From positions 1-64,000 of the forward strand of contig NZ_ASGZ01000008.1 of assembly GCF_000495475.1 (NCBI RefSeq): 64,000 nt of DNA, in the 5' to 3' direction. Of the stretch, positions 1 to 64,000 are shown piece by piece. Position 1 is the first letter of the stretch, and the number at the start of each line of letters is the position of its first letter. The stretch comes from Candidatus Halobonum tyrrellensis G22. Lineage in GTDB: Archaea > Halobacteriota > Halobacteria > Halobacteriales > Haloferacaceae. The notes under the pieces are model-generated. The model worked only from the letters and a program-made list of their open reading frames with translations. It was not told the DNA's origin and made no database searches. Both the position numbers and the translations under genes were made by a program.

Positions 1-59
1 ACGGCACGGTGGAGGAGGCGCGCGGCGCGCCCCCGACGCCCGGGTGGGAGAGCGAGTAG
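1..59 (+). CDS. C-terminal tail of an upstream gene (partial)
   Basis: From base 3 an open frame with GC in almost every third position runs to a TAG at 57-59 and ends in the residues GWESE. It looks like the last 18 or so codons of a gene that begins before the window. Too little is visible to name it. Confidence 0.3.
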   Translation, partial: GTVEEARGAPPTPGWESE

Positions 60-196
60 CGCGCGGCGGGGCGCACGACCCGGGTCGAGCGGGCGGCCGA
101 CCCGCTCGACGGCGGCCGGCGGGGACGGCCTGGACCCCCCGACGGTCTCGCGCACGTCCGCACAACCGTTATTCGCCGGGCGGCTCTGTCTCACCC

Positions 197-1276
197 ATGC
201 GTGTTCTCGTGACCGGTGCGACCGGGTTCGTCGGCGGCCGCCTCGTCTCGAAGCTCCGGGAGACGGACCACGAGGTGACCGTGACGGTGCGCGACCCCGA
301 CGAGTACGACGCGCCGGACGGCGTCGGCGTGGTCCGCGCCGACCTGCTCGAACCCGACGACTGTCGGCTGATCAGGGAGCCCGGCTCCGACGCGCCCGTC
401 GGAACCGACGACGGCGACAGCGACGCCGACAGCGGCGCAGACGACGAGGGCGGGAGCGGGGACGAGGACGACGGCGACGACGAGGGTCGGTGGCTCGGGG
501 ACGTGATCGCCGACCTGGACGTCGAGGCGGCGTACTACCTGGTCCACTCGATGGGGGCGGGCGACGACTTCGCCGAGCTCGACCGGACGCTGTCGGCCAA
601 CTTCGCCGCCGCCGCGGACGGCGGCGGCGTCTCGCGGGTGATCTACCTCGGGGGGCTGGGCGAGGACGACGACGACCTCTCCGAGCACCTCCGCTCGCGC
701 CGGGAGGTCGAGCGGATGCTCGCAGACGGCGACTACGACCTGACCGTGCTCCGGGCGGCGGTGGTCATCGGCGACGGCAGCGCGAGCTTCGCCATCATCC
801 GCCAGTTGGCCGAGAAGCTCCCGGTGATGGTGACGCCCCAGTGGGTCCGCACGGAGTGTCAGCCCATCTACGTCGACGACGTGGTCGCGTACCTCGCGGG
901 CGTGCTCGACGCGCCCGAGACCGCGGGCGAGACGTACGAGATCGGCGGGCCGGAGTCGCTGACCTACGAGGACGTGCTCCGGCGGACCCGACGGGCGCTC
1001 GGCGGCGAACTCCGGGTGGTGCCGGTGCCGGTGCTCACGCCGCGGCTCTCCGTGGGCTGGGTCCGACTCGTCACCGACGTCGACCCCGACGTGGTCGAAC
1101 CGCTCGTCGAGGGGATGGGCAACCGGGTCGTCGTCTCCGACCACCGGATCGAGGAGGTCGTTCCGGTCGACCGGACCGGGTTCGACGAGGCGGTCCGGCG
1201 CGCGCTCGACGCCGAGGACGCCCGCCGCGGCGTCGGCGTGAGCGAGTCGGAGGCCGACTCGGAGGTCCCGGTGTGA
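197..1276 (+). CDS. NAD(P)-binding epimerase-like protein (atypical SDR)
   Basis: A 359-residue protein that opens with the Rossmann dinucleotide-binding motif TGATGFVGGRL, typical of NAD-dependent epimerases and the NmrA/SDR-a5 group. A Tyr-containing YYLVHSMG stretch sits where these families have the active-site loop. An acidic insert of about 40 residues (around residues 70-115) interrupts the fold, as is common in haloarchaea. The ATG at 197 is chosen because the motif begins directly after it; an upstream extension in frame is low quality. The substrate cannot be read from sequence; relatives act on nucleotide sugars or quinone-linked partners. The stop overlaps the next gene by GTGA, so the two are probably co-translated. 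Confidence 0.8.
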   Translation: MRVLVTGATGFVGGRLVSKLRETDHEVTVTVRDPDEYDAPDGVGVVRADLLEPDDCRLIREPGSDAPVGTDDGDSDADSGADDEGGSGDEDDGDDEGRWLGDVIADLDVEAAYYLVHSMGAGDDFAELDRTLSANFAAAADGGGVSRVIYLGGLGEDDDDLSEHLRSRREVERMLADGDYDLTVLRAAVVIGDGSASFAIIRQLAEKLPVMVTPQWVRTECQPIYVDDVVAYLAGVLDAPETAGETYEIGGPESLTYEDVLRRTRRALGGELRVVPVPVLTPRLSVGWVRLVTDVDPDVVEPLVEGMGNRVVVSDHRIEEVVPVDRTGFDEAVRRALDAEDARRGVGVSESEADSEVPV

Positions 1277-2142
1277 CAAGAGAGGGGAACGACGGCTCCG
1301 AGGGCGGCGACCCGGACGCGGAGGGCGTCGACGGGACGGACGACCCGCACGGGAGCGACGACGCGGAGGACGCCGAGGACACGAGCACTCGCCTCCCCGA
1401 GTTCGGCGAGGTGTGGGTGTACGAGAGCATCGTGCGCGCGCTCCCGGGTGCGAACCTCTCGCCGACTGCCGCCATCACGCTCCAACTCGCGCTGTTCGAG
1501 GTGGGCGTGCTCCTGTTCGCGTGGGGGTACGGGCTGTGGAACGCGGCCGCCGCCGGCACCGCCGCGGTGTTCGTCGCCGCCGTCGGGAGCTACCTTCTGT
1601 TGCGGCTGGGCGACAGCAACCGGACGCTCGACGCGCCGACGACGTACACCCGCCTGCTGTTCGGGTCGAGCATCGAGGTGGTGCTGGCGGTGCTCGCGTT
1701 CATCGCGCTCGTCACCCACCTGTTCGTCTACGACCCCCAGCACGTCGGCGAGACGCTCCCGATGGCGCAGTGGGCCCCGATACCGATCCCCCGCTCGGAG
1801 ACCCCGCTCGTCACCGCGCTGTTCGGGCCGGAACCGCCGGTGCCCGTCGTGTTCCTCTCGCTGTTGGTCCTCTGGGACGTCTGCTACCGGATCGGCGTCT
1901 CGTGGTGGATCGCGGTCGTCTCGCTGTACGGCGAACTCAGGCTACCGCTCCCGCCGGAGTCGGGCGACGAGTTCCGCCGGATCGACTACCTCAACGTCGC
2001 GTTCGCGCTCGCACAGCTCGTGTTGGTGCCGTTCATCCGCGACCGCCCGGCGCTGTTGCTCGCGGTGTGTGGACACGTCCTCGCGGTGTTCGTGGTGTCG
2101 GGCGCCGCCGTCGCGATATCCTACCGGCGGGAGGCGGCCTGA
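1273..2142 (+). CDS. Haloarchaeal multi-pass membrane protein
   Basis: A 289-residue protein starting at a GTG that overlaps the previous stop by four bases. The first 45 or so residues are very acidic and low in complexity. The rest holds about six hydrophobic segments (for example AAITLQLALFEVGVLLF and VVLAVLAFIALVTHLF). It is an integral membrane protein of unknown function. Tight coupling to the epimerase-like gene suggests a shared role, possibly in lipid or envelope chemistry, but this is inference. No catalytic motif is visible. Confidence 0.75.
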   Translation: MTREGNDGSEGGDPDAEGVDGTDDPHGSDDAEDAEDTSTRLPEFGEVWVYESIVRALPGANLSPTAAITLQLALFEVGVLLFAWGYGLWNAAAAGTAAVFVAAVGSYLLLRLGDSNRTLDAPTTYTRLLFGSSIEVVLAVLAFIALVTHLFVYDPQHVGETLPMAQWAPIPIPRSETPLVTALFGPEPPVPVVFLSLLVLWDVCYRIGVSWWIAVVSLYGELRLPLPPESGDEFRRIDYLNVAFALAQLVLVPFIRDRPALLLAVCGHVLAVFVVSGAAVAISYRREAA

Positions 2143-2158
2143 CCCCCGGGGTCGCCGC

Positions 2159-2329
2159 TCACTCGCCGCGCATCTCGCGGAACTGGTCGAGGAGCGCCTC
2201 CGTCGACTCGCCCGAGTCGTACGACAGTTCGCCCCGGTACTCCGACCGCTCGTCGGCGAACTCCGCGTCGAGTTTCGCCTTCTGCTCGCGGCGTTCGTGT
2301 TCGTCCTCGTCGTATGATCCCAACGACAT
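2159..2329 (-). CDS. Small acidic haloarchaeal protein (DUF5786-like)
   Basis: A 56-residue protein starting MSLGSYDEDEHERREQ and ending FREMRGE. It is highly charged, has no cysteine or membrane segment, and matches my recollection of the haloarchaeal DUF5786 family, which has no known function. A CTTAAG TATA-like box at about 2357-2362 is roughly 30 bases upstream of the ATG, which implies a leaderless transcript. It ends 16 bases from the convergent membrane protein gene. Confidence 0.75.
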   Translation of the reverse strand: MSLGSYDEDEHERREQKAKLDAEFADERSEYRGELSYDSGESTEALLDQFREMRGE

Positions 2330-2552
2330 AGTGTATCACATACCAAGGACGACTACGGCTTAAGGGTTGCCACTAGTTAGCACGTGGGTTGGAGACGGCA
2401 GCCGCTCGGCGAGTAACGGCGGCCGAGGTGGCACGTGACGACTTACCACGATTACCGTATGAATCTACCGGTCGGTCTCACCGCGGCGTCGGCCGAAACG
2501 CACCCCCGGCGGCGCCCCGCGGAGGCGGTGGGTTGAAACGAGGGGGGGACCG

Positions 2553-3602
2553 ATGGCCGGTGTGGCACGTCCGCTCCGGTTCAGGTACGCCCCGGGAACG
2601 TGGTCGAACTCGCGCGTCGAGTCGGAGGTGTTCGACGACCTCGACGCCAACCTCGGGGCGACGGCGACGGGACCGTGGTTCAAGCCGCCGGGCGGGTACG
2701 AGGCGCGCCGGTTCGAGATGGACGACGGCAGCCTCGCGCTGTTCTGCTGGACCGACGACGACGAGGGACCTGAGGGGACGGGCGGCGGACCCGGCGCCTA
2801 CTGGCTGGGCAACACCGAGACGCCGTCGGCGCTGTGGCGGACCGACAAGTACGCGTTCGCGGACGTTCCCTACGCCGTCACGCGGTGGGCCGAGCGCGAA
2901 CTCACCGCGGGACTCCACGAGGAGGAGCCGTGGCTCGCGGACTACCCGCACCTGTCGTGGTTCTTCCTCACCGTCTTCTGCTCGAAGGACGGCGCCGAGA
3001 CCACCCGGGAGTTCTTCCGCGACCACCGCGCGGGGTTCCCCGACACCAGCCGGGAGGCCGCGCTGTCGTTCTACGAGGAGTTCCTCTCGACGGGCGTCCT
3101 CGACGACTACCGCGAGGAGATGGCCGGGAAACTCGGAACCTCCGAGTACTTCGACCGGACGCGGATGACGGCGACGATGGGCGAGTTCGACGTGGCCCGC
3201 CTGCTGACGCTCGCGGAGTACGACATCGTCCCGGAGATAGAGGTGGCGACCGACCACGTCATCGACTACCGCGCGGTGCGCGACGACGGCACCGCGACGC
3301 TGGTGGAGGTGACGCGGCCGGTGCCGACCAACCGCCGGTCGGCGGGCACGCCCGCGGCGGCGGTGCGCGACACCGTCGCCACCAAGACCAGCGGTCAGTT
3401 GGAGCAACACGGCGGCGGCGTCACCCTGTTCGTCGACTGCTCGTCGTTCCCCGACGACGACTGGGCGGCCGTCCGCGGCGAACGGTCCGACGTGGGCCAC
3501 CGCCCGGCCGTCGTCTTCCGCTCCCGGCCGGACGGGCGGACCGAGGCGTACGCGACGGGGTCGGTCCCGCTCGAGTTGGACGCGGCCGTCGAGTGGGTGT
3601 AG
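2553..3602 (+). CDS. Conserved haloarchaeal protein (DUF5784-like)
   Basis: A 349-residue soluble protein with no signal peptide or membrane segment. The start MAGVARPLRFRYAPGTWS and the length fit my memory of the uncharacterised haloarchaeal DUF5784 family. It contains several aromatic stretches (HLSWFFLTVFCSK) and a basic patch near residue 250 with TRPVPTNRRS. In-frame starts are ATG 2553 and GTG 2562; the ATG follows a G-rich stretch that could act as a ribosome-binding site, so it is preferred. No catalytic signature is evident and the function is unknown. Confidence 0.75.
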   Translation: MAGVARPLRFRYAPGTWSNSRVESEVFDDLDANLGATATGPWFKPPGGYEARRFEMDDGSLALFCWTDDDEGPEGTGGGPGAYWLGNTETPSALWRTDKYAFADVPYAVTRWAERELTAGLHEEEPWLADYPHLSWFFLTVFCSKDGAETTREFFRDHRAGFPDTSREAALSFYEEFLSTGVLDDYREEMAGKLGTSEYFDRTRMTATMGEFDVARLLTLAEYDIVPEIEVATDHVIDYRAVRDDGTATLVEVTRPVPTNRRSAGTPAAAVRDTVATKTSGQLEQHGGGVTLFVDCSSFPDDDWAAVRGERSDVGHRPAVVFRSRPDGRTEAYATGSVPLELDAAVEWV

Positions 3603-3660
3603 TCGGTCGAAAGAAGTCGAACGCTGGACCGTGCCCGGACCGACGGGACCGTCCGACGGG

Positions 3661-3945
3661 TCAGAACGAGACCTGTTCGGGACCGTCCTCGGCGACGGTC
3701 GGCGCGTCGCGGTCGCTGTAGAAGCGCCGCCCGACCGCCTCGTGGCCGACGTTGCCCTGGAGCGTCTCGTGGACCTCGGTCGACGAGAGGAACGTCTCCT
3801 GGCTCGTGCGGCCGAGCACGCTCCCGAGCGTCTCCGACCCCTCGGGCAGTTCGATCCGGCTCTCGCCGTAGGCGTCTATCAGTTCGTCGCTGGTCGCGGG
3901 GTACTGGTGCGTCGATAGCTTCTCCCCCAGGCCTTTCAGGCGCAT
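3661..3945 (-). CDS. Small haloarchaeal protein (DUF5789/DUF2795-like)
   Basis: A 94-residue protein starting MRLKGLGEKLSTHQYPATSD, a beginning I associate with the haloarchaeal DUF5789 family, related to DUF2795 of bacteria, whose members may be small helical nucleic-acid or regulatory proteins. The function is unknown. Start choice: a TATA-like GGTTAAGG on the minus strand at about 3968-3975 lies 27 bases from this ATG and fits leaderless transcription. The longer frame to 3978 would begin upstream of that predicted start. Confidence 0.75.
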   Translation of the reverse strand: MRLKGLGEKLSTHQYPATSDELIDAYGESRIELPEGSETLGSVLGRTSQETFLSSTEVHETLQGNVGHEAVGRRFYSDRDAPTVAEDGPEQVSF

Positions 3946-3997
3946 ACACGAGTGGAGCCGCGAGATAACCTTAACCATTGTCCATGCATGTCCTTGG

Positions 3998-4035
3998 AGA
4001 GGGCATACCCTCTAGTCACGACTAAGGTACCCTTA
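3998..4035. repeat. Two short dyads in the intergenic region
   Basis: AGAGGG at 3998-4003 pairs with CCCTCT at 4008-4013 around a 4-base loop. TAAGG at 4023-4027 pairs with CCTTA at 4031-4035 around TAC. They lie upstream of the DUF5789-like gene promoter and of the PHP gene, in a stretch richer in AT than its surroundings. They could be regulator-binding sites; nothing else supports a role. Confidence 0.35.
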
Positions 4036-4136
4036 ATTACGATCTACGGCTGCGGCGCAGTCACCGGGTTTCGGAGGCTTCCAGGCCGTGGTCGCCCCAC
4101 CGCAACGCTTTCACCCCCGCCGCCGGACCGCGGCGT

Positions 4137-4955
4137 ATGGTCGTCGCGGACCTCCACGCGCACACGACGCTGTCGGACGGGACGCTCACGCTGGAGACGC
4201 TGCCCGCCGCCGCCGCCCGCGCGGGCGTCGAGGCGGTGGCGCTCACCGACCACGACCGGTTCCACCCGGGGTTGAACGCGCCCGTGAGCGACGTCGGCGG
4301 CGTGACCGTGGTCCGCGGCATCGAACTCCGGGTCGAGACGGGCGGCGAGCGGGTCGACCTGCTGGGGTACGGGCTGTGCGAGACCGACGCGCTCCGCGCG
4401 GAGTGCGAGCGCCTCCAGCGCGACCGGGTCGAGCGCGGCCAGCGGATCATCGAGGCGGTCGAAGCCGAGACGGGCGTCGACCTGGAGCTGGAGCCACGCG
4501 AGGGGCTGGGGCGGCCCCACGTCGCGCGCGCCGTCGCGGCGAGCGACGCGCCGTACGACGTCGACGGCGCGTTCGAACACCTGATCGGGAACGACGGCCC
4601 GTGTTTCGTCGCACGCGACGTGACGCCGTACGAACGGGGGCGCGACCTGCTCGCCGACGCGTGCGCGCTCGTCGGTCTCGCGCACCCGTTCCGGTACGAC
4701 GACCCCGGCGCGGCGCTCGACCTGTGTGCGGACCTGGACGCCGTCGAGCGCCACTACCCCTACGGCGACCGGGGGACCGACGACCCCGCGCGCGTCGAAC
4801 GGGTCGCACGCGAACACGACTTGCTCCTCACGGGCGGGAGCGACGCCCACGACGAGCGGCTCGGCGTCGCCGGACTGGGGGCGGACGGGTGGGCGGCCGT
4901 CCGCGAACGGCTCCCGGACGACCCCGCGGCCGGGGACCGAAACAGGCGGGTTTAA
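4137..4955 (+). CDS. PHP-domain phosphoesterase
   Basis: A 272-residue PHP (polymerase and histidinol phosphatase) domain protein. Metal-binding motifs are in the family order: DLHAHTTLSDG at the start, ALTDHDRF around residue 38, GIELRV around residue 62, AHPFRYD around residue 180 and GSDAHDERLGVAG near the C-terminus. Related proteins hydrolyse phosphoesters such as 3',5'-nucleoside bisphosphates or RNA ends using two or three metal ions. The substrate is not determined. A TATA-like signal in its stop region probably serves the next small gene. Confidence 0.88.
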   Translation: MVVADLHAHTTLSDGTLTLETLPAAAARAGVEAVALTDHDRFHPGLNAPVSDVGGVTVVRGIELRVETGGERVDLLGYGLCETDALRAECERLQRDRVERGQRIIEAVEAETGVDLELEPREGLGRPHVARAVAASDAPYDVDGAFEHLIGNDGPCFVARDVTPYERGRDLLADACALVGLAHPFRYDDPGAALDLCADLDAVERHYPYGDRGTDDPARVERVAREHDLLLTGGSDAHDERLGVAGLGADGWAAVRERLPDDPAAGDRNRRV

Positions 4956-4979
4956 CCCCGAGCGGCCCGGAGCACGGGT

Positions 4980-5150
4980 ATGCGGTGTCACTACTGCGAA
5001 CGCGAGGCCGCCTACACCGCCGACCGCGACGGCGTCAGGGTCGGTCTCTGTGAGAACCACTTCCGCGAGCGCGTCGAGGAACTCGCCGAGAGCGAGGGAC
5101 TCGAAGCGCTCCGCGAGCGCGTGGACGTCACCCACGCCGACGACGAGTAG
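4980..5150 (+). CDS. Small zinc-finger-like protein (DUF6757-like)
   Basis: A 56-residue protein with CHYC near the N-terminus and a later Cys-x2-His pair (LCENHF), a likely one-zinc knuckle, followed by a charged helix. It resembles the haloarchaeal DUF6757 family as I remember it; the function is unknown. A GTTTAACC box at about 4951 overlaps the stop codon of the PHP gene and is about 27 bases before this ATG, so the gene probably has its own leaderless transcript despite the close spacing. Confidence 0.75.
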   Translation: MRCHYCEREAAYTADRDGVRVGLCENHFRERVEELAESEGLEALRERVDVTHADDE

Positions 5151-5309
5151 CGAGTCACCACCGACCGCCGACCGCACTCTCCCCGGTCAGCCGCCCTTCC
5201 GCGCTCCTCCGCCCTCCGTACCGTCGGGTGCGGGACGCTCGTTCCTCGTTTCTCGGCGGGACTGCATCCGTATCTCGCTCTTCTCGGCTGGACCGCGTCC
5301 GTCTCCCGT

Positions 5310-5840
5310 TCACCACAGCAGGTCGACGCCGAGGACGTACAGCCCCGCGAGCGCGGCCTCGAAGACGAGCGTGCCGACCGCCGACAGCGCGAGGAACCGC
5401 CGGCCGTCCATCTCCGCGAGTCCCGCCGGCACCGTGAGCATCCCCCGGGTGAACAGCATCGCGTTCGACGCCGGGACGACGAGCGGTCCCCACCGGTCGA
5501 ACCAGCCGTCGAACCGGTCGAGCGTCGACTCGCTCACGCGGAACCACCGCTTCTCTAAGAGCCACTCGCGGCCGCCCCGCTGGGCGAGTTTGAACAGCGC
5601 GAACTGGCCGACCGTCGCCCCACAGACCGCCACCCCGAGCACCGCCGCGACGGTGCTCACCTCGTAGCCCAACAGGACCAGCGTGCCGGGAACGAGCAGT
5701 TCGCTCGGTACGAAGTACATCAGCATCGCCCCCTCCAGGACGAACACGAGAAACAGCACGGCGAGGGCGTACTCCGACGTGATGAGGGCTTCGAGCCACG
5801 GCGGGAACTCGCCAACGATACCCTGGAGCGGGACCGGCAC
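5310..5840 (-). CDS. DedA/VTT-family membrane protein
   Basis: A 176-residue integral membrane protein of the DedA (VTT, SNARE-associated) type. It has about five hydrophobic segments and the family-typical FVPSELLVPGTLVLLGY region, with VVPASNAMLFTRGMLTVPAGL matching the conserved second half (usually R-x-x-P-x-x-R/AG). DedA relatives flip or transport phospholipids such as C55-P or PE in bacteria. The first conserved Glu/Pro motif is present but short, and the lipid handled is unknown. The 160 bases downstream (5151-5309) hold nothing recognisable. Confidence 0.8.
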   Translation of the reverse strand: MPVPLQGIVGEFPPWLEALITSEYALAVLFLVFVLEGAMLMYFVPSELLVPGTLVLLGYEVSTVAAVLGVAVCGATVGQFALFKLAQRGGREWLLEKRWFRVSESTLDRFDGWFDRWGPLVVPASNAMLFTRGMLTVPAGLAEMDGRRFLALSAVGTLVFEAALAGLYVLGVDLLW

Positions 5841-6011
5841 GGGAGCGGGTTACAGGGGGGGCGGCATATGGCTTCTGTCACGCGCCGTCGCGCCGTCACG
5901 CGCTGTCACGCCGCGCGCGCTCGCACCGCCGGGGGCCGAGGGCATCCCCTCGGCGGGGGGCGAGCGCGGCCGGAGCGCGGGGTTTACGCCGCCGCCCGCC
6001 CGAGTTCGGGT

Positions 6012-6992
6012 ATGGACCTGACCGACCGACCGCGGCGGCTCCGGACCGACGGCGTCCGCCCGCTGGTCTCGGAGACGAGCCTCGCCGCGTCGGACCTGAT
6101 CGCGCCGGTGTTCGTCGACGCCACCGCCGACGAGCGGGTGCCGATCGAGTCGATGCCGGGCCACGAGCGCGTGCCGGTCGACGACGCCGTCGCGCGCGTC
6201 GAGGAGGTCCGCTCGACGGGCGTCGAGGCGGTCATGCTGTTCGGCATCCCCGAGTCGAAAGACCCCGAGGGGTCGCGCGCGTACGCCGACGACGGCGTCG
6301 TCCAGCGTGCGGTCCGCGCGGTCACCGCCGAGACGGACGCGTACGTCATCACCGACGTCTGCCTCTGTGAGTACACCGACCACGGCCACTGCGGTGTCGT
6401 CGAGGCGTCGGCCGAGGAGAACCCGACGCTGACCGTCGAGAACGACGCGACGCTCGACCTGCTCTCGCGGACCGCCACCTCACACGCCGCGGCGGGCGCG
6501 GACATGGTCGCCCCCTCCTCGATGACCGACGGGATGGTCGGCGCCATCCGCTCGTCGCTCGACGCCGACGGGTACACCGAGGTGCCGGTGATGAGCTACG
6601 CCGCGAAGTACGAGTCGGCGTTCTACGGCCCGTTCCGCGACGCCGCCGACGGCGCGCCCGCGTTCGGCGACCGTCGCCACTACCAGATGGACCCGGCGAA
6701 CCGCCGCGAGGCCGTCCGCGAGACCCGCCTCGACGTCGAACAGGGCGCGGACGTGCTGATGGTCAAGCCCGCGCTGCCGTACCTCGACGTCGTGAGCGAC
6801 GTGCGCCGGGAGTTCGACCACCCCGTCGCGGCGTACAACGTCTCGGGCGAGTACGCGATGCTCCACGCCGCCGCCGAACGGGGATGGCTCGACCTGGAGG
6901 CGACCGCCCGCGAGTCGCTCCTCGGCATCAAGCGCGCGGGTGCCGATCTAATCCTCACGTACTTCGCCGAGGACGTAGCCGAGACGCTCTGA
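6012..6992 (+). CDS. hemB: Delta-aminolevulinic acid dehydratase (porphobilinogen synthase)
   Basis: A 326-residue HemB that condenses two 5-aminolevulinate molecules to porphobilinogen in tetrapyrrole (haem, cobalamin) synthesis. The metal-site cluster DVCLCEYTDHGHCG contains the three cysteines of zinc-type enzymes. The two active-site lysines lie in SYAAKYESAFYGPF and LMVKPALPYLD. Length is normal. The ATG at 6012 is used because the conserved N-terminus begins there and a GTTTACG box lies about 30 bases upstream; a longer in-frame extension is Arg-rich and non-coding in character. Confidence 0.95.
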   Translation: MDLTDRPRRLRTDGVRPLVSETSLAASDLIAPVFVDATADERVPIESMPGHERVPVDDAVARVEEVRSTGVEAVMLFGIPESKDPEGSRAYADDGVVQRAVRAVTAETDAYVITDVCLCEYTDHGHCGVVEASAEENPTLTVENDATLDLLSRTATSHAAAGADMVAPSSMTDGMVGAIRSSLDADGYTEVPVMSYAAKYESAFYGPFRDAADGAPAFGDRRHYQMDPANRREAVRETRLDVEQGADVLMVKPALPYLDVVSDVRREFDHPVAAYNVSGEYAMLHAAAERGWLDLEATARESLLGIKRAGADLILTYFAEDVAETL

Positions 6993-7232
6993 GCCGCGGC
7001 GACCGGCGGCTACACTACACCGAGGCGCCGGTTCCCCCGTTTCGTCCGGAACCGGGGCCGCGCCGTTCGCTCGACAGCCGACGGGTGGGGCTTTCACGGT
7101 AGTTACCACCGTCGCCGTCCCCACCCGGTGGACTGGATCGCTCGAATCGACGAAGCCGCACCCCGAGACGGCCGAGACCACGTCCGCTCGGAGGCGAGCG
7201 TTTAACCCCGAGAGCGACCGAGAGAGGGACGA

Positions 7233-8741
7233 ATGGCGACAGCGGACGCGAGCGACGACCCGGACGGCGAGTACGACCCCGACGAGTTCCCCGTCCCGGC
7301 GCTCGAAGCGCGCGCCCAGCGGTGTGCGGCCCGGCTGCGGGAGGCCGACCGCGTGCTGGTGGCGTCGCACATCGACGCCGACGGGCTGACGAGCGCGGCT
7401 GTCGCGGCGGCGGCGCTCGAACGCGCGGGGGTACCGTTCGAGAGCCTGTTCTCGAAACAGCTCGACGCCGACGACCTCGACCGGATCGCGGCCACCGACC
7501 ACGACACCGTGCTGTTCACCGACTTCGGGAGCGGGCAACTCGACCTCATCGCGCGCCACGAGGAGCGGGGCGCGTTTACGCCCGTGATAGCGGACCACCA
7601 CCAGCCCGCCGACGCCGACGGACGAAGCCCGTCCGCCAGCGGGACGGAGTCCCGCCCCGTCGACACCGAGTTTCACCTCAACCCGCTGTTGGAGGGGGTC
7701 GACGGCGCCTCGGAGCTGTCGGGCGCGGGGGCGACGTACCTGCTCGCGCGCGCGCTCGAAGCCGACGGCACCGACAACCGCGACCTGGCGGCGCTCGCGG
7801 TCGTGGGTGCCGTCGGAGACATGCAGGACGGCGAGGACGGCCTGTCGGGCGCAAACGAGCGGTTGGTCGCCGACGGCGTCGCCGCGGGCGCGCTCGAAGC
7901 GGAGACCGACCTCGCGCTGTACGGCAGACAGACCCGGCCGCTGCCAAAACTCCTCCAGTACGCCTCCGAGGCGCGGATTCCGGGCATCTCCGACGACGAG
8001 GCCGGCAGCGTCGAGTTCCTCTCGGGGCTGGACGTGCCGATGCGCGACGACGACGGCGACTGGCGCCGGTGGGTCGACCTGACGGGTGACGAGCGGCAGA
8101 CGGTCGCGAGCGCGCTCATCCGTCGGGCCGTGGCGTCGGGCGTGCCCGCAGAGCGGGTCGACGGGTTGGTCGGAACGACGTACGTGCTCGCCGACGAGGA
8201 GCCGGGGACCGAACTCCGCGACGTCAGCGAGTTCTCCACGCTGCTCAACGCAACCGCGCGCTACGAGCGAGCGGACGTGGGGCTGGCGGTCTGTCTCGGC
8301 GACCGCGACGAGGCGCTCGCGCGCGCGCGGACACTCCTCCGCAACCACCGGCGGAACCTCTCGGAGGGGCTACAGTGGGTGAAAAACGAGGGTGTGACGA
8401 CCGAGGAGCACCTCCAGTGGTTCGACGCCGGCACCCGGATACGCGAGACCATCGTCGGCATCGTCGCCGGGATGGCGGTCGGTGCCGCGGGCGTCTCCCG
8501 GAGCAAGCCAATCGTCGCGTTCGCCGACGCGGGCGACGGCGAGGTGAAGGTATCCGCGCGCGGCAGCGGCCACCTCGTCCGCTCGGGACTCGACCTCTCG
8601 GCCGTGATGCGCGAGGCGTCCCGAGCGGTCGGCGGCGACGGCGGCGGTCACGACGTGGCCGCGGGCGCCACCATCCCCGAGGGGGAGCGGGAGGTGTTCC
8701 TCGCCGCGGCCGACGAGGCGGTCGGCGAACAGGTCAAGTGA
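7233..8741 (+). CDS. DHH-family phosphoesterase (RecJ/GAN-like nuclease)
   Basis: A 502-residue DHH/DHHA1 protein. Motifs in order are SHIDADGLTSAA (residues about 45-56), a DFGSG box, and ADHHQPAD, with a DHHA1 GSGHLVRSG-like region and GGGHDVAAGA at the C-terminus. Archaeal relatives (GAN, RecJ1/2) are 5'-3' single-strand DNA exonucleases linked to the CMG replicative helicase or to repair; some haloarchaeal paralogues are of unclear specificity. A GTTTAACC box at about 7200-7207 gives a leaderless start. The 240 bases upstream hold no other gene. Confidence 0.87.
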   Translation: MATADASDDPDGEYDPDEFPVPALEARAQRCAARLREADRVLVASHIDADGLTSAAVAAAALERAGVPFESLFSKQLDADDLDRIAATDHDTVLFTDFGSGQLDLIARHEERGAFTPVIADHHQPADADGRSPSASGTESRPVDTEFHLNPLLEGVDGASELSGAGATYLLARALEADGTDNRDLAALAVVGAVGDMQDGEDGLSGANERLVADGVAAGALEAETDLALYGRQTRPLPKLLQYASEARIPGISDDEAGSVEFLSGLDVPMRDDDGDWRRWVDLTGDERQTVASALIRRAVASGVPAERVDGLVGTTYVLADEEPGTELRDVSEFSTLLNATARYERADVGLAVCLGDRDEALARARTLLRNHRRNLSEGLQWVKNEGVTTEEHLQWFDAGTRIRETIVGIVAGMAVGAAGVSRSKPIVAFADAGDGEVKVSARGSGHLVRSGLDLSAVMREASRAVGGDGGGHDVAAGATIPEGEREVFLAAADEAVGEQVK

Positions 8742-8810
8742 CTCGACGGGCGGGGCGGTAAACGACGGAACCGCGGTAGAAACGGGAGCGGTCGTCGCGC
8801 GGCGGGCCGG

Positions 8811-9392
8811 TCAGACGGACTCGGACTCGACGTTCGTCTCGCCGATGCTACGGAACAGCATCCGGTAGTCGTCGGGGGCGAACGCGGTCCCGAGGTCGTC
8901 GAGATCCGCCTGCAGCTTCTCGATGCGGTCGAGGAGCGCGTCGTACTCCGAACTCTCGCGGAGTTCCGACCGCGGGCGCTCGGCCTCGAGCAGTGCGCGT
9001 TTCGTGACGAGCGCCGCGGTCCGGCGGAGTTTCTCGTCGTAGTTCGCGCGCGTACCCAGCCGTTCGACCGCCGTGTGGATGTCGTCGCGGGTGGCGGGCT
9101 TGACGAGGTAGAGGTCGAACCCCATCTCGACGATGTCGACGTCGGGTTCGACCGCGGTCACCATCGCGACGCGGCAGTCGAACCCGCGGTCGCGTATCGC
9201 CGTGAGCACCTCCGACCCGGCCATGTCGGGCAGGCGCCTGTCGAGCAGCACGGCGTCCGTCTCGGCGTCGAGCGCGTCGAGGGCGTCCTCGCCGGTGTTG
9301 ACGACCTCCACGTCGTACTGGTCGGCGAGGTAGCCTTCGTAGAGGGCGGCGACTTCCGGCTCGTCCTCTACGATCAGTACACGCCGAATCAC
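8811..9392 (-). CDS. HalX-domain response regulator
   Basis: A 193-residue protein with a receiver domain (acidic pocket ED at 9-11, phospho-acceptor Asp51 in LLDRRLPD, Thr78, Lys97 in VKPAT) followed by the roughly 70-residue helical HalX domain, found only in haloarchaea. The output of HalX is unknown; no DNA-binding domain is obvious. It starts at a GTG and is divergent from the KaiC-like gene. No histidine kinase is adjacent, so its input is unknown; its position at the edge of the motility island is suggestive only. Confidence 0.9.
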   Translation of the reverse strand: MIRRVLIVEDEPEVAALYEGYLADQYDVEVVNTGEDALDALDAETDAVLLDRRLPDMAGSEVLTAIRDRGFDCRVAMVTAVEPDVDIVEMGFDLYLVKPATRDDIHTAVERLGTRANYDEKLRRTAALVTKRALLEAERPRSELRESSEYDALLDRIEKLQADLDDLGTAFAPDDYRMLFRSIGETNVESESV

Positions 9393-9430
9393 TGCACTCC
9401 CCCCACTCCGTCTCCCCCTCCGTCAGCCAT
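9389..9430 (-). CDS. Possible 13-codon leader peptide before the HalX gene
   Basis: An ATG at 9430 opens a mini-frame (MADGGGDGVGGVQ) whose TGA overlaps the GTG start of the HalX gene as GTGA. A TTTTAAG box at about 9459-9470 would start a transcript close to this ATG, so the mRNA could be leaderless for the mini-frame and reach HalX by translational coupling. A purine-rich GGAG also precedes the HalX GTG. The peptide itself may have no function. Confidence 0.3.
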   Translation of the reverse strand: MADGGGDGVGGVQ

Positions 9431-9531
9431 ACTTGCTCTCGGGCATCGTTCGGGCTTAAAACTATCGTCGGGAGCGTGAACGACCGGCACAACCGTTTTC
9501 CTTTATGGGGCCGGCGTCCATCGTACCCGAC

Positions 9532-10263
9532 ATGGTAAACACGGTCGAAACCGGGGTCGAGGGACTCGACTCCATTCTCAACGGTGGTCTCGTCGAGAAC
9601 GCCACGGTACTGGTGAGCGGAAACCCGGGGACGGGCAAGTCGCTGTTCGGGATCCAGTATCTCCACCACGGCGTCACCGAACACGACGAGCGGGGGATCT
9701 ACATCTCCTTCGAGGAGAACGAGGACGACATCCGTGAGGCCGCCGAGTCGATCGGGTTCGAGAACTGGGGCGACCTGGTCGACGACGGCGAGATCAAGGT
9801 GTACGACAAGAGCCACATGCTCCGGGAGGGCGACTTCACGTCCACGATGGACACCCTGCTGGAGGACTTCGCCAACGCGAGCTACGACCGGCTGGTGCTC
9901 GACTCGCTCACGATGTTCGAACTGTTCTTCGACGACGAGAAGGAGAAGCGGACGTACCTCCTGAAGTTCTCGGACATCCTCAAGAAGAACGGTCTCACCT
10001 CGCTTCTGGTCAACGAGCAGGGGGCGGTGTTCCCCGAGACGGAGATCGGGCTCGAGAACTTCCTGACCGACGGGAACATCTACTTCATCCAGACGCCGAC
10101 CGACTCGGGGGTCAACCGCTACGTCTGGGTTGCGAAGATGCGCAAACAGGACATCGACACCGACATCTTCCCGATGGAGATCGCGAACGGCGGTATCAAG
10201 GTGTACGAGCGCGCGGGCGGCTTCTCGATGATGGGACGAGAGGCACCCGGCGACGGGTTCTGA
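9532..10263 (+). CDS. KaiC/RadA-like ATPase at the edge of the archaellum cluster
   Basis: A 243-residue single-domain RecA-fold ATPase of the KaiC/Rad55 type. The P-loop GNPGTGKSLF is at residues 30-39, a conserved Glu pair (SFEENEDD) follows, and a Walker B region RLVLDSLTMFE lies near residue 120. This family, which includes ArlH, often signals by binding or autophosphorylation rather than bulk ATP hydrolysis. The start is the second in-frame ATG (9532): a TTTATG box at about 9502-9507 sits 27 bases upstream. It converges on the winged-helix regulator and shares a terminator-like hairpin with it. A role in motility signalling is inferred from position. Confidence 0.85.
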   Translation: MVNTVETGVEGLDSILNGGLVENATVLVSGNPGTGKSLFGIQYLHHGVTEHDERGIYISFEENEDDIREAAESIGFENWGDLVDDGEIKVYDKSHMLREGDFTSTMDTLLEDFANASYDRLVLDSLTMFELFFDDEKEKRTYLLKFSDILKKNGLTSLLVNEQGAVFPETEIGLENFLTDGNIYFIQTPTDSGVNRYVWVAKMRKQDIDTDIFPMEIANGGIKVYERAGGFSMMGREAPGDGF

Positions 10264-10264
10264 G

Positions 10265-10296
10265 GGGTCGACCGGTCAACCTGAGCCGGTCGACCC
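10265..10296. terminator. Perfect 11-bp hairpin between convergent genes
   Basis: GGGTCGACCGG (10265-10275) pairs perfectly with CCGGTCGACCC (10286-10296) around a 10-base loop. It begins two bases after the KaiC-like stop and ends before the stop of the convergent winged-helix gene, so it can serve as a stem-loop for both transcripts. No clear U-tract follows on either side. Confidence 0.55.
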
Positions 10297-10308
10297 GCGG
10301 ACGCCGGT

Positions 10309-10650
10309 TCAGTTGTCGGTCATCGTCTGCCACACCTCGTCGAGCTTGTTCTTCACCTCCGAGCGCTCCTGTAGCTCGACTGTCAGCCCGTCCTGGAAGG
10401 TGACGTTCACGCCGTCGACCGACCGACGGTACACCTTGATCCGCCGGTGTTCGTCCGAGAGCGGCCGGTCGTGTAACTCGAGCAGCTCCGTCGACTCCAG
10501 TTCGTTGATGCGCCGGTAGCAGGTGGCGATCGGAACGCCCAACTCCTCCGAGAGGTCCTGTGCCGACTTCGGTTCCCCCGCCGCGTCGAGGATCTCCGGG
10601 TTGTACTTGTTCCCGAGCACCTCGATGATCTCCTCGTCCTGTGCCGGCAT
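10309..10650 (-). CDS. Small winged-helix regulator, candidate motility regulator
   Basis: A 113-residue protein with an ArsR/TrmB-like winged helix in residues about 8-65. The recognition-helix region is AQDLSEELGVPIATCYRRIN, followed by a wing and a C-terminal dimer-type segment (QERSEVKNKLDEVWQTM). It sits between the KaiC-like gene and the archaellin gene and is divergent from the latter. A TATA-like run AAAAAT at 10678-10683 (TTTTT on its strand) predicts a start near the ATG. A TATC-N6-GATT dyad lies between that box and the ATG, as in autorepression. By analogy with EarA of methanogens it may control archaellum genes, but homology to EarA is not established here. Confidence 0.85.
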   Translation of the reverse strand: MPAQDEEIIEVLGNKYNPEILDAAGEPKSAQDLSEELGVPIATCYRRINELESTELLELHDRPLSDEHRRIKVYRRSVDGVNVTFQDGLTVELQERSEVKNKLDEVWQTMTDN

Positions 10651-10654
10651 TCAG

Positions 10655-10668
10655 TATCAATGGTGATT
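10655..10668. promoter_or_regulatory. TATC-N6-GATT dyad at the regulator's own start
   Basis: TATC (10655-10658), AATGGT, GATT (10665-10668), matching 7 of 8 arm positions of the dyad found at five motility promoters. Here it lies between the TATA-like box and the start codon of the winged-helix gene, where a bound protein would block transcription. Confidence 0.5.
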
Positions 10669-10770
10669 CACGTACGCAAAAATCTACCGACAGGTCGTGC
10701 GGCCTCGCCCGCTCCCCCGTGAACTGCCCACACACTACACCGCTCCGATCGTCCTGAACACCGCGTCTGT

Positions 10771-10805
10771 TATCTAAACAGATAATTTCGGAGTCACTCT
10801 TATTA
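10771..10805 (+). promoter_or_regulatory. Archaellin promoter with upstream TATC-N6-GATA dyad
   Basis: TATC (10771-10774), TAAACA, GATA (10781-10784), extended to 5-bp arms TTATC/GATAA. The AT-rich box CTTATTA follows at 10799-10805. Transcription should begin near 10829, leaving a leader of about 48 bases before the archaellin ATG, unlike the leaderless neighbours. Such a leader would suit high-level or post-transcriptionally controlled expression. Confidence 0.65.
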
Positions 10806-10876
10806 CCACCTTCCGTCTTTTCTGAGCCAGAACCTGGCTACCCGCAGTCGGCCGGGTCAAAGGATACACAACGCAA

Positions 10877-11470
10877 ATGTTCGAATTCATCACGGATGAG
10901 GAAGAGCGCGGTCAAGTCGGTATCGGGACACTCATCGTGTTCATCGCGATGGTCCTCGTGGCGGCGATCGCCGCAGGCGTCCTGATCAACACCGCGGGCT
11001 TCCTCCAGTCGCAGGCCGAACAGACGGGTCAGCAAGCGAGCAGTCAGGTTTCCGACCGCGTCCAGGAGGTCGTCACGACCGGTAACGTGACCGACTCGGA
11101 GATCGAGTGGGTGAACGTCACGGTCACGAAGGCGCCCGGCGCGGGCGACATCGACCTGGAGAACTCCACGGTCACTTGGATCGGTCCGAGCGGTACCTAC
11201 TCGCTCGTCCACCAGAACCAGAGTGAGTCGGGTAACGAGTTCTTCACCGTCAACGACGTGTCGGACTCCGACGACTCCTCCCCCGTCCTGAACGACGTGG
11301 GCGACCGTCTCCAGCTTTCGTTCAACGTGACCGAGACCGACGGCTTCACCGGTCCGCTCCAGGAGGGCGACAAGGTGACCCTCGAGGTCAACACGGTGTC
11401 GGGCGCGACGACGACGATCCAGTTCGCGGTGCCCGAGTCGCTCAGCGGCAAGAACGCGGTCAAGCTCTAA
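10877..11470 (+). CDS. arlA: Archaellin (archaellum filament protein precursor)
   Basis: A 197-residue filament subunit. The class III signal peptide is [12 protein letters not shown], cut by the prepilin peptidase (not in this window) between Gly12 and Gln13, followed by the near-invariant [18 protein letters not shown] hydrophobic helix that packs the filament core. The outer domain is beta-rich and Thr/Ser-rich with five N-x-S/T sequons (two NVT near residues 70-80, then NST, NQS and a late NVT), so N-glycosylation is expected as in other haloarchaeal archaellins. Only one archaellin gene is present, where many relatives carry two or more. Confidence 0.95.
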
Positions 11471-11540
11471 GCTCGCTGCCGACTCGCGCGGTCACTTCCG
11501 AGTACAGCGTTTCGATCACTTCTTTCAGTACCACACCACC

Positions 11541-12128
11541 ATGAGTGACGACGATACGATCCTCGACCCCGACGACCTCGATGTGACCGACAGCGACCAC
11601 GTCCACGAACTCGACGACGACCGGTTCGTGGTCTCGACGGGGTCGAGTCCGCCGCGCGCGTCGTCCGATACGGCGGCGTCCGACGGGACGCCGCCCGAGT
11701 CGACCGGCCCGGGCGACGGCGCGGACGCCGACGGTCCGACCGGGGTGTCGGGTGAGGGCGACGGGCACCCCGTCGGCGACGCGACAGCCGACGCGCAGCG
11801 ACGGGCGAGCGACCTCGTCGAGAGCGGCGACGCGTACGGCTTCGACGTGGTCCTCGCGTTCGACGACGACGTGACGCACCACCGGACGACCTCAGACGAC
11901 ATCGCCGAGGCGTTCGAGTCGCTCGTGGTCGGGTTCGCGCGGAGCACCGACGGTCACCTCCCGCCCGAGGAGACGCTCGGCGTCCTCCTCGGCGGGATGG
12001 ACGAACCGGTCCGCCTCCCCGAACGGGAGCTATACCGCGCGCTCTCGCGGCACGGCCTCTCGCCGGACGACTCGGTCGGCGACCTCCTCGCCGCGGTCCG
12101 CGACGAGCGGGGGCTCACGCTGGAGTAG
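11541..12128 (+). CDS. Acidic haloarchaeal protein of the motility cluster (DUF7500-like)
   Basis: A 195-residue soluble protein with two parts. Residues 1-85 are an acidic, low-complexity, probably disordered tail. Residues about 86-195 are a folded helical domain (AQRRASDLVESGDAYGFDVVLAFDD to LLAAVRDERGLTLE). Its place between archaellin and cheY matches a family I recall as DUF7500 in haloarchaeal motility clusters, function unknown. A helical domain with an acidic tail would suit an adaptor, but that is inference. Confidence 0.7.
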   Translation: MSDDDTILDPDDLDVTDSDHVHELDDDRFVVSTGSSPPRASSDTAASDGTPPESTGPGDGADADGPTGVSGEGDGHPVGDATADAQRRASDLVESGDAYGFDVVLAFDDDVTHHRTTSDDIAEAFESLVVGFARSTDGHLPPEETLGVLLGGMDEPVRLPERELYRALSRHGLSPDDSVGDLLAAVRDERGLTLE

Positions 12129-12214
12129 CCGGCTTCCAGCCGCCCGCAGTCCCGTTTTCACCGATGATACTCCCGGGCGAGCGTTTATGCTCGTCGGCGG
12201 GACGGATCGGTTAT

Positions 12215-12577
12215 ATGCCGACAAGAGTGCTGATCGCCGACGATTCCGAGTTCATGCGGAGCCTCCTCCGGGAGATCCTCGAAGGGGAGTTCGAGATCGT
12301 CGGGGAGGCGGAGAACGGGGTGGAGGCGGTCGATATGTACGGCGAGCACGAGCCCGACATCGTCATGATGGACATCGTGATGCCGATCCGTGACGGGATC
12401 GAGGCGACCAGCGAGATCACCTCCTCGAACGACGACGCCAGCGTCATCATGTGTACGAGCGTCGGGCAGGAGGAGAAGATGAAGGCGGCCATCAAGGCCG
12501 GCGCGCAGGGGTACATCACGAAACCGTTCCAGAAGCCGAACGTGCTCGACGCCATCAACGACGTCGTCCCGGCGTAG
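12215..12577 (+). CDS. cheY: Chemotaxis response regulator CheY
   Basis: A 120-residue stand-alone receiver domain. Acidic pocket Asp9/Asp10, phospho-acceptor Asp53 (MMDIVMP), Thr81 and Lys103 (ITKPF) are all present. Phosphorylated by CheA, archaeal CheY acts on the archaellum through CheF and ArlCDE rather than through FliM. The ATG at 12215 is chosen because the receiver fold starts there and a GTTTATG box is about 30 bases upstream (12182-12188), giving a leaderless mRNA. It is followed two bases later by cheC and probably co-transcribed with cheC and cheD. Confidence 0.95.
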   Translation: MPTRVLIADDSEFMRSLLREILEGEFEIVGEAENGVEAVDMYGEHEPDIVMMDIVMPIRDGIEATSEITSSNDDASVIMCTSVGQEEKMKAAIKAGAQGYITKPFQKPNVLDAINDVVPA

Positions 12578-12579
12578 GG

Positions 12580-13806
12580 ATGGACGTCGATATCAAGTCG
12601 CTTGGCACGTTCAGTCGACTGGCCAGCCAGGGCGCCGACCGCGCGGCGTACGCGTTCGCCCAGCTCACCGGCACGAACGTGTACGCCGACGTGACCGACG
12701 TGACGCTGATGGCGGCGGGCGACCTCGAACGCGCGTTCGACGGCCGGGAGTTCGTCGGCGTCGAAGTGGGGCTGCGGGGCGGGCTGGTCGGCCAGACCGT
12801 GATGGCGTTCGAGCGCGACGCCGCCGAGACGCTGCTGTCGCTGCTCGGCGCCGACCGGACCGACGACGAGTTCGCACGGAGCGGCGTCACGGAGGCGGGC
12901 AACATCATGACCAGCGGGTTCATCGACGGCTGGGCCGACCACCTCGGCATCGCCATCGACATGACGCCGCCGACGTACGTCCGCGCGTCGGGGACCGACA
13001 TCCTCCCCGACGGGGCGTTCGACGGCGACCGCGCGGGGGTGTTCATGTTCGAGTCGCAGGTCGCCTCCTCGGACGCCGAGGTCGGGTTCACCATCTACCT
13101 GCTCCCGGAGTACACCGGCTTCACCGACCTCCTCACCGCCCGACGCCAGGCGGCCGGCGAGGAAGCCGGCGAGTCCGTCCCGGTCGATAAACTCCCGGCG
13201 TTCAACCAGTTGACGAAGCGGGGGACCCAGAGCGCCGCCGAGAACATCACGATGATGACCGGCACGCCGACCGACGTGGACGTCTCGCGGCTCAGGTTCG
13301 TCCCCGTCGAGGACGTCCCCTCCGAGGTGGGCGACGAGACGGTGGTCGGCACCGTCTTCGAACTCCAGGGCCTCCCGAGCGGCTACCTCGCCATCCTGTT
13401 CGACGAACCGTCGGCGAAGGCGGTCGCCGGCGGGATGATCCCGACCGAGACCGACGACGGCATCGGCGAGATGGAACGCGGGGCGCTCCGGGAGTTGGGC
13501 AACATCATGACCAGCGGGTTCATCGACGGCTGGGCGAACGTGCTCGGGACCAGCATCGAGCACACGCCCCCGCAGTTCGTCCACGACATGGGCGCGGCCG
13601 TGATGAGCCCCATCGTGAGCCAACTCGGCCGGACACAAGAACACGCGTTCATCATCGACTCGACCATCCGTACCCCCGACGAGGGCGTGCGGTGTGACAT
13701 CTACGCACTCCCCGACCAGCGGGAACTCGCGGCGGCGCTCGACGGTATCGATCCGGCGGTTGCCGACGGGGGGTCGCTCGGGACGGGGACAGATGGGCCG
13801 TCCTGA
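12580..13806 (+). CDS. cheC: Tandem CheC phosphatase (CheC-CheC fusion, CheJ-like)
   Basis: A 408-residue protein made of two CheC-like units 200 residues apart. Each carries the same active-site block GNIMTSGFIDGWA, with Glu105/Asn108 in the first unit and Glu305/Asn308 in the second, and a Pro about 22 residues later, matching the E-x2-N...P site that dephosphorylates CheY-P. In bacterial CheC each unit has two such sites. Here the other site in each unit (DRAAYAFAQLTG and SAAENITMMTG) has no proper E-x2-N. The size resembles halobacterial CheJ. The gene overlaps cheD by 14 bases. Confidence 0.9.
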   Translation: MDVDIKSLGTFSRLASQGADRAAYAFAQLTGTNVYADVTDVTLMAAGDLERAFDGREFVGVEVGLRGGLVGQTVMAFERDAAETLLSLLGADRTDDEFARSGVTEAGNIMTSGFIDGWADHLGIAIDMTPPTYVRASGTDILPDGAFDGDRAGVFMFESQVASSDAEVGFTIYLLPEYTGFTDLLTARRQAAGEEAGESVPVDKLPAFNQLTKRGTQSAAENITMMTGTPTDVDVSRLRFVPVEDVPSEVGDETVVGTVFELQGLPSGYLAILFDEPSAKAVAGGMIPTETDDGIGEMERGALRELGNIMTSGFIDGWANVLGTSIEHTPPQFVHDMGAAVMSPIVSQLGRTQEHAFIIDSTIRTPDEGVRCDIYALPDQRELAAALDGIDPAVADGGSLGTGTDGPS

Positions 13807-14338
13807 ACCCGTTACCGACGGCGGCGCGGGGTCCGTCGACACGCTCGCGGGCACAGACGCGGCCGGCGGCGAACGCCTGAAGGTGGGTCTCTCCGAGGCC
13901 CGCGTCGCCGGCGACGGCGCGCTGCTGGTGACCAGCGGGCTCGGCTCCTGTCTCGGCATCGTCGTCTACGACCCGACGACCGGCGTCGGCGGGCTCCTCC
14001 ACGCGATGCTGCCGGCGGCCGAAGACCACCCCGGTCCCGACGAGAAGTTCGTCACCGAGGGGGTCGCGGCGCTGGTCGCGGCGCTCGCCGACGAGGGCGT
14101 GACCGACGGCCTGCGCGCGAAGTTCGCGGGCGGCGCCGCCATGCTGAACTTCTCGCTCGACGAGGACGGTGGCTCGATCGGCGACCGCAACGTGGCGGCC
14201 GCCGAGGCGGCGCTCGCGGACCACGACGTCCCGGTCGTCGCGACGGACACGGGCGGCGACCGCGGCCGGTCGCTCCGGTTCGAGACCGCCACCGGCCGCC
14301 TCCACGTCTCGTCGGCCGACGGCGACGCCGTCATCTGA
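13793..14338 (+). CDS. cheD: Chemoreceptor glutamine deamidase CheD
   Basis: A 181-residue CheD. The catalytic Thr47, Cys53 (in SGLGSCLGIVVYD) and His70 (LLHAMLP) have the exact 6- and 17-residue spacing of the Thermotoga enzyme. CheD deamidates receptor glutamines and binds CheC, raising its phosphatase activity; overlap with cheC by 14 bases suits complex formation. The first 28 residues are a non-conserved, flexible extension. The ATG at 13793 is the only one that keeps the whole domain without reading far into cheC. Confidence 0.93.
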   Translation: MGRPEPVTDGGAGSVDTLAGTDAAGGERLKVGLSEARVAGDGALLVTSGLGSCLGIVVYDPTTGVGGLLHAMLPAAEDHPGPDEKFVTEGVAALVAALADEGVTDGLRAKFAGGAAMLNFSLDEDGGSIGDRNVAAAEAALADHDVPVVATDTGGDRGRSLRFETATGRLHVSSADGDAVI

Positions 14339-14400
14339 TCGTACGAGGTGGGTGCGTGGTACATACCTCGTCGACCCCCGAACCCGCCGCCCCACACTGT

Positions 14401-14434
14401 TATCCGAATCGATAATCCGCGGGGAGGATTTAAG
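14401..14434 (+). promoter_or_regulatory. arl operon promoter with TATC-N6-GATA dyad
   Basis: TATC (14401-14404), CGAATC, GATA (14411-14414), preceded by TGT exactly as in the archaellin promoter (TGTTATC). The TATA-like ATTTAAG is at 14428-14434, 13 bases after the dyad, and 27-30 bases before the arlCE ATG, predicting a leaderless transcript. Confidence 0.65.
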
Positions 14435-14460
14435 CGTCAGTCGGTGGTGGAATCGCAGTA

Positions 14461-16092
14461 ATGGGTCTCCTCACCGTGCTGTCCGGGACGGCTGTCGTTC
14501 CGGGCGGCGACTTGGGACTTCTCGTCTCCATCGGACTGCTCGGAGCGAGCCTGCTCGACCGTTTCCGCGACGGCGGCGACGACGCGGACGTCGGCGACGC
14601 CGAGGGGGACCCGCTGCTCGACGACGACGACGCGTTCGGCGGCGACGACGGCGACGACGAGGGCGGGGGGGATGACCTCGACGGACTGGACGGGATGGAC
14701 GGGATGGACGACTGGGGCGACGACGACCCGTTCGGCGACGAAGAGGAGGACGACACGGCCGAGATGGAGAACCGGCTCGAGGACCTCGAGAACGAGGTCG
14801 CGAGCCTCTCGTCGTCGGTCAGCACCGTGCGCTCCGAGAACGAGGAGATCTCGGGGCAGGTGGAGGAGATCAGCGAGGACGTCAGGAGTCTGCTCGACAT
14901 CTACGAGATGGTCACGCGGGGAATCAACCCCTTCGTCGACGACGCCCAAGGCGGGATGGGCGGCGACCTCGGCGGCGAGGAGTCGTTCGGTCTCTTCGAC
15001 GGCGACGACGAGGAGGAGGAGGAGGCGGACGAGGACCTCGACGACGACCTCGCGTCCGCCGAGGCGGAGTCGTTCTTCGACGAGGATCTCGCCGACGACG
15101 GCGGGGCGTTCGACGACGGGGAAGCACTCGACGACGGTGGGGCGGTCGACGACGGGGACGCGCTCGCCGACGAGGAGGCACTCGACGACGGCGGGGCGTT
15201 CGACGACGAGGACGACTTCGAGGAGGACGGGGAGTTCGACGACTTCGACGACCTCGACGCGGACGACGACTTCGGCGCGGGCGACGACCTCGACGGCCTC
15301 GACGAACTGGACGACGAATCGGACGGCGACTCCGACGCGGACGACGACACCACAGACACCGACACTATGGCGACCGAGAACGGCGGCGGCAAGAGCTTCA
15401 GTGAACTGAAAGACGAGTACGAATCGGGTGACGCCGACTGGGCCGACGCCGGCGAGGCGTTCGACGTCGACGACTTCGACGACCCCGAGCCGGACCCGAG
15501 CCCAGAGACCGACGGCGCGGTCCCCGACGCGGGCCCGGAGCCGGACCCCGCTCCGGCGTCCGAACCGGCCCGGGAGCCGGATCCCGCTCTAGCGTCCGAA
15601 CCGGCCCCGGAGCCGGACCCAGCTCCGGCGTCCGAACCGGCCCCGGCCCCGGAGCCGGACCGCGGGTCGCGGGCCGACCCGGTCGACGACGGTGGGTTCG
15701 AGTTCGTCAGCGAGGGGGACCTCTCCTCGAAGCCGCAGAAGCCGTACCTGACGAAACTCCCGGGTGACTACGTGGGCGACCTGATGGTGATGGAGTGGCT
15801 GGAGTACCTGGTCGAGGAGTCGGATGCGACCGACGCGGTCCGCGCCGTCAACTACTACGAGCGCATCGAGTGGGTCGACGAGAGCGTCGCGCGCCGGCTG
15901 AAGGACTTCCTCTCGGGGTTCGGCGACATCGACCGCAACCGGGTGGACGAGCCCGGCACGGCCCAACTCACCCTCGACCACCACACCCAGAGCCTGAAGT
16001 ACGTGATGCAGCTCACGAACGCGACGGCCGAGTCGGTCGTGATCGACCGGTGGCCGCAGCTCTCGGGGGGAGTCCGTGGGTCTCAGCGTTAG
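14461..16092 (+). CDS. arlCE: Archaellum switch protein ArlC/E fusion
   Basis: A 543-residue protein. It has a short N-terminal hydrophobic stretch, then an ArlC-type coiled coil (about residues 100-155, RLEDLENEVASLSSSVSTV) ending TRGINPFVDD. A long acidic, low-complexity linker (about 165-320) and a Pro-rich 12-residue repeat region (about 360-395) follow. The C-terminal ArlD/E domain spans about 425-535 (KPYLTKLPGDYVGDLMVMEWLEYLV). ArlCDE form the cytoplasmic ring that receives CheY-P/CheF signals. The linker is unusually long. No separate arlD gene is seen in the window, although other haloarchaea usually carry one. Confidence 0.9.
   Translation: MGLLTVLSGTAVVPGGDLGLLVSIGLLGASLLDRFRDGGDDADVGDAEGDPLLDDDDAFGGDDGDDEGGGDDLDGLDGMDGMDDWGDDDPFGDEEEDDTAEMENRLEDLENEVASLSSSVSTVRSENEEISGQVEEISEDVRSLLDIYEMVTRGINPFVDDAQGGMGGDLGGEESFGLFDGDDEEEEEADEDLDDDLASAEAESFFDEDLADDGGAFDDGEALDDGGAVDDGDALADEEALDDGGAFDDEDDFEEDGEFDDFDDLDADDDFGAGDDLDGLDELDDESDGDSDADDDTTDTDTMATENGGGKSFSELKDEYESGDADWADAGEAFDVDDFDDPEPDPSPETDGAVPDAGPEPDPAPASEPAREPDPALASEPAPEPDPAPASEPAPAPEPDRGSRADPVDDGGFEFVSEGDLSSKPQKPYLTKLPGDYVGDLMVMEWLEYLVEESDATDAVRAVNYYERIEWVDESVARRLKDFLSGFGDIDRNRVDEPGTAQLTLDHHTQSLKYVMQLTNATAESVVIDRWPQLSGGVRGSQR
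15538..15645 (+). repeat. Three 36-bp tandem repeats inside arlCE
   Basis: Units 15538-15573, 15574-15609 and 15610-15645 encode EPDPAPASEPAR, EPDPALASEPAP and EPDPAPASEPAP. They keep frame and form a stiff Pro/Glu-rich spacer between the acidic linker and the ArlE domain. Confidence 0.8.
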
Positions 16093-16510
16093 CGTTTCGA
16101 CCGCCGTCGTCTGTCTGGGGCTGTTCGTCGCCGCCGGCGTCGCCTACCCGGCGGTCGCCAACGGCGCCGAGCGCGTCTCGGAGGCGAACGACGCCGCCGC
16201 CGACCGCGCGCTCGACCGCCAGCAGACGGGCGTCGCCGCGGCGAACGCGACGTACCACGCCGGCAACGACACGTTGGTCGTGACCGCGCGCAACGACGGC
16301 TCGACGACGCTCGACGTGACCCGCACGACGCTGCTCGCCGACAACGAGTACGTCCCGTCGACGGCGACCGTCGCGGGCGCGAACGACACGGCGCTGTGGC
16401 TCCCGGGCGAGACGGCCCGGTTCGAGAGCGGCCTCTCGACCGCGCCCGACCGCGTCACCGTCGTCGTCGACCACGGCGTGCGCGACTGGGTAGACGTGGA
16501 GGTGGCCTGA
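16076..16510 (+). CDS. arlF: Archaellum stator protein ArlF
   Basis: A 144-residue protein with one N-terminal membrane helix (STAVVCLGLFVAAGVAYPAV) and an outer beta-sandwich. ArlF binds the S-layer and, with ArlG, forms the stator that holds the motor against the cell envelope. Three N-x-S/T sequons (NAT, and NDT twice) lie in the outer domain. It starts at a GTG inside arlCE (17-base overlap) and its stop shares one base with the arlG start, so expression is translationally coupled. Confidence 0.88.
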   Translation: MGLSVSVSTAVVCLGLFVAAGVAYPAVANGAERVSEANDAAADRALDRQQTGVAAANATYHAGNDTLVVTARNDGSTTLDVTRTTLLADNEYVPSTATVAGANDTALWLPGETARFESGLSTAPDRVTVVVDHGVRDWVDVEVA

Positions 16511-16962
16511 TGGCGGGCGCGAGCATCTCGGAGATGATCCTGTTCATCGCCGCGCTCGTCGTCGCCGCGAGCGTCGCGGGCACGCTCACGAGCGAGGTGG
16601 CCCACGTCGGCGACGCCATCTCCGCGCGGTCGCTCGACGTGGCCGACCAGGTCCGCTCGGACGTCGAAGTCGTCTCCGACCCCGCAGTGGGGGTGTACAA
16701 CACCTCCGGGGACGGAAACGTCACGGTGTACGTCCGCAACACGGGCTCGTCGACGCTCCCGACCGGAGCCGACGGGGTCGACGTACTCCTCGACGGCCGG
16801 TACCGAACGGACGTGCGGCTCACGGTCGTCGACGGCGGTGACACGTGGGCGCGCGGGAGCGTCGTCCGCCTCGACGTGCCCGCGCCGGGGCTCGCGTCGG
16901 GCGACCACCGGCTGATGCTGGTGGTCAACGAGGACGAGGAGGTGTTCCGGTTCCGCACATGA
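16510..16962 (+). CDS. arlG: Archaellum stator protein ArlG
   Basis: A 150-residue protein with an N-terminal helix (SEMILFIAALVVAASVAGTL) and an archaellin-like outer beta domain. ArlG filaments cap onto ArlF to anchor the stator in the S-layer. The pair TSG and NVT near residues 65-75 includes one glycosylation sequon. The start overlaps arlF by one base and the stop overlaps arlH by four (ATGA). Confidence 0.87.
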   Translation: MAGASISEMILFIAALVVAASVAGTLTSEVAHVGDAISARSLDVADQVRSDVEVVSDPAVGVYNTSGDGNVTVYVRNTGSSTLPTGADGVDVLLDGRYRTDVRLTVVDGGDTWARGSVVRLDVPAPGLASGDHRLMLVVNEDEEVFRFRT

Positions 16963-17720
16963 GTAGCCGCACCCCAAACCAGAACCTGCTGTCGATCGGT
17001 CTCGGCGAGCGCGACCAGTTGAACAAGGAGCTCGGTGGCGGCATCCCGCGCGGGAGCATCGTCCTCATGGAGGGCGACTACGGCGCGGGCAAGTCGGCGC
17101 TCTCCCAGCGGTTCTGCTACGGGCTCGTCGAGGAGGGCGCGACCGTCACGCTGCTGTCGACCGAACTCACCGTCTCGGGGTTCATCAACCAGATGCACTC
17201 ACTCGAGTACGACGTGACCCGCGCCCTGCTGAACGAGAAGCTGCTGTTCCTCTCGGCCGACTTCGACTCCGGGGGGGCGTTCTCCGACGGCAGCGGCGAC
17301 CGCAAGGAGCTGTTGAAGCGGCTGATGGAGGCGGAGGTGATGTGGAAATCGGACGTGGTCATCCTCGACACGTTCGACTCCATCCTCCGGAACGACCCCA
17401 CGTTCGAGGCGCTCGTCCGCAACAACGAGGAGCGGCAGGCGGCCCTGGAGATCATCTCGTTCTTCCGGAACATGATCTCACAGGGGAAAACGATCGTGTT
17501 GACGGTCGACCCCTCGGCGGTCGGCGACGAGGCGATCGGCCCGTTCCGGTCGATCGCGGACGTGTTCATGGAGCTCCAGATGGTCGAGGTGGGCAGCGAC
17601 GTCCGTCGGAACATCTCGGTGAAGCGCTTCGCCGGCATGGGCAGCCAGGTCGGCGACACGATCGGGTTCTCCGTCCGTTCGGGGACGGGCCTGGTCATCG
17701 AATCACGGAGCGTCGCGTAG
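16959..17720 (+). CDS. arlH: Archaellum ATP-binding regulator ArlH
   Basis: A 253-residue KaiC-like protein. Walker A GDYGAGKS is at residues 39-46 and the Walker B-like VVILDTFDS near residue 133. ArlH autophosphorylates and docks under ArlI/ArlJ in the cytoplasm, acting as a switch between assembly and rotation. The start is the ATG overlapping the arlG stop; a longer in-frame extension lies wholly inside arlG. A 59-base gap follows before arlI. Confidence 0.94.
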   Translation: MSSRTPNQNLLSIGLGERDQLNKELGGGIPRGSIVLMEGDYGAGKSALSQRFCYGLVEEGATVTLLSTELTVSGFINQMHSLEYDVTRALLNEKLLFLSADFDSGGAFSDGSGDRKELLKRLMEAEVMWKSDVVILDTFDSILRNDPTFEALVRNNEERQAALEIISFFRNMISQGKTIVLTVDPSAVGDEAIGPFRSIADVFMELQMVEVGSDVRRNISVKRFAGMGSQVGDTIGFSVRSGTGLVIESRSVA

Positions 17721-17779
17721 ATGATCGGAGCGGGCGCGCATTCGACGCGAGCGCGCCCGCGCGTGGCGAGTCGTGACAC

Positions 17780-19447
17780 ATGACTGACCAGGGGTCGTCG
17801 AAGGCGTCGAACGAACTCAAGCAGGCGGCGATGAAGCGGCCGCACCTACGCGAACACCTCCAGAAGTTCAAACAGATCACCGGGGAGTTCCCGCTGTTCG
17901 TCGACGAGATCGACGGCGAACACGAGGTGCGCCACCCGAACGTGCTCTACCCGGTCGGCGGGCCGCTGTTCTGTCACGTCTACGGCGACTTCGGACAGGA
18001 CACGAAGTACTACACGATCGAGCCGACGCTGTCGACGGCCGAAGAGCAGACGCTCGATACGATCAAGGGGAAACTGCTCAACAAGAGCGGTCACCGGCCA
18101 ACGCCCGACGGCGAGTCGGGGTACGACGACCTGATCGAGGAACTGCTCGAGGAGGTGACGGTGATCACGGAGGAGGGGTCGTCGCGCCGGTTCTCGAAGA
18201 TCCGGAACTTCGGGCGGATCGAGGTGTCCGCGCGGACGTACAACGACATCCGCTACCGGCTGAACCGCGACATCGTCGGGTTCGGCCCGCTCGAACCCGT
18301 GATGCGCGACCCCGAGAACGAGGACATCCACGTCATCGGTCCCTCGGAGTGTCACGTCGACCACGGCGTGTTCGGGATGTTGGAGACCACCGTCGACTTC
18401 GGCACCCTCCAGCAGTTCGACAGCTGGCTGCGCAACATGGGCGAGCGAATGGGCGACCCCGTCTCCGACTCGAACCCCATCATCGACTCGACGCTCCCCG
18501 ACGGGTCGCGTATCAACATCATCTACTCCGACGACGTGTCGATCAAGGGTCCCTCGCTCACCATCCGGCAGGGCGACGACACGCCGCTGTCGGTCAACCA
18601 GATCACCAACTGGGGGACGCTCAGTCCCGAACTGGCGGCGTACCTCTGGCTCTGTCTGGAGAACGAACAGACGGTGTTCGTCGTCGGGGAGACGGCGTCG
18701 GGGAAGACGACGACGCTCAACGCCATTCTCTCGTTCATCCCGCGCGACTCGAAGATATACACCGCGGAGGACACCGCGGAGGTCATCCCGCCGCACAACA
18801 CCTGGCAGCAACTGCTCACCCGGGAGGGCGACGGCGCCGACTCGAACAGCGTCGACATGTTCGACCTGGTCGCCGCCGCCCTGCGGTCGCGCCCCGACTA
18901 CATCATCGTCGGCGAGGTGCGCGGCGCGGAGGGGCGGATGGCGTTCCAGGCGGCCCAGACCGGCCACCCGGTGATGCTCACCTTCCACGCGTCGGACATC
19001 GTCTCGATGATCCAGCGGTTCACCTCCGAGCCGATCAACGTCCCCGAGACGTTCATGGACAACGCGGACGTCGCGCTGTTCCAGAACCGCGTCAAGCAGG
19101 GCGACAAGGTGCTCCGGCGGGTCACCTCGGTCCAGGAGATCGAGGGGTACTCCAAGGAGATGGACGGCGTCGTCACCCGACAGGTGTTCGACTGGGACCC
19201 CGTCGAAGACGAGATCGTCTTCCGGGGGATGAACAACTCGTACGTCCTCGAAGAGCAGATCGCCACCCTCCTGGGGTACGCCGACACGCGCGACATCTAC
19301 GACGACCTCGAGTTCCGCGCGGAACTCATCGAGCGGATGATCCAAGAGGGTGTGCTCGGCTACCACGAGGTGAACGACGCGATCAACGCGTTCCACCGGG
19401 ACGGCGCCGAGGGGCTCCCCTTCGACATGCACCGCTCGGGGAGGTGA
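17780..19447 (+). CDS. arlI: Archaellum motor ATPase ArlI
   Basis: A 555-residue type II/IV secretion-system superfamily ATPase that powers both filament assembly and rotation. Walker A GETASGKTTT is near residues 303-312, the Asp-box follows (YTAEDTAEV), Walker B is IIVGEVRG near residue 376, and the His-box is TGHPVMLTFHA. The N-terminal 240 or so residues form the mobile domain that contacts ArlH and ArlJ. Length is normal for halobacteria. It is followed by arlJ after four bases. Confidence 0.95.
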   Translation: MTDQGSSKASNELKQAAMKRPHLREHLQKFKQITGEFPLFVDEIDGEHEVRHPNVLYPVGGPLFCHVYGDFGQDTKYYTIEPTLSTAEEQTLDTIKGKLLNKSGHRPTPDGESGYDDLIEELLEEVTVITEEGSSRRFSKIRNFGRIEVSARTYNDIRYRLNRDIVGFGPLEPVMRDPENEDIHVIGPSECHVDHGVFGMLETTVDFGTLQQFDSWLRNMGERMGDPVSDSNPIIDSTLPDGSRINIIYSDDVSIKGPSLTIRQGDDTPLSVNQITNWGTLSPELAAYLWLCLENEQTVFVVGETASGKTTTLNAILSFIPRDSKIYTAEDTAEVIPPHNTWQQLLTREGDGADSNSVDMFDLVAAALRSRPDYIIVGEVRGAEGRMAFQAAQTGHPVMLTFHASDIVSMIQRFTSEPINVPETFMDNADVALFQNRVKQGDKVLRRVTSVQEIEGYSKEMDGVVTRQVFDWDPVEDEIVFRGMNNSYVLEEQIATLLGYADTRDIYDDLEFRAELIERMIQEGVLGYHEVNDAINAFHRDGAEGLPFDMHRSGR

Positions 19448-19451
19448 CGGG

Positions 19452-21203
19452 ATGAGCACCGACACCTCGGGCGGGAGTTCGGGGCTGTTCCCCGAGTCGC
19501 TACTCGAGTTCGCGGCGTCGCTGTCCGACTCGTACGACGCGCTCGAGATGTCGAAACGGAAGTACGTCGGCTACGTGCTCGTGCCGGCGTCCGGCTTCCT
19601 CCTGCTCACGCTCGCGGCGGCGGTCGCGCTCCCGTTTGACCTGTCGGTCCGGCTCCCCATCCCGCTGCTCGGCTTGCTCGCGTTCGGGACGGCCGTGATA
19701 TACCCGAAGATCTACCTCAACAGCCGGCAGGCGGCCATCGAGAACCAACTCCACCTCGTGATGACCCACCTGACGGTGCTTTCGACCACCAACATCGACC
19801 GGATGCAGGTGTTCCGCACGCTCGCGAGCGAGGAGGAGTACGGCGCCGCCGCGGAGGAACTCGGTCGGGTTGTCCACCTCGTCGACACGTGGAACCAGTC
19901 GCTCGACGACGCGCTCCGCCGCCGCGCGAAGGAGGTTCCCTCGGACGCGATGTCGGACTTCTTCGACCGCCTGGGCTACACCATCGGCGCGGGCCAGTCG
20001 CTCGACGACTTCCTGCTGTCGGAGCAGGACGCGGTGATCCAGAACTACATCACGGTGTACGAGGGCGCGCTGGCGAACCTGGAGGTGATGAAGGACCTCT
20101 ACATGTCGATGATCCTCTCGATGACGTTCGCGCTGGTGTTCGCCATCGTCCTCCCGATCCTCACGGGGAACGACCCGACGCTCACCGTCGCGGCGGTCAT
20201 CGTGATGTTCATGCTGGTCCAACTCGGCTTCTACGTCGTCATCCGCGCGATGGCGCCGTACGACCCGCTGTGGTTCCACTCCGAGCGGGGCGCCCCCTCC
20301 GACGCCCGCCTGTGGGGGAGCCTGATCGTCGGCGTCGCGCTCACGTTCGCGCTCATCGCCGTCGTCGGCGCCGGCCTGTTCGGCTACGGTCCCGGGCTTC
20401 CGGGACTGCTGTTCTTCCTCGACGACGTGCCGCTCCCGCTGTACCTCTGCGTGCCCGTCACGCCGCTCACCATCACGGGCGTCGTCCTCCGTATCGAAGA
20501 GCGCAACATCGTCGAACGCGACGGTGAGTTCCCGTCGTTCATCCGTGCGCTCGGCGCCGCCGAGAGCGCGAAGCAGTCGACGACCGGCGACGTGTTGATC
20601 ACGCTCCACCAGAAGGACTTCGGCGCGCTGTCGGCGGATATCACCCGTCTGTACCGCCGGCTCAACGTACGGATCGACCCCGGACAGGCGTGGTACACGT
20701 TCGCGACCGACACCCGGTCGTACCTCATCCAGAAGTTCTCCGACATGTACCTCGAAGGCCGGGCGATGGGCGGCCGGCCCAAGCAGTTGGGCGAACTCAT
20801 CTCGACCAACATGACGACGGTGATGCAGCTACGCGAGCAGCGACAGCAGGCGACGACGACGATGATCGGCCTGTTGTACGGGATCACCTCCGCGTCGGCG
20901 TTCGCGTTCTTCATCGGCCTGCAGGTCGTCCAGATCCTCGCCGACCTCTCCAACCAGTTCAACCTCACCGGCGCCGGCGGCATCGGCCAGATCATCTACG
21001 CGGGCGTCTACGACATCCCGCTGATCGAGTACCTCCTGTTGCTCGTCATCCTGTTCAACGCGCTGCTGTCGTCGGTGATGATCCGCACCATCGACGGCGG
21101 CAACAAGGCGAACGCCTACCTCCACTTCGTGTTGATGACGTGGCTCGGCTGTCTCGTCTCGATACTCACGAAGATACTCGTCAGCAACATCCTCTCGATC
21201 TGA
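19452..21203 (+). CDS. arlJ: Archaellum membrane platform protein ArlJ
   Basis: A 583-residue TadC/PilC-type platform protein with about nine hydrophobic segments in two blocks (about residues 35-80 and 215-330, then 450-580) that flank basic cytoplasmic loops where the ArlI ATPase docks. The conserved RAMGGRPKQLGELISTNM loop is present near residue 440. It is the last gene of the arl operon; a short hairpin follows its stop. Confidence 0.93.
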   Translation: MSTDTSGGSSGLFPESLLEFAASLSDSYDALEMSKRKYVGYVLVPASGFLLLTLAAAVALPFDLSVRLPIPLLGLLAFGTAVIYPKIYLNSRQAAIENQLHLVMTHLTVLSTTNIDRMQVFRTLASEEEYGAAAEELGRVVHLVDTWNQSLDDALRRRAKEVPSDAMSDFFDRLGYTIGAGQSLDDFLLSEQDAVIQNYITVYEGALANLEVMKDLYMSMILSMTFALVFAIVLPILTGNDPTLTVAAVIVMFMLVQLGFYVVIRAMAPYDPLWFHSERGAPSDARLWGSLIVGVALTFALIAVVGAGLFGYGPGLPGLLFFLDDVPLPLYLCVPVTPLTITGVVLRIEERNIVERDGEFPSFIRALGAAESAKQSTTGDVLITLHQKDFGALSADITRLYRRLNVRIDPGQAWYTFATDTRSYLIQKFSDMYLEGRAMGGRPKQLGELISTNMTTVMQLREQRQQATTTMIGLLYGITSASAFAFFIGLQVVQILADLSNQFNLTGAGGIGQIIYAGVYDIPLIEYLLLLVILFNALLSSVMIRTIDGGNKANAYLHFVLMTWLGCLVSILTKILVSNILSI

Positions 21204-21218
21204 GCGGGTGCGACCCGC
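21204..21218 (+). terminator. Short hairpin after the arl operon
   Basis: GCGGGT (21204-21209) and ACCCGC (21213-21218) pair around GCG directly after the arlJ stop. No U-tract follows; it may protect the 3' end or assist termination. The rest of the gap to the cstA stop (21219-21344) holds nothing recognisable. Confidence 0.35.
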
Positions 21219-21344
21219 GCGAACGGGGAGAGGGAACACGGACCGGTCGACGACCGCGTCGGGCCGGGCCGACGCGGGTCGACTCCGCCGCCGTGACGCG
21301 GCCGCCGACCGCCGCGAGCGTCCCGAGTCGGACGGCGCCCGGGG

Positions 21345-23207
21345 TCAGTCGTCGGTCCCGTCGGTGCCGCCGTCGGTGGTGATCCCGCCGCCGCTGCGCG
21401 AGCGGGCGTGCTGGATGTTCTCGTAGCCGATCCGGACGAGCGCGAGCGCGATGCCGATCAGCAGGAACGCGACGAGCACCTGGACGGCCGACGACAGCAT
21501 CGCGGCGAGCGTGGCGCCGCCCTCGCCCCAGCCGCCCTGGACGAACTTGACGTAGACGTTGTCGTGGAGCGCGACCCAGCCCAGCCCCAGCACGGTGATG
21601 AGCGTCATCACGGCCATCGGCACGCCCGTCGAGATCAGCTGTTTCGACTCGTCCCAGTTGGCGAGCCACACCGTCCCCGTGAGGAGCGCGAGCGCCGCGA
21701 GCAACTGGTTCGCGCCGCCGAACAGCTGCCACAGCGTGAGCCACGACCCCGAGGTGACGAGGACGTACGCGGGCACCGTCTGGATCGCGGCGTTGCCGTA
21801 GCGGTTGGCGGCGAACGCCTGCGTCGACGTCTCGGGCGTGCCGACGATCTCCTCCATCATGTAGCGGCCGAGCCGGACCGCGGTGTCGGTGGAGGTCAAC
21901 AGGAAGCTCACCAGCACCAGCGCCATGAACGGCGCGCCGTACCGCGCGGGGATGCCGAAGCTCGTGAGGATGATCCCCCCGCCGGTCGCGAAGTTGGGGA
22001 GCGCGACGCCGATCCCGCCGGCGGGGTCGAGACTCGCCGCCGAGACGGCGAGCGTACACAGCGCGACGATCGCGAGCAGCCCCTCGCCGAGCATGCCGCC
22101 GTAGCCGATGGCGCGCGCGTCCGTCTCGCGGTTCAGCTGTTTTGCGGTCGTCCCCGACGAGACGAGCGAGTGAAAGCCCGAGATGGTGCCACAGGCGATG
22201 GTGATGAACAGAAGCGGGAACAGCGGCGACACCCCGGTGACGCCCCAGAAGCCGTTGAACGCCGACAGGTGCGTGGTCAGCTCCGTCGTCGGCGTCGGGG
22301 TGACGCCGAGCCACATCCCGCCGACGGTGCCGACGATGATCGCCAGCAGCGTGCCGCCGACGCCCGCGTACAGCAGGAACGACGAGAGGTAGTCGCGCGG
22401 CTGGAGCAGCATCCACACCGGCAGCGCCGACGCGAGCGCGCCGTACACCATGATGATCGGCACCCACGCGGCGGTGTTCGCGCCGAGACTCGACGCGCCG
22501 GGGAGCCACCCGCCGCCCGAGAACAGCACGATGGTGCCCGCGGGGTACGACGCGTCCGCGGCCGCGGGGAACAGCGCGAGCGGGTACCAGATACCGACGA
22601 ACACCGTCACGAACACCGCGGTGACGAACGCGACGGTCCCGGGGATGAACGGCAGGTCGAGTTGGTAGAGGTAGATACCGAACAGGAACGCCAGCGCGAT
22701 GTAGAGGAAGCTCGTCGTCGCCGCCTGCGGGAACGCGTCGAACACGATGGCGACCACCAGCGCGAACACCGCCACCACGAGGATGATGGTGAGGAACGCG
22801 AACCACAGCAGCATGTTCTTCCCCCGGTCGCCGACGTACTCGCCGATGATGTAGCCGATCGACTTCCCCTCGTGCCGCAGGCTCGACGACAGCGAGACGA
22901 AGTCGTGGACCGCGCCCATCAGCGGGTTGCCGATCGCGATCCACAGCAGCGCGGGCACCCACCCCCACACGACACCGGCGGTGATCGGACCCACGATCGG
23001 CGCGCCGCCCGCGATGCTGGAGTAGTGGTGTCCGAGCAGCACGGGTTTCTTCGCCGGGACGTACTCCTGGCCGTCCTCGTACTTGTGGGCGGGCGTCTCG
23101 GCCGACTCGTCGAGTTCGACGAACCGGGCGAGATACCGCGAGTAGCTCAGATACCCCACCGTGAACAGTACCAGCACCGCCAACACGAGCCACATGATTG
23201 CCACCAT
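21345..23207 (-). CDS. cstA: Carbon starvation protein A family transporter
   Basis: A 620-residue CstA-family membrane protein with roughly 16-18 hydrophobic segments. Family landmarks are HHYSSIAGGAPIVGPITA near residue 60 and GAVHDFVSLSSSLRHEGKSI near residue 100. Bacterial CstA/BtsT import pyruvate or peptides during starvation; the haloarchaeal substrate is unproven. The ATG at 23207 is preferred to a GTG at 23222: the strong TATA box TTTTATAT (23241-23248) predicts a transcript start near 23217, downstream of the GTG. Confidence 0.9.
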   Translation of the reverse strand: MVAIMWLVLAVLVLFTVGYLSYSRYLARFVELDESAETPAHKYEDGQEYVPAKKPVLLGHHYSSIAGGAPIVGPITAGVVWGWVPALLWIAIGNPLMGAVHDFVSLSSSLRHEGKSIGYIIGEYVGDRGKNMLLWFAFLTIILVVAVFALVVAIVFDAFPQAATTSFLYIALAFLFGIYLYQLDLPFIPGTVAFVTAVFVTVFVGIWYPLALFPAAADASYPAGTIVLFSGGGWLPGASSLGANTAAWVPIIMVYGALASALPVWMLLQPRDYLSSFLLYAGVGGTLLAIIVGTVGGMWLGVTPTPTTELTTHLSAFNGFWGVTGVSPLFPLLFITIACGTISGFHSLVSSGTTAKQLNRETDARAIGYGGMLGEGLLAIVALCTLAVSAASLDPAGGIGVALPNFATGGGIILTSFGIPARYGAPFMALVLVSFLLTSTDTAVRLGRYMMEEIVGTPETSTQAFAANRYGNAAIQTVPAYVLVTSGSWLTLWQLFGGANQLLAALALLTGTVWLANWDESKQLISTGVPMAVMTLITVLGLGWVALHDNVYVKFVQGGWGEGGATLAAMLSSAVQVLVAFLLIGIALALVRIGYENIQHARSRSGGGITTDGGTDGTDD

Positions 23208-23240
23208 TACTATCGGCCTCACGGCCGGCTGGGGTAGTAG

Positions 23241-23248
23241 ATATAAAA
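23241..23248 (-). promoter_or_regulatory. Strong TATA box of cstA
   Basis: TTTTATAT on the minus strand, with the palindrome CGTTAACG just upstream (23250-23257). It is one of the most AT-rich promoters in the window and gives a leader of about 10 bases. It suggests high or regulated expression. Confidence 0.6.
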
Positions 23249-23394
23249 ACGTTAACGATTCTGGGCGGTTGTTCGGGCGTGATTCGCCGTTTCCCGGGTA
23301 GTAGCTCGCCGCACGCGAGACGATCTGCTTCCTTTTCGAAAACGAATTACCGAACGAATAAGCCGAGTTGCGAACTCGCGCGTCGCGCGCGGTC

Positions 23395-24357
23395 TCACGC
23401 CGGCCGGCCGACGCCGACGTCGAGTTCGGCCGCGACGTCGTCGAGCAGGTCGCCCTTCACCTCCTCGACCCGGGTCTCGACCGACGCGACCACCGGCTGG
23501 TCGAACCCCTCGCGGAGTTCGCGGAGGCGGTCGCGCTCGGTGTCGACGCGCGCGCGGAGGTAGCGCGCGCCCCGGCCCTCCTCGTGGGGTTCGGGTTCGG
23601 GCGTGAGGCGGTTGACCGCCAGCCCCCGGACCGAGAGCCCGCGGTCGGCCAGCCCCTCGACCGCCCGGCGCGTCTCGCGGAGCGACAGTTCGTCGGGGGT
23701 GACGACGAGGAAGAACGCCGCCTCCTCGCGGAGCGTCTCGCCGGCGTACTCGAAGAACGCCTTCCGCTCGCGCAGGCGGGCGAGGATCGGGTCGCCGTCC
23801 ATCACCCGGCGGGGTTCGTTGTTGCCGACGGCCGCCTTCTCGTAGAGGTCGATCGCCCGTTCGCGCTTGCGCGTCAACCGGTCGATCCAGCCTTCGAGGA
23901 ACTCCGGGAGGCCCAGGAGGCGCAGGGTGCCGCCGGTGGGTGCGGTGTCGAACACCACGCGGTCGAACCCGTCGGCGCTCTGCATCACGTCGACGAACCG
24001 GTCGAACAGCGCGGCCTCGTACGCGCCGGGGGTCTGGTGGGCCATCTCGATCTGACGGTCTATCTCGTTGACCATCGCGGCGCTCACCTGGTCGCCGAGC
24101 GCGCGCTTCGTCTCCATCAGGTGGTGTTCGACCTCCTCGTCGGGGTCTATCTCCATCGCCCACAGGCGGTCGCGCCCCTCGATTGCCGCGGGGTCGTCGC
24201 CGAACTGCTGGTCGAACACGTCGGAGGTGGAGTGGGCGGGGTCCGTCGAGACGACGAGCGTGTCCAGCCCCGCGGCGGCGCTCTTGACGCCGTACGCCGA
24301 CGCCATCGTGGTCTTGCCCACGCCGCCCTTGCCGCCGAAGAAGACGAACTTCTCCAT
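23395..24357 (-). CDS. ArsA/Get3-family ATPase without cysteines
   Basis: A 320-residue SIMIBI-class ATPase. The deviant Walker A GGKGGVGKTT is at residues 8-17, switch I is DPAHSTSD, switch II is DTAPTGGTLRLLGLP near residue 137, and an NRLTPE A-loop-like motif lies near 255. Single-domain length fits Get3/TRC40, which delivers tail-anchored membrane proteins. It contains no cysteine at all, so it has neither the arsenite site of ArsA nor the zinc CxxC of eukaryotic Get3. It lies 20 bases after a small gene on the same strand, forming an apparent two-gene operon. Confidence 0.87.
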   Translation of the reverse strand: MEKFVFFGGKGGVGKTTMASAYGVKSAAAGLDTLVVSTDPAHSTSDVFDQQFGDDPAAIEGRDRLWAMEIDPDEEVEHHLMETKRALGDQVSAAMVNEIDRQIEMAHQTPGAYEAALFDRFVDVMQSADGFDRVVFDTAPTGGTLRLLGLPEFLEGWIDRLTRKRERAIDLYEKAAVGNNEPRRVMDGDPILARLRERKAFFEYAGETLREEAAFFLVVTPDELSLRETRRAVEGLADRGLSVRGLAVNRLTPEPEPHEEGRGARYLRARVDTERDRLRELREGFDQPVVASVETRVEEVKGDLLDDVAAELDVGVGRPA

Positions 24358-24377
24358 CGGCGTCCGGTCGGTGTCGC

Positions 24378-24791
24378 TCAAAAGTGGTACTGCTGGCCCT
24401 TGCGTTCGAGCAGCGACCCGCGGTCCCACATCCGCCGCTCCCAGGCGTCCAACTCCTCGTCGAGGTACGGCAGGAGTTCGGCGGTGTAGTACGAGACGGG
24501 CGAGGGGACCCCGAAGGCGTCGGGGAAACACGCCAGCATGAACGTGTCCTCGACGTCTTCGGCCTCCTTCTCGATCTTCTCGTACGCCGGGTGGGTCACC
24601 AGCCCGTGGTACAGCCCCGCGGCCCACTCGCGGAGGGCCGCGAGCAGGCGGTCGATCCGCTCCGCGAGCGGCGACTCCCCGTCGTCGGACCCGCCGGACC
24701 CGCGCGGCCCGTCCGTCCCGTCGGACGCGCTGTCGGTCGCGGCCGGCTTCCCAGCCCCGGCACCGCCGGTCTCCCGAGCGTCCTCGCCCAT
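24378..24791 (-). CDS. Small haloarchaeal protein upstream of the ArsA-like gene
   Basis: A 137-residue protein. The first 45 residues are a Gly/Asp-rich tail. The rest is helical and aromatic (AALREWAAGLYHGLVTHPAYEK, SYYTAELLPYLDEELDAWERRMWDR). No motif is known to me. A GTTTATCC box near 24818-24825 on the minus strand gives a leaderless start and probably drives both this gene and the ATPase, so the two may act together. Confidence 0.7.
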   Translation of the reverse strand: MGEDARETGGAGAGKPAATDSASDGTDGPRGSGGSDDGESPLAERIDRLLAALREWAAGLYHGLVTHPAYEKIEKEAEDVEDTFMLACFPDAFGVPSPVSYYTAELLPYLDEELDAWERRMWDRGSLLERKGQQYHF

Positions 24792-24917
24792 ATCGTCGTG
24801 TGTGTGCCGCTGTCGCGGATAAACGTGTCGTCGCGCTCGGTCGCCCCGCTGGCGCCCCGACGCCCCGACGCCCGCCGAGCGGCCGGGCTAAGTAGCTCGG
24901 ACCGCTACCCGCACGGC

Positions 24918-26246
24918 ATGACCCCCGGACGCGGCCTCGGCGGCGGTCCCGGCTCCGACCCCGACTCCCGCGCCGACACCGGCCGCGCGCGTGGCGGCGA
25001 CCGCATCCCCGTGACGGTGCTGTCGGGCGGACTCGGCGCCGGCAAGACCACGCTCGTCAACCACCTGCTCGCGAACGCGGGCGACCGCGATATTGCGGTG
25101 CTCGTCAACGACGTGGGCGCGGTCAACGTCGACTTCGACCTGGTCTCCAGTTCGGACCTCCCGGCGGTCGGCGTCGCGGAACTGTCGAACGGCTGTATCT
25201 GCTGTGAACTCCGCGACGACCTCGAACGCGCGGTCGTCCAACTCGCCGACGGGAGGGCGTTCGACCGCCTCGTCGTCGAGCCGTCGGGGATCAGCGACCC
25301 CGCGCCCGTCGTGCGGCAGTTCGCGGCCGGTCCCGCGGCGGCGCGCTACCGCGTGGAGGCGGTCGTGACGGTGCTCGACACGCCGCGCTTCCTCGACGCG
25401 GTCGGCGGCGAGGGGGGCGCGCCCGAACCCCGACGCTCGGCGGACGCCGACGCCGACGGCGTCGACCGCCCGCTGTCGGACCTGCTGGTCTCGCAGGTGG
25501 AGACCGCGGACGTGGTCCTGTGTAACAAAGCGGACCTCTGTTCGGCCGACGACCTCGCGGAGGCGGAGGCGCTCGTCGGCGCACTCGCCCCGCGTGCGGA
25601 CCGCCTCCGGACGGAACACGCCGCCGCGCCGGTCGACCGCCTCCTCGGCGTCGACCCGTGCGGAGCGGAGGGCGACCGCTCGGCGCCGGGGCACGACGCA
25701 CGCGTCCACGACCGCGTGTACGACGACCCGGCGGGCGCAGACGAGCACTCGGCGGATGCGCACGTCCACCCCGAGGAGGCGTACGGCGTCACCTCGTTCG
25801 TCTACCGCGCGCGCCGGCCGTTCGACCCCGGCCGGTTCGCGGCGTTCGCGCGCGACCTGCCCGACTCGGTGGTCCGCTCGAAGGGGGTGTGTCACGTCGC
25901 CCGCGCGGGCGCGAAACTCCGATACAGCCAGGCCGGCCCCTCGGTTCGGGTGGAGTCGGCCGGCCCGTGGGTCGCCGACCGCCCCGCGGCGGACCGCGAC
26001 CTCTACCGGGCGAACCGCGGCGACGCCGACTGGGACGACGCGTGGGGCGACCGCCGCACGGAACTCGTCTTCGTCGGCGTCGGCGCCGACGAGGCGGCGC
26101 TCCGGGCGGCGCTCGACGACTGTCTCGCCCGCGAGGACGAACTCGTGAGCGCCGGTGCGGACGGGGGCGAACTCGACGGCGCCGACGGGTCGGCCGACCC
26201 GTTCCCCACCGCGGCGGGCGAGGTGGCGACGCTCCGCGAGCCGTGA
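24918..26246 (+). CDS. CobW/COG0523-family G3E GTPase
   Basis: A 442-residue metallochaperone-type GTPase. P-loop GGLGAGKTT is near residue 40, the metal-binding GCICCEL near residue 98, VEPSGISDP (switch) near 122 and NKAD near 200. The C-terminal CobW_C domain ends the protein. An acidic and His-containing insert (about residues 255-290: HDARVHDR, DEHSADAHVHPEE) is a possible extra metal-binding loop. Relatives insert Zn, Co or Fe into target proteins; the metal is not determined. Confidence 0.9.
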   Translation: MTPGRGLGGGPGSDPDSRADTGRARGGDRIPVTVLSGGLGAGKTTLVNHLLANAGDRDIAVLVNDVGAVNVDFDLVSSSDLPAVGVAELSNGCICCELRDDLERAVVQLADGRAFDRLVVEPSGISDPAPVVRQFAAGPAAARYRVEAVVTVLDTPRFLDAVGGEGGAPEPRRSADADADGVDRPLSDLLVSQVETADVVLCNKADLCSADDLAEAEALVGALAPRADRLRTEHAAAPVDRLLGVDPCGAEGDRSAPGHDARVHDRVYDDPAGADEHSADAHVHPEEAYGVTSFVYRARRPFDPGRFAAFARDLPDSVVRSKGVCHVARAGAKLRYSQAGPSVRVESAGPWVADRPAADRDLYRANRGDADWDDAWGDRRTELVFVGVGADEAALRAALDDCLAREDELVSAGADGGELDGADGSADPFPTAAGEVATLREP

Positions 26247-26285
26247 CCGGCGGAACCAAGTGCTCGCTCGCCGTCTCGACGCCCG

Positions 26286-26501
26286 ATGGCCGACGACTCC
26301 GCGGGGTCGGAGGGGTTCGACGCCGCCGACTCCGACGGCGACCCGCGCGTGCTGTTCGCGATGAACGTCGTCCTCTCGTCGGCGTTCGCCGCCGTCGTCG
26401 TCTGGGGGCTGTCGTTCCTCGGTATCGCGGCGTTCTCGTTCGTCAACGTCGCCACGCTCGCGGCCCTGCTGGTCGCGGCGACGTACCTCGTGACGCGGTG
26501 A
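26286..26501 (+). CDS. Small two-helix membrane protein
   Basis: A 71-residue protein: an acidic N-terminal tail of 25 residues, then two hydrophobic segments (FAMNVVLSSAFAAVVVWGL and AAFSFVNVATLAALLVAATYLV). The function is unknown. It starts 39 bases after the CobW gene and may be co-transcribed with it. Confidence 0.65.
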   Translation: MADDSAGSEGFDAADSDGDPRVLFAMNVVLSSAFAAVVVWGLSFLGIAAFSFVNVATLAALLVAATYLVTR

Positions 26502-26523
26502 CCCGGACCCGACGCGCGGCGCG

Positions 26524-27126
26524 TCAGGCGGCGACGCCCGCGAGCGCGTACACGAGCGTCATCCCCGCGCCCGCGACCGGCGGGATGGTGAGGTTGTCGT
26601 CGACGACGTACCCGGCGATCACCGGTTTGAGTCCGTCGGCGGCCGTCGCTCCCAGCGCGCCCGCGGCGGCGGCGGCGACCGCGACGGGGGTGGCGTGGCC
26701 CGCGGTGAACGGGACCGCGAGTCCGAAACAGACCAGAAACATCACCGCGAGCACGCCGAGTTCCTTCGCGGTGCCCGCGTCGTTCGACCCGAGGTAGCCC
26801 GAGATTGGGTCGCCGATGGAGAGCATCAACATCGCGGGCACCGCGACCGGCGGCGCGAACGCGAACGCCGCGACGGTGAACGCCACCATGAACAGCGCGT
26901 AGCCCGCGACGTTGGTCGCCTCGTAGCTCCGGGTCAGCCGGTCGTACACCCAGTGGTCCAGTCCGACCACGAGCCGCAGGAACTCCAGGAGGAACACCAG
27001 CCCGGTCAGCGCCAACAGGAGGTACCGTAGCTGCCGCCACGCGACGACGCCGAGCAGGTACGACGCCGGCAGCACCGTCCCCGACGCGTGGACGGCGCGC
27101 CGGGCGAGTTCACCGTCACCCCCCAC
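26524..27126 (-). CDS. Dolichol/phytol kinase-like membrane protein
   Basis: A 200-residue protein with about six membrane segments. RRAVHASG near the N-terminus and LSIGDPISGYLGS near residue 105 match the CTP-dependent polyprenol (SEC59, phytol) kinase family. In archaea such enzymes could supply dolichol phosphate for N-glycosylation or salvage geranylgeraniol; which one applies here is open. It ends 23 bases after the convergent small membrane gene and starts three bases past the glyS stop, so it is probably co-transcribed with glyS. Confidence 0.78.
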   Translation of the reverse strand: MGGDGELARRAVHASGTVLPASYLLGVVAWRQLRYLLLALTGLVFLLEFLRLVVGLDHWVYDRLTRSYEATNVAGYALFMVAFTVAAFAFAPPVAVPAMLMLSIGDPISGYLGSNDAGTAKELGVLAVMFLVCFGLAVPFTAGHATPVAVAAAAAGALGATAADGLKPVIAGYVVDDNLTIPPVAGAGMTLVYALAGVAA

Positions 27127-27129
27127 GGC

Positions 27130-28962
27130 TCAGTCGACCCGTTCGTACGCCTCGCTCACCGCGTCGAACGCCGTCTCGCCCGCTCGCAGCGACGCTAGCG
27201 TCTCCGCGAGCGCCGAGGCGGGCAGCCGCACCTGCGCGGTCGTGTCGCGGTCGCGCAGCGTCACCGTCGGCTCGCCGTCGCCCTCGACGCCGTCGCGGTC
27301 GACCGTGACGCAGAACGGCGTGCCCACCTCGTCCTGCCGGCGGTAGCGCCGACCGATCGAGCCGGAGTCGTCGTACGTCACCGACAGGCCGGCGTCGCGG
27401 AGGTCCGACACCACCCCGTCTGCGACCTCCAGCAACCGGTCGTCGTTCGACACCAGCGGGAACACCGCGGCGTGCGTCGGCGCGAGTTCGGGGTCGAGCG
27501 CGAGGTACGTCCGCTCCTCGTCGTCGACGGTGTCGGTCTCGTAGGCGTGGTCGATCAGCGTGTAGACGATCCGGTCGATGCCGAACGACGGCTCGACCAC
27601 GTGCGGGGTGACGTGCTCGCCGTTCTCGGTCACCTCCTCGACCGAGAAGTTCGCGGTGTCGGTCGCCACCGCGTGCTCCTCGCCGTCGACTTCGACGGTC
27701 ACCTCCTCGGCGTCGAACGCGTCGGGGTCGCGCTCCGCGAGCGTCTCGAGCGCCTCGGCCACGTCGCCGGCCGCACCGCCGAACTCGGGACCGAGCGTCG
27801 CCATGTCGGGGTCGACCGTCGGCCGCTCGACGGTTCGGGGCTCGTCGTACTGTTTGAACACGGTGAACGACTCGCCGCTGTGGTCGGCGTGTTTCGAGAG
27901 GTCGTAGTCGCCCCGGTAGGCGAAACCGGTGATCTCGATCCAGTCGCCGTCCACTTCGCTCTCGGCGTCCCAGCAGTCGGCGGCGTAGTGGGCGAGTTCG
28001 CCCGGGAGGTGCTGGCGGTAGCGGAACCGGTCGGGGTCGACGCCCACCCGCTCGTACCAGCCCTGCGCGACGCCGAGGTAGTAGCCCACCCACGGCGAGC
28101 CGATGGTGCCGTCCTCGACCGCCTCGCCGACCGTCGTGGTGTACGCCTCGCCGTCGTCGTCGGCCTGCGCCTCTGCGGAGTAGAGCGTGACCTCCACGTC
28201 CTCGACCTCCTCGAGCGGCGGTTCGTCCGTCTCGGGGTCGATGAACTGCTCCAACTCCGCCTGCGTGAACTCCCGCACCCGGATGAGGCCCTTCCGCGGC
28301 GATATCTCGTTGCGGTACGCCGGCCCGATCTGGGTGACGCCGAACGGCAACTGGTTGCGCGCGTACTCCTTCAGCCGGGGGAACTCCACGAAGATGCCCT
28401 GCGCCGTCTCCGGGCGGAGGTAGCCCGCCTGACCGGAGCCGGGACCGATGCTCGTCTCGAACATCAGGTTGAACTCCTCGACGGGTTCGTCCGACAGCGG
28501 CGCGTCACACGTCGGACACCGGACGTCGTGTTCGCGCAACAGCTCCTCCACCTCGGGGATCGGGAGCGCCTCGGCGTCCTCGATGTCGGTGGCGTCCTCG
28601 ATCAGGTGGTCCGCGCGGTGGGAGGTGCCACACTCGGGGCACTCGACGAGCATGTCGTCGAAGCCGTCGAGGTGACCCGACGCCTCGAACACCGCCTCGG
28701 GCATGACCGTGGGCGCCTCTATCTCGTAGTTGCCCTGCCTGACGGTGAACCGGTCGCGCCACGCGGATTCGAGGTTGTCCTTGAGCGACGCGCCCTGCGG
28801 GCCGTAGGTGTAGAAGCCCGCGACGCCGCCGTACGCGCCGCTGGCGCCGAAGAAGAAGCCGCGCCGCTTGGCGAGTTCGGTGATCGCCTCGCTCCGGTCG
28901 CGGTCGGTCGCCGCGGGCGTCGGCGCGCCCGCCTCGGGGTCGCTCTCGCCCTGTTCGCTCAT
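27130..28962 (-). CDS. glyS: Glycyl-tRNA synthetase
   Basis: A 610-residue class II glycyl-tRNA synthetase of the dimeric archaeal/eukaryotic type. Motif 1/N-terminal KRRGFFFGASGAYGGVAGFYTYGP, a zinc-ribbon-like pair CPECGTSHR and CPTCDAP, motif 2 (FRNEISPRKGLIRVREFTQAE as two adjoining parts) and the C-terminal anticodon-binding domain are all recognisable. The ATG at 28962 directly precedes an acidic, haloarchaeal-type N-terminal tail; a longer extension upstream is Arg/Pro-rich and unlikely. Confidence 0.95.
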   Translation of the reverse strand: MSEQGESDPEAGAPTPAATDRDRSEAITELAKRRGFFFGASGAYGGVAGFYTYGPQGASLKDNLESAWRDRFTVRQGNYEIEAPTVMPEAVFEASGHLDGFDDMLVECPECGTSHRADHLIEDATDIEDAEALPIPEVEELLREHDVRCPTCDAPLSDEPVEEFNLMFETSIGPGSGQAGYLRPETAQGIFVEFPRLKEYARNQLPFGVTQIGPAYRNEISPRKGLIRVREFTQAELEQFIDPETDEPPLEEVEDVEVTLYSAEAQADDDGEAYTTTVGEAVEDGTIGSPWVGYYLGVAQGWYERVGVDPDRFRYRQHLPGELAHYAADCWDAESEVDGDWIEITGFAYRGDYDLSKHADHSGESFTVFKQYDEPRTVERPTVDPDMATLGPEFGGAAGDVAEALETLAERDPDAFDAEEVTVEVDGEEHAVATDTANFSVEEVTENGEHVTPHVVEPSFGIDRIVYTLIDHAYETDTVDDEERTYLALDPELAPTHAAVFPLVSNDDRLLEVADGVVSDLRDAGLSVTYDDSGSIGRRYRRQDEVGTPFCVTVDRDGVEGDGEPTVTLRDRDTTAQVRLPASALAETLASLRAGETAFDAVSEAYERVD

Positions 28963-29135
28963 CGGTCCCACCGCCGTCGGCCGCCGTCGGGGGTGCCCGG
29001 TTCCCGGTGTCGAGTCATGCCCGCCAGTATCCACACGACGCTGTTAAGCGCACCGACACCGCGCGGACGGCTCCCACGCGGCTCACGCGGACCGGACGGC
29101 GCGCGACGACGCGCACCGCGCGCGTCGCTCCCCGT

Positions 29136-30614
29136 TCACCGCCGCTGCGAGCGTCGCCGCGCCGCCTCCCCGTCCCCGGCCGGCCGGCCCGTGGACTCGC
29201 GTCGGAACACCGGCGTCCCGGGGTTGCCGGTGTCGGCGTACCCCGCCAGCCGGAGCGAGAAGACGAGGTCCGCCAGCCCGCACCACTCCTGGTCGAGCAG
29301 CGGGTCGCCGTCGGCGGTGTAGTCGGCGCCCGCCTCGTCGAGGGCGTCGAGCGCCACCGACTCCTCGGCGTCCTCGACCGCCCGGCGGAGCGCCGGCCGC
29401 CGCGGCCGTTCGTAGCGGTCGACCTTCTCGGCGACCCGCCACACCATGTCGTCGTGGGTGACCCGTCCGGCGCGTTCGGGGCTGCGCACCTGCCGGACGT
29501 GTTCGACCAGCCGGCGGTTGAGCGCGACCGCCGTCTCCCAGTTGTCGACCACCCAGCGTGCCTTCGCCCCCAGGTCGTCGACGGGTGCGACCAGCGGGTA
29601 GTCCTCGGGGACGCAGTCGTAGATCCACGGCTCGTCGCGTAAGACGAGCACCTGGCCGCTCGCGGCCTGTTCGAACCACGTCCGCGCGAGCGTGTCGTAC
29701 TCGGTCGCACAGACGGTGATGTCGCCGGTCGCCAGCGTCTCCTCGTAGAGCGCGCGCGACGCCTCCGAGTGGGCCCGCACCCACGGCAGTTTCGCGTACT
29801 CCTCGGGCACGCCGCCCATGCTGGTGATCACCGTCCGGATGCCGTACTCCTCGTGGAGCAACTCCGCGACGGCCATCACCACGTCCTGTCGCTTCTTCTC
29901 CCACCCCGACCCGGCGACGTGGAACACCCGGGGTTCGTCGCTGTAGCGCTCGTTGAACCGCTCGAAGTCGATGGGGCTGTTGGTGAGCACCGACCGGTCG
30001 AGCGCCTCCTCGATCAGGCTCTCGGGCATCACTCGCCGCGCGAACATCGGGAGTTCGTCGCGGTCGAGTTTGGCCTTGAACCACATCCCGTCGGCGAGCA
30101 CCGCCTCGACCGCTTCGAGCAGGCGGTGGTAGTCGAACCGGTGGCCGTCGTCAGGGTACTTGAACGGCAGCATCAGGTCGTGGACGTTCACCACGATGTC
30201 GAACGGGTTCACCTGGTCCGCGCGGTGACCCGAGAGGTGCAACAGCCACTTGTAGAGGTCCGTCCGGCCGTTGCGGTACTGGTCGACGACCACGTCGACG
30301 TAGCCCAACTCGTCGTAGATGCGCCGTCGGAGTTCGCGCAGTTGGTCCGCCGAGTAGCCGCTCTCGGTGAACAGGTAGCGCTCCGAGGAGTCGTGCATCA
30401 GCGGGTCCGCCTCCACGAGCGTCACCCGGTCGCGGTCGGCGAACACGTCGGGCCGCTCGTAGTTGGCGTCGCCGCGGTGGGGCAACAGCCAGTAGACGTG
30501 GAGCGTGTCGTCGATCCGGAGCCACTGCTCGACCCACGTCACCGCGTCGTTGAGCGTGGCGTTCGCGCTGGCTTCCTCCGGCCGGTACAGTTCCGGGACG
30601 AGAAGTACGCGCAT
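29136..30614 (-). CDS. GT-B-type glycosyltransferase-like protein
   Basis: A 492-residue soluble protein with two Rossmann-like halves. The N-terminal half opens MRVLLVPELYRPEEASANATL and holds NVHDLMLPF near residue 145. The C-terminal half holds FHVAGSGWEKKRQDVVMAVAEL near residue 230 and an acceptor/donor region ITVCATEYDTLARTWFEQAASG, as in GT4 enzymes where an E-x7-E motif contacts the nucleotide sugar. The donor and acceptor are unknown. The last 30 residues are Arg-rich. No surface-glycan cluster surrounds it. Confidence 0.7.
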   Translation of the reverse strand: MRVLLVPELYRPEEASANATLNDAVTWVEQWLRIDDTLHVYWLLPHRGDANYERPDVFADRDRVTLVEADPLMHDSSERYLFTESGYSADQLRELRRRIYDELGYVDVVVDQYRNGRTDLYKWLLHLSGHRADQVNPFDIVVNVHDLMLPFKYPDDGHRFDYHRLLEAVEAVLADGMWFKAKLDRDELPMFARRVMPESLIEEALDRSVLTNSPIDFERFNERYSDEPRVFHVAGSGWEKKRQDVVMAVAELLHEEYGIRTVITSMGGVPEEYAKLPWVRAHSEASRALYEETLATGDITVCATEYDTLARTWFEQAASGQVLVLRDEPWIYDCVPEDYPLVAPVDDLGAKARWVVDNWETAVALNRRLVEHVRQVRSPERAGRVTHDDMVWRVAEKVDRYERPRRPALRRAVEDAEESVALDALDEAGADYTADGDPLLDQEWCGLADLVFSLRLAGYADTGNPGTPVFRRESTGRPAGDGEAARRRSQRR

Positions 30615-30859
30615 CCGTGTCTACTCGGACTCCTCGGGGGACGCTCTTGAGCGGTCCGGTGCGTCTCCCGACCGGGCGTATCCGGGACACCCGTCGGCCG
30701 CCACGCCGCACCCACGCCGCACTCAGCGGGCAACCACCGCGTGAAAACCCTCCACGACTCCGCTGGTTCCGGCCGGCCGCCCGGCTCCGTCCGGCTCCCC
30801 CCGCCACGGTCCTCACGCGAGGCGGCGGGCGCGCGGTCGAACGGGCTACCGAGCCGCGA

Positions 30860-31714
30860 CTACAGCGCCGCGACCACGTGGACGTCGCGGACGATGCCCG
30901 CGACGTCGCCGCCGGTCACCAGCGGCACCTGCTCGATGTCGTTCGAGATCATCTCCTGGGCGACCTCGGTGACCGACCGGGTCTTCGAGACGGTGACCAC
31001 CTCCTCGGTCATGAACTCGGAGACGGGTTCGACCGGGATCTCGACGTTCCGGGTCGGGATGTACGCGCTCCCGACGCCCTTGATCCCCTCCCACTTCCAG
31101 TCGTCGTCCTCGTCGGCGATCGAGTCGCCGGTGTCGTCGGCGCCCTCGACGACGCGCGCGACGTCGACGATGTCCACCTCGGTCACCATCCCCGCCATCC
31201 CCTCCTCGTCGAGGGCGATGGCGTACGGGACGCGCGCGAAGTAGAGTTGTCGCTCGGTCACGGTCAGGGGCGTGCCGACGTACACCGTGTTCACCTCGTC
31301 GCCCGCGACGTCGCCGCAGGTCGCATCCACCTCCACCTTCCCGTGTGCGATCGCGTCGATCACGTCGGTCACGGTGATGATCCCCGCCAGTCGGTCGCCG
31401 TTTTCGGCTTCGACCACCGGGATCCGGCGGGTGCCCTCGCCGAGCATGATCTGGGCGGCGTCCCGGAGGTGGGTGTCGGGCGTCACCGTCGCCACCTCGC
31501 GCATCAGGATCGCCAACTGGTCCTCGTCGGGCTGTTCGATGAGGTCGTCGCGCGACACCAGCCCGCGGTACGTCTCGTCGTCACCCTCGCCTTTGACCAC
31601 GGGCACCGACGAGAAGCGGTGCTCCTGGAGATACGCGAGCACGTCGTCCCGACCGCCCGGGAGCGACACTGTCACGAGGTCGGCCCGGGGCGTCATCGCG
31701 TCGACTACGTTCAT
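30860..31714 (-). CDS. Four-CBS-domain protein
   Basis: A 284-residue protein made of four CBS motifs in two Bateman pairs, starting MNVVDAMTPRADLVTVSLPG; repeats of the RFSSVPVV and TRRIPVVEA type mark each domain. CBS pairs sense adenosine nucleotides or related ligands. No catalytic domain is attached, so it may regulate a separate partner. The 245 bases upstream of the neighbouring glycosyltransferase (30615-30859) hold nothing recognisable. Confidence 0.9.
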   Translation of the reverse strand: MNVVDAMTPRADLVTVSLPGGRDDVLAYLQEHRFSSVPVVKGEGDDETYRGLVSRDDLIEQPDEDQLAILMREVATVTPDTHLRDAAQIMLGEGTRRIPVVEAENGDRLAGIITVTDVIDAIAHGKVEVDATCGDVAGDEVNTVYVGTPLTVTERQLYFARVPYAIALDEEGMAGMVTEVDIVDVARVVEGADDTGDSIADEDDDWKWEGIKGVGSAYIPTRNVEIPVEPVSEFMTEEVVTVSKTRSVTEVAQEMISNDIEQVPLVTGGDVAGIVRDVHVVAAL

Positions 31715-31866
31715 ACGGCCGCGTATCGAGTCGCCACCTCTTGTAAACTGCGACCCGCGGCGGCCGCTCGCGCGCCGACGCGGCCGACTCCGCGCGTCGT
31801 TCCCCGACCCTCAGGTTTGAGAACTAATGCGACGGCTTTATTCGTTGTTGGCAACACGTGCAGTAT

Positions 31867-32010
31867 ATGGGAGAAGAGTGTACGGAACCGGACGTGATGG
31901 CGTCGATCGACGAGGGAACCTCGGAGTTCGTCATCGCCGACATCGCGTGCGATGACGCGTGGCTGTCGGTCCGGTCGGGCGACGCGCCGGTGCTCGAAAA
32001 CTGGTGTTGA
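31867..32010 (+). CDS. 47-residue haloarchaeal micro-protein (DUF7556-like)
   Basis: The frame reads MGEECTEPDVMASIDEGTSE, then FVIADIACDDAWLSV and ends in Cys. The acidic composition and conserved-looking core (EPDVMASIDEGTSEFVIADI) fit a small haloarchaeal family I recall as DUF7556. A CTTTATT box at 31837-31843 lies about 27 bases upstream, giving a leaderless mRNA. The function is unknown. Confidence 0.7.
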   Translation: MGEECTEPDVMASIDEGTSEFVIADIACDDAWLSVRSGDAPVLENWC

Positions 32011-32175
32011 GCTGACCGGTTCGCGCCCGCCCCGTGCCCGCCCGCCGCCGACCACGGTCGGCTGTCCCGTTCCCGTTCTTCCCGTTCCGCTCCGTTTCCC
32101 ACTCCGCTCCGTTCTTCGCGTCGCCTCCCCGCCGAGCGTGCGCCGTGACCGCCACCCGGGGAGCGCCCCGGCCGC

Positions 32176-32427
32176 TCACACCTCGTCGTCCGGGCCGTGC
32201 CGGTCGGCCATCCGCGACGCCTCGGCGGCGTAGCGCTCGCGCGTCTCCGCGTCCGTCACCGCCTCGGCGTCGTCGCCGTCGCGTTCGACCGCGGCGGTCG
32301 CGGGGTTCCGGCTCAGCAGTTCGACCGACGCCTGCCGGCGGTACCGCCGCTCGCCGTCCGGGGTGGCGTACACGAGCGTGACGGTCTGTCGGGTGTCGTA
32401 CTCGCGTTCGACCAGCCAGAGTCGCAT
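32176..32427 (-). CDS. Small haloarchaeal protein of unknown function
   Basis: An 83-residue protein with a beta-rich N-terminal half ([20 protein letters not shown]) and an acidic helical C-terminal half ([18 protein letters not shown]). No motif is known to me. The composition and GC3 pattern support coding. Confidence 0.65.
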
Positions 32428-32553
32428 GCCGGCGGCTACGCGGGTGGGGTGGAAAAAGCCGTCCTCCGCTCGCGGTTCGGGTCCGGGGCGGGTTGGTCGG
32501 TCCGCGGTGGGCGCGCTCCGATCTGGGCGCCGTCGATCCGGTCGCCTCCCCGA

Positions 32554-34194
32554 CTACTCGGGGCGGGCGCCGCCGTCGGCGCGTGCCGCCCCGGTCTCGC
32601 GGTCCTCGCGGAGTTCGGACACCCGCGCGGAGAGCCCCTCGATCGCGTCGGTCTGTTCGTCGGTCGCGGCGACGATGCGGTCCGCGGCGCCCTCGGTCTC
32701 CTCGGCGCGTCCGCGCACGTCCTCGATGGTGGCGGTGAGTTCCTCCACCGTGGCGGCCTGGTCGTCGGTCGCGCGCGACACCTCGCCGATGCCGTCGGCC
32801 GCCTCGTCGATGGCGGCGGCGATGTCGTCGAACGCCGCGAGCACGTCGTCGATCTGGTCGGCGGCGTGGTCGATCTGCTGGTGGCTCTCCTCGGCGGCGA
32901 TCACCGTCGAGTCGGTCTGCGTCTGGAGTTGGTCGATGTTCTCGGTGATCTGTTCGGTGTGCTGGCGGGTCTCGTCGGCGAGCGTCTTGACCTCCTCGGC
33001 GACGACTGCGAACCCGTCGCCGTCCTTGCCCGCGCGGGCGGCCTCGATGTTGGCGTTCAGGGCCAGGAGGTTGGTCTGTTCGGCCACGTCGGAGATGACC
33101 TCCACGACCGCCTCGATGTCGTCCATCCGCTCGCCGAGGTCGGTGACCGACGTGACGAGCTCCTCGCCGATCTCGGTCACATCGGCGGTCGCCTCGCTGG
33201 CGTCCTCGGAGGCGTCGAGGCCCTCGTTTGCGGCCTCGCGCGCCTGCTCGGCGGCGGCGTCGACCTGTTCTGCGGTCGCGGCCACCTCCTCCATCGACGC
33301 CGAGAACGTCTGCATCTCCGAGACCCCCTCGGTGAGCAGTTCGTTCTGCTCGCCGACGTTCTCGGCGATATCCTCGGCGGCGTCGACGGCGTCGTCGACG
33401 GCCGTCTTCAGCCGGGCGGTCTGTTCGTCGACGCCCGCGGCGGTGTCCTCGAAGTTGGCGGCCACCCGGTTGAGACCGTCCGTCATCCCCTCGGTCAGCC
33501 GCTCGTCGAGTACGTCGTGTTCGTCGTCGAACGACGCGCGCGCGCTCAGGTCGCCCGCCACCAGCGATTCGAGGGTCTCGTGGAGTTCGTCCGAGAACGC
33601 CCGGATCGACTCCTCGTTGAGCACCGACTCGGTGCGGTCCTCCACCGTCTCGACCGCCCCGACGAGGTCGTCGCCCTCGTACAGCGGCGTCGCCGTGTAC
33701 GAGAGGTACCGCGTCTCTCCGTCGGGGCCGACTATCTCGCCCTCGTCGGCGTACCGCGAGAGCGCCTCGTCGTCGAGCGTCACGTCGTACTCGCGGTGGG
33801 CGGTCTCGGGGTGGGCGAGCACCCGTTCGGCGAGCGTCTCGCCCGCTCCGTCGCGCCGGCCGACCAGCGCACCCGGGTCAGCGTGTCCGACCGCCTCGGC
33901 GGCGTCGACGCCCGTGATCGCCGCCATCGCGGCGTTCCACGCGACCACCTCGCCGTCGGCGTCGAGCATGAACACCGCCGATCCTACCCCGTCGAGCAAC
34001 ACCCCGTCGTCGACGTTCAGCCCGTCCGCCTCGTTCGTCTCGTCACCGCGTTCGGCGTCCGCTCCACCGGGTCCGGCGGCCGGCCCCGCGTCCGTGTCGA
34101 CAGTCTCGTTCACCGCGACCCCGCCGTCGGTGACGGCGTCGTCGGTCGCGTCGGCGGCGAACAGCGCCCGGATCCGGTCGGATAACGACAGCAT
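32554..34194 (-). CDS. Soluble PAS-containing chemotaxis/phototaxis transducer (Htr, MCP)
   Basis: A 546-residue methyl-accepting transducer with no membrane segment. The N-terminal 60 residues are acidic linker, a PAS domain follows (about 65-190, including [22 protein letters not shown]), and the long coiled coil reaches a hairpin tip [20 protein letters not shown] near residue 380, which binds CheW/CheA. Methylatable Glu/Gln pairs flank it. With PAS it probably senses a cytoplasmic signal such as redox state. It stands alone at 32-34 kb, between the two motility islands, with a matching operator-like promoter. Confidence 0.93.
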
Positions 34195-34219
34195 ACAGCC
34201 CTCCGCTCGGTCCGGCCCC

Positions 34220-34252
34220 GTTAACGTTGTCTCCCGCGAATCACGCGTGATA
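34220..34252 (-). promoter_or_regulatory. Transducer promoter with TATC-N6-GATT dyad
   Basis: Read on the minus strand: TATC (34252-34249), ACGCGT, GATT (34242-34239). The inner 12 bases ATCACGCGTGAT (34240-34251) are a perfect palindrome. The TATA-like GTTAAC lies at 34225-34220, 14 bases further, and about 27 bases before the ATG, so the mRNA is predicted leaderless. Confidence 0.55.
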
Positions 34253-34312
34253 CACGGACGCGCGCGGGCGGACGCGTCACCCTCAAGCGGTCGCGGCCCC
34301 TCCCTTCGGTCG

Positions 34313-36157
34313 ATGGACGCGAGCGACGTCCGCGAGCGGGCGGCCGACCTGCCGCGCGAGCCGGGGGTCTACCTGTTCCACCGCGGCGAGGCGGTGTTGT
34401 ACGTCGGGAAGGCGGTCGACCTCCGCGCGCGAGTGCCGTCGTACGCCGACCCGCGGTCCGGCCGCGTCGCCCGGATGGTCCGCCGCGCCGACCGCCTGGA
34501 GTTCGCGGTCACCGACACGGAGACGCAGGCGCTACTCCTGGAGGCGAACCTGATCAAGCGCCACCGGCCGCGGTTCAACGTCCGGCTGAAGGACGACAAG
34601 TCGTACCCGCTGGTCCAGTTGACCGACCACCCGGTGCCGCGCATCGAGGTGACGCGCGACCCCGAGGAGGGAGCGACCGTGTTCGGCCCGTACACCGACA
34701 AGGGCCGCGTCGAGACGGTGGTGAAGGCGCTCCGGGAGACGTACGGCCTGCGCGGCTGTTCGGACCACAAGTACACCGGGCGCGAGCGGCCGTGTCTCGA
34801 CTACGAGATGGGGCTGTGTTCGGCGCCGTGTACCGGCGAGATAAGCGAGGAGGCGTACCGCGAGGACGTCGCGTCGGTCGTCCGCTTCTTCGAGGGCGAG
34901 ACGGGCGCGCTCGCCGACCCGCTCGAACGCGCGATGGAGACCGCCGCCCAAGCGGAGGAGTTCGAGCGCGCGGCCAACCTCCGCGACAGACTCGAAGCCG
35001 TGGAGTCGTTCCACGGCGCGGGCGAGGAGGCGGTCGACGCCCGGACCGACGAGCGCGCGACGGACGTGCTCGGCGCCGCCGTCGAGGGCGAGTCGGCGGT
35101 CGTCGCGCGCCTCCACAGCGAGCGGGGGCAACTCGTCGACCGCTCGCGGCACACGCTCGACGCGCCCGCGGCCGGCGACGGCGTCGAGGCGGAGCCGACG
35201 GACGCGGACGACGGACCGACCGACGCGAGCGGCGGGAGCGACGCGGGCGCGGCGGCCGACGGCGACGTGACCGGCAGCCGGGTCGCGGAGGTGCTCGGCG
35301 CGTTCCTCGTCCAGTACTACGCCGAGCGGGAACTGCCCGACGCCGTGGTGCTTCCCGAGCGACCCACCGACGAGGACGTGCTCGACTGGCTGGCCGCCGA
35401 GGGGGTCGACGTGCGCGTCCCCGGCGCGGGCCGGGAGGCGAAACTGGTCGACCTCGCGTTGAAGAACGCCCGCCGCGGCCCGACCCGCGAGGACGCGACG
35501 GCGGCGCTCGGCGACGCGCTCTCGGGCGTGCTCGACGGCGCGCGGCCCGAGCGGGTCGAGGGGTTCGACGTGAGCCACGGGCAGGGGAAGCAGGTCGTCG
35601 GCTCGGACGTGACGTTCGTCGACGGCGCCGCCGAGAAGGCGGACTACCGGCGGAAGAAGCTCACCGACCGCAACGACGACTACGCGAACATGCGCGAACT
35701 CGTGCGCTGGCGGGCCGAACGCGCCGTCGAGGGCCGCGACGAGCGGCCGGACCCCGACCTCCTCCTGATCGACGGCGGCGAGGGCCAACTCGGCGCCGCC
35801 CGCGACGCGCTCGCCGAGACGGGCTGGGACGTGCCGGTCGTCGCGCTCGCCAAGGAGGAGGAACTCGTCGTCACGCCCGACGGGGTGTGCGACTGGCCGT
35901 CGGACGCCCCCCACCTCCACCTGCTCCAGCGGGTGCGCGACGAGGCCCACCGCTTTGCGGTCCAGTACCACCAGACGCTCCGGGACGACGTCTCGACGGT
36001 GCTCGACGACGTGCCCGGGATCGGTCCCGAGACGCGCCGCCGGCTGCTCCGCCGGTTCGGCTCGGTCGAGAACGTCCGCGCCGCCTCGAGGGCGGACCTG
36101 ACCGACGTGTCGGGCGTCGGCGACGCCACCGCACGCACCATCGCCGAGCGGCTCTGA
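34313..36157 (+). CDS. uvrC: Excinuclease ABC subunit C
   Basis: A 614-residue UvrC, the dual-incision nuclease of bacterial-type nucleotide excision repair. A GIY-YIG N-terminal domain ([20 protein letters not shown]), CxxC-containing region ([11 protein letters not shown]), UVR helix pair near residues 200-225, RNase H-like nuclease domain ([26 protein letters not shown]) and C-terminal HhH motifs are in order. An acidic insert of about 35 residues near 285-315 is haloarchaeal. The ATG at 34313 is chosen by homology; further upstream the frame is Ser/Arg-rich antisense to the transducer. UvrA/B are not in the window. Confidence 0.95.
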
Positions 36158-36214
36158 CCCGCGGTCGGTCGGGCCGCGGGCGTTACACGGGTCGTGGCCG
36201 AACGCCTGACGTAT

Positions 36215-36475
36215 ATGGTAGGTTCACTCGCGTTCGGCGCGCTCGTCGGCGCGTTCCTCGACCCCTCACAGAAGGTGACGGCGGCGTTCCTCTCGTTCGC
36301 CTGTGGCGCGCTCGTGACCGTGCTGTCGTTCGAACTGTTCGAGCGCGCGGTCGCGCGCGGCGCGGTGGTCGCCTCCGTCGCCACCGAGGCGATGCCCGAG
36401 GCGTTCGGCGAGGGCGGCGACTACGTCGGGTTCACGACCGCGCTCGGCTTCCTGCTCACGTTCCTCCTGAAGTAG
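36215..36475 (+). CDS. Short ZIP-transporter-like remnant or two-helix membrane protein
   Basis: An 86-residue open frame. Its first half (VGSLAFGALVGAFLDPSQKV, then AAFLSFACGALVTVLSFELFE) reads like the first helices of haloarchaeal ZIP-type metal transporters. Its end (ATEAMPEAFGEGGDYVGFTT, then LGFLLTFLLK) reads like the last helix of the same family, which normally has about 250 residues. The middle helices and metal sites appear to be missing without loss of frame. It may be an internal-deletion remnant or a genuine small protein. An alternative GTG lies at 36194. Confidence 0.6.
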   Translation: MVGSLAFGALVGAFLDPSQKVTAAFLSFACGALVTVLSFELFERAVARGAVVASVATEAMPEAFGEGGDYVGFTTALGFLLTFLLK

Positions 36476-36504
36476 TCCGCCCGTCGTCCGTCCCGCGCTC
36501 CGTC

Positions 36505-37404
36505 TCACCCGCCGGCCGCGTCGAACGCGTCGCTCCGCGCGAGCAGGTACGCCGCGACGGCGACGAACGGCGCGACTCCGAGCAGTCCGACCGGGAGCGG
36601 ACCGAGCAGGGGGTGCGGGTCGCCCCGGACGACGAACACGCCGACCCCGGCGGCGGCGTTGACCGCGCCGTGACCCAGCGTGGCGGGCCAGACGCTCCCC
36701 TCCCGCAGCGTCGCCCACGCGAACAGCACGCCGAGCGCGACGGTGAACGGGAGGAACGCGAGCAACCCGGTCCACGGGAACCCCGCGTAGCCGAAGCCGT
36801 ACTCGTAGCCCATCGCGATCAGCGGCCAGTGCCAGACGCCCCAGACGACGCCCGACAGCAGGGCGGCGCGGCGGCCGCCCAGCGGGAGGAGTTTCGGCAG
36901 GAGGTACCCCCGCCAGCCGAACTCCTCGCCGAACGCGAACAGGCCGTTGATCAGGGGCGCGACGGTCACCGCGGCGACCACCTGTACCGCCGCGAGCGTG
37001 ACCGGGTCCATCTCCACGCCCGCCGCCCCCAGGCCCTCGGCGTACGCGCGCATCGACGGGTCGAACGTGTCCGGGAAGACGGCGAAGAACGTCGCCGCGC
37101 CCAGAACCGTGAGGAGGAGCGGTCCGAGCCACACCGCGGCGTACACCCGGCGGTGCGCGCGGGGGTGCGGGCGGAGCCACAGGTCGTCCCACTCGCGGCC
37201 GAGCGCGCGGGCGGCGGCGGCGCCGACCGCCGGTCCGAACATGTACGTCGTCGGCACCAGCACGCCCGCGAGCGTCAGCGGGCCGACCACCGCGGGGCTG
37301 TCGGTCAGGCCGCCGGTCGCGTACAACAGCGCGGCCGTCCCCCACGAGACGCCGAACGCGACGGCGAGGAAGACGCCCAGTCGGCGGGTGTCGAGGTCGG
37401 TCAT
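36505..37404 (-). CDS. CPBP-family intramembrane protease (CAAX/Rce1-like)
   Basis: A 299-residue membrane protein with about seven hydrophobic segments. It carries the CPBP glutamate motif EEFGWRGYLLPKL (near residue 140), a WGVWHWPL histidine region (near 165) and HGAVNAAAG (near 235), which form the intramembrane metalloprotease site. Relatives cut CAAX-prenylated proteins, process bacteriocins or act in immunity to them. The substrate is unknown; no bacteriocin-like gene is next to it. Confidence 0.88.
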   Translation of the reverse strand: MTDLDTRRLGVFLAVAFGVSWGTAALLYATGGLTDSPAVVGPLTLAGVLVPTTYMFGPAVGAAAARALGREWDDLWLRPHPRAHRRVYAAVWLGPLLLTVLGAATFFAVFPDTFDPSMRAYAEGLGAAGVEMDPVTLAAVQVVAAVTVAPLINGLFAFGEEFGWRGYLLPKLLPLGGRRAALLSGVVWGVWHWPLIAMGYEYGFGYAGFPWTGLLAFLPFTVALGVLFAWATLREGSVWPATLGHGAVNAAAGVGVFVVRGDPHPLLGPLPVGLLGVAPFVAVAAYLLARSDAFDAAGG

Positions 37405-37507
37405 CCCGCGGTGGGTTCCCCGCGCGCGGACCTGAGGCTGTCGGTGGGCGCGGGAGGGAGGCGGGCCGACGGCGGACCGCGGAGGGGGAGGCGGAGCCGT
37501 CGGTCGC

Positions 37508-38422
37508 TCAGCCGATCTTGTCGTACTGGTCGCTCAGTTTCTCGGCCGCCTCGTCCATCAGTTCCGACTCGTAGTCGGTGAGGTCCCACTCGACGACCTC
37601 CTCGACGCCGTCGGAGCCGAGTTTGACCGGGACGCCGAAGGCGGTGTCCTCGTAGCCGTACTCGCCGTCGAGCAGGATGCTGCCCGGCAGCACCGCGCCC
37701 GTGTCGCGGACGATGGCCTCGACGGTGTGGGCGACGCCCGTCGCGGGGCCCCACTGGGTCGCGCCCTTCCGGGAGATGACGTCCATCGCGGACTCCTGGA
37801 GGTCTTCGAGGATCTCCTCGCGTTCGTCGTCGTCGAACTCGGGGTCGCGACCGTCGACGCGCACCTTCGAGAAGACTGGCACCTGCGCGTCGCCGTGTTC
37901 GCCGAGGATGGTCGCGTCGACGTTCTTGACCGGCGCGTCGAACCGGTCGGCGAGGACGTACCGGAAGCGCGCGGAGTCGAGGCGGCCGCCGAAGCCGATC
38001 ACCTTGTGGCGGTCGCGCTCGCCCGACTCGTACAGGTGGCGGTTGAGCAGGTCGACCGGGTTCGACGTGGTGACGGAGACGAAGTCGTCGTTGTACTCCG
38101 CGAGCGACGAGCCGATGTCGTCCATGATCGGCGCGTTGTCGCCCGCGAGGTCGATCCGCGTCTGCCCCTCCTGCCGGGGGATGCCGGCGGTGATCACGAC
38201 CACGTCCGACCCCTCGGTGTCCTCGTAGCCGCCCTGCCGGACCGTCGTGTTCGAGTCGTACGCGATGCCGTGGTTGGTGTCGGCCGCCTGTCCCACCGTC
38301 TTCTCCTCCATGTCCGGGATGTCGACGAAGACGAGTTCGTCCGCCACGTCCCGGAGCGCGAGGTTGTAGCCGGCCGCGGCCCCGACCGTCCCGGCCGCGC
38401 CGACGATGCTGATTTTCGTCAT
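37508..38422 (-). CDS. mdh: Malate dehydrogenase
   Basis: A 304-residue LDH-like malate dehydrogenase that interconverts malate and oxaloacetate with NAD(H). The NAD site [18 protein letters not shown] is at residues 7-24, the substrate-binding RLDSARFRY is near 150, and the catalytic His lies in [13 protein letters not shown] near 175. The protein is acidic, as expected for salt-adapted MDH. A CGCTTACC box at about 38449-38456 on the minus strand gives a leaderless start. Confidence 0.95.
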
Positions 38423-38607
38423 TCCACGTACATCGCCGCCCGAAATCCGGGTAAGCGTTTCGAATCCGACGATCGCGGGGGGCAGGCGTCGTATCTCGGT
38501 TCGACGGTCGTCGAACCCCGACGCGTGACGGCCCGCCGCCCCGGTCGCGTCCCGACCGCCGCGGATGAGGGGGTTTATACGGGCACGAGCGCGAACGCGA
38601 CGTATAC

Positions 38608-39285
38608 ATGCCGATCGAGGAACGCGGCGACGCGCATCTCATCACCCACGCGCTCGCCAAGGACACCCTCTCGAAACTCCGGGACGTCGAGACCGAGCAG
38701 GTGGCGTTCCGGAAGGGACTCGTGAAACTCGGCCGCATCTGCGGCTACGAGGTGATCGACGGCTCGATGGAGACGGAGTTCGTCTCCATCGAGACCCCCC
38801 TCGCGGAGACCACCGGCGAACGGGTGAAGGGACTCGACGACGTCGTCATCGTCAACGTGCTCCGGGCGGCGACGCCGTTCGTGGAGGGGCTCTTGAAGGC
38901 GTTCCCCCGCGCGAAACAGGGCGTCATCTCCGCCGGCCGCAACGAGGAGGCCGGGATGGGCGACGACGGCACGTTCCCCATCGAGATCGACTACACCAAA
39001 CTCCCCGACATCACCGAACGCGACACCGTCATCGTCGCCGACCCGATGCTCGCCACCGGGTCGACGATGTGTGCGGTGCTCGACCACGTGCTCTCGGAGG
39101 GCGCCGACCCCGAGCGGCTGATCGTGCTCTCGGCGGTGTCGGCGCCCGACGGCCTGCTCCGCGTGAGCGAGGCGTTCCCCGACACCGACCTGCTCACCGT
39201 CGCCATCGACGACCACCTCAACGAGGAGGGGTTCATCGTCCCCGGTCTCGGCGACGCGGGCGACCGCGCGTTCCGGACGACGTAG
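38608..39285 (+). CDS. upp: Uracil phosphoribosyltransferase
   Basis: A 225-residue Upp that converts uracil and PRPP to UMP in pyrimidine salvage. The PRPP loop [10 protein letters not shown], the flexible-loop motif [11 protein letters not shown] and the C-terminal uracil pocket ([13 protein letters not shown]) are present. The TATA box GTTTATAC at 38573-38580 is 27-30 bases before the ATG (leaderless). Confidence 0.96.
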
Positions 39286-39414
39286 CCCCCCTCGCGCCGC
39301 CGCGCGACCGTGCGGCGGGGTGGCTCGCCCCCGCTCGGTCCCGCCGAGGTGCCGCGTACCCGCCGGCCGGGAGCCGAGGCAACGCCTATACCCGTGGGTT
39401 CCGGACTCCCGGAC

Positions 39415-39618
39415 ATGGCGGACTCCTGTGCGGCCTGCGGCGACCCGGTCACCGACGCGCTCGCGCGGGTCGTCCGGCTGTCGGTCGACCGGTCGAACGT
39501 GGACGAACAGCGGCTCTGTCCGGCCTGCTTCGCCGACTGGATCGACCGCTACGAGACCGAGATGGCCGCGGGCACGACCGCGAGCGTCGAGGGCGACGAG
39601 GACATCATCGTCGACTGA
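39415..39618 (+). CDS. Small Cys-rich zinc-finger-like protein
   Basis: A 67-residue protein with CAACGDP near the N-terminus and CPACF near residue 35, a four-Cys zinc ribbon pattern, and an acidic tail ending EDIIVD. It resembles other small haloarchaeal zinc-finger proteins; the function is unknown. The ATG at 39415 is where the Cys pattern begins. Its stop is seven bases from the convergent S9 peptidase stop. Confidence 0.75.
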   Translation: MADSCAACGDPVTDALARVVRLSVDRSNVDEQRLCPACFADWIDRYETEMAAGTTASVEGDEDIIVD

Positions 39619-39624
39619 CCCGGG

Positions 39625-41874
39625 CTATCTGACCTCGGGGTCCGTCTCGTCGTCGGCGGGGTCGGCCGTCAGGTCGGTCCCCTCGTCGTCGTCCCCGTTC
39701 TCGTCGTCGTCCCCCTCTTCCTCGCCCGCGCTCAGCCCGTCGTTCTCCGGCCGGTCGAGCGCTCTCCCCGCGTCGTGGTGGTCGCTGTAGCCGTCGAACC
39801 ACCGCGCGATGCGCTCGATGCGGTCGACGACGTGGGCGGGTTCGCCCGACCGCGACAGTTCGTGTCCCTCCCGCGGGTAGCGCACTAGCCGGGTGTCAAC
39901 GCGGTTCTTCCGGAGGATTCGGTGGAACAACTCCGCGGTGTTGGCCGGCGTGCGGTAGTCGTCGTCCGAGTGGAGCACCAGCGTCGGCGTCTCCACCCCG
40001 TCGGCGTGCGCGACCGGCGACTGCTCCCAGAGGAACGCCGGCTCCTCCGACGGCGTGGTGTCGTAGTCGCCCTCGACGAGTTTGTACGCCCCGTCGGTCG
40101 ACCCGTAAAAGCCCGTCATGTCGTACACCCCGCGCTGTGAGACGGCCGCGCGGAAGTAGTCCGTCTGCCCGACCGTCCACGAGGTCATGTAGCCGCCGAA
40201 CGACCCGCCGGTGAGGAACACGTTCGACTCGTCGACGTACTCGCGGTCGGCCACCGCCTCCACGCCGGCCAGCACGTCGGTGAGCGTGACGTCACCCCAG
40301 TCGCGTTCGATGGCGGCGGCGTACTCGGCGCCGTAGCCGGTCGACCCGCGGGGGTTCGACCAGAAGACGACGTACCCCCGCGCCGCGAGCGTCTGGAACT
40401 CGTGCCACATCGACCCGCTCGCCGTCCACATCGCGTGCGGGCCGCCGTGGACCTCCGCGACAAGCGGGTACTGCTCGGACTCCGCGGACTCCGTCCGCTC
40501 CGTCGATGCGCTTCGCGCATCGCTCTCGCCGAACCCGGGCGGCGTCAACACCCACCCCTCGACGGAACCCTGCTCGGACTCGAACTCCAGTTCCTCCGGC
40601 TCCCGTAGCTCGACCGAGTCGAGCAGGTCGGCGTTCAGGTCGGAGAGCCGGCGCTCCTCGGAGCCGTCGGCTCCGACGGCGGGGCCGTCCCCGTCTCGCC
40701 CGTGGGCGAGTACGTACACCTCGCCGGGGTGGTCCCACTCGCTCTTCGCGAGCGCCGTCGCCGACTCGCCGACGTCCGCGCCGGTCACGTCGCCGCCGCG
40801 GTACGCCCGCTCGGGCGCCGCGCTCGCGTCGCCGGGCGCGGCCCACAGCGCCGTCGCGCCCTCGTCGGGCGTCGCGAAGTACAGCGTCTCCTCGTCGGGT
40901 CCCCACTGCGGGCGCGCGCCGTAGCCGAGCGTGCGGTCCATCTCGGCGGTCACGTCGTGGGTCTCGTCGGCCGCGCGGTCGTACACGCGGAGTTCGGTCG
41001 GCTTGATGCTCGCCTGCTCCGCCTCGGTGAAGCTGTACGCGACCCGGTCGTCGGCGGTGACCGCGAGCGTCGTCCCCCACCCGGACGAGCGGTGGACGGT
41101 CTCGCTGTCGCCCGACTCGGTGTCGTACGCGACGATGTCGTAGCGCATGTCGTCGTCCGGGTCGTCGCCGACCTGCCGGGCGGTGTAGTACAGCGTCGAC
41201 GCGTCGCCCCACGTCGGCGCAGCGTGGTCGTAGTCGGCGGTCGTGACCCGGGTGAGACCCGCGTCGTCCTCCTCGTCCGCGTCGGTCCCGCCCGTCCCCC
41301 CGTCGCCGGTCGCCGCCGCCACGTCGACGACGTACACCTGCGGGCGCGCCCCGTCGAAGTAGCGCTGGGCCGACCGGTACACCGTCCGGTCGATCACCCG
41401 GGGGTCGGGGTCGTCGGGTTCGTACCCGTCGGGCACGACCCGGTCGCGGTTCGCCTCGCGGTCCGCGTCGCTGACGCTCTGGACGAACGCGACCCGGCTG
41501 CCGTCCGGACTCCACGCGATAGCGGAGACGCCGCCGACCACGTTCGTCACCCGTTCGGCCTCGCCGCCGTCGAGCGGGAGCACCCACAGCTGTTGTGTGT
41601 CGTCCGCCTTCCCGCGCGTCGAGGTGAACGCCAGCCGGTCGCCCGACGGCGAGAACCGCGGTTCGGCGTCGCTCCCCTCCGCGAGCGTGAGCCGCCGCGG
41701 CGCCGCGCTCCCGTCGGTCGGCGCGACGTACACCGTCGACTCGTACTCGTCGTCGCCGTCCGGAACCGAGCGGACGAACGCGACCCGCTCGCCGTCCGGC
41801 GAGAGCCGCGGGTCGCTCGGCTTCGCGATGTCGTGGTAGTCGCTCGCCCGTATCCGGGCCGAGTCCGTGGACAT
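39625..41874 (-). CDS. S9-family prolyl oligopeptidase
   Basis: A 749-residue serine peptidase. An N-terminal beta-propeller of TolB/WD-like repeats (for example FSPSGDRLAFTSTRGK) gates a C-terminal alpha/beta hydrolase with Ser in GGSFGGYMTSW, Asp in HSDDDYRTP and His in REGHELSRSG. Acylaminoacyl- or dipeptidyl-type activity on short peptides is likely. No signal peptide is seen, so it is cytoplasmic. The last 60 residues are an acidic tail (many Asp/Glu). Confidence 0.92.
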   Translation of the reverse strand: MSTDSARIRASDYHDIAKPSDPRLSPDGERVAFVRSVPDGDDEYESTVYVAPTDGSAAPRRLTLAEGSDAEPRFSPSGDRLAFTSTRGKADDTQQLWVLPLDGGEAERVTNVVGGVSAIAWSPDGSRVAFVQSVSDADREANRDRVVPDGYEPDDPDPRVIDRTVYRSAQRYFDGARPQVYVVDVAAATGDGGTGGTDADEEDDAGLTRVTTADYDHAAPTWGDASTLYYTARQVGDDPDDDMRYDIVAYDTESGDSETVHRSSGWGTTLAVTADDRVAYSFTEAEQASIKPTELRVYDRAADETHDVTAEMDRTLGYGARPQWGPDEETLYFATPDEGATALWAAPGDASAAPERAYRGGDVTGADVGESATALAKSEWDHPGEVYVLAHGRDGDGPAVGADGSEERRLSDLNADLLDSVELREPEELEFESEQGSVEGWVLTPPGFGESDARSASTERTESAESEQYPLVAEVHGGPHAMWTASGSMWHEFQTLAARGYVVFWSNPRGSTGYGAEYAAAIERDWGDVTLTDVLAGVEAVADREYVDESNVFLTGGSFGGYMTSWTVGQTDYFRAAVSQRGVYDMTGFYGSTDGAYKLVEGDYDTTPSEEPAFLWEQSPVAHADGVETPTLVLHSDDDYRTPANTAELFHRILRKNRVDTRLVRYPREGHELSRSGEPAHVVDRIERIARWFDGYSDHHDAGRALDRPENDGLSAGEEEGDDDENGDDDEGTDLTADPADDETDPEVR

Positions 41875-41931
41875 ACCGCGGGCGTCGGCGGGGCGCGGCA
41901 AAGCCGTTCGGGAGGCGGAACCCGCCCCCGC

Positions 41932-43071
41932 TCAGTCGAACCGCGCGGGGTCGAACGCCGAGGTGTCCGCGTCCGTCTCGACCCCGCGGACCCGCTCTGC
42001 GACCAGCCGACCGCTGTACGGGCCGAGCGTCAGCCCCGTCGGGCCGTGACCGGTCGCGAGGTACGCGCCCTCGACGCCGGGCACCTCCCCGAGCAGCGGC
42101 AGGCCGTCGCGCGAGAGCGGCCGCAGCCCCACCCGGACCTCCCGGGGGGTGCCGTCGGCGACGCCGGGTGCGATCCGGAGCGTTTCGCCGTACACGTCGT
42201 GGAGTCCCTCGACGGTGGCGTGGGGGGCGAACCCGGTGCCGTCCTCGCGGGTCGCGCCGACCGCGACGCGGCCGTCGGGCCACGAGACGAGGTACTTGTG
42301 TCTGAACGGGCTGACGATCGGCCAGTCGGCCGTGTCGGCGTCGACGTCGATGTGGACGATCTGTCCGCGCTGTGGCTCGACCGGCACCGCGAAGTCGAGC
42401 GTCGCTTCGAACGACCCCGACCACGCCCCGCCGGCGAGGACGGCGGCGTCGAACCCCCGCCAGTCGCCGTCGACGGCGACGCCCGTGACCGCGCTCTCCT
42501 CGATCCGGAGGTCGGCCACGTCCGCGCGCTCGACGGTCAGCCCCTCCCGCTCGCCCGCCTCCCGGAGCGCGGCCGCGAACCGCCGGCCGTCGACGCGCCC
42601 CCGGTCGCGGTAGCGCACCACCCGCTCGGCGTCGCCGAGCGGCGGGAACAGTTCGCGCGCCCGCTCGGGGGATATCTCCGCGAAACTGCCGGGCTCGGGG
42701 GCGCCGTACTCGTCGGCGCGGCGCTCGCTCCGCGCCTTCGCGCGCTCGAACGGGTCGAGTTCGTCGTCGTCGAACGCGACGCTCAGGAGGTCCGCCTCGG
42801 CGTAGCCGTGGTCGGTCGCGCCCGCTGCTTCGAGCGCGTCGACCAACTCGGGGTAGTAGTCGGCCGCGCGAACCCCGAGTTCGAACCACGCCTCCGAGTC
42901 GGTCTTGCTGCTGGTCGCCGCCGAGACGATGCCCGCGCCCGCGTCCGTCGCGCGTCCGTCGTCCTCGCGGTCGAACAGGGTCGTCTCGACGCCCGCGCGT
43001 GCGAGGTGGTAGGCGACCGACGACCCGACGATGCCGCCGCCGACCACGGCGACGCGTTCGTGTTCGCTCAC
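41932..43071 (-). CDS. FAD-dependent oxidoreductase of the DAO family
   Basis: A 379-residue glycine-oxidase/D-amino-acid-dehydrogenase-like flavoprotein. The FAD-binding VVGGGIVGSSVAYHLARAG is at the N-terminus with a second LFDRE ribose contact, and AYLATGHGPTGLTLGPYSGR near the C-terminus is the typical second FAD motif. Substrates in this family are amines such as D-amino acids, glycine, sarcosine or proline; the exact one is not visible. Confidence 0.9.
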   Translation of the reverse strand: MSEHERVAVVGGGIVGSSVAYHLARAGVETTLFDREDDGRATDAGAGIVSAATSSKTDSEAWFELGVRAADYYPELVDALEAAGATDHGYAEADLLSVAFDDDELDPFERAKARSERRADEYGAPEPGSFAEISPERARELFPPLGDAERVVRYRDRGRVDGRRFAAALREAGEREGLTVERADVADLRIEESAVTGVAVDGDWRGFDAAVLAGGAWSGSFEATLDFAVPVEPQRGQIVHIDVDADTADWPIVSPFRHKYLVSWPDGRVAVGATREDGTGFAPHATVEGLHDVYGETLRIAPGVADGTPREVRVGLRPLSRDGLPLLGEVPGVEGAYLATGHGPTGLTLGPYSGRLVAERVRGVETDADTSAFDPARFD

Positions 43072-43164
43072 GGCCGTCGGTGGGACCGGGGGGCCGTGAA
43101 ACTACGCGCTCCGGTAGCCGACGCCGAGCGGGCCGGTCGGTCCGCGTCCGCTTCCGCGTCCCGC

Positions 43165-43833
43165 CTACTCGATGTCGACGCGGTCGCTGGTCGCGCTCCG
43201 GAGTCTATCGCGGAGGCCGTCCGCCTCGGCGACGGGGACGCGCGCGTCGAACGTCACCCGCTCGGCGTAGTCGGCGTCGAACTCGACGCCGGCGCTCTCC
43301 AAGACGCCGCGGACGGTGCCGGAGTCGTCGTAGGCGGTCCCGATACGAACCCGCTCGTGGGGCACCTCCTCGACGACGCCGGCGGCGTCGAGCCCCTCCT
43401 TGACCGCCCGCGAGTACGCCCGCGCCAGCCCGCCCACGCCGAGGTTGGTGCCGCCGTAGTAGCGTGTGACCACCGCGACGACGTTCCGCACGTCCTCCTG
43501 TTGGAGCACGTTCAGCGCGGGCTTGCCCGCCGAGCCGGTGGGCTCGCCGTCGTCGCTGGCGTACTCGCGGAGCATCGGCCCGGCGGAGCCGCCCGCCACC
43601 CCGCTCGGCCCGCCTTCGTCAGCCGACTCGCCCGCCGTCCGCCCCGGCGGCCCCGCGGGGACGCGGTAGGCGGGGACGTTGTGGGTCGCGTCGTCGTACT
43701 CCTCGCGGACGGCGGCGACGACCGACTCGGCGGCGTCGACGGTGTCGGCGGGCGCGAGGTGGCCGAGGAAGCGCGACCCGCGGACGGTGAACTCGGCGGA
43801 CGCGCGGCCGGCGACCGTTCGGTACGGCTCCAT
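43165..43833 (-). CDS. IMPACT/YigZ-family protein
   Basis: A 222-residue YigZ/IMPACT-type protein: an N-terminal UPF0029 domain (GSRFLGHLAPADTVDAAES; an AYR segment near residue 55; RYYGGTNLGVGGLARAYS near 120) and a C-terminal ferredoxin-like DUF1949 region. The family is linked to translation control in eukaryotes and to unclear roles in prokaryotes. A Gly/Ala-rich insert of about 25 residues lies near 60-85. Confidence 0.88.
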   Translation of the reverse strand: MEPYRTVAGRASAEFTVRGSRFLGHLAPADTVDAAESVVAAVREEYDDATHNVPAYRVPAGPPGRTAGESADEGGPSGVAGGSAGPMLREYASDDGEPTGSAGKPALNVLQQEDVRNVVAVVTRYYGGTNLGVGGLARAYSRAVKEGLDAAGVVEEVPHERVRIGTAYDDSGTVRGVLESAGVEFDADYAERVTFDARVPVAEADGLRDRLRSATSDRVDIE

Positions 43834-43870
43834 GCCTCCGGGTTCGGCCGCCGCGACAAAGGGTGACGGG

Positions 43871-44395
43871 TTACGCGTCGCCGTCCGCGCTCGGGTCGCC
43901 CGTCTCGGACGGGTCCGCGGGTTCGTCCGGCGCCGCGGCCGCGTCCCGCCCGCGGGCGCCCGTCTCCGGGTCGGCGACGAACAGGAGGAGGAAGGCGACC
44001 ACGCCCAGCAGTTCCGTGCCGAACGCGACCAGCGCCGGCGGGTCGGCGACGAGGTGGGCGGCTATCTCGGCGACCGGGTTCGCCACGTCGTGTGCCGGCA
44101 CCAGGCCGCCGTGGTCGGTGAGGTGCCACCAGACGTAGCCGACCAAGTACGTGCCCATGACGCCCGCGCCCAGCGAGTAGAGCCGGCGGTCGCGGGCGCC
44201 GTACAGCACCGCGGCGGCGACGCCGAGCAACAGGAGCGCGGAGGGGACGAACAGGTACGGCCGGGGGTCGCGAACGGAGAGGATGGGGAGGTACACCGCG
44301 AGATCCGGCACGCCCTCGATCAGGTGGATCGCGGCGCTCGCGGCGGCCGCCTGCACGCCGAGCACGCGCGTCACCGTCGCCGCGGCGTCGTCCAT
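43871..44395 (-). CDS. Haloarchaeal four-helix membrane protein
   Basis: A 174-residue protein with about four hydrophobic segments (ALLLLGVAAAVLYGA; FGTELLGVVAFLLLFVA among them) and an acidic C-terminal tail of 35 residues. Two histidines and a Trp pair (YVWWHLTDHGG) lie between helices. I do not recognise the family. It is on the same strand as its neighbours without overlap. Confidence 0.7.
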   Translation of the reverse strand: MDDAAATVTRVLGVQAAAASAAIHLIEGVPDLAVYLPILSVRDPRPYLFVPSALLLLGVAAAVLYGARDRRLYSLGAGVMGTYLVGYVWWHLTDHGGLVPAHDVANPVAEIAAHLVADPPALVAFGTELLGVVAFLLLFVADPETGARGRDAAAAPDEPADPSETGDPSADGDA

Positions 44396-44462
44396 GCCGG
44401 CGGTGGGGAACGGACGGCCAAGAGCGCCCCGGTTCCCGCCCGGCGTTCGACGCGCGAACCAG

Positions 44463-44963
44463 TCAGAACTCCAGCCGCCGGACGTACGGCACCTGACGGA
44501 TCTCCACGAGCACGTCGCCCGGCACCTCGCCGTCGGTGATGATGTACATCTTGGCCTCGTCGGCGAACTCCGGGTCCTCCGTGAGCACCTGCCGGAGCGA
44601 GACGCCCGCGTCGGCGAGGATGCCCGTGATCTCGGCGACGATACCCGGCTCGTCCGGTTCGCCCACCTCGACGGTGAGCACCGTGAGGTCGAGCACCGGC
44701 GCGAGGTCCATCAGGCTCGGGATCGACGTGATGTTCCGGAAGACGCGCCGGAGTTCGTCGTCCGCGAGGATCGCGTCGGTGGTCGCGTCGACCACCCGGC
44801 GGTCGACGTCCACCTCGCGCGCGATGCCCGTGTCCGGGATCTCGATGCCGCCCGAGACCACCCGCCCGGCGTCGTTCACGGAGAAGCCGCGTTCGAGCAG
44901 CAGCCGGATGACCGCCTGCTGGCTCGGCGACCCCTCGAACTTCCCGATGATCTCGTCGAACAT
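44463..44963 (-). CDS. ACT-domain amino-acid-sensing protein
   Basis: A 166-residue protein with an N-terminal helical region that resembles a helix-turn-helix (SPSQQAVIRLLLERGFSVND) and a C-terminal ACT domain (VLTVEVGEPDEPGIVAEITG). Archaeal proteins of this shape are annotated as regulators of amino-acid metabolism, sensing an amino acid as dimers. The ligand is unknown. The ATG at 44963 precedes the conserved MFDEIIGKFEG. Confidence 0.85.
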   Translation of the reverse strand: MFDEIIGKFEGSPSQQAVIRLLLERGFSVNDAGRVVSGGIEIPDTGIAREVDVDRRVVDATTDAILADDELRRVFRNITSIPSLMDLAPVLDLTVLTVEVGEPDEPGIVAEITGILADAGVSLRQVLTEDPEFADEAKMYIITDGEVPGDVLVEIRQVPYVRRLEF

Positions 44964-45072
44964 ATCGAATCCCGCGGCGGGAGTCCGCTTCGGTCTTGCG
45001 GTCACGCTCCCCGAGGCGGCCGCTCGTGGCGGCTCCGCCGCCCCGCGCCGACGGCCGAGGGCAGAAAGAGCC

Positions 45073-45819
45073 ATGAGTCGGGCGGCCGACGGGGCGGGCG
45101 TGCGCGAACTCGACTGCGACTTCTGCGGCGCGACGGCGGCCGGGGCGTACGAGGTGCTCCCCGCGTCGCTCGACCCGGCGCCCGACGAACAGGTCCGCGT
45201 GGTGCTGTGCGGTGACTGCCGCGAGACGCTCGACGGCGTGGTGGCCCCACTGCTCGCCCGCCTCGGCGGGACCGGCGACGGCGCCGCCGACGGCGGGTCG
45301 GTCGCCGCCGGGCCGCCCGCGGGGGCGTCGGCGTCGTCCGCCTCCGGACCCAGTGGATCCGGGGGAGGGTCCGCGCCAGCCTCCGCTCGCGAGTCCGGGT
45401 CGGAGTCCGACGCCCGCGCCGACACCGACTACGACGCGCAGGCGGACGCCCGCTCGGGGGGTCCCGACTCGCCCTCCGACGACGCGGTGATCATCGACGC
45501 CAGCAAGCGCGGTCCCGACGCGGAGGCGGCGGACGAGTCCGACGACGCCGACGCCGGCGACGGGTCGACCGGCGCGGACGCCAAGGGGGAGGACGGCTCG
45601 CCGACCGACGCGAACACGGACCCCTCGGAGGAACCCGAGGGGTTCCGACAGGTGATGCGCCTGCTCGGCAACCGGGAGTTCCCGGTCGACCGTGCGGAGG
45701 TGGTCGACCTGGCGGGGAGCGCGTACGACCTCGACCGCTCCGAGAGCGACCGGGTCATCGACTACGCCGTCGACAACGACGTGCTCGAAGAGGACGACGG
45801 CGAGTTGCGGAAGACGTAG
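45073..45819 (+). CDS. Zinc-finger protein with long disordered linker
   Basis: A 248-residue protein in three parts. The N-terminal Cys4-like finger is CDFCGATAAG with LCGDCRE. A linker of about 115 residues is Ser/Gly/Asp-rich and disordered. The C-terminal 60-residue helical domain is FRQVMRLLGNREFPVDRAEV onward, shaped like a small winged helix. Conserved ends with a variable linker are common in haloarchaeal proteins; the function is unknown. It is divergent from the ACT gene. Confidence 0.75.
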   Translation: MSRAADGAGVRELDCDFCGATAAGAYEVLPASLDPAPDEQVRVVLCGDCRETLDGVVAPLLARLGGTGDGAADGGSVAAGPPAGASASSASGPSGSGGGSAPASARESGSESDARADTDYDAQADARSGGPDSPSDDAVIIDASKRGPDAEAADESDDADAGDGSTGADAKGEDGSPTDANTDPSEEPEGFRQVMRLLGNREFPVDRAEVVDLAGSAYDLDRSESDRVIDYAVDNDVLEEDDGELRKT

Positions 45820-45898
45820 CCGGCGGACGGCCGCCCCCGCCGCCGGCCCGCTCGGGGTCCGCCGTGTTCCGGCGCGCGGGCCGGTCGCACCCCCCGGC

Positions 45899-46489
45899 TC
45901 AGAGGTCGCCCTTCGTGCTCGGCGTGTCGCTCCGCCGCTCGTCGAGGCGGGTGGCGTCGTCGAGCGCGCGCGCGAGCGCCTTGAACAGCGCCTCCACCTC
46001 GTGGTGGGCGTTCTCGCCGCGTTCGACCTCGGCGTGCAGCGTCAGCCCGGCGTTCATCGCCAGCGAGTAGGCGAAGTGCCGCGCCATGTCGCTCGTGAAC
46101 CCGCCCACCCGCGCCTGCGAGAACTCGCCGTCGAAGCCGACGTACGGCCGGCCGGCCACGTCGACGACGACGCCCGCCACCGCCTCGTCGAGCGGGACGC
46201 GCCGGTCGGCGTACCGCCGGATGCCGCGCTTGTCGCCGAGCGCCTCGTCGAACGCCTCCCCGAGGACGATGGCGACGTCCTCGACGGTGTGGTGGTCGTC
46301 TATCTCGGTGTCGCCGTCACACCGCACCGTCAGGTCGAACAGGCCGTGTTTGGCGAACGACGCGAGCATGTGGTCGAAGAAGCCGATCCCCGTCTCCACC
46401 TCGCCGTCGCCGTCGCCGTCGATCGAAAGCGTGAGTTCGATCTCCGTCTCCGCCGTCTCGCGCGTGACGGCGGCGGTCCGGTCGCTCAT
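45899..46489 (-). CDS. hisB: Imidazoleglycerol-phosphate dehydratase
   Basis: A 196-residue HisB, the sixth step of histidine synthesis, dehydrating imidazoleglycerol phosphate. The Mn-binding histidine motifs are complete: [30 protein letters not shown] and [12 protein letters not shown]. The phosphatase half seen in E. coli HisB is absent, as is normal for archaea. hisA lies 6 kb away, so the pathway genes are scattered. Confidence 0.96.
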
Positions 46490-46729
46490 GGGTCGTACGA
46501 CACCGGGCCGGGGCAAGACCGTTGCGGGTCGGTGACGGCGGTACGGGTCGACGCAAGTCGGTGGCGATCGGCGCAGGGCGGTCTGGGTCGGTGTGAGTCG
46601 ACGGAGCCGGCGGTCGGGGGCGGGTCCACGTCGGCCCCGAACGTTATCCGGTGTGACCCCGGGCGGACGGGCGTCATACGGCCGTCTGCCTTGCTTTCAA
46701 GGTCTCGGGTGCGGTCTCAACGTGACGCG

Positions 46730-46882
46730 ATGCGCTCAGAACTCCCGGCGATGCTCGCGTTCGCGGGTGGGTCGCTGTCACTGTCGTCGGCGACGCTGGT
46801 CGGTCTCGTGGCCGGCATGGCGCTGATGGCCCTCGCGAACACGCTCGCCGTCGCGTTCCTCTCGCACCACCTGGGCGCGTGA
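46730..46882 (+). CDS. Possible 50-residue membrane micro-protein
   Basis: A short frame MRSELPAMLAFAGGSLSLSS, then ATLVGLVAGMALMALANTLA and VAFLSHHLGA, with one or two hydrophobic helices. GC3 is high and hydrophobicity is protein-like, but no homologue is known to me. The 240 bases upstream (46490-46729) hold no RNA gene or other signal I can recognise, only an AT-poor stretch with CTTTCAAGG near 46694. Confidence 0.45.
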   Translation: MRSELPAMLAFAGGSLSLSSATLVGLVAGMALMALANTLAVAFLSHHLGA

Positions 46883-47034
46883 GGGGACGCGGATCCGGGC
46901 ACGCCGCCGGTCCGGTCGGGGACCGGCGGGCGGTACAGCACGGCGCCGGAGGGGCCGTACGTCTCCGGCGTGGGAACCACTACTCCGTCGTCTCCTCGAG
47001 CGGTCCAACGACCACCGTCGCGTCCGTCGCCGTC

Positions 47035-47745
47035 TCACCCGCCGATCCCGCACGGCACCGGTCGCGCGAGGTCGATCGTCGTTCCGTTGCCGACGGCGTG
47101 GACCCGCACTCGGCCGTCACAGGTCGCGTGAGCGACGCGGACCGTCCACGTGTCGCCCGCGGCCAGCGTCGCGGTCCACGTCCGACCGTCGTCCGTCGCG
47201 TTCGCGACGGACGGGGTGGTCGTCCCCGCCGGCGTCGCGTTCCCGGCGGTTCCAGTCGTACTCCCGTTCGCGGCCCCCGCGCCGCTCGGCGTCGCGTTCG
47301 CGCTCCCGTTCACGCCACCGGTTCCGTCCGTCGCCGTCCCGTTCGCGGGTCCGTTCGGGGTCGTCTCGGGTGTCCCGTTCGGAGTCGCCTCGGGTGTCCC
47401 GTTCGGAGTCGCCTCGGGTGTCCCGTTCGGAGTCGCCTCGGCCGTCCCATTTGGGGTCGCCTCGGGTGTCCCGTTCGGGGCGCCGTCCGCGCCGGTCACC
47501 GTGACGGTCACCGTGACGGGCGTCCCGCCCGGGATCCGGTTGGTGACCGAGAGCGCGAACCCCGACCCGGCGACGGCGGCGTCGTCGAACCCCAAGCCGA
47601 CGTACGCCGCCCGGTCGGGAGCGACGGAGACGGTCATCGACCGCTCGACCGACGCCGAGCCGAACCCGCCGGTCCCAACCACCGTCGCGGCGGCGAGTAC
47701 ACACAGTGCGGCGAGGACGACCGTTCGGCGGGCGGACCGTCCCAT
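47035..47745 (-). CDS. Exported glycoprotein-like SipW-type substrate with NGT repeats
   Basis: A 236-residue exported protein. The N-terminus (RRTVVLAALCVLAAATVVGT) and the following GTGGFGSASVER and AAYVGLGF blocks parallel the DUF1102 protein at 48856 (GTGAFGSVEST, SAYLGL), so it looks like the same SipW-type secreted family. A central region holds 24-bp repeats encoding NGTPEATP. More than ten N-x-S/T sequons suggest dense N-glycosylation. Two Cys near the end (ATCDGRVRV, PVPCGIGG) may pair. It begins two bases after the regulator gene stop, so the two are one transcript. Confidence 0.75.
   Translation of the reverse strand: MGRSARRTVVLAALCVLAAATVVGTGGFGSASVERSMTVSVAPDRAAYVGLGFDDAAVAGSGFALSVTNRIPGGTPVTVTVTVTGADGAPNGTPEATPNGTAEATPNGTPEATPNGTPEATPNGTPETTPNGPANGTATDGTGGVNGSANATPSGAGAANGSTTGTAGNATPAGTTTPSVANATDDGRTWTATLAAGDTWTVRVAHATCDGRVRVHAVGNGTTIDLARPVPCGIGG
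47351..47480 (-). repeat. Five 24-bp tandem repeats (NGTPEATP units)
   Basis: Full units lie at 47351-47374, 47375-47398, 47399-47422, 47423-47446 and 47447-47470, with a partial sixth. Units two and three are identical. Each encodes NG(T)xExTP, so each unit adds one N-glycosylation sequon; copy number could vary by slippage. Confidence 0.85.
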
Positions 47746-47747
47746 CG

Positions 47748-48356
47748 TCAGTCCCGGAGTTCCGGCGGCGGTCCCTCGGTCCCGAGACGCATCCCGTACC
47801 GCGAGTGGTACGCGAACGCCGCCGAGGAGACGAGGAAGACGACGACGATGAACAACGTCCACTCGGCGGCGCTCACCGCCGACACGAGCGGGAGGTGCAG
47901 TTTGACGGCGGTGGCGAGTAGCGCCGCCCCGCCCGACAACGAGAGGAAGTACAGCCCCCAGGGGATGTCGCGTTCGTCCACCGTCTCGAGGTAGATGTCC
48001 ACCTCGTCGACCCCGTCGGTGAGCCGCACCTCGCCGGCGCGCTGGTCGTAGTCGACGACGTCGGCGTCGTCGAGTTTCGGCAGGTGGAACTGGTAGAGCG
48101 ACGTGTGGACGTTCTTCCGGTCGGCGTACGACAGCGCCTCCGGGTCGGTGCCGTTCTCCCACGCCGCCACCTGCCGGGACAGTTCCGACAGTTCGACCGT
48201 CTCGCCCTCCTCCATCTGCTTGAGGCGGTGGAGGACGAACCGCCGCCGACGGTTGCTCAGCAGCTCGAACAGTTCGTCCCGGCCGGGCTCGGTCGTGTCC
48301 GTGGCCCCGCTCTCCAAGTCGGCCCCGGGCGACCGACGAGCTCCCTTAGAACTCAT
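47748..48356 (-). CDS. DUF7344-type winged-helix membrane regulator
   Basis: A 202-residue protein. Residues about 25-115 form a winged helix (ELFELLSNRRRRFVLHRLKQ) of the haloarchaeal DUF7344 type, followed by two hydrophobic helices (WGLYFLSLSGGAALLATAV; TLFIVVVFLVSSAAFAY). A membrane-tethered DNA-binding protein of this kind could sense the envelope. It is co-transcribed with the SipW-type substrate and divergent from the DUF1102-signal peptidase genes, which are its likely targets. A GTTATACG box at 48388-48395 gives a leader of about 9 bases. Confidence 0.8.
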   Translation of the reverse strand: MSSKGARRSPGADLESGATDTTEPGRDELFELLSNRRRRFVLHRLKQMEEGETVELSELSRQVAAWENGTDPEALSYADRKNVHTSLYQFHLPKLDDADVVDYDQRAGEVRLTDGVDEVDIYLETVDERDIPWGLYFLSLSGGAALLATAVKLHLPLVSAVSAAEWTLFIVVVFLVSSAAFAYHSRYGMRLGTEGPPPELRD

Positions 48357-48855
48357 CTCAGTGACAGATGAACGTGGGATAGCGGTCGTATAACTGTTGG
48401 GGTAGTTACTAGTTCTCTACATTGGACCTACCCGACGTTCTCGGAGTTGGGTGGCCGCAGTACTGCGATTCGAATAATAGGAACGCGCATAGAAATATAT
48501 TAACATAATCGAGATGCAAAATAATGAACGCCGACCCCGTACCGTTCGGCTGCCGCGTCGGTGGGCCGGGCGCCCCGTCGGTTCACCCCGTTCGCGGGTG
48601 GACCGATTCGGTACGCCGCGTCGATGCGCCCCGTACGGGACGCTCCGGGAGTGTTACTGTCCCACTAGGGGGTCGTTACCGTGTCGTACGGGTCGGTTGT
48701 GAGACCGCTCCGCTCCGACAGCGTCCGCGCTGGGGGGCGATTGCCGGACCGCTCCGGTGCCGTTGGAGTTGCTCATGGCTGTTGACAACTACTGGGGTGT
48801 GGCTCCACGGGACGAGTGAGGCGGCCGACCCAACGGGTCGGGCGTCACACCAACT
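48357..48855. other. 500-base intergenic region with strong TATA box
   Basis: The region between the divergent regulator and the DUF1102 gene. The first 160 bases are AT-rich and hold the box AATATATTA (48495-48503), the strongest in the window, which would start a transcript near 48525. That leaves a leader of about 330 bases before the DUF1102 ATG, or a separate small RNA. No protein frame here has haloarchaeal composition. No Rho-independent terminator is evident. Confidence 0.5.
48825..48841. promoter_or_regulatory. Dyad 15 bases before the DUF1102 start
   Basis: CCGACCC (48825-48831) and GGGTCGG (48835-48841) pair perfectly around AAC. It lies where a leaderless gene would have its TATA box, and no TATA is seen, so it may be a hairpin in the leader that affects translation, or an operator. 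Confidence 0.4.
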
Positions 48856-49461
48856 ATGGAACGACGCAAATTCGTGGTCGGACTCGGATCGCTCGCCGCC
48901 GGCGGGGCGGCTGCAATGGGTACTGGTGCGTTCGGGAGTGTTGAGTCAACCCGAACGGTCAACGTTGAACTGAGTGGTGACCAGAGCGCGTATCTCGGAT
49001 TGGACCAAACGTCTCGGTACGCGTCGGTCAACGATAACGGTCTACTCACGCTCGAATTCAACGGCAACGGCACCGGCGGCAGTGGCTTGAACATGGACGC
49101 CGTATCCACCTTCCCCGGTGTGTTCGAGATGGTGAATAACGGCCCGAACAACCTCGACATCACCATCGACAAGGAGGGGCTGGCTTACCCCGACAGGTGG
49201 CAGTTCGTCTCGAAGGAAGAGTACGAGGAGTACAGCGGCAACTACCCCGAGGACAACTGGTACCCCTCGTGGGACGAGTACGGGGGGTACGAGAGTACCA
49301 ATGCGAGCGGAGGCGGCCTCGCTTCGGGTAACTCCACGCAGGTGAGCGTGATGATCGACACCCGGGGCATCACTGACGAGACACTCGACATCGGAGGGAC
49401 CATTCGGATCGCGGTCACGGACGTGGACGGGCCGTACGGGTCTAATTCTGGCAGCTCGTAA
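48856..49461 (+). CDS. DUF1102-family exported surface protein (SipW-type substrate)
   Basis: A 201-residue exported protein. The signal region MERRKFVVGLGSLAAGGAAA ending GTGAFGS is typical of SipW-dependent (TasA/CalY-like) precursors. The mature part is beta-rich with aromatic and acidic loops (EEYSGNYPEDNWYPSWDEYG) and three N-x-S/T sequons. DUF1102 proteins of halophiles are thought to be surface or fibre proteins, by analogy with TasA. GC is lower than in most neighbours. It is followed by a dyad and its likely processing peptidase. Confidence 0.85.
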   Translation: MERRKFVVGLGSLAAGGAAAMGTGAFGSVESTRTVNVELSGDQSAYLGLDQTSRYASVNDNGLLTLEFNGNGTGGSGLNMDAVSTFPGVFEMVNNGPNNLDITIDKEGLAYPDRWQFVSKEEYEEYSGNYPEDNWYPSWDEYGGYESTNASGGGLASGNSTQVSVMIDTRGITDETLDIGGTIRIAVTDVDGPYGSNSGSS

Positions 49462-49532
49462 CACGCTCGGACGAGTTCGCCGTCCCGGCCTCCTCCTATC
49501 TTATCTCGGAACTGCGAAATGATCGCTACTCA

Positions 49533-49560
49533 ATTTGAGGTCACGGAACCGACCTCAAAT
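49533..49560. promoter_or_regulatory. Perfect 10-bp dyad before the signal peptidase gene
   Basis: ATTTGAGGTC (49533-49542) and GACCTCAAAT (49551-49560) pair perfectly around ACGGAACC. The TATA box CGTATAA (49585-49591) follows 25 bases later. The dyad is AT-containing and long, more like a dimer-binding operator than a terminator, though it could also end the DUF1102 transcript. Confidence 0.6.
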
Positions 49561-49622
49561 GTCCCGTCGATCGTCCGAACCTTCCGTATAACTAACCGAC
49601 TCTACCGTCTCCCCGACCCACT

Positions 49623-50774
49623 GTGAACCCGAAGCGGTGGTGTACAGTTGGGGTTGAACTCGCGGTAGCAGTAGTCGTACTCTCTCTCGTTGTGGGTTCG
49701 CTACTCGGTCAACCGGTGTTACTCAGCTACGTCGAGACTGGAAGCATGTCGCCCACGCTGGACCCCGGCGATGGCTTCGTCGCCGTCCCCGCTCAACTCG
49801 CCGGCCCCGTCGAGGAGGGCGACGTGGTCACCTTCCGGGCGGAGGAACTCCACGACGGCAGCCTCACCACCCACCGCGTCGTCGGTGAGACCGACCGAGG
49901 CTTCGTCACCAGGGGCGACGCCAACCCGTTCACCGACCAAGACGGCGAGGAACCCCCGGTGAAGCGTGCGCAGGTCGTCGCCGTCGCGTGGGCGCCCGGG
50001 GGGGACGTGCTCGTGATACCGGGCGTCGGCGCCGTCGTCACCGGGACGCAGTCGGCGCTCCGGGCGGTGCAGGTCAGACTGTCGACGCTCCTCGGCACCC
50101 GGTCGCTCTTCGGGGTACAGGGACTGGCGTACCTGCTGTTCGGCGCGTCCGTGGTCTGGTACCTCCTCGCCGAACGCGGCGCGGACGACCGGCGGCGCGA
50201 GCGGTCGCGCGAACGCGAGTCGGGGGTCGACGCCCGCCTGTTCGCGGCGGGGTTCGCGCTGTTGCTGGTGGTCGGCGCGACGGCGGCGATGGTCGCGCCC
50301 GCGGGCACCCAGACGTTCGGCGTCGTCAGCGCCGAGTCGGACTCGCCCGGCCTCGGCGTCATCGAACGGGGCGGGAGCGAGTCGGCGGCGTACTCCGTAC
50401 GAAACGGCGGCGTCCTCCCGGTGGTGGTCTACCTCGACCCGGCGAGCGAGGGGGTGGCGGTCGACCCGGCGACGCTCTCCGTCCCGCCGCGAACCACGGT
50501 GAACGCCACGCTCACCCTCTCGGCGCCGCCCGAGACGGGCTACTACCGGCGGTTCCTGACCGAACACCGCTACCTCGCGCTCCTCCCCCGGTCACAGATC
50601 GCCGCCCTCTACCGCCTCCACCCGTGGGCGCCGGTCGTCGCCATCGACGCGCTGCTCGGCGTCCCGTTCTACCTACTCGGCGTCGTTCTCCTGGGAACCG
50701 GCCGCGTCCGATTCCGCTCGCGCGAGCGTAGCCTCCCGCTGTCCGTCCGCGTGCGCCGCCTCCTCAGGCGGTAA
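49623..50774 (+). CDS. SipW/Sec11-type signal peptidase with extra outer domain
   Basis: A 383-residue signal peptidase I. The catalytic Ser41 in ETGSMSPTL and His84 in TTHRVVGE (His in place of the bacterial Lys, as in SipW, Sec11 and archaeal enzymes), with Asp residues near 99-107, are present. Beyond the usual 180-residue domain it has a second part: two more membrane helices, a beta-rich outer domain (about 220-320), and a third helix near the C-terminus. The start is a GTG 32 bases after the TATA box. The natural substrates are probably the two flanking exported proteins. Confidence 0.88.
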   Translation: MNPKRWCTVGVELAVAVVVLSLVVGSLLGQPVLLSYVETGSMSPTLDPGDGFVAVPAQLAGPVEEGDVVTFRAEELHDGSLTTHRVVGETDRGFVTRGDANPFTDQDGEEPPVKRAQVVAVAWAPGGDVLVIPGVGAVVTGTQSALRAVQVRLSTLLGTRSLFGVQGLAYLLFGASVVWYLLAERGADDRRRERSRERESGVDARLFAAGFALLLVVGATAAMVAPAGTQTFGVVSAESDSPGLGVIERGGSESAAYSVRNGGVLPVVVYLDPASEGVAVDPATLSVPPRTTVNATLTLSAPPETGYYRRFLTEHRYLALLPRSQIAALYRLHPWAPVVAIDALLGVPFYLLGVVLLGTGRVRFRSRERSLPLSVRVRRLLRR

Positions 50775-50859
50775 CGTCACATTACCCGACGAAACTGGTG
50801 CCGGACCGGAGTATCACCGAAATAACCATATTCCCCTGCCCGAACCCGCGGACGACTCG

Positions 50860-52005
50860 ATGTCCGACTGGAACCTCCGTGCGCGCGCACTGGTCGACGA
50901 GTACTTCGGCGTCGTCGCCGCCCTACTCGTCGTCCTCGTCCTGGTCGGGGGGGCGGCGAGCTACACCGCCTACGCCGCGCCGTCCCGAACCACGGAGGAG
51001 CGAGTCGTCTCCTCGTGGCGCGCCACCGGCGCGTTCTCCCACGGCGCGAACGTGACCGAGGAGAACCCCGTCTTCCCCGCGGGCGAACGGGTCGAGAACC
51101 GGAGCGTCTACTTCACGCGCGTCTCGCCGGTGCTCTCGGGGGAGTACGTCGTCTCGTACACGGGCGCCGATCGGGGGAACCTCACCGCCTCGGTCCACCT
51201 CGCGCTCGTCCACCGGGCGGTGTCGAGCGACGGGACCGTCTACTGGGAGACGCGGGAGTCGCTCGCCGACCGCCGCGTCGGGTCGCTCGACCCCGGCGAA
51301 CGCGTCGCCGTCCCGTACGCGGTTGACGTCCCGCGGGCCACGAACCGGACGGCGGCCATCTCGACGCGGTTGGGGGGGTCGCCGGGAGAGCCCCGAACGC
51401 TCGTCGTCGCCACGGTCCGTCTCGACGGCCGGGTCGACGGCCGGCGGGTCGACCGAACGCTCGACGGGACGCTCACCGTCTCGTCTGGCGGCGACACCTA
51501 CCGGGCCGACGCGTCCGAACCCGCCGTCGCGCGGGTCGAACGGACCGAGACGGTCGCCGTCCCCGCGGCGGTCGGCCCGGTGCGACGCGTGGGGGGGCCG
51601 CTGCTCGTACTGTTCGCCGCGGGCGGACTGGTCGGACTCGCGGCGGCTCGTTCCCGCGGGACCGTCCCGCTCACCGACGACGAGCGGGCGTACCTCTCGT
51701 ACCGCGCGGACCGGGCGGACTTCGACGAGTGGGTCAGTACCGCGTCGCTCCCCGCCGAGGCGTTCGACCGTCCGCGGGTCGAAGTCGACTCGCTCGCGGA
51801 CCTCGTGGACGTCGCTATCGACACCGACGGCCGGGTGCTCGCCACCCCCGACGGGAGCGGCTACTACCTCGTCGTCGACGGCTTCCTGTACGCGTACGAC
51901 CCCCCCGAGCGTCCGGACGAGGCGGGGGTGGCGGAGGCGACGACCGCCGACCGCGACGGGGACGACCACGGAGACGAGGACGACTCGCCGACCGACGGAG
52001 TGTGA
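50860..52005 (+). CDS. DUF5305 membrane protein
   Basis: A 381-residue protein with an N-terminal membrane helix (YFGVVAALLVVLVLVGGAAS), an outer beta-rich domain with several N-x-S/T sequons, a second helix near residue 245 (GPLLVLFAAGGLVGLAAARS) and a cytoplasmic acidic C-terminal part. DUF5305 is found next to SipW-type signal peptidases and exported proteins in halophiles, so a role in assembly or anchoring is likely. It has its own TATA-like ATATT at 50828-50832. Confidence 0.85.
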   Translation: MSDWNLRARALVDEYFGVVAALLVVLVLVGGAASYTAYAAPSRTTEERVVSSWRATGAFSHGANVTEENPVFPAGERVENRSVYFTRVSPVLSGEYVVSYTGADRGNLTASVHLALVHRAVSSDGTVYWETRESLADRRVGSLDPGERVAVPYAVDVPRATNRTAAISTRLGGSPGEPRTLVVATVRLDGRVDGRRVDRTLDGTLTVSSGGDTYRADASEPAVARVERTETVAVPAAVGPVRRVGGPLLVLFAAGGLVGLAAARSRGTVPLTDDERAYLSYRADRADFDEWVSTASLPAEAFDRPRVEVDSLADLVDVAIDTDGRVLATPDGSGYYLVVDGFLYAYDPPERPDEAGVAEATTADRDGDDHGDEDDSPTDGV

Positions 52006-52096
52006 CCCGCTTCGACCGGGCCGCCACCGTCACCCGGCGGCGTCGTGGATCGTCGCCCTCGCCCGCCCGCGCGACGACGTACCGCGCCGCCCCGGG

Positions 52097-52837
52097 TCAG
52101 ACCGACATGGCCTCCCGGAGCGTGAACTCCCCCTCGTACAGCGCCGTCCCCACGACGACGGCCGCCGCGCCGGCTTCGCGGAGCGTCCGCACGTCGTCGA
52201 GCGACGCGACCCCGCCGGAGGCGACCACCGGGATGTCCACCGCGTCGACCACGCGCTCGACCAGTTCGCGGTTCACGCCCTCCAGTTGCCCCTCGCGGTC
52301 GACGTCGGTGAACAGGACCGACCCGGCGCCCAACTCCTCGTAGCGCTCGGCCGCCTCCGCGGGGTTGAGCCCGGTCGACTCGGTCCACCCCGAGACGACG
52401 ACCTCCCCCGCCTTCGCGTCGAGACTCACCATCACGCTCCCGGGTTGCTTCTCGGAGATATCCGCGACGATGTCGGGGTTCTCGACGGCGGCGGTGCCGA
52501 GGATCACCCGGTCGACGCCGTGGTCGAGCAGCCAGAGCGCGTCGGCGGGCGTCCGGACGCCGCCGCCGACCTGGACGGCCACCCGGTCGCCGACCGCGTC
52601 GACCACCGCCTCCAGGGCGGGCGCGTTCGCGCGTTCGCCCGCGAACGCGCCGTCCAGGTCGACCAGGTGGAGCGTCTCCGCCCCCTCGTCGACCCAGCGC
52701 TCGGCCGCCTCGACCGGGTCGCCGTACCGCGACTCGGTGTCGGGGTCGCCACCGACCAACTGGACGGTCTCGCCCTCCTTGACATCGACCGCCGGGACCA
52801 CCTCGAACTCGGGGAACTGCGACTGCGTGTCCGTCAT
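52097..52837 (-). CDS. hisA: Phosphoribosylformimino-AICAR isomerase
   Basis: A 246-residue TIM-barrel HisA of histidine synthesis. The first catalytic Asp is in VVPAVDVKEG, the phosphate loops are in VQVGGGVRT and VVASGGVASLDD, and the second Asp region is FTDVDREGQ. The length is normal. It is divergent from the TrkA-C gene. Confidence 0.95.
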   Translation of the reverse strand: MTDTQSQFPEFEVVPAVDVKEGETVQLVGGDPDTESRYGDPVEAAERWVDEGAETLHLVDLDGAFAGERANAPALEAVVDAVGDRVAVQVGGGVRTPADALWLLDHGVDRVILGTAAVENPDIVADISEKQPGSVMVSLDAKAGEVVVSGWTESTGLNPAEAAERYEELGAGSVLFTDVDREGQLEGVNRELVERVVDAVDIPVVASGGVASLDDVRTLREAGAAAVVVGTALYEGEFTLREAMSV

Positions 52838-52929
52838 GCCCGGAGCGTGGACCCCGGGCGGGTAAACGTTCGCGGCTCCGGCGCACACGCAGACTTATGC
52901 GGGTCGCCCCACTCGACGCGCACGACTCC

Positions 52930-53496
52930 ATGACCGTCTACGAGTCGGACCTCCCCGGGGTGGGCAAGAAACACGAGATCGACCTCGGCGACGGGACCCG
53001 GCTGGTCGTCGTGACCCACAACACGGGCAAACGCGAGGTGTTCCGCCGCGCGGACGCCGACGCGGACGCGGAGAAACTGTTCGAGTTGGGCGACGACCTC
53101 GCGCGGACCGTCGGCACGGTGCTCGAGGGGGCGTACTTCCAGCCCGTCCGGAGCGCGGGGATGGAGACGGTGCTCGGCGGCGACACGCTGCTGGAGTGGT
53201 TCGCGGTCCCCGACGGCGCGACGCTCGCCGACACCACGCTCCGCGAGGCGGGCGTGCGCGAGCGGACCGGCGCGTCGGTGATCGCGGTCGAACACGGCGA
53301 GGAGGTGACGGGCAACCCCCACCCGGAGGACGAGGTGCACGCGGGCGATACGGTCGTCGTCGTCGGCACCCGCCAGCAGGTCGACGCGTTCGAGGCGGCG
53401 TTTCTGCGCGCCGACGGTGCGGCCGGCGAGGGAGGCGGAGCCGACCACTCCGCCGACGGTGACGCGACCGACCCGGACTCCGACGCGGACGCCTGA
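52930..53496 (+). CDS. TrkA-C-type regulatory subunit of a cation antiporter
   Basis: A 188-residue protein. The N-terminal half has the family start MTVYESDLPGVGKKHEIDLG, as in KhtT-like subunits, and the C-terminal half is a RCK-C/TrkA-C domain (ASVIAVEHGEEVTGNPHPED to DTVVVVGTRQQ). It binds nucleotides or cations and gates the transporter encoded next to it. An alternative ATG at 52897 adds 11 residues without support. The stop shares a base with the antiporter start. Confidence 0.87.
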   Translation: MTVYESDLPGVGKKHEIDLGDGTRLVVVTHNTGKREVFRRADADADAEKLFELGDDLARTVGTVLEGAYFQPVRSAGMETVLGGDTLLEWFAVPDGATLADTTLREAGVRERTGASVIAVEHGEEVTGNPHPEDEVHAGDTVVVVGTRQQVDAFEAAFLRADGAAGEGGGADHSADGDATDPDSDADA

Positions 53497-54677
53497 TGGC
53501 GGCGGAGAACGGCCTGCTCGCGCTCGGCGTCCTGTTCGGGGTCGTCGCCGCGGCGGGGGCGGTCGGCCGGCGGACGGGCGTGCCCGCGGTCCCGCTGTAC
53601 GTCCTCGGCGGGGTGGTCGTCGGCCCGTACGTCGCGGGCGCGGCCGGGCTCCCGTACGTCTCGGACTCCGAGACGGTCACGGTGCTCGCGGAGGTGGGCG
53701 TGGTCCTGCTGCTGTTCTTTCTGGGCTTGGAGTTCAGCCTCGACCGCCTGCTCGCGGCGCGGCGGCGGCTCTCGGCGGCGGCGGGCGTCGACCTGCTGGT
53801 CAACTTCCCGCTCGGCGTCGCGCTCGGTCTCCTGTTCGGCTGGGGTCCCGTCGGCGCGTTCCTCCTCGGGGGCGTGGTGTACGTCTCCTCGTCGGCGGTG
53901 ATCACCAAGTCGCTGGTCGACCTGGGGTGGATCGCCGACCCGGAAGCGGAGCCGGTCCTCGGGACGCTGGTCGCGGAGGACCTCGTCGTGGCCGTCTACC
54001 TCGCGCTCGCGTCCGCGCTGGTGCTCGGCGGCGACCCGGCGAGCGCGGCGGTCCGGGTGGGGGTCGCGCTCGCGTTCCTGGTCGTGGTCGCGGCGCTCGC
54101 GCAGTTCGGCGCCCGGCCGCTCGCGCGCGCGCTCGACGGTAGCGACGAGGACCTCGTGCTCCGGACGATGGCGCTCGCGCTCGTGGTCGCGGGGCTGGCG
54201 CTCGCGGTCGGCGCCAGCGAGGGGGTCGCGGGGTTCTTCGTCGGCGTCGGCGTCGGCGCGACGCCGCTGCACGACCGTGTCGCCGAGACGCTCGCGCCCG
54301 TCCGCGACGCCGTCGCCGCGGTGTTCTTCGCGTGGGTCGGTCTCCGCACCGACCCCGCGCTCGTCGTCGCCGTCGCCGGTCCGCTCGCGGTCGCCGCGGT
54401 GGTGACCGGCCCCGCGAAGGTGCTCAGCGGCGCGGTCGGCGGCCGGCTGTACGACCTCCCGCGGCGGCGCTCGCTCCGGACGGGGCTGGCGCTCGTCGCC
54501 CGCGGGGAGTTCTCGCTGGTGATCGCGGCGCTGGCGGCCGCCTCGCCCGACCCGCGGGTCGCGGCCACCCTGCCCGCGTTCGCGGTGGGCTACGTGCTGG
54601 TGATGGCGCTCGCGGGCACGCTCGCCATGAGCGAGGCGGCGCGAATCGAGCGACTGCTCGGCGTCGGCGCGGACTGA
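53496..54677 (+). CDS. Cation:proton antiporter (CPA2, KhtU/KefB-like)
   Basis: A 393-residue protein with about 11-12 membrane helices of the CPA2 family. Landmarks are GLEFSLDRLLAARRRL near residue 75 and a VAEDLVVAVYLALAS helix with the paired acidic residues near 155, which form the ion site. With the TrkA-C partner it is expected to exchange K+ or Na+ for H+. Translation is coupled to the regulator by a one-base overlap. Confidence 0.9.
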   Translation: MAAENGLLALGVLFGVVAAAGAVGRRTGVPAVPLYVLGGVVVGPYVAGAAGLPYVSDSETVTVLAEVGVVLLLFFLGLEFSLDRLLAARRRLSAAAGVDLLVNFPLGVALGLLFGWGPVGAFLLGGVVYVSSSAVITKSLVDLGWIADPEAEPVLGTLVAEDLVVAVYLALASALVLGGDPASAAVRVGVALAFLVVVAALAQFGARPLARALDGSDEDLVLRTMALALVVAGLALAVGASEGVAGFFVGVGVGATPLHDRVAETLAPVRDAVAAVFFAWVGLRTDPALVVAVAGPLAVAAVVTGPAKVLSGAVGGRLYDLPRRRSLRTGLALVARGEFSLVIAALAAASPDPRVAATLPAFAVGYVLVMALAGTLAMSEAARIERLLGVGAD

Positions 54678-54849
54678 CCCCGCGGCCGGCGGACGACTCG
54701 ACCGCCGACCGCTCCCGACGGTACCCGCGGGCGCCGACGGGTCGCGGCGTCCGACGGCAGGTCGCTGGGTTCGTTTCGTCGCGCCCGCCGTTATCATCGT
54801 CGAAACGGGGCGCGAAACGGTCAAGTAACGAGGGTCGCTTCGAGGGAGT

Positions 54850-55716
54850 ATGACCGAATCGGTCGTCGCCGACTTCGTCGGGCGGTTCGTCCCGCCCGGT
54901 GGCGGGAACGAGCCGTCGAGCGGGCGGATCGTTCTCAGCCAGCGACGGCTCGTCCTCGCGGCCGACGACGACCGCGTGACGATCCCCCTCTCGGCGGTGT
55001 TCGACGTGACGGTAAAACAGGTCCCCCCACAGGTCACGGGCTACTTCAACGACACCGTCACCGTCGCCTACCGCGACGACGACACGCGGCGGCTCGTCGC
55101 CATCGAGGGGTCGAACGACAACATCGACCGGTTCGTGACGGTGCTGTTCAAGGTGCTGCTCAACGGCACCACCGTCAGGCTCCACCACCCCGCGAAGGTC
55201 GGCGGCCGCGTCACCGACGCGACCACGTCGCAGGCGACGCTCTCGCTGTCGATGGGTTCGATCGCGTTCGACCGCGACGACGAAACCGTCTCGGTCGACC
55301 TCGACGACGTCATCGCCGTCGAACGCGAGGAGCGCGACTTCGGCAACGGCGCGCGGCCGGTCGTCTCGTTCCGCCACGTCGCCGACGGGCGCGCCGTCAC
55401 CTCGGAGGTCGGGCTGCCCTCGGGGCGGAAGACCAACCTGCTCGGCCGGTACATCCGGCTGCGCTACGCCGACGCCAAGGCGGAACTCGAGGAGTTCGAC
55501 CCGAACGAGGCCGAACTGGAGGTGCTGGTCGCGCTCTACACCGCCGGGAGCGACGTGTCGCTGCCGGCCGTCGTCGACATCGACCCTCAGCGGCTGACGA
55601 TGCTGCTCAACGGGTTGGCCGACGAGGGCGTCGTCGTCGACACCGTCGACGGCACCGAACTCACCCCGAAAGGGCGGATCGTCGTGGGTCAGCGGCTCGA
55701 ATCCGTCAACACCTGA
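54850..55716 (+). CDS. cheF1: Archaeal chemotaxis adaptor CheF (first copy)
   Basis: A 288-residue DUF439 protein, the archaea-specific CheF that links CheY, CheC/CheD and the archaellum. Two beta-rich halves (about 1-90 and 95-195) resemble paired PH-like folds, followed by a helical winged end (EELEV-type, DVSLPAVVDIDPQRLTMLLN). A TATC half-site at 54792-54795 and TCAAGTAAC at about 54821-54829 give a leaderless start. The order cheF1, cheF2, HEAT protein resembles the halobacterial cluster in which CheF was first described. Confidence 0.92.
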   Translation: MTESVVADFVGRFVPPGGGNEPSSGRIVLSQRRLVLAADDDRVTIPLSAVFDVTVKQVPPQVTGYFNDTVTVAYRDDDTRRLVAIEGSNDNIDRFVTVLFKVLLNGTTVRLHHPAKVGGRVTDATTSQATLSLSMGSIAFDRDDETVSVDLDDVIAVEREERDFGNGARPVVSFRHVADGRAVTSEVGLPSGRKTNLLGRYIRLRYADAKAELEEFDPNEAELEVLVALYTAGSDVSLPAVVDIDPQRLTMLLNGLADEGVVVDTVDGTELTPKGRIVVGQRLESVNT

Positions 55717-55757
55717 CGCGGCACGCGACTTTTCACGGCTCCGTCCGACGTGAGCGC

Positions 55758-56357
55758 GTGACACGCTCCATCCGTCCAGTCGAATCCGGAGACGCCCCCG
55801 ATATCGTCGACATCTACGCGCCGTTCGTGACCGACTCGTGGGTCTCGTTCGCGGAGACGCCGCCCGATGCCGCCGACGTTCGCGAGCGTATCGCCGAGAC
55901 GACCGAGCGGTTCCCGTGGCCCGTCTGCGCGCGCGACGACGGGTCGGTCTGCGGGTACGCGTACGCGCACGTCTACCGCGGCCGGGGCGCGTACCGCTGG
56001 TCGGTCGAGAGTTCGGTCTACGTCGCCGAGGACGCCCGCCGCGCGGGCGTCGCCACGGCGCTGTACGAGTCGCTGTTCGCGCTGCTCCGCCTCCAGGGGT
56101 TCGTGAACGCCTACGCCGTGACCGCGCTCCCCAACCCCGCGAGCACGGGCTTTCACGACGCGATGGGGTTCGAGCCGGTGGGGACGCACGAGCGGGCGGG
56201 GTACAAACTCGGCGCGTGGCGCGACGTGCGGTGGTGGCACCGGTCGCTCGGCGACCACCCCGCCGACCCCGACCCGCCCGCCGACGCCGCGGCGCTCCGC
56301 GGCACCGACGAGTGGACCGCCGCGACGGCGACCGGCGAGGCGTCACTCGACGGGTAG
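55758..56357 (+). CDS. GNAT N-acetyltransferase
   Basis: A 199-residue GNAT enzyme of the phosphinothricin/methionine-sulfone type. Acetyl-CoA motif A is RRAGVATALYESL near residue 95, and the NPASTGFHDAMGF substrate-side motif near 135 is typical of the PAT/MnaT group. Free amino acids or related amines are likely acceptors. It starts at a GTG and sits between the two cheF genes with no evident link to chemotaxis, which suggests insertion. Confidence 0.88.
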   Translation: MTRSIRPVESGDAPDIVDIYAPFVTDSWVSFAETPPDAADVRERIAETTERFPWPVCARDDGSVCGYAYAHVYRGRGAYRWSVESSVYVAEDARRAGVATALYESLFALLRLQGFVNAYAVTALPNPASTGFHDAMGFEPVGTHERAGYKLGAWRDVRWWHRSLGDHPADPDPPADAAALRGTDEWTAATATGEASLDG

Positions 56358-56471
56358 TCGGCTCCCGTAGTTGCGGGGTAGTACCTACGTAGCGACCGGT
56401 CCGAGGCTACTCACTCCGAGAGCGGCGACCAGAGAACTCGCCGCACGGCCGGAGTGGCTGCTTCCGGCCGC

Positions 56472-57353
56472 TCACTGCTCGTTCATCGCTTCGCTCGCGA
56501 TGTTGCGCCCGCGGGGTTTCAGGCTCACCTCGCGTCGCAGCCGCACCTCCTCGAGGACTTCGAGTTCGACCAGCCGTTCGAACGTCTCCTCGACCCGGTC
56601 GACGTCCATCCCGAGGAAGTTGGGCACCTCGAACGACGAGACGCCCGAGTACAGCGCCATCAGCACCTCGCGTTCGGACTCCGAGAGATCGATCGACCCC
56701 TCGTTTTTCGACTGGCCCTGTTCGAGAAACGACTTCATCACCGCGACGTGCCACGGCTCCCCCGAGAGGTACGTCCGCACGCTCGTCCCCTCGTCGTCGG
56801 TGTGTTCAGCCTCGATGATCTGGCGCTTCTCGTCGAAGACGGTGCGCTCGGACTCCTCGATGGTGCCGATGTCGTCGAGTTCCAACCGGACGAACCCGCC
56901 GCTCTGCTGGGCGACGCTGATCCCGTCGGCCTCTACCTTCAGCCGGGCCTTCTCCCACGAGGTGTCCTGGACGACGCCGCCCGCGACCGCAGGGTGACAC
57001 GCGAACACCACCTGCCGGTCGAGGAAGGCGCTGTAGAGGTCGGTCCGGAACTCCTCGTGGTCCTCGGCGGCGACGAGGTAGACGTCCTCGCCGATCCGGA
57101 GGCTCACGTAGTTCGAGACGCGCTGGACCGACTGGTTCGTGTCGTACCGGCCGCCGAGCCCGTCCACCTTCGACAGCGGGATGGTCCGCTTGCCGTCGTT
57201 GCCGACGAACACCAGCCGCTTGTTCGAGAGGACGACCCGCCCGGCCGCCCACGAGACGTCGTTGAGCGAGCGGCCCCCCTTGACCGCCTGCGTGAACCGC
57301 CCGCGCGTGTCGGCCACCTTGTACTCGTCGCCGCCCGCGTCCTTTCCCTGCAT
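56472..57353 (-). CDS. cheF2: Archaeal chemotaxis adaptor CheF (second copy)
   Basis: A 293-residue DUF439 protein, a diverged paralogue of the CheF at 54850, with the same two beta-rich halves (GRVVLSNKRLVFVGNDGKRT; VRLELDDIGTIEESE) and helical end (LSESEREVLMALYSGVSSFE). In Halobacterium both copies exist; one is essential for tactic signalling and the other has a weaker role. It starts immediately after the HEAT gene stop and is the last gene of the cheB operon. Confidence 0.9.
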   Translation of the reverse strand: MQGKDAGGDEYKVADTRGRFTQAVKGGRSLNDVSWAAGRVVLSNKRLVFVGNDGKRTIPLSKVDGLGGRYDTNQSVQRVSNYVSLRIGEDVYLVAAEDHEEFRTDLYSAFLDRQVVFACHPAVAGGVVQDTSWEKARLKVEADGISVAQQSGGFVRLELDDIGTIEESERTVFDEKRQIIEAEHTDDEGTSVRTYLSGEPWHVAVMKSFLEQGQSKNEGSIDLSESEREVLMALYSGVSSFEVPNFLGMDVDRVEETFERLVELEVLEEVRLRREVSLKPRGRNIASEAMNEQ

Positions 57354-58574
57354 CTACCGCACCCCCCCGAGCTTCGACAGCGCGGCGAACGCCCGCTTGC
57401 GCACCTGCTTGTCGGGGTCGCCGTCGGTGAGCCGGTCGAGCACCTCGCGGGCGCGGTCGCCGCCCACGTCGCCGAGCGCGTACGTCGCGCGGGCGCGCGA
57501 GTCGACCGGCGCGTCGTCGTCTCGCACGAGTTCGATCAGCGCCGACTCCACGTTGTGCCCCTCCAGCCCGGTGATGCTCGTCGCGGCGAACTGCGCGGTC
57601 ATGCGGTCGTCGTCCGACAGCGCGCCGACGAGCGCGTCGACCGCCTCGTCGGGCGGGTGGTCGCTGGTCACGCGCCCGAGGAACCAGACGGCGTTGCGCC
57701 GCTGGCGCGACTGGTCCGCCTCCGCGAGAATCTCCACGAGCGGCCCGACGACCGTCGAGTCGTCGGCCTCGCGGAGTTCGGAGACGACCGCCTCCCGGAC
57801 CGCGTGGCTCTGGTCGGTCGGCGCGTTCGCCAGCAGTTCGATGATCGAAAACACCGCGGCGCGCCGGACCGTGTCGTGTTCGTCGCCGAGCGCGGCTGCG
57901 AGCCGCGGCACCGGCTCCGCGCTGTCGGCGTTGCCGAGCGCGCTCGCGGCCAGCCGGCGGATCGACGGGTTGTCGTCGTCGAGCAGGTCCACCAGCGCCG
58001 CGAGCGCGGCGTCGGTGGCGATGGTGCCGAGCGCGTCGGCCGCCGCGGTCTTGACCCCGCCGTGGTCGTCGGCCAACTGCGCCCGGAGCCGGCTGACCGG
58101 CCGCGGGTCGCCGATCCGGCCGAGCGCGTGACACGTCCGTTCGCGCACCCGCGGGTCGTCGTCCGAGAGCGTCTCGACCAGCGGGCCGACCGCCTCGGCG
58201 TCGCCGATCCCCCCGAGCGCGTTCGCGGCCGCCATCCGGAGTTCCGGCATCGACGCCGACAGCGCCTCCGTGAACGCCCCCACCGCGACCCACTCGGCGG
58301 CGTCGGGTTCGATATCGGTCTCGGCGGCGAGCAGGCGTTCGAGCGCGTCCGGCCCGATTTCGTCCAGCCCGTCGATCGCCGCCGCGCGGACGCCCTCGTC
58401 GTCGTCCTCGGTCGCGAGCGCCACGAGCGTCTCGACCACCGCCTCGTCGTCCGGGTCGGCCACCTGGCCGACGACTTTCGCCGCCCGACCGCGGACCGCG
58501 GGGCTCTCGCTCTCGCGCGCGCGTGCGAGGAGTTCGTCCGTCTCGTTGTTTCGTGCGAGCGTGTACAGCGACAT
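57354..58574 (-). CDS. HEAT-repeat chemotaxis-associated protein
   Basis: A 406-residue helical repeat protein of about a dozen PBS-lyase HEAT units (ALGRIGDPRPVSRLRAQL; ALGTIATDAALAALVDLL; ALGDVGGDRAREVLDRL). It matches the HEAT_PBS protein next to cheF in Halobacterium (OE2401F), which was found together with CheF in interaction studies of the archaellum signalling path. It probably serves as a protein-binding scaffold. It lies 11 bases after cheR and directly abuts cheF2. Confidence 0.9.
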   Translation of the reverse strand: MSLYTLARNNETDELLARARESESPAVRGRAAKVVGQVADPDDEAVVETLVALATEDDDEGVRAAAIDGLDEIGPDALERLLAAETDIEPDAAEWVAVGAFTEALSASMPELRMAAANALGGIGDAEAVGPLVETLSDDDPRVRERTCHALGRIGDPRPVSRLRAQLADDHGGVKTAAADALGTIATDAALAALVDLLDDDNPSIRRLAASALGNADSAEPVPRLAAALGDEHDTVRRAAVFSIIELLANAPTDQSHAVREAVVSELREADDSTVVGPLVEILAEADQSRQRRNAVWFLGRVTSDHPPDEAVDALVGALSDDDRMTAQFAATSITGLEGHNVESALIELVRDDDAPVDSRARATYALGDVGGDRAREVLDRLTDGDPDKQVRKRAFAALSKLGGVR

Positions 58575-58585
58575 CGTCCTCCCCT

Positions 58586-59410
58586 CTAGTCCGCCCCGAC
58601 GTAGCGGTAGATCCGGCTGCGTTTGGCCACCGGTTCGAACGCGCCCCGACAGCCCGGCGGAACGGTCTCGGTCTTCCCGACGACGAGGTAGCCACCCTCC
58701 CCGAGTGACGCGGTCAGCGTCTCGAACAGCGGCTCCTTGTACGCGCCGTCGATGTAGATGAGGAGGTTCCGACAGAACAGCAGGTCGACGTCCGACTTGG
58801 GTCCGTCGCGGATCAGGTCGTGCGTCTCGAACGTGACCCGCTGCTTGATCCGGTCGCGGACGCGGAACCGGGTGCCGTCCTCCTCGACGTACGGCTCGTA
58901 CTCCGAGAGCGGGCCGAGTTCCGCGCCGATGTCGGTCGTCCGGGTCGTCTCGTAGACGCCCGCCCGCGCCGCCGCGATGGCGGGTTCGCTGATGTCCGTC
59001 GCCAGGATGTCGACCCGGCGCTCGGTCACCTCGTCGTCGTCGGCCGCGAGCATCGCCAGCGAGTACGGCTCCCGGCCGTCCGAGCAGGGGGCGCTCCACG
59101 CGTTGACCCGGCGGCGCTCGGTCGACAGTTCCCGCAACACCGGCCGGAGGTCCGCCCACATGTCGGGGTCGCGGAAGAAGCCGGTGACGTTGACCGTGAG
59201 CGCGTCCAACAGCGCCTCGCGCTCGTCGTCGTCGTCGCGGAGCACCCCGAGGTACTCGTCGTGGTCGGCCGCGTCCCGGCGCTGCATCCGCGCGGCGATC
59301 CGCCGTCCGAGGTACGCCTCGTTGTAGTAGCCCGGCTCGAACGGCACCGCGTCCTCGACGAACGCGATGACCCGTTCGAGCCCGTCGTCGCCGGCGCGGC
59401 TCCGGCTCAT
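58586..59410 (-). CDS. cheR: Chemoreceptor methyltransferase CheR
   Basis: A 274-residue CheR that methylates transducer glutamates using S-adenosylmethionine. Markers are NVTGFFRDP near residue 75, the SAM-binding APCSDGREPYSLAML near 105 (bacteria usually have CSTGEEPYS; here Asp-Gly-Arg replaces Thr-Gly-Glu), ATDIS near 137 and FCRNLLIYID near 210. The start overlaps the cheA stop by four bases (ATGA). Confidence 0.94.
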   Translation of the reverse strand: MSRSRAGDDGLERVIAFVEDAVPFEPGYYNEAYLGRRIAARMQRRDAADHDEYLGVLRDDDDEREALLDALTVNVTGFFRDPDMWADLRPVLRELSTERRRVNAWSAPCSDGREPYSLAMLAADDDEVTERRVDILATDISEPAIAAARAGVYETTRTTDIGAELGPLSEYEPYVEEDGTRFRVRDRIKQRVTFETHDLIRDGPKSDVDLLFCRNLLIYIDGAYKEPLFETLTASLGEGGYLVVGKTETVPPGCRGAFEPVAKRSRIYRYVGAD

Positions 59411-61689
59411 CGGCGCCCCCCGAGCGTCTCCACGTCGAGGATCGACACCACGTCGCCGTCGCCGAGCACCGCCGTCCCCGAGAGGCCGGGCGTCCCCGAG
59501 AGCACACCCTCCAGCGGCTTCACCACGACCTCCTCCTGGTGGAGCACCTCGTCGCAGTGGAGCGCGACCGAGCGCTTCGTCTCGTGGATCCGCAGCAGCA
59601 TCCCCGGCCCGCCGGTTCCGCGACCGGCCGTCTCGTCGCCGCCGGCCGTCTCACCGCTGGCGGCCGTTCCGTCGCCGTCAGCCGTCTCACCGCTGGCGGC
59701 CGTTCCGTCGCCGTCAGCCGTTTCCCCCCCGTCGGACAGGGCGGGCGTCGAGACGCCGCCGCGGTCGTGGAGCACCGACGAGAGGCGGACGACCGGGTAG
59801 ATGTCGTCGTCGTGCCGCACCACCTCGTCGCCGTGGACGGTGTCGACGGCGTCCGCCCGGGACACCTCCGCGATGTTCTTGATCGGGACGCCGTACTCGA
59901 CGCCGTCGACGCGGACGAACATCACCCGGACGATGGCCACGGTGACGGGCAGTCGGATCTCGAAGCGCGTCCCCTCGCCGGGTGTGGAGTCGAGCGTGAC
60001 CGTCCCGTCGAGTTCCTTCACCGTCGTCCGCACCACGTCCATCCCGACGCCGCGACCCGAGACGTCGGTCACCTCGTCGTTGGTCGAGAAGCCGGGGTGG
60101 AACACGAGTTCGCGCGCCTCGGCGTCGGTCATCGCCTCCACCTCCGCGGGCGTCTTGGCGCCCTTCTCGACCGCCTTCTCGCGGATAGCGTCGGCGTCGA
60201 TGCCGCCGCCGTCGTCCTCGACGACGATGGTGACGTGGTCGCGCTCGCGGGTCGCGCGGAGTTCGATCGACCCCTCGGGCGGCTTGCCCGCCGCCTCGCG
60301 CTCCTCGGCCGACTCGATGCCGTGGTCGACCGCGTTCCGCAGGATGTGCACCAGCGGGTCGCGGATCTCCGTGAGGATCGTCCGGTCGAGTTCGATGTCG
60401 CGGCCGTCGATGTCGAACGACACCGACTTCCCCTGCTCGCGGGAGAGGTCACGCACCAGCCGCGGGAACGTGTCCACGACCGCCGACAGCGGGATCAGCC
60501 GCATGTCCATCACCGTGTTCTGGAGGTTCGACGATATCTTGTCGAGTTCGTCGAGGTTGCCCGAGTCGACGTCGGCCTCCTCCATCTCCCGGCGGAGTTT
60601 GATCCGGCTGGTCACCAACTGCTCGACCAGCCCGTACAGGTCGTCGAGCCGTTCGACGTCGACCCGGATCGACGAGATGGTGTCCGACGACGACCCCGAG
60701 TTGGACCCGGAGTCGGATGCCGACGCCGCGTCGTCGTCCCCGGTCTCCGTCTCGTCGCCCGCGTCGTCGCCCGCGTTGGCACCCCCCTCGTCGCCCGCGT
60801 CTGTCGCGTCGTTCGCCTCGACCGCGTCGTCGCCGTCCGCGCCCGCCGCGTCGCCGGGCGCGGGGTCGACCGCCCGCACCTCGACCGAGTCGGTCTGTCT
60901 GACCGCGTCGAGACCCGCCGCCACCGCCTCGCCCGACTCGGCGACGACGTAGCAGTCGAACGAGCCGTCGAACGCGCCGTCCTCGACCGCCTCCCGGTCG
61001 GGGTCGGTCGCGACCCCCGCGAACGCATCGTCGGCCGCGTCGAGCACGAAGATGGCGTCGACGCCCGGCATCTCCGTCTCCGCGAGCGTCACCGTCGCGC
61101 GGTAGACGCCCTCGCTCTCGCCCGGCGTCAGGCCGTGGTCGAAGCCGTCGGCGGCCGGCGCGTCCGTCGCCGCCGCGTCGTCGGCGTCGTCGGCGTCGTC
61201 CGAGTCGGTGTCCGTGTCGTCGGCGTCCGTGTCGTCGGCGTCGTCCGCACCGGCAGCCCCGCCGTCGTCGGCGTCGGCGGTGACGCCGGCCACCTCCTCG
61301 GCCGACACCGACCCGCTCTCGGCGAGCGACCGGAGCGCGTCGGCCAACTCGCCCGTCTCGACGGTCGCCTCGCCCGTGTCGTCGATCTGGCCGAGCATCT
61401 CGTCGAGGCTGTCGACCGCCTCGAACAGCAGGTCCATCAGGTCGCCCGACACCGCGATGTCGCCGTCGCGCACCTCGTCGAGCAGGTCCTCCATCGCGTG
61501 CGCCAGCCCGGAGAACTCGCCGAACCCCATCGCGGCGGCGTTCCCCTTCAGGGTGTGGGCGGTCCGAAACACGCTGTCCATCGCCGCCCCGTCGTCGGGG
61601 TCGGATTCGAGCGCCAGCAGCGCGTTGTTGAGGTCGGTGATCCCCTCCTCGCTCTCGCGGACGAACGCGCGGACGTGCGCGTCGGACAT
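59407..61689 (-). CDS. cheA: Chemotaxis histidine kinase CheA
   Basis: A 760-residue CheA. The HPt domain with phospho-His45 (AHTLKGNAAAMGF) is followed by an acidic linker, a P2-like CheY/CheB-docking domain (about 240-320), a second acidic linker, the dimerisation helix pair, the HATPase (HILRNAVDHGIE; GRGVGMDVV) and the CheW-like P5 domain. P5 carries a repeat insert of about 50 residues. It receives the transducer signal and phosphorylates CheY and CheB. Its ATG shares one base with the cheB stop. Confidence 0.95.
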   Translation of the reverse strand: MSDAHVRAFVRESEEGITDLNNALLALESDPDDGAAMDSVFRTAHTLKGNAAAMGFGEFSGLAHAMEDLLDEVRDGDIAVSGDLMDLLFEAVDSLDEMLGQIDDTGEATVETGELADALRSLAESGSVSAEEVAGVTADADDGGAAGADDADDTDADDTDTDSDDADDADDAAATDAPAADGFDHGLTPGESEGVYRATVTLAETEMPGVDAIFVLDAADDAFAGVATDPDREAVEDGAFDGSFDCYVVAESGEAVAAGLDAVRQTDSVEVRAVDPAPGDAAGADGDDAVEANDATDAGDEGGANAGDDAGDETETGDDDAASASDSGSNSGSSSDTISSIRVDVERLDDLYGLVEQLVTSRIKLRREMEEADVDSGNLDELDKISSNLQNTVMDMRLIPLSAVVDTFPRLVRDLSREQGKSVSFDIDGRDIELDRTILTEIRDPLVHILRNAVDHGIESAEEREAAGKPPEGSIELRATRERDHVTIVVEDDGGGIDADAIREKAVEKGAKTPAEVEAMTDAEARELVFHPGFSTNDEVTDVSGRGVGMDVVRTTVKELDGTVTLDSTPGEGTRFEIRLPVTVAIVRVMFVRVDGVEYGVPIKNIAEVSRADAVDTVHGDEVVRHDDDIYPVVRLSSVLHDRGGVSTPALSDGGETADGDGTAASGETADGDGTAASGETAGGDETAGRGTGGPGMLLRIHETKRSVALHCDEVLHQEEVVVKPLEGVLSGTPGLSGTAVLGDGDVVSILDVETLGGRR
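59645..59716 (-). repeat. Perfect 36-bp tandem repeat inside cheA
   Basis: Two identical 36-base units, 59645-59680 and 59681-59716, each encoding 12 residues of the GETADGDGTAAS pattern, with a diverged third (GETAGGDETAGR). They lie in a loop of the CheW-like domain between its two halves. Confidence 0.85.
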
Positions 61690-62738
61690 CACGGGGCCCC
61701 CCGGACGATGCCGCCGGCGACGTCCGCCAACGGGAGCACCGCGCCGACGCGGCCCGTCGCGGCCGCGCGCTTGGGCATCCCGTACACCACGGACGTCTCC
61801 TCGTCCTGTGCGACGACGAACCCGCCGGCGTCGGCGATGGCGTTGACGCCGTCGGAGCCGTCGTCGCCCATTCCGGTCAGCACCACGCCGACCAGCGGGT
61901 CGTCGACCTCGCGGGCGGCCGACTCCATCGTCACGTTGACCGACGGGCGGACGTTCTGTCCGCGGTCCTCGTCGACGAGTCGGACCCGGAGCCGACCGTC
62001 CCGGTAGTTCGACACCTCCATGTGGAGCCCGCCGCGGGCGACGAGCACCTCGCCGCGGCCGACCCGAGCGCCGTCGGTCGCCTCGCGCACGTCGAGTCCG
62101 CAGGCGGCGTCGAGGCGGGCGGCGAACCGGCCCGTGAACGCCTCGGGCATGTGCTGGACCACCAGCACCCGGATGTCGGCGTCGGGCGGCAGGTCGCACA
62201 GCACCCGCTCGACCGCGTCGGGACCGCCGGTCGACGACCCGATGACGACCGTCGTGTTGGGCGCGACGTCGGCCGCCGTCGACGCCGACCCAGCGGCCAC
62301 CTCGGCGGGCCGCTCGCCGGCCCCCGAGAGGTCCGCGCCCGCGACCGACCGGACCGTCTCCACCAACTGCGATTCGAGCCGCGAGACGCCCATCGACACC
62401 TCGCCGCCGGGTTTCGCGAAGAAGTCGACCGCGCCCGCGTCGAGCGCCGCGAACGTCTCCTCGGCGCCCTCGTCGGTGTACGCCGACAGCATGAGTACCG
62501 GCGTCGGTCGCTCGGCCATCAGCCGCTCGACCGCCTCGATGCCGTTCATCCGCGGCATCTCCACGTCCATCGTCACGACGTCGGGGTCCGTCTCGGCGAC
62601 GACCCGCACCGCCTCCTCGCCGTCGGCGGCCTCGGCGACCACCTCGACCCCGCCGGATTCGAGGATGTCGGTGATGAGTCCGCGCATGAACCGCGAGTCG
62701 TCCACGACGACCGTCCGTGGTCCGCCGTGCACGCTCAC
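61689..62738 (-). CDS. cheB: Chemotaxis methylesterase CheB
   Basis: A 349-residue response-regulator methylesterase. The receiver has Asp13/14, phospho-acceptor Asp58 (TMDVEMP) and Lys in FFAKPGG; the CheB catalytic triad is Ser in GSSTGGPDAV, His in VQHMPEAF and Asp in TGMGDDGSDG. It removes methyl groups from transducers. Start choice: an in-frame GTG at 62795 would lie upstream of the predicted transcript start (TTGATTAG box at 62802-62809, start near 62779), so the GTG at 62738, preceded by a G-rich stretch, is preferred with a leader of about 40 bases. Confidence 0.9.
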   Translation of the reverse strand: MSVHGGPRTVVVDDSRFMRGLITDILESGGVEVVAEAADGEEAVRVVAETDPDVVTMDVEMPRMNGIEAVERLMAERPTPVLMLSAYTDEGAEETFAALDAGAVDFFAKPGGEVSMGVSRLESQLVETVRSVAGADLSGAGERPAEVAAGSASTAADVAPNTTVVIGSSTGGPDAVERVLCDLPPDADIRVLVVQHMPEAFTGRFAARLDAACGLDVREATDGARVGRGEVLVARGGLHMEVSNYRDGRLRVRLVDEDRGQNVRPSVNVTMESAAREVDDPLVGVVLTGMGDDGSDGVNAIADAGGFVVAQDEETSVVYGMPKRAAATGRVGAVLPLADVAGGIVRGAP

Positions 62739-62801
62739 GTCCGCCCCCCGACGCCCGGCCCCGTGGCGTGTCTGGTCATGGACGCTCGTATCCACAGACG
62801 G

Positions 62802-62857
62802 CTAATCAAGCCACGGTCCCGAATATCGGCGGTGATATCACGAGGCGCACGATTAAG
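62802..62857. promoter_or_regulatory. Divergent cheB/cheW promoter with TATC-N6-GATA dyad
   Basis: TATC (62824-62827), GGCGGT, GATA (62834-62837), extending to 5-bp arms ATATC/GATAT. The cheW box ATTAAG (62852-62857) is 14 bases downstream and about 27 bases before the cheW ATG (leaderless). On the other strand TTGATTAG (62809-62802) lies about 15 bases from the dyad and would drive the cheB-cheA-cheR-HEAT-cheF2 operon. One site could thus control both transcripts. Confidence 0.6.
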
Positions 62858-62880
62858 GAGGGGGACGGTCGCCTACGTGT

Positions 62881-63339
62881 ATGGCGAGCAGTCAAAGTCA
62901 CGGCGGACCCGCGGCCGAGGCGGCCGACGCCGACGAGTTGACACAGGTGCTGGAGTTCGGACTCGGCGAGGAGACGTACTGTCTCGACATCGCCTACATC
63001 GACGAGATCGTCGACGCGACCGACCTGACGGCGATCCCGAACTCGCCGCGGCACGTCGAGGGCGTGATGGACCTCCGGGGGAAGACGACCACGATCATCG
63101 ACCCGAAGGTGTTCCTCGGCGTGGCCGAACAGGGCGCGCGCGAACGGATCATCGTCTTCGACCCCGCCGAGACGGGCGACGGCGGCACCGTCGGCTGGGT
63201 CGTCGACGAGGTGTTCCAGGTCCGCGACGTCACCCCCGACCAGGTGGACGACACCACGGTCAACGCCGACGAGTCCATCCGCGGCATCGTCAAGGACGAC
63301 GACCGGTTCGTCGTCTGGGTCGAACCGCGGACCGAGTGA
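62881..63339 (+). CDS. cheW: Chemotaxis coupling protein CheW
   Basis: A 152-residue CheW that bridges transducers to CheA. An acidic 20-residue N-terminal tail precedes the SH3-like fold, with EETYCLDIAYIDEIV, the family-conserved PNSPRHVEGVMDLRGKTTTI and VGWVVDEVFQVRD. It is the only cheW in the window; halobacteria often have two or more. The transcript is predicted leaderless. Confidence 0.95.
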   Translation: MASSQSHGGPAAEAADADELTQVLEFGLGEETYCLDIAYIDEIVDATDLTAIPNSPRHVEGVMDLRGKTTTIIDPKVFLGVAEQGARERIIVFDPAETGDGGTVGWVVDEVFQVRDVTPDQVDDTTVNADESIRGIVKDDDRFVVWVEPRTE

Positions 63340-63407
63340 GCGACCGCCCGCCGCGCCCGCGCGGCGGGCGAGTCATCGTCGGGTCGCCGACGAGCCAACC
63401 GCTAAAA

Positions 63408-63441
63408 TATCCAATCTGATACGTAGGCACGAACCGTTATA
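63408..63441 (+). promoter_or_regulatory. Promoter of the second KaiC-like gene with TATC-N6-GATA dyad
   Basis: TATC (63408-63411), CAATCT, GATA (63418-63421). The TATA-like TTATA is at 63437-63441, 15 bases downstream, and about 27 bases before the ATG (leaderless). Confidence 0.6.
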
Positions 63442-63465
63442 CGACGGTCGTGGCTGGGGACACCC

Positions 63466-64000
63466 ATGAGCGTACCGAGCGGCGTGGAGGGGTTCGACCG
63501 GGTGGTCGACGGGGGGCTCCCCGAGGGACGGCTGTACGTCGTCTGTGGCCCGCCGGGCAGCGGGAAGACGACGTTCTCCGCGCAGTTCATCGCCGCCGGT
63601 GCGACCGCCGACGAGCGGTGTCTGTTCATCAGCATGCACGAGAGCCGCGACGACATCGCTCGCGACATGGCGGGCTACGAGTTCGGGTTCGACGACGCGC
63701 TCGACTCCGGGCGGGTGACGTTCCTCGACGCGTTCTCGTCGGACGGCCAGCGCTTCTTCGGCATGCCCGGCGACCGCCGCGACACGGGCAGCATCACCAA
63801 CCGCATCACCTCGTTCGTCGACTCACGGGACGTCGACCGGGTGGTCATCGACTCCACGATGCTGTTGCGCTACTTCACCGACGACGACGACGGCACGATG
63901 ATCCGGTTTCTCTCGGCGCTCAAGCGGACGGACGCGACCACGTTCCTCATCTCCGAGATGACCGACCCCAGGGCGTACGCCGACGAACACTACCTCGCAC
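63466..64000 (+). CDS. KaiC/Rad55-like ATPase after cheW (partial, runs off the window)
   Basis: The first 178 codons of a RecA-fold ATPase. P-loop GPPGSGKTT is at residues 28-36, a conserved Glu in SMHESRDD near 68, and a Walker B-like RVVIDSTMLL near 128. Its partner gene KaiC-like at 9532 differs in sequence. A position next to cheW and a motility-type promoter suggest a signalling role similar to ArlH or other KaiC-type regulators. The C-terminus is not visible. Confidence 0.85.
   Translation, partial: MSVPSGVEGFDRVVDGGLPEGRLYVVCGPPGSGKTTFSAQFIAAGATADERCLFISMHESRDDIARDMAGYEFGFDDALDSGRVTFLDAFSSDGQRFFGMPGDRRDTGSITNRITSFVDSRDVDRVVIDSTMLLRYFTDDDDGTMIRFLSALKRTDATTFLISEMTDPRAYADEHYLA

Follow-up and report, generated by a model that had tools for sequence, protein, structure and literature searches.

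Results

Motility and chemotaxis promoters of the window share a dyad

The window, meaning the whole 64,000-nucleotide stretch of Candidatus Halobonum tyrrellensis G22 analysed here, carries archaellum, chemotaxis and KaiC-like genes and a small winged-helix gene (Table 1). Downstream of cheB on the same strand lie cheA, recognized by inspection as an open frame with a CheA-like start, and cheR (Pfam CheR). The KaiC-like ATPase gene beside the winged-helix gene is a candidate cirA ortholog; no dyad was found at its promoter, and none is conserved at those of its orthologs.

Table 1. Genes, dyads and TATA-like boxes in the 64,000-nucleotide window
Feature	Position	Strand	Remarks
KaiC-like ATPase	9505..10263	+	Pfam KaiC; synteny; convergent (tail-to-tail) with csmR
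csmR, very probable ortholog	10309..10650	-	113-aa winged-helix regulator, divergent from archaellin; Pfam HTH_20/HTH_24
csmR dyad, 7/8	10655..10668	-	4 bp ahead of ATG, downstream of csmR TATA; predicted autorepression site
csmR TATA-like box	10678..10686 (about)	-	TAGATTTTT; upstream of csmR dyad
Archaellin promoter dyad, exact	10771..10784	+	TATA TTATTA at 10800-10805; conserved in orthologs
Archaellin gene arlA	10877..11470	+	Pfam PF01917
cheY promoter dyad, 7/8	12156..12169	+	TTTC..GATA; TATA TTTAT at 12184
cheY	12215..12577	+	opens cheY-cheC cluster; NCBIfam CheY_Halo; CheC match
arlCE promoter dyad, exact	14401..14414	+	TATA TTTAAG at 14429
arlCE	14461..16092	+	Pfam FlaC_arch and Arch_fla_DE
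PAS-MCP transducer (htr)	32554..34194	-	Pfam MCPsignal, PAS
Transducer promoter dyad, 7/8	34239..34252	-	TTAA at 34221-34224
cheF dyad, weak, candidate only	54792..54805	+	TATC..GAAA; TCAAGTAA at +16
cheF	54850..55716	+	Pfam CheF-arch
cheB	61692..62744	-	Pfam CheB
Dyad common to divergent cheW and cheB, exact	62824..62837	.	cheW TTAA at 62853; cheB TTGATTA at 62803-62809
cheW	62881..63339	+	Pfam CheW
kaiC2 dyad, exact	63408..63421	+	TTATAC at 63437
Second KaiC-like gene kaiC2	63466..64000	+	231 aa, extends beyond window; Pfam KaiC

The promoters share the dyad TATC-N6-GATA. Within the window, exact copies occur only at the arlA, arlCE, cheW/cheB and kaiC2 promoters, four against 0.06 expected, and at least four were reached in none of 100 shuffles of the window. 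One-mismatch dyads number 11 against 2.5 expected, and include the copies at 34239 and 10655. All six of these sites had been named in a first-pass annotation of the sequence, and each is present at its named position. The promoters of cheY (12156) and, probably, cheF (54792) had been overlooked. One-mismatch sites at 34171, 44630 and 52459, which are intragenic and have no TATA box at +15, were rejected.

The two 4-bp arms are separated by 10 bp from centre to centre, one helical turn, the spacing expected if a winged-helix protein binds as a homodimer. At arlA, arlCE, cheW, kaiC2 and cheY, TTA begins 16 bases past the end of the dyad, and cheB and the transducer gene have an AT-rich box at nearly the same place, to within about one base. 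The fixed distance from dyad to TATA box asserted in the first-pass annotation thus holds for the motility promoters but not for the copy at 10655, which has the opposite geometry, with the TATA box upstream of the dyad.

The winged-helix gene and its own promoter

The winged-helix gene is very probably the ortholog of csmR, whose product (HVO_1209) was described as a winged-helix protein in a ChIP-seq study of Haloferax volcanii in June 2026 (PMC13286277). The window protein is 63% identical to the CsmR homolog of L122, a probable Haloferax locus compared in place of HVO_1209 itself, and the gene order there, csmR-archaellin-KaiC, is consistent with that published for H. volcanii. The sequence of the recognition stretch, PIATCYRRI, hardly varies. 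In Foldseek the best matches are Phr and ArsR-type repressors, headed by Phr 2P4W, which is also the best fold match reported for CsmR in that study (PMC13286277). The same source classes CsmR as Lrp/AsnC; the window protein shows no profile or fold match to that family and gives instead the Pfam and Foldseek matches listed here, plus a weak Pfam match to TrmB.

A dyad close to csmR is present at 49 of 89 loci and in 14 of 33 genera, compared with at most nine loci (from one genus) or at most six genera for other spacings. The probable Haloferax genus, where csmR is co-directional with archaellin rather than divergent from it as in G22, lacks this dyad, and in Halobaculum it is weak. Its placement between TATA box and start codon makes autorepression of csmR a moderately likely prediction.

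The dyad is conserved in orthologous promoters at a single spacing

We defined a dyad-TATA unit as the dyad with a TATA box 15 bp downstream. Eight relatives contain 30 exact units, of which 18 precede archaellum genes (arlCE 8, arlI 6, archaellin 4); others lie ahead of transducer genes, pilin-like genes, a sensor kinase gene and members of a small STAS-like family that recurs among them. No dyad was found at the arlI promoter in the window, despite the six units that precede arlI in relatives. The composite site of arlCE is exact in all eight. Of 69 arlA loci, 25 carry the exact dyad upstream of the gene, compared with 0-1 for any other spacing, and the position of the TATA box is invariant in the orthologous promoters. 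The two-sided arrangement at cheB/cheW is retained, allowing one mismatch, at 17 of 18 orthologous loci (other spacings, 0-4). The cheY dyad is conserved in other genera, at -57 to -68, as is, with one mismatch allowed, the transducer dyad in 7 of 12 orthologs, whereas that of kaiC2 is less so (3/13). The cheF dyad is a candidate seen in the window, and this site (54792), like some genome-wide ones, could be due to chance. Conservation in related haloarchaea, a check proposed in the first-pass annotation, is therefore borne out, for spacing 6 only; the spacing of the Thermococcales TGM site (TATC-N9-GATA core; TrmBL1/Tgr) is not conserved in these promoters.

Specificity resides in the dyad-TATA unit and follows csmR

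Pattern searches of the G22 genome recovered 24 bare dyads, an excess of about 1.75-fold over the other spacings, which average 13.7 each (spacings 3-9; 106 in total). The bare dyad is thus weakly specific genome-wide, and the earlier argument that chance is improbable stands for the window but does not extend to a motility specificity of the bare dyad across the genome. Specificity arises only when a TATA box is required at the fixed distance. Exact sites then number 10, compared with 1 in the reversed control, and sites with one mismatch 33, compared with 4. With that addition, the genome scan proposed at the outset turned out favourably. The fifth arm base (A/T) of the CsmR motif is kept only partly in the G22 genome.

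Spacing controls and the dyad-TATA unit were adopted in place of a reversed control for the bare dyad, which is biased because CTA/TAG words are rare. The bare dyad is enriched over that control in csmR-less genomes too. Bare-dyad counts per genome separated genomes with and without csmR poorly and were dropped as a discriminator.

Close relatives of csmR are present in 247 of 294 haloarchaeal genomes. These 247 hold 862 exact units (3.49 each), against 7 (0.15 each) in the 47 without csmR, while the reversed control of the unit gives 0.29 and 0.32 per genome, respectively (genus-level p = 3e-8). In the 22 csmR-less genomes with the archaellum family PF04659 there are five units altogether. 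Loss of csmR could, however, accompany loss of other motility regulators. The 25 csmR-containing genomes that lack an exact unit belong chiefly to two genera: one (g24) has a one-mismatch arlA dyad at the correct TATA spacing, and the other (g8) lacks the archaellum family in four of five genomes.

Discussion

We consider it very likely that the window's CsmR ortholog binds this dyad, in both promoter geometries. Binding of CsmR to the motif is taken from H. volcanii, where TATCA(N4)TGATA lies in 50 of 65 ChIP-seq peaks, by the TATA boxes of arl and che genes (PMC13286277); for G22 we infer orthology, binding and the sign of regulation. The H. volcanii and G22 systems share the dyad core and spacing, the adjacency to TATA, the targets (archaellin, the arlCE operon, cheBAR and cheYCD) and a small winged-helix gene by archaellin and a KaiC-like gene. 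The single regulon that the first-pass annotation envisaged, covering filament, motor, sensors and signalling, is supported and agrees with the H. volcanii work; it is already published and no longer new.

The CsmR ortholog would bind as a winged-helix homodimer. At arlA, arlCE, cheY, cheW/cheB, kaiC2 and the transducer gene, the dimer would sit 15 bp from the TATA box, on the immediate upstream side of BRE/TATA, and would help to recruit TFB and TBP, so that CsmR likely activates at the motility promoters. The symmetry of the dyad would allow a single dimer in the cheB-cheW intergenic region to serve both promoters. At csmR itself, a dimer over the likely transcription start would block transcription, giving negative autoregulation. 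The main text of the CsmR paper mentions neither autoregulation nor transducers (PMC13286277), and the putative autorepression geometry and the symmetric cheB/cheW site, both read from sequence, go beyond it. Taken in full, the proposal is of a position-coded dual regulator that acts as an activator when bound 15 bp upstream of TATA, represses csmR in a feedback loop common to several haloarchaeal families and runs cheB and cheW from one symmetric site, with another regulator in archaellated lineages without csmR. We give this fuller proposal an even chance.

CsmR might instead repress all its targets, the upstream dyad keeping motility genes low until release. Archaellum transcripts, direct targets included, rise in the H. 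volcanii csmR deletion while motility is lost, which the authors call a paradox, and one passage of the paper mentions direct derepression (PMC13286277); activation at the targets is therefore not proven. However, cells lose motility when csmR is deleted and become more motile when it is overexpressed (PMC13286277), the site ends 15 bp ahead of TATA, clear of BRE/TATA and in the position of an archaeal activator, and the dual regulators known from archaea repress when bound downstream, the position held by csmR's own site and not by the targets. We regard general repression as rather unlikely.

That another factor binds the dyad, for instance a TrmB-type protein with TATCA half-sites, and that csmR merely co-occurs with motility genes, is very improbable. 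The TrmBL1/Tgr motif TGM (TATCAC-N5-GTGATA) is built on an identical half-site, its spacer exceeding that of the dyad by 3 bp, and CsmR weakly matches Pfam TrmB, but ChIP-seq links exactly this spacing to CsmR (PMC13286277), the motif vanishes in archaellated genomes without csmR, and other spacings show no conservation. Chance placement of an AT-containing pattern ahead of AT-rich promoters, to which the modest genome-wide excess of the bare dyad might point, is refuted for the window set by the shuffles, by spacing-specific conservation across genera and by csmR dependence, and its probability is negligible.

To our knowledge, most of what had been learned about how archaea turn on swimming came from Methanococcus, Pyrococcus and Sulfolobus. 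Our comparison carries CsmR beyond its single published species to the greater part of the haloarchaeal class, and the rule of dyad, 15 bp and TATA predicts transducers, pilin-like genes and sensor kinases as targets. The two promoter geometries make the published question of activator or repressor testable. Archaellated haloarchaea without a clear csmR run contrary to the published statement that CsmR and the archaellum always co-occur (PMC13286277); if CsmR is a dual regulator, these lineages would require another one.

A literature search found no previous description of a motif of this kind in Halobacterium. EarA of Methanococcus and Pyrococcus is, like CsmR, a winged-helix archaellum regulator that binds upstream of the promoter, but it is described as lacking sequence or structural similarity to CsmR and as absent from haloarchaea (PMC13286277). 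There is precedent for site position setting the sign of regulation. For H. volcanii OxsR and Halobacterium VNG1451C (TrmB), whether the single regulator activates or represses correlates with the position of its site relative to BRE/TATA, although their motifs and regulons differ from those of CsmR. TrmBL1/Tgr likewise activates from sites upstream of BRE/TATA and represses from downstream ones, but its regulon is one of sugar metabolism, and proteins of the TrmB family carry an effector domain, which CsmR, at 113 aa, is too short to include.

Dyad Sites in the Motility Cluster

The window, haloarchaeal DNA with a G+C content of 71%, carries an archaellum-chemotaxis cluster comprising archaellin, cheY, cheC, arlCE, arlI, arlJ, a PAS-MCP transducer, two cheF genes, cheB, cheR, cheW, and two KaiC-like genes. 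The four exact TATC-N6-GATA dyads among the sites from which the first-pass annotation had proposed a single motility-chemotaxis regulon all lie where it placed them, against 0.06 expected, and both of its copies with one arm base off were also found. To this set we add a dyad in the cheY promoter and, as a weak candidate, one in the cheF promoter. When the full window was searched for dyads deviating at up to two bases and followed by an AT-rich box at +15 to +21, eight matches emerged; the six that deviate at no more than one base are all motility or KaiC promoters (arlA, arlCE, cheY, cheW, cheB, kaiC2). A DUF7500 gene lies between archaellin and cheY.

Positions of genes and dyads in the window
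Feature	Position	Strand	Remark
Winged-helix gene, 113 aa (csmR candidate)	10309-10650	minus	between archaellin and one KaiC gene
csmR-proximal dyad	10655-10668
DUF7500 gene	11541-12128
cheY promoter dyad	12156
cheF promoter dyad	54792

Specificity and Conservation

The bare dyad has 24 copies genome-wide versus a mean of 13.7 for each other spacing from 3 to 9, so many single sites are background. The motif becomes specific as a dyad-TATA unit, in which TTAW follows 15 bp downstream: exact copies number 10, and allowing one mismatch gives 33 versus 4 in the reversed control. Six of the exact copies fall outside the window, before a 7TM-PAS sensor kinase, a DUF7289 protein, a small membrane protein, two small zinc-finger-like proteins, and an Mre11-like gene; the copy at the Mre11-like gene is probably inside an upstream gene, and only some of the six need be real. 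Four small zinc-finger-like proteins of 50–71 aa encoded in this genome (loci L134, L135, L148, and L151) have exact or near-exact units before them. Units before both the DUF7289 protein (L128, G000:C7:2018) and a PilB3-like ATPase (L138, G000:C7:26279) share one contig, a sequence arrangement hinting that a pilus system may belong to the regulon.

The dyad is conserved in related haloarchaea, as the first-pass annotation required. Among 69 loci having an archaellin start, the upstream 160 bp contains an exact dyad in 25 (other spacings, 0–1) and a dyad with at most one mismatch in 57 (other spacings, 1–16); in dyad-bearing arlA promoters, +16 to +19 is always A or T, most often TTAA or TTAT. 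The divergent cheB-cheW promoter has a single dyad with a TATA box ∼15 bp off on either side in 17/18 orthologous loci. The cheY orthologs of several genera carry a dyad at −57 to −68, which was not found at the cheY promoters of Halorubrum.

The 30 exact units in eight close relatives precede arlCE (8), arlI (6), archaellin (4), transducers (3) and, by inspection, pilin-like genes (3) and a STAS-like family (4), with one before an unknown gene and one before a sensor kinase whose ortholog in this genome carries a one-mismatch site. A sensor histidine kinase (HATPase, 4TM-like) with a unit in two genera (L143, G000:C24:30111; L162, G026:C1:655016; orthologs 71% identical) is, from its promoters, a candidate new CsmR target. 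Halobaculum-like genomes have the unit at type IV pilin-like genes (L179, L173, L183) and a recurring small STAS-like family (L158, L182, L184, L185).

Units Track csmR Presence Across Genomes

At a threshold of E below 1e-20, 247 of the 294 genomes in the class encode csmR. These contain 862 exact units (3.49 each), versus 7 (0.15 each) in the 47 genomes below the threshold; the reversed-pattern control gives 0.29 and 0.32 per genome, respectively. The excess persists at genus level (p = 3e-8), and in genus g14 the csmR-less species has 0 units versus 4–9 in its six congeners. Motility loss does not explain the deficit, because 22 of the 47 genomes keep the archaellum family PF04659, yet these total 5 units. 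Archaellin promoters in arl loci read from csmR-less genomes had no dyad, save a one-mismatch copy in genus g28; the threshold may have missed a diverged csmR in a few lineages (g28, parts of g35).

Archaellum genes occur without a clear csmR in genera g5, g28, g35, and g58 (e.g., L186–L197), at odds with the published claim of invariable co-occurrence between csmR and archaellins (PMC13286277). Some of these clusters look second-type, with a PF04659 pair of ∼350 and 155 aa, 5.5 kb apart. Conversely, csmR and its KaiC neighbor are retained where a nearby archaellin was not found (L048, L050, L057, and genus g8), and PF04659 is absent from 4/5 g8 genomes tested, which hints at some other role or at motility having been lost recently.

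Two Site Geometries

At target promoters the dyad lies upstream of BRE/TATA. At the csmR promoter the dyad follows TATA by 9–14 bp and precedes the start codon by 3–6 bp, placing it over the likely transcription start. This csmR-proximal dyad (at most one mismatch) is found in 49/89 loci and 14/33 genera; in that position any other spacing reaches at most 9 loci, those 9 all from one genus. TrmBL1/Tgr, VNG1451C, and OxsR have sites in both positions, with upstream sites activating and downstream sites repressing. From these precedents we infer that CsmR activates motility genes and represses csmR itself: bound upstream of BRE/TATA it would promote motility gene transcription, and bound over its own transcription start it would be autorepressive. 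The activating sign at target promoters is tentative, because in Haloferax volcanii archaellum transcripts rose when csmR was deleted, and motility was abolished (PMC13286277). The main text of that paper makes no mention of autoregulation, and the csmR-proximal site appears to be missing from this model species, if locus L122 is Haloferax.

Relation to the Published CsmR Regulon

The regulon interpretation was right, and the dyad is a genuine regulatory site with good conservation. Regulator and motif are both known from the literature; the comparative detail is new, with three testable points: the self-repression geometry and its conservation, the two-way site between cheB and cheW, and the archaellated lineages that lack csmR.

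CsmR (HVO_1209; PLoS Genet, 12 June 2026; PMC13286277) is a 13-kDa winged-helix protein of H. volcanii encoded upstream of arlA1/arlA2. The window's winged-helix gene, whose closest named relatives are from Halobaculum spp., matches it in size, neighbors, and fold; the best PDB match of its product, Phr 2P4W, is also reported for CsmR (PMC13286277). The DNA-recognition stretch PIATCYRRI is nearly invariant in 24 relatives including L122, whose gene order agrees with the Haloferax locus as published. The CsmR ChIP-seq motif, TATCA(N4)TGATA, occurs in 50/65 peaks beside TATA boxes of archaellum and chemotaxis genes (PMC13286277), and its core is identical to the window's dyad. The regulator of this dyad is very probably CsmR-type, and the cluster is a further member of the published regulon.
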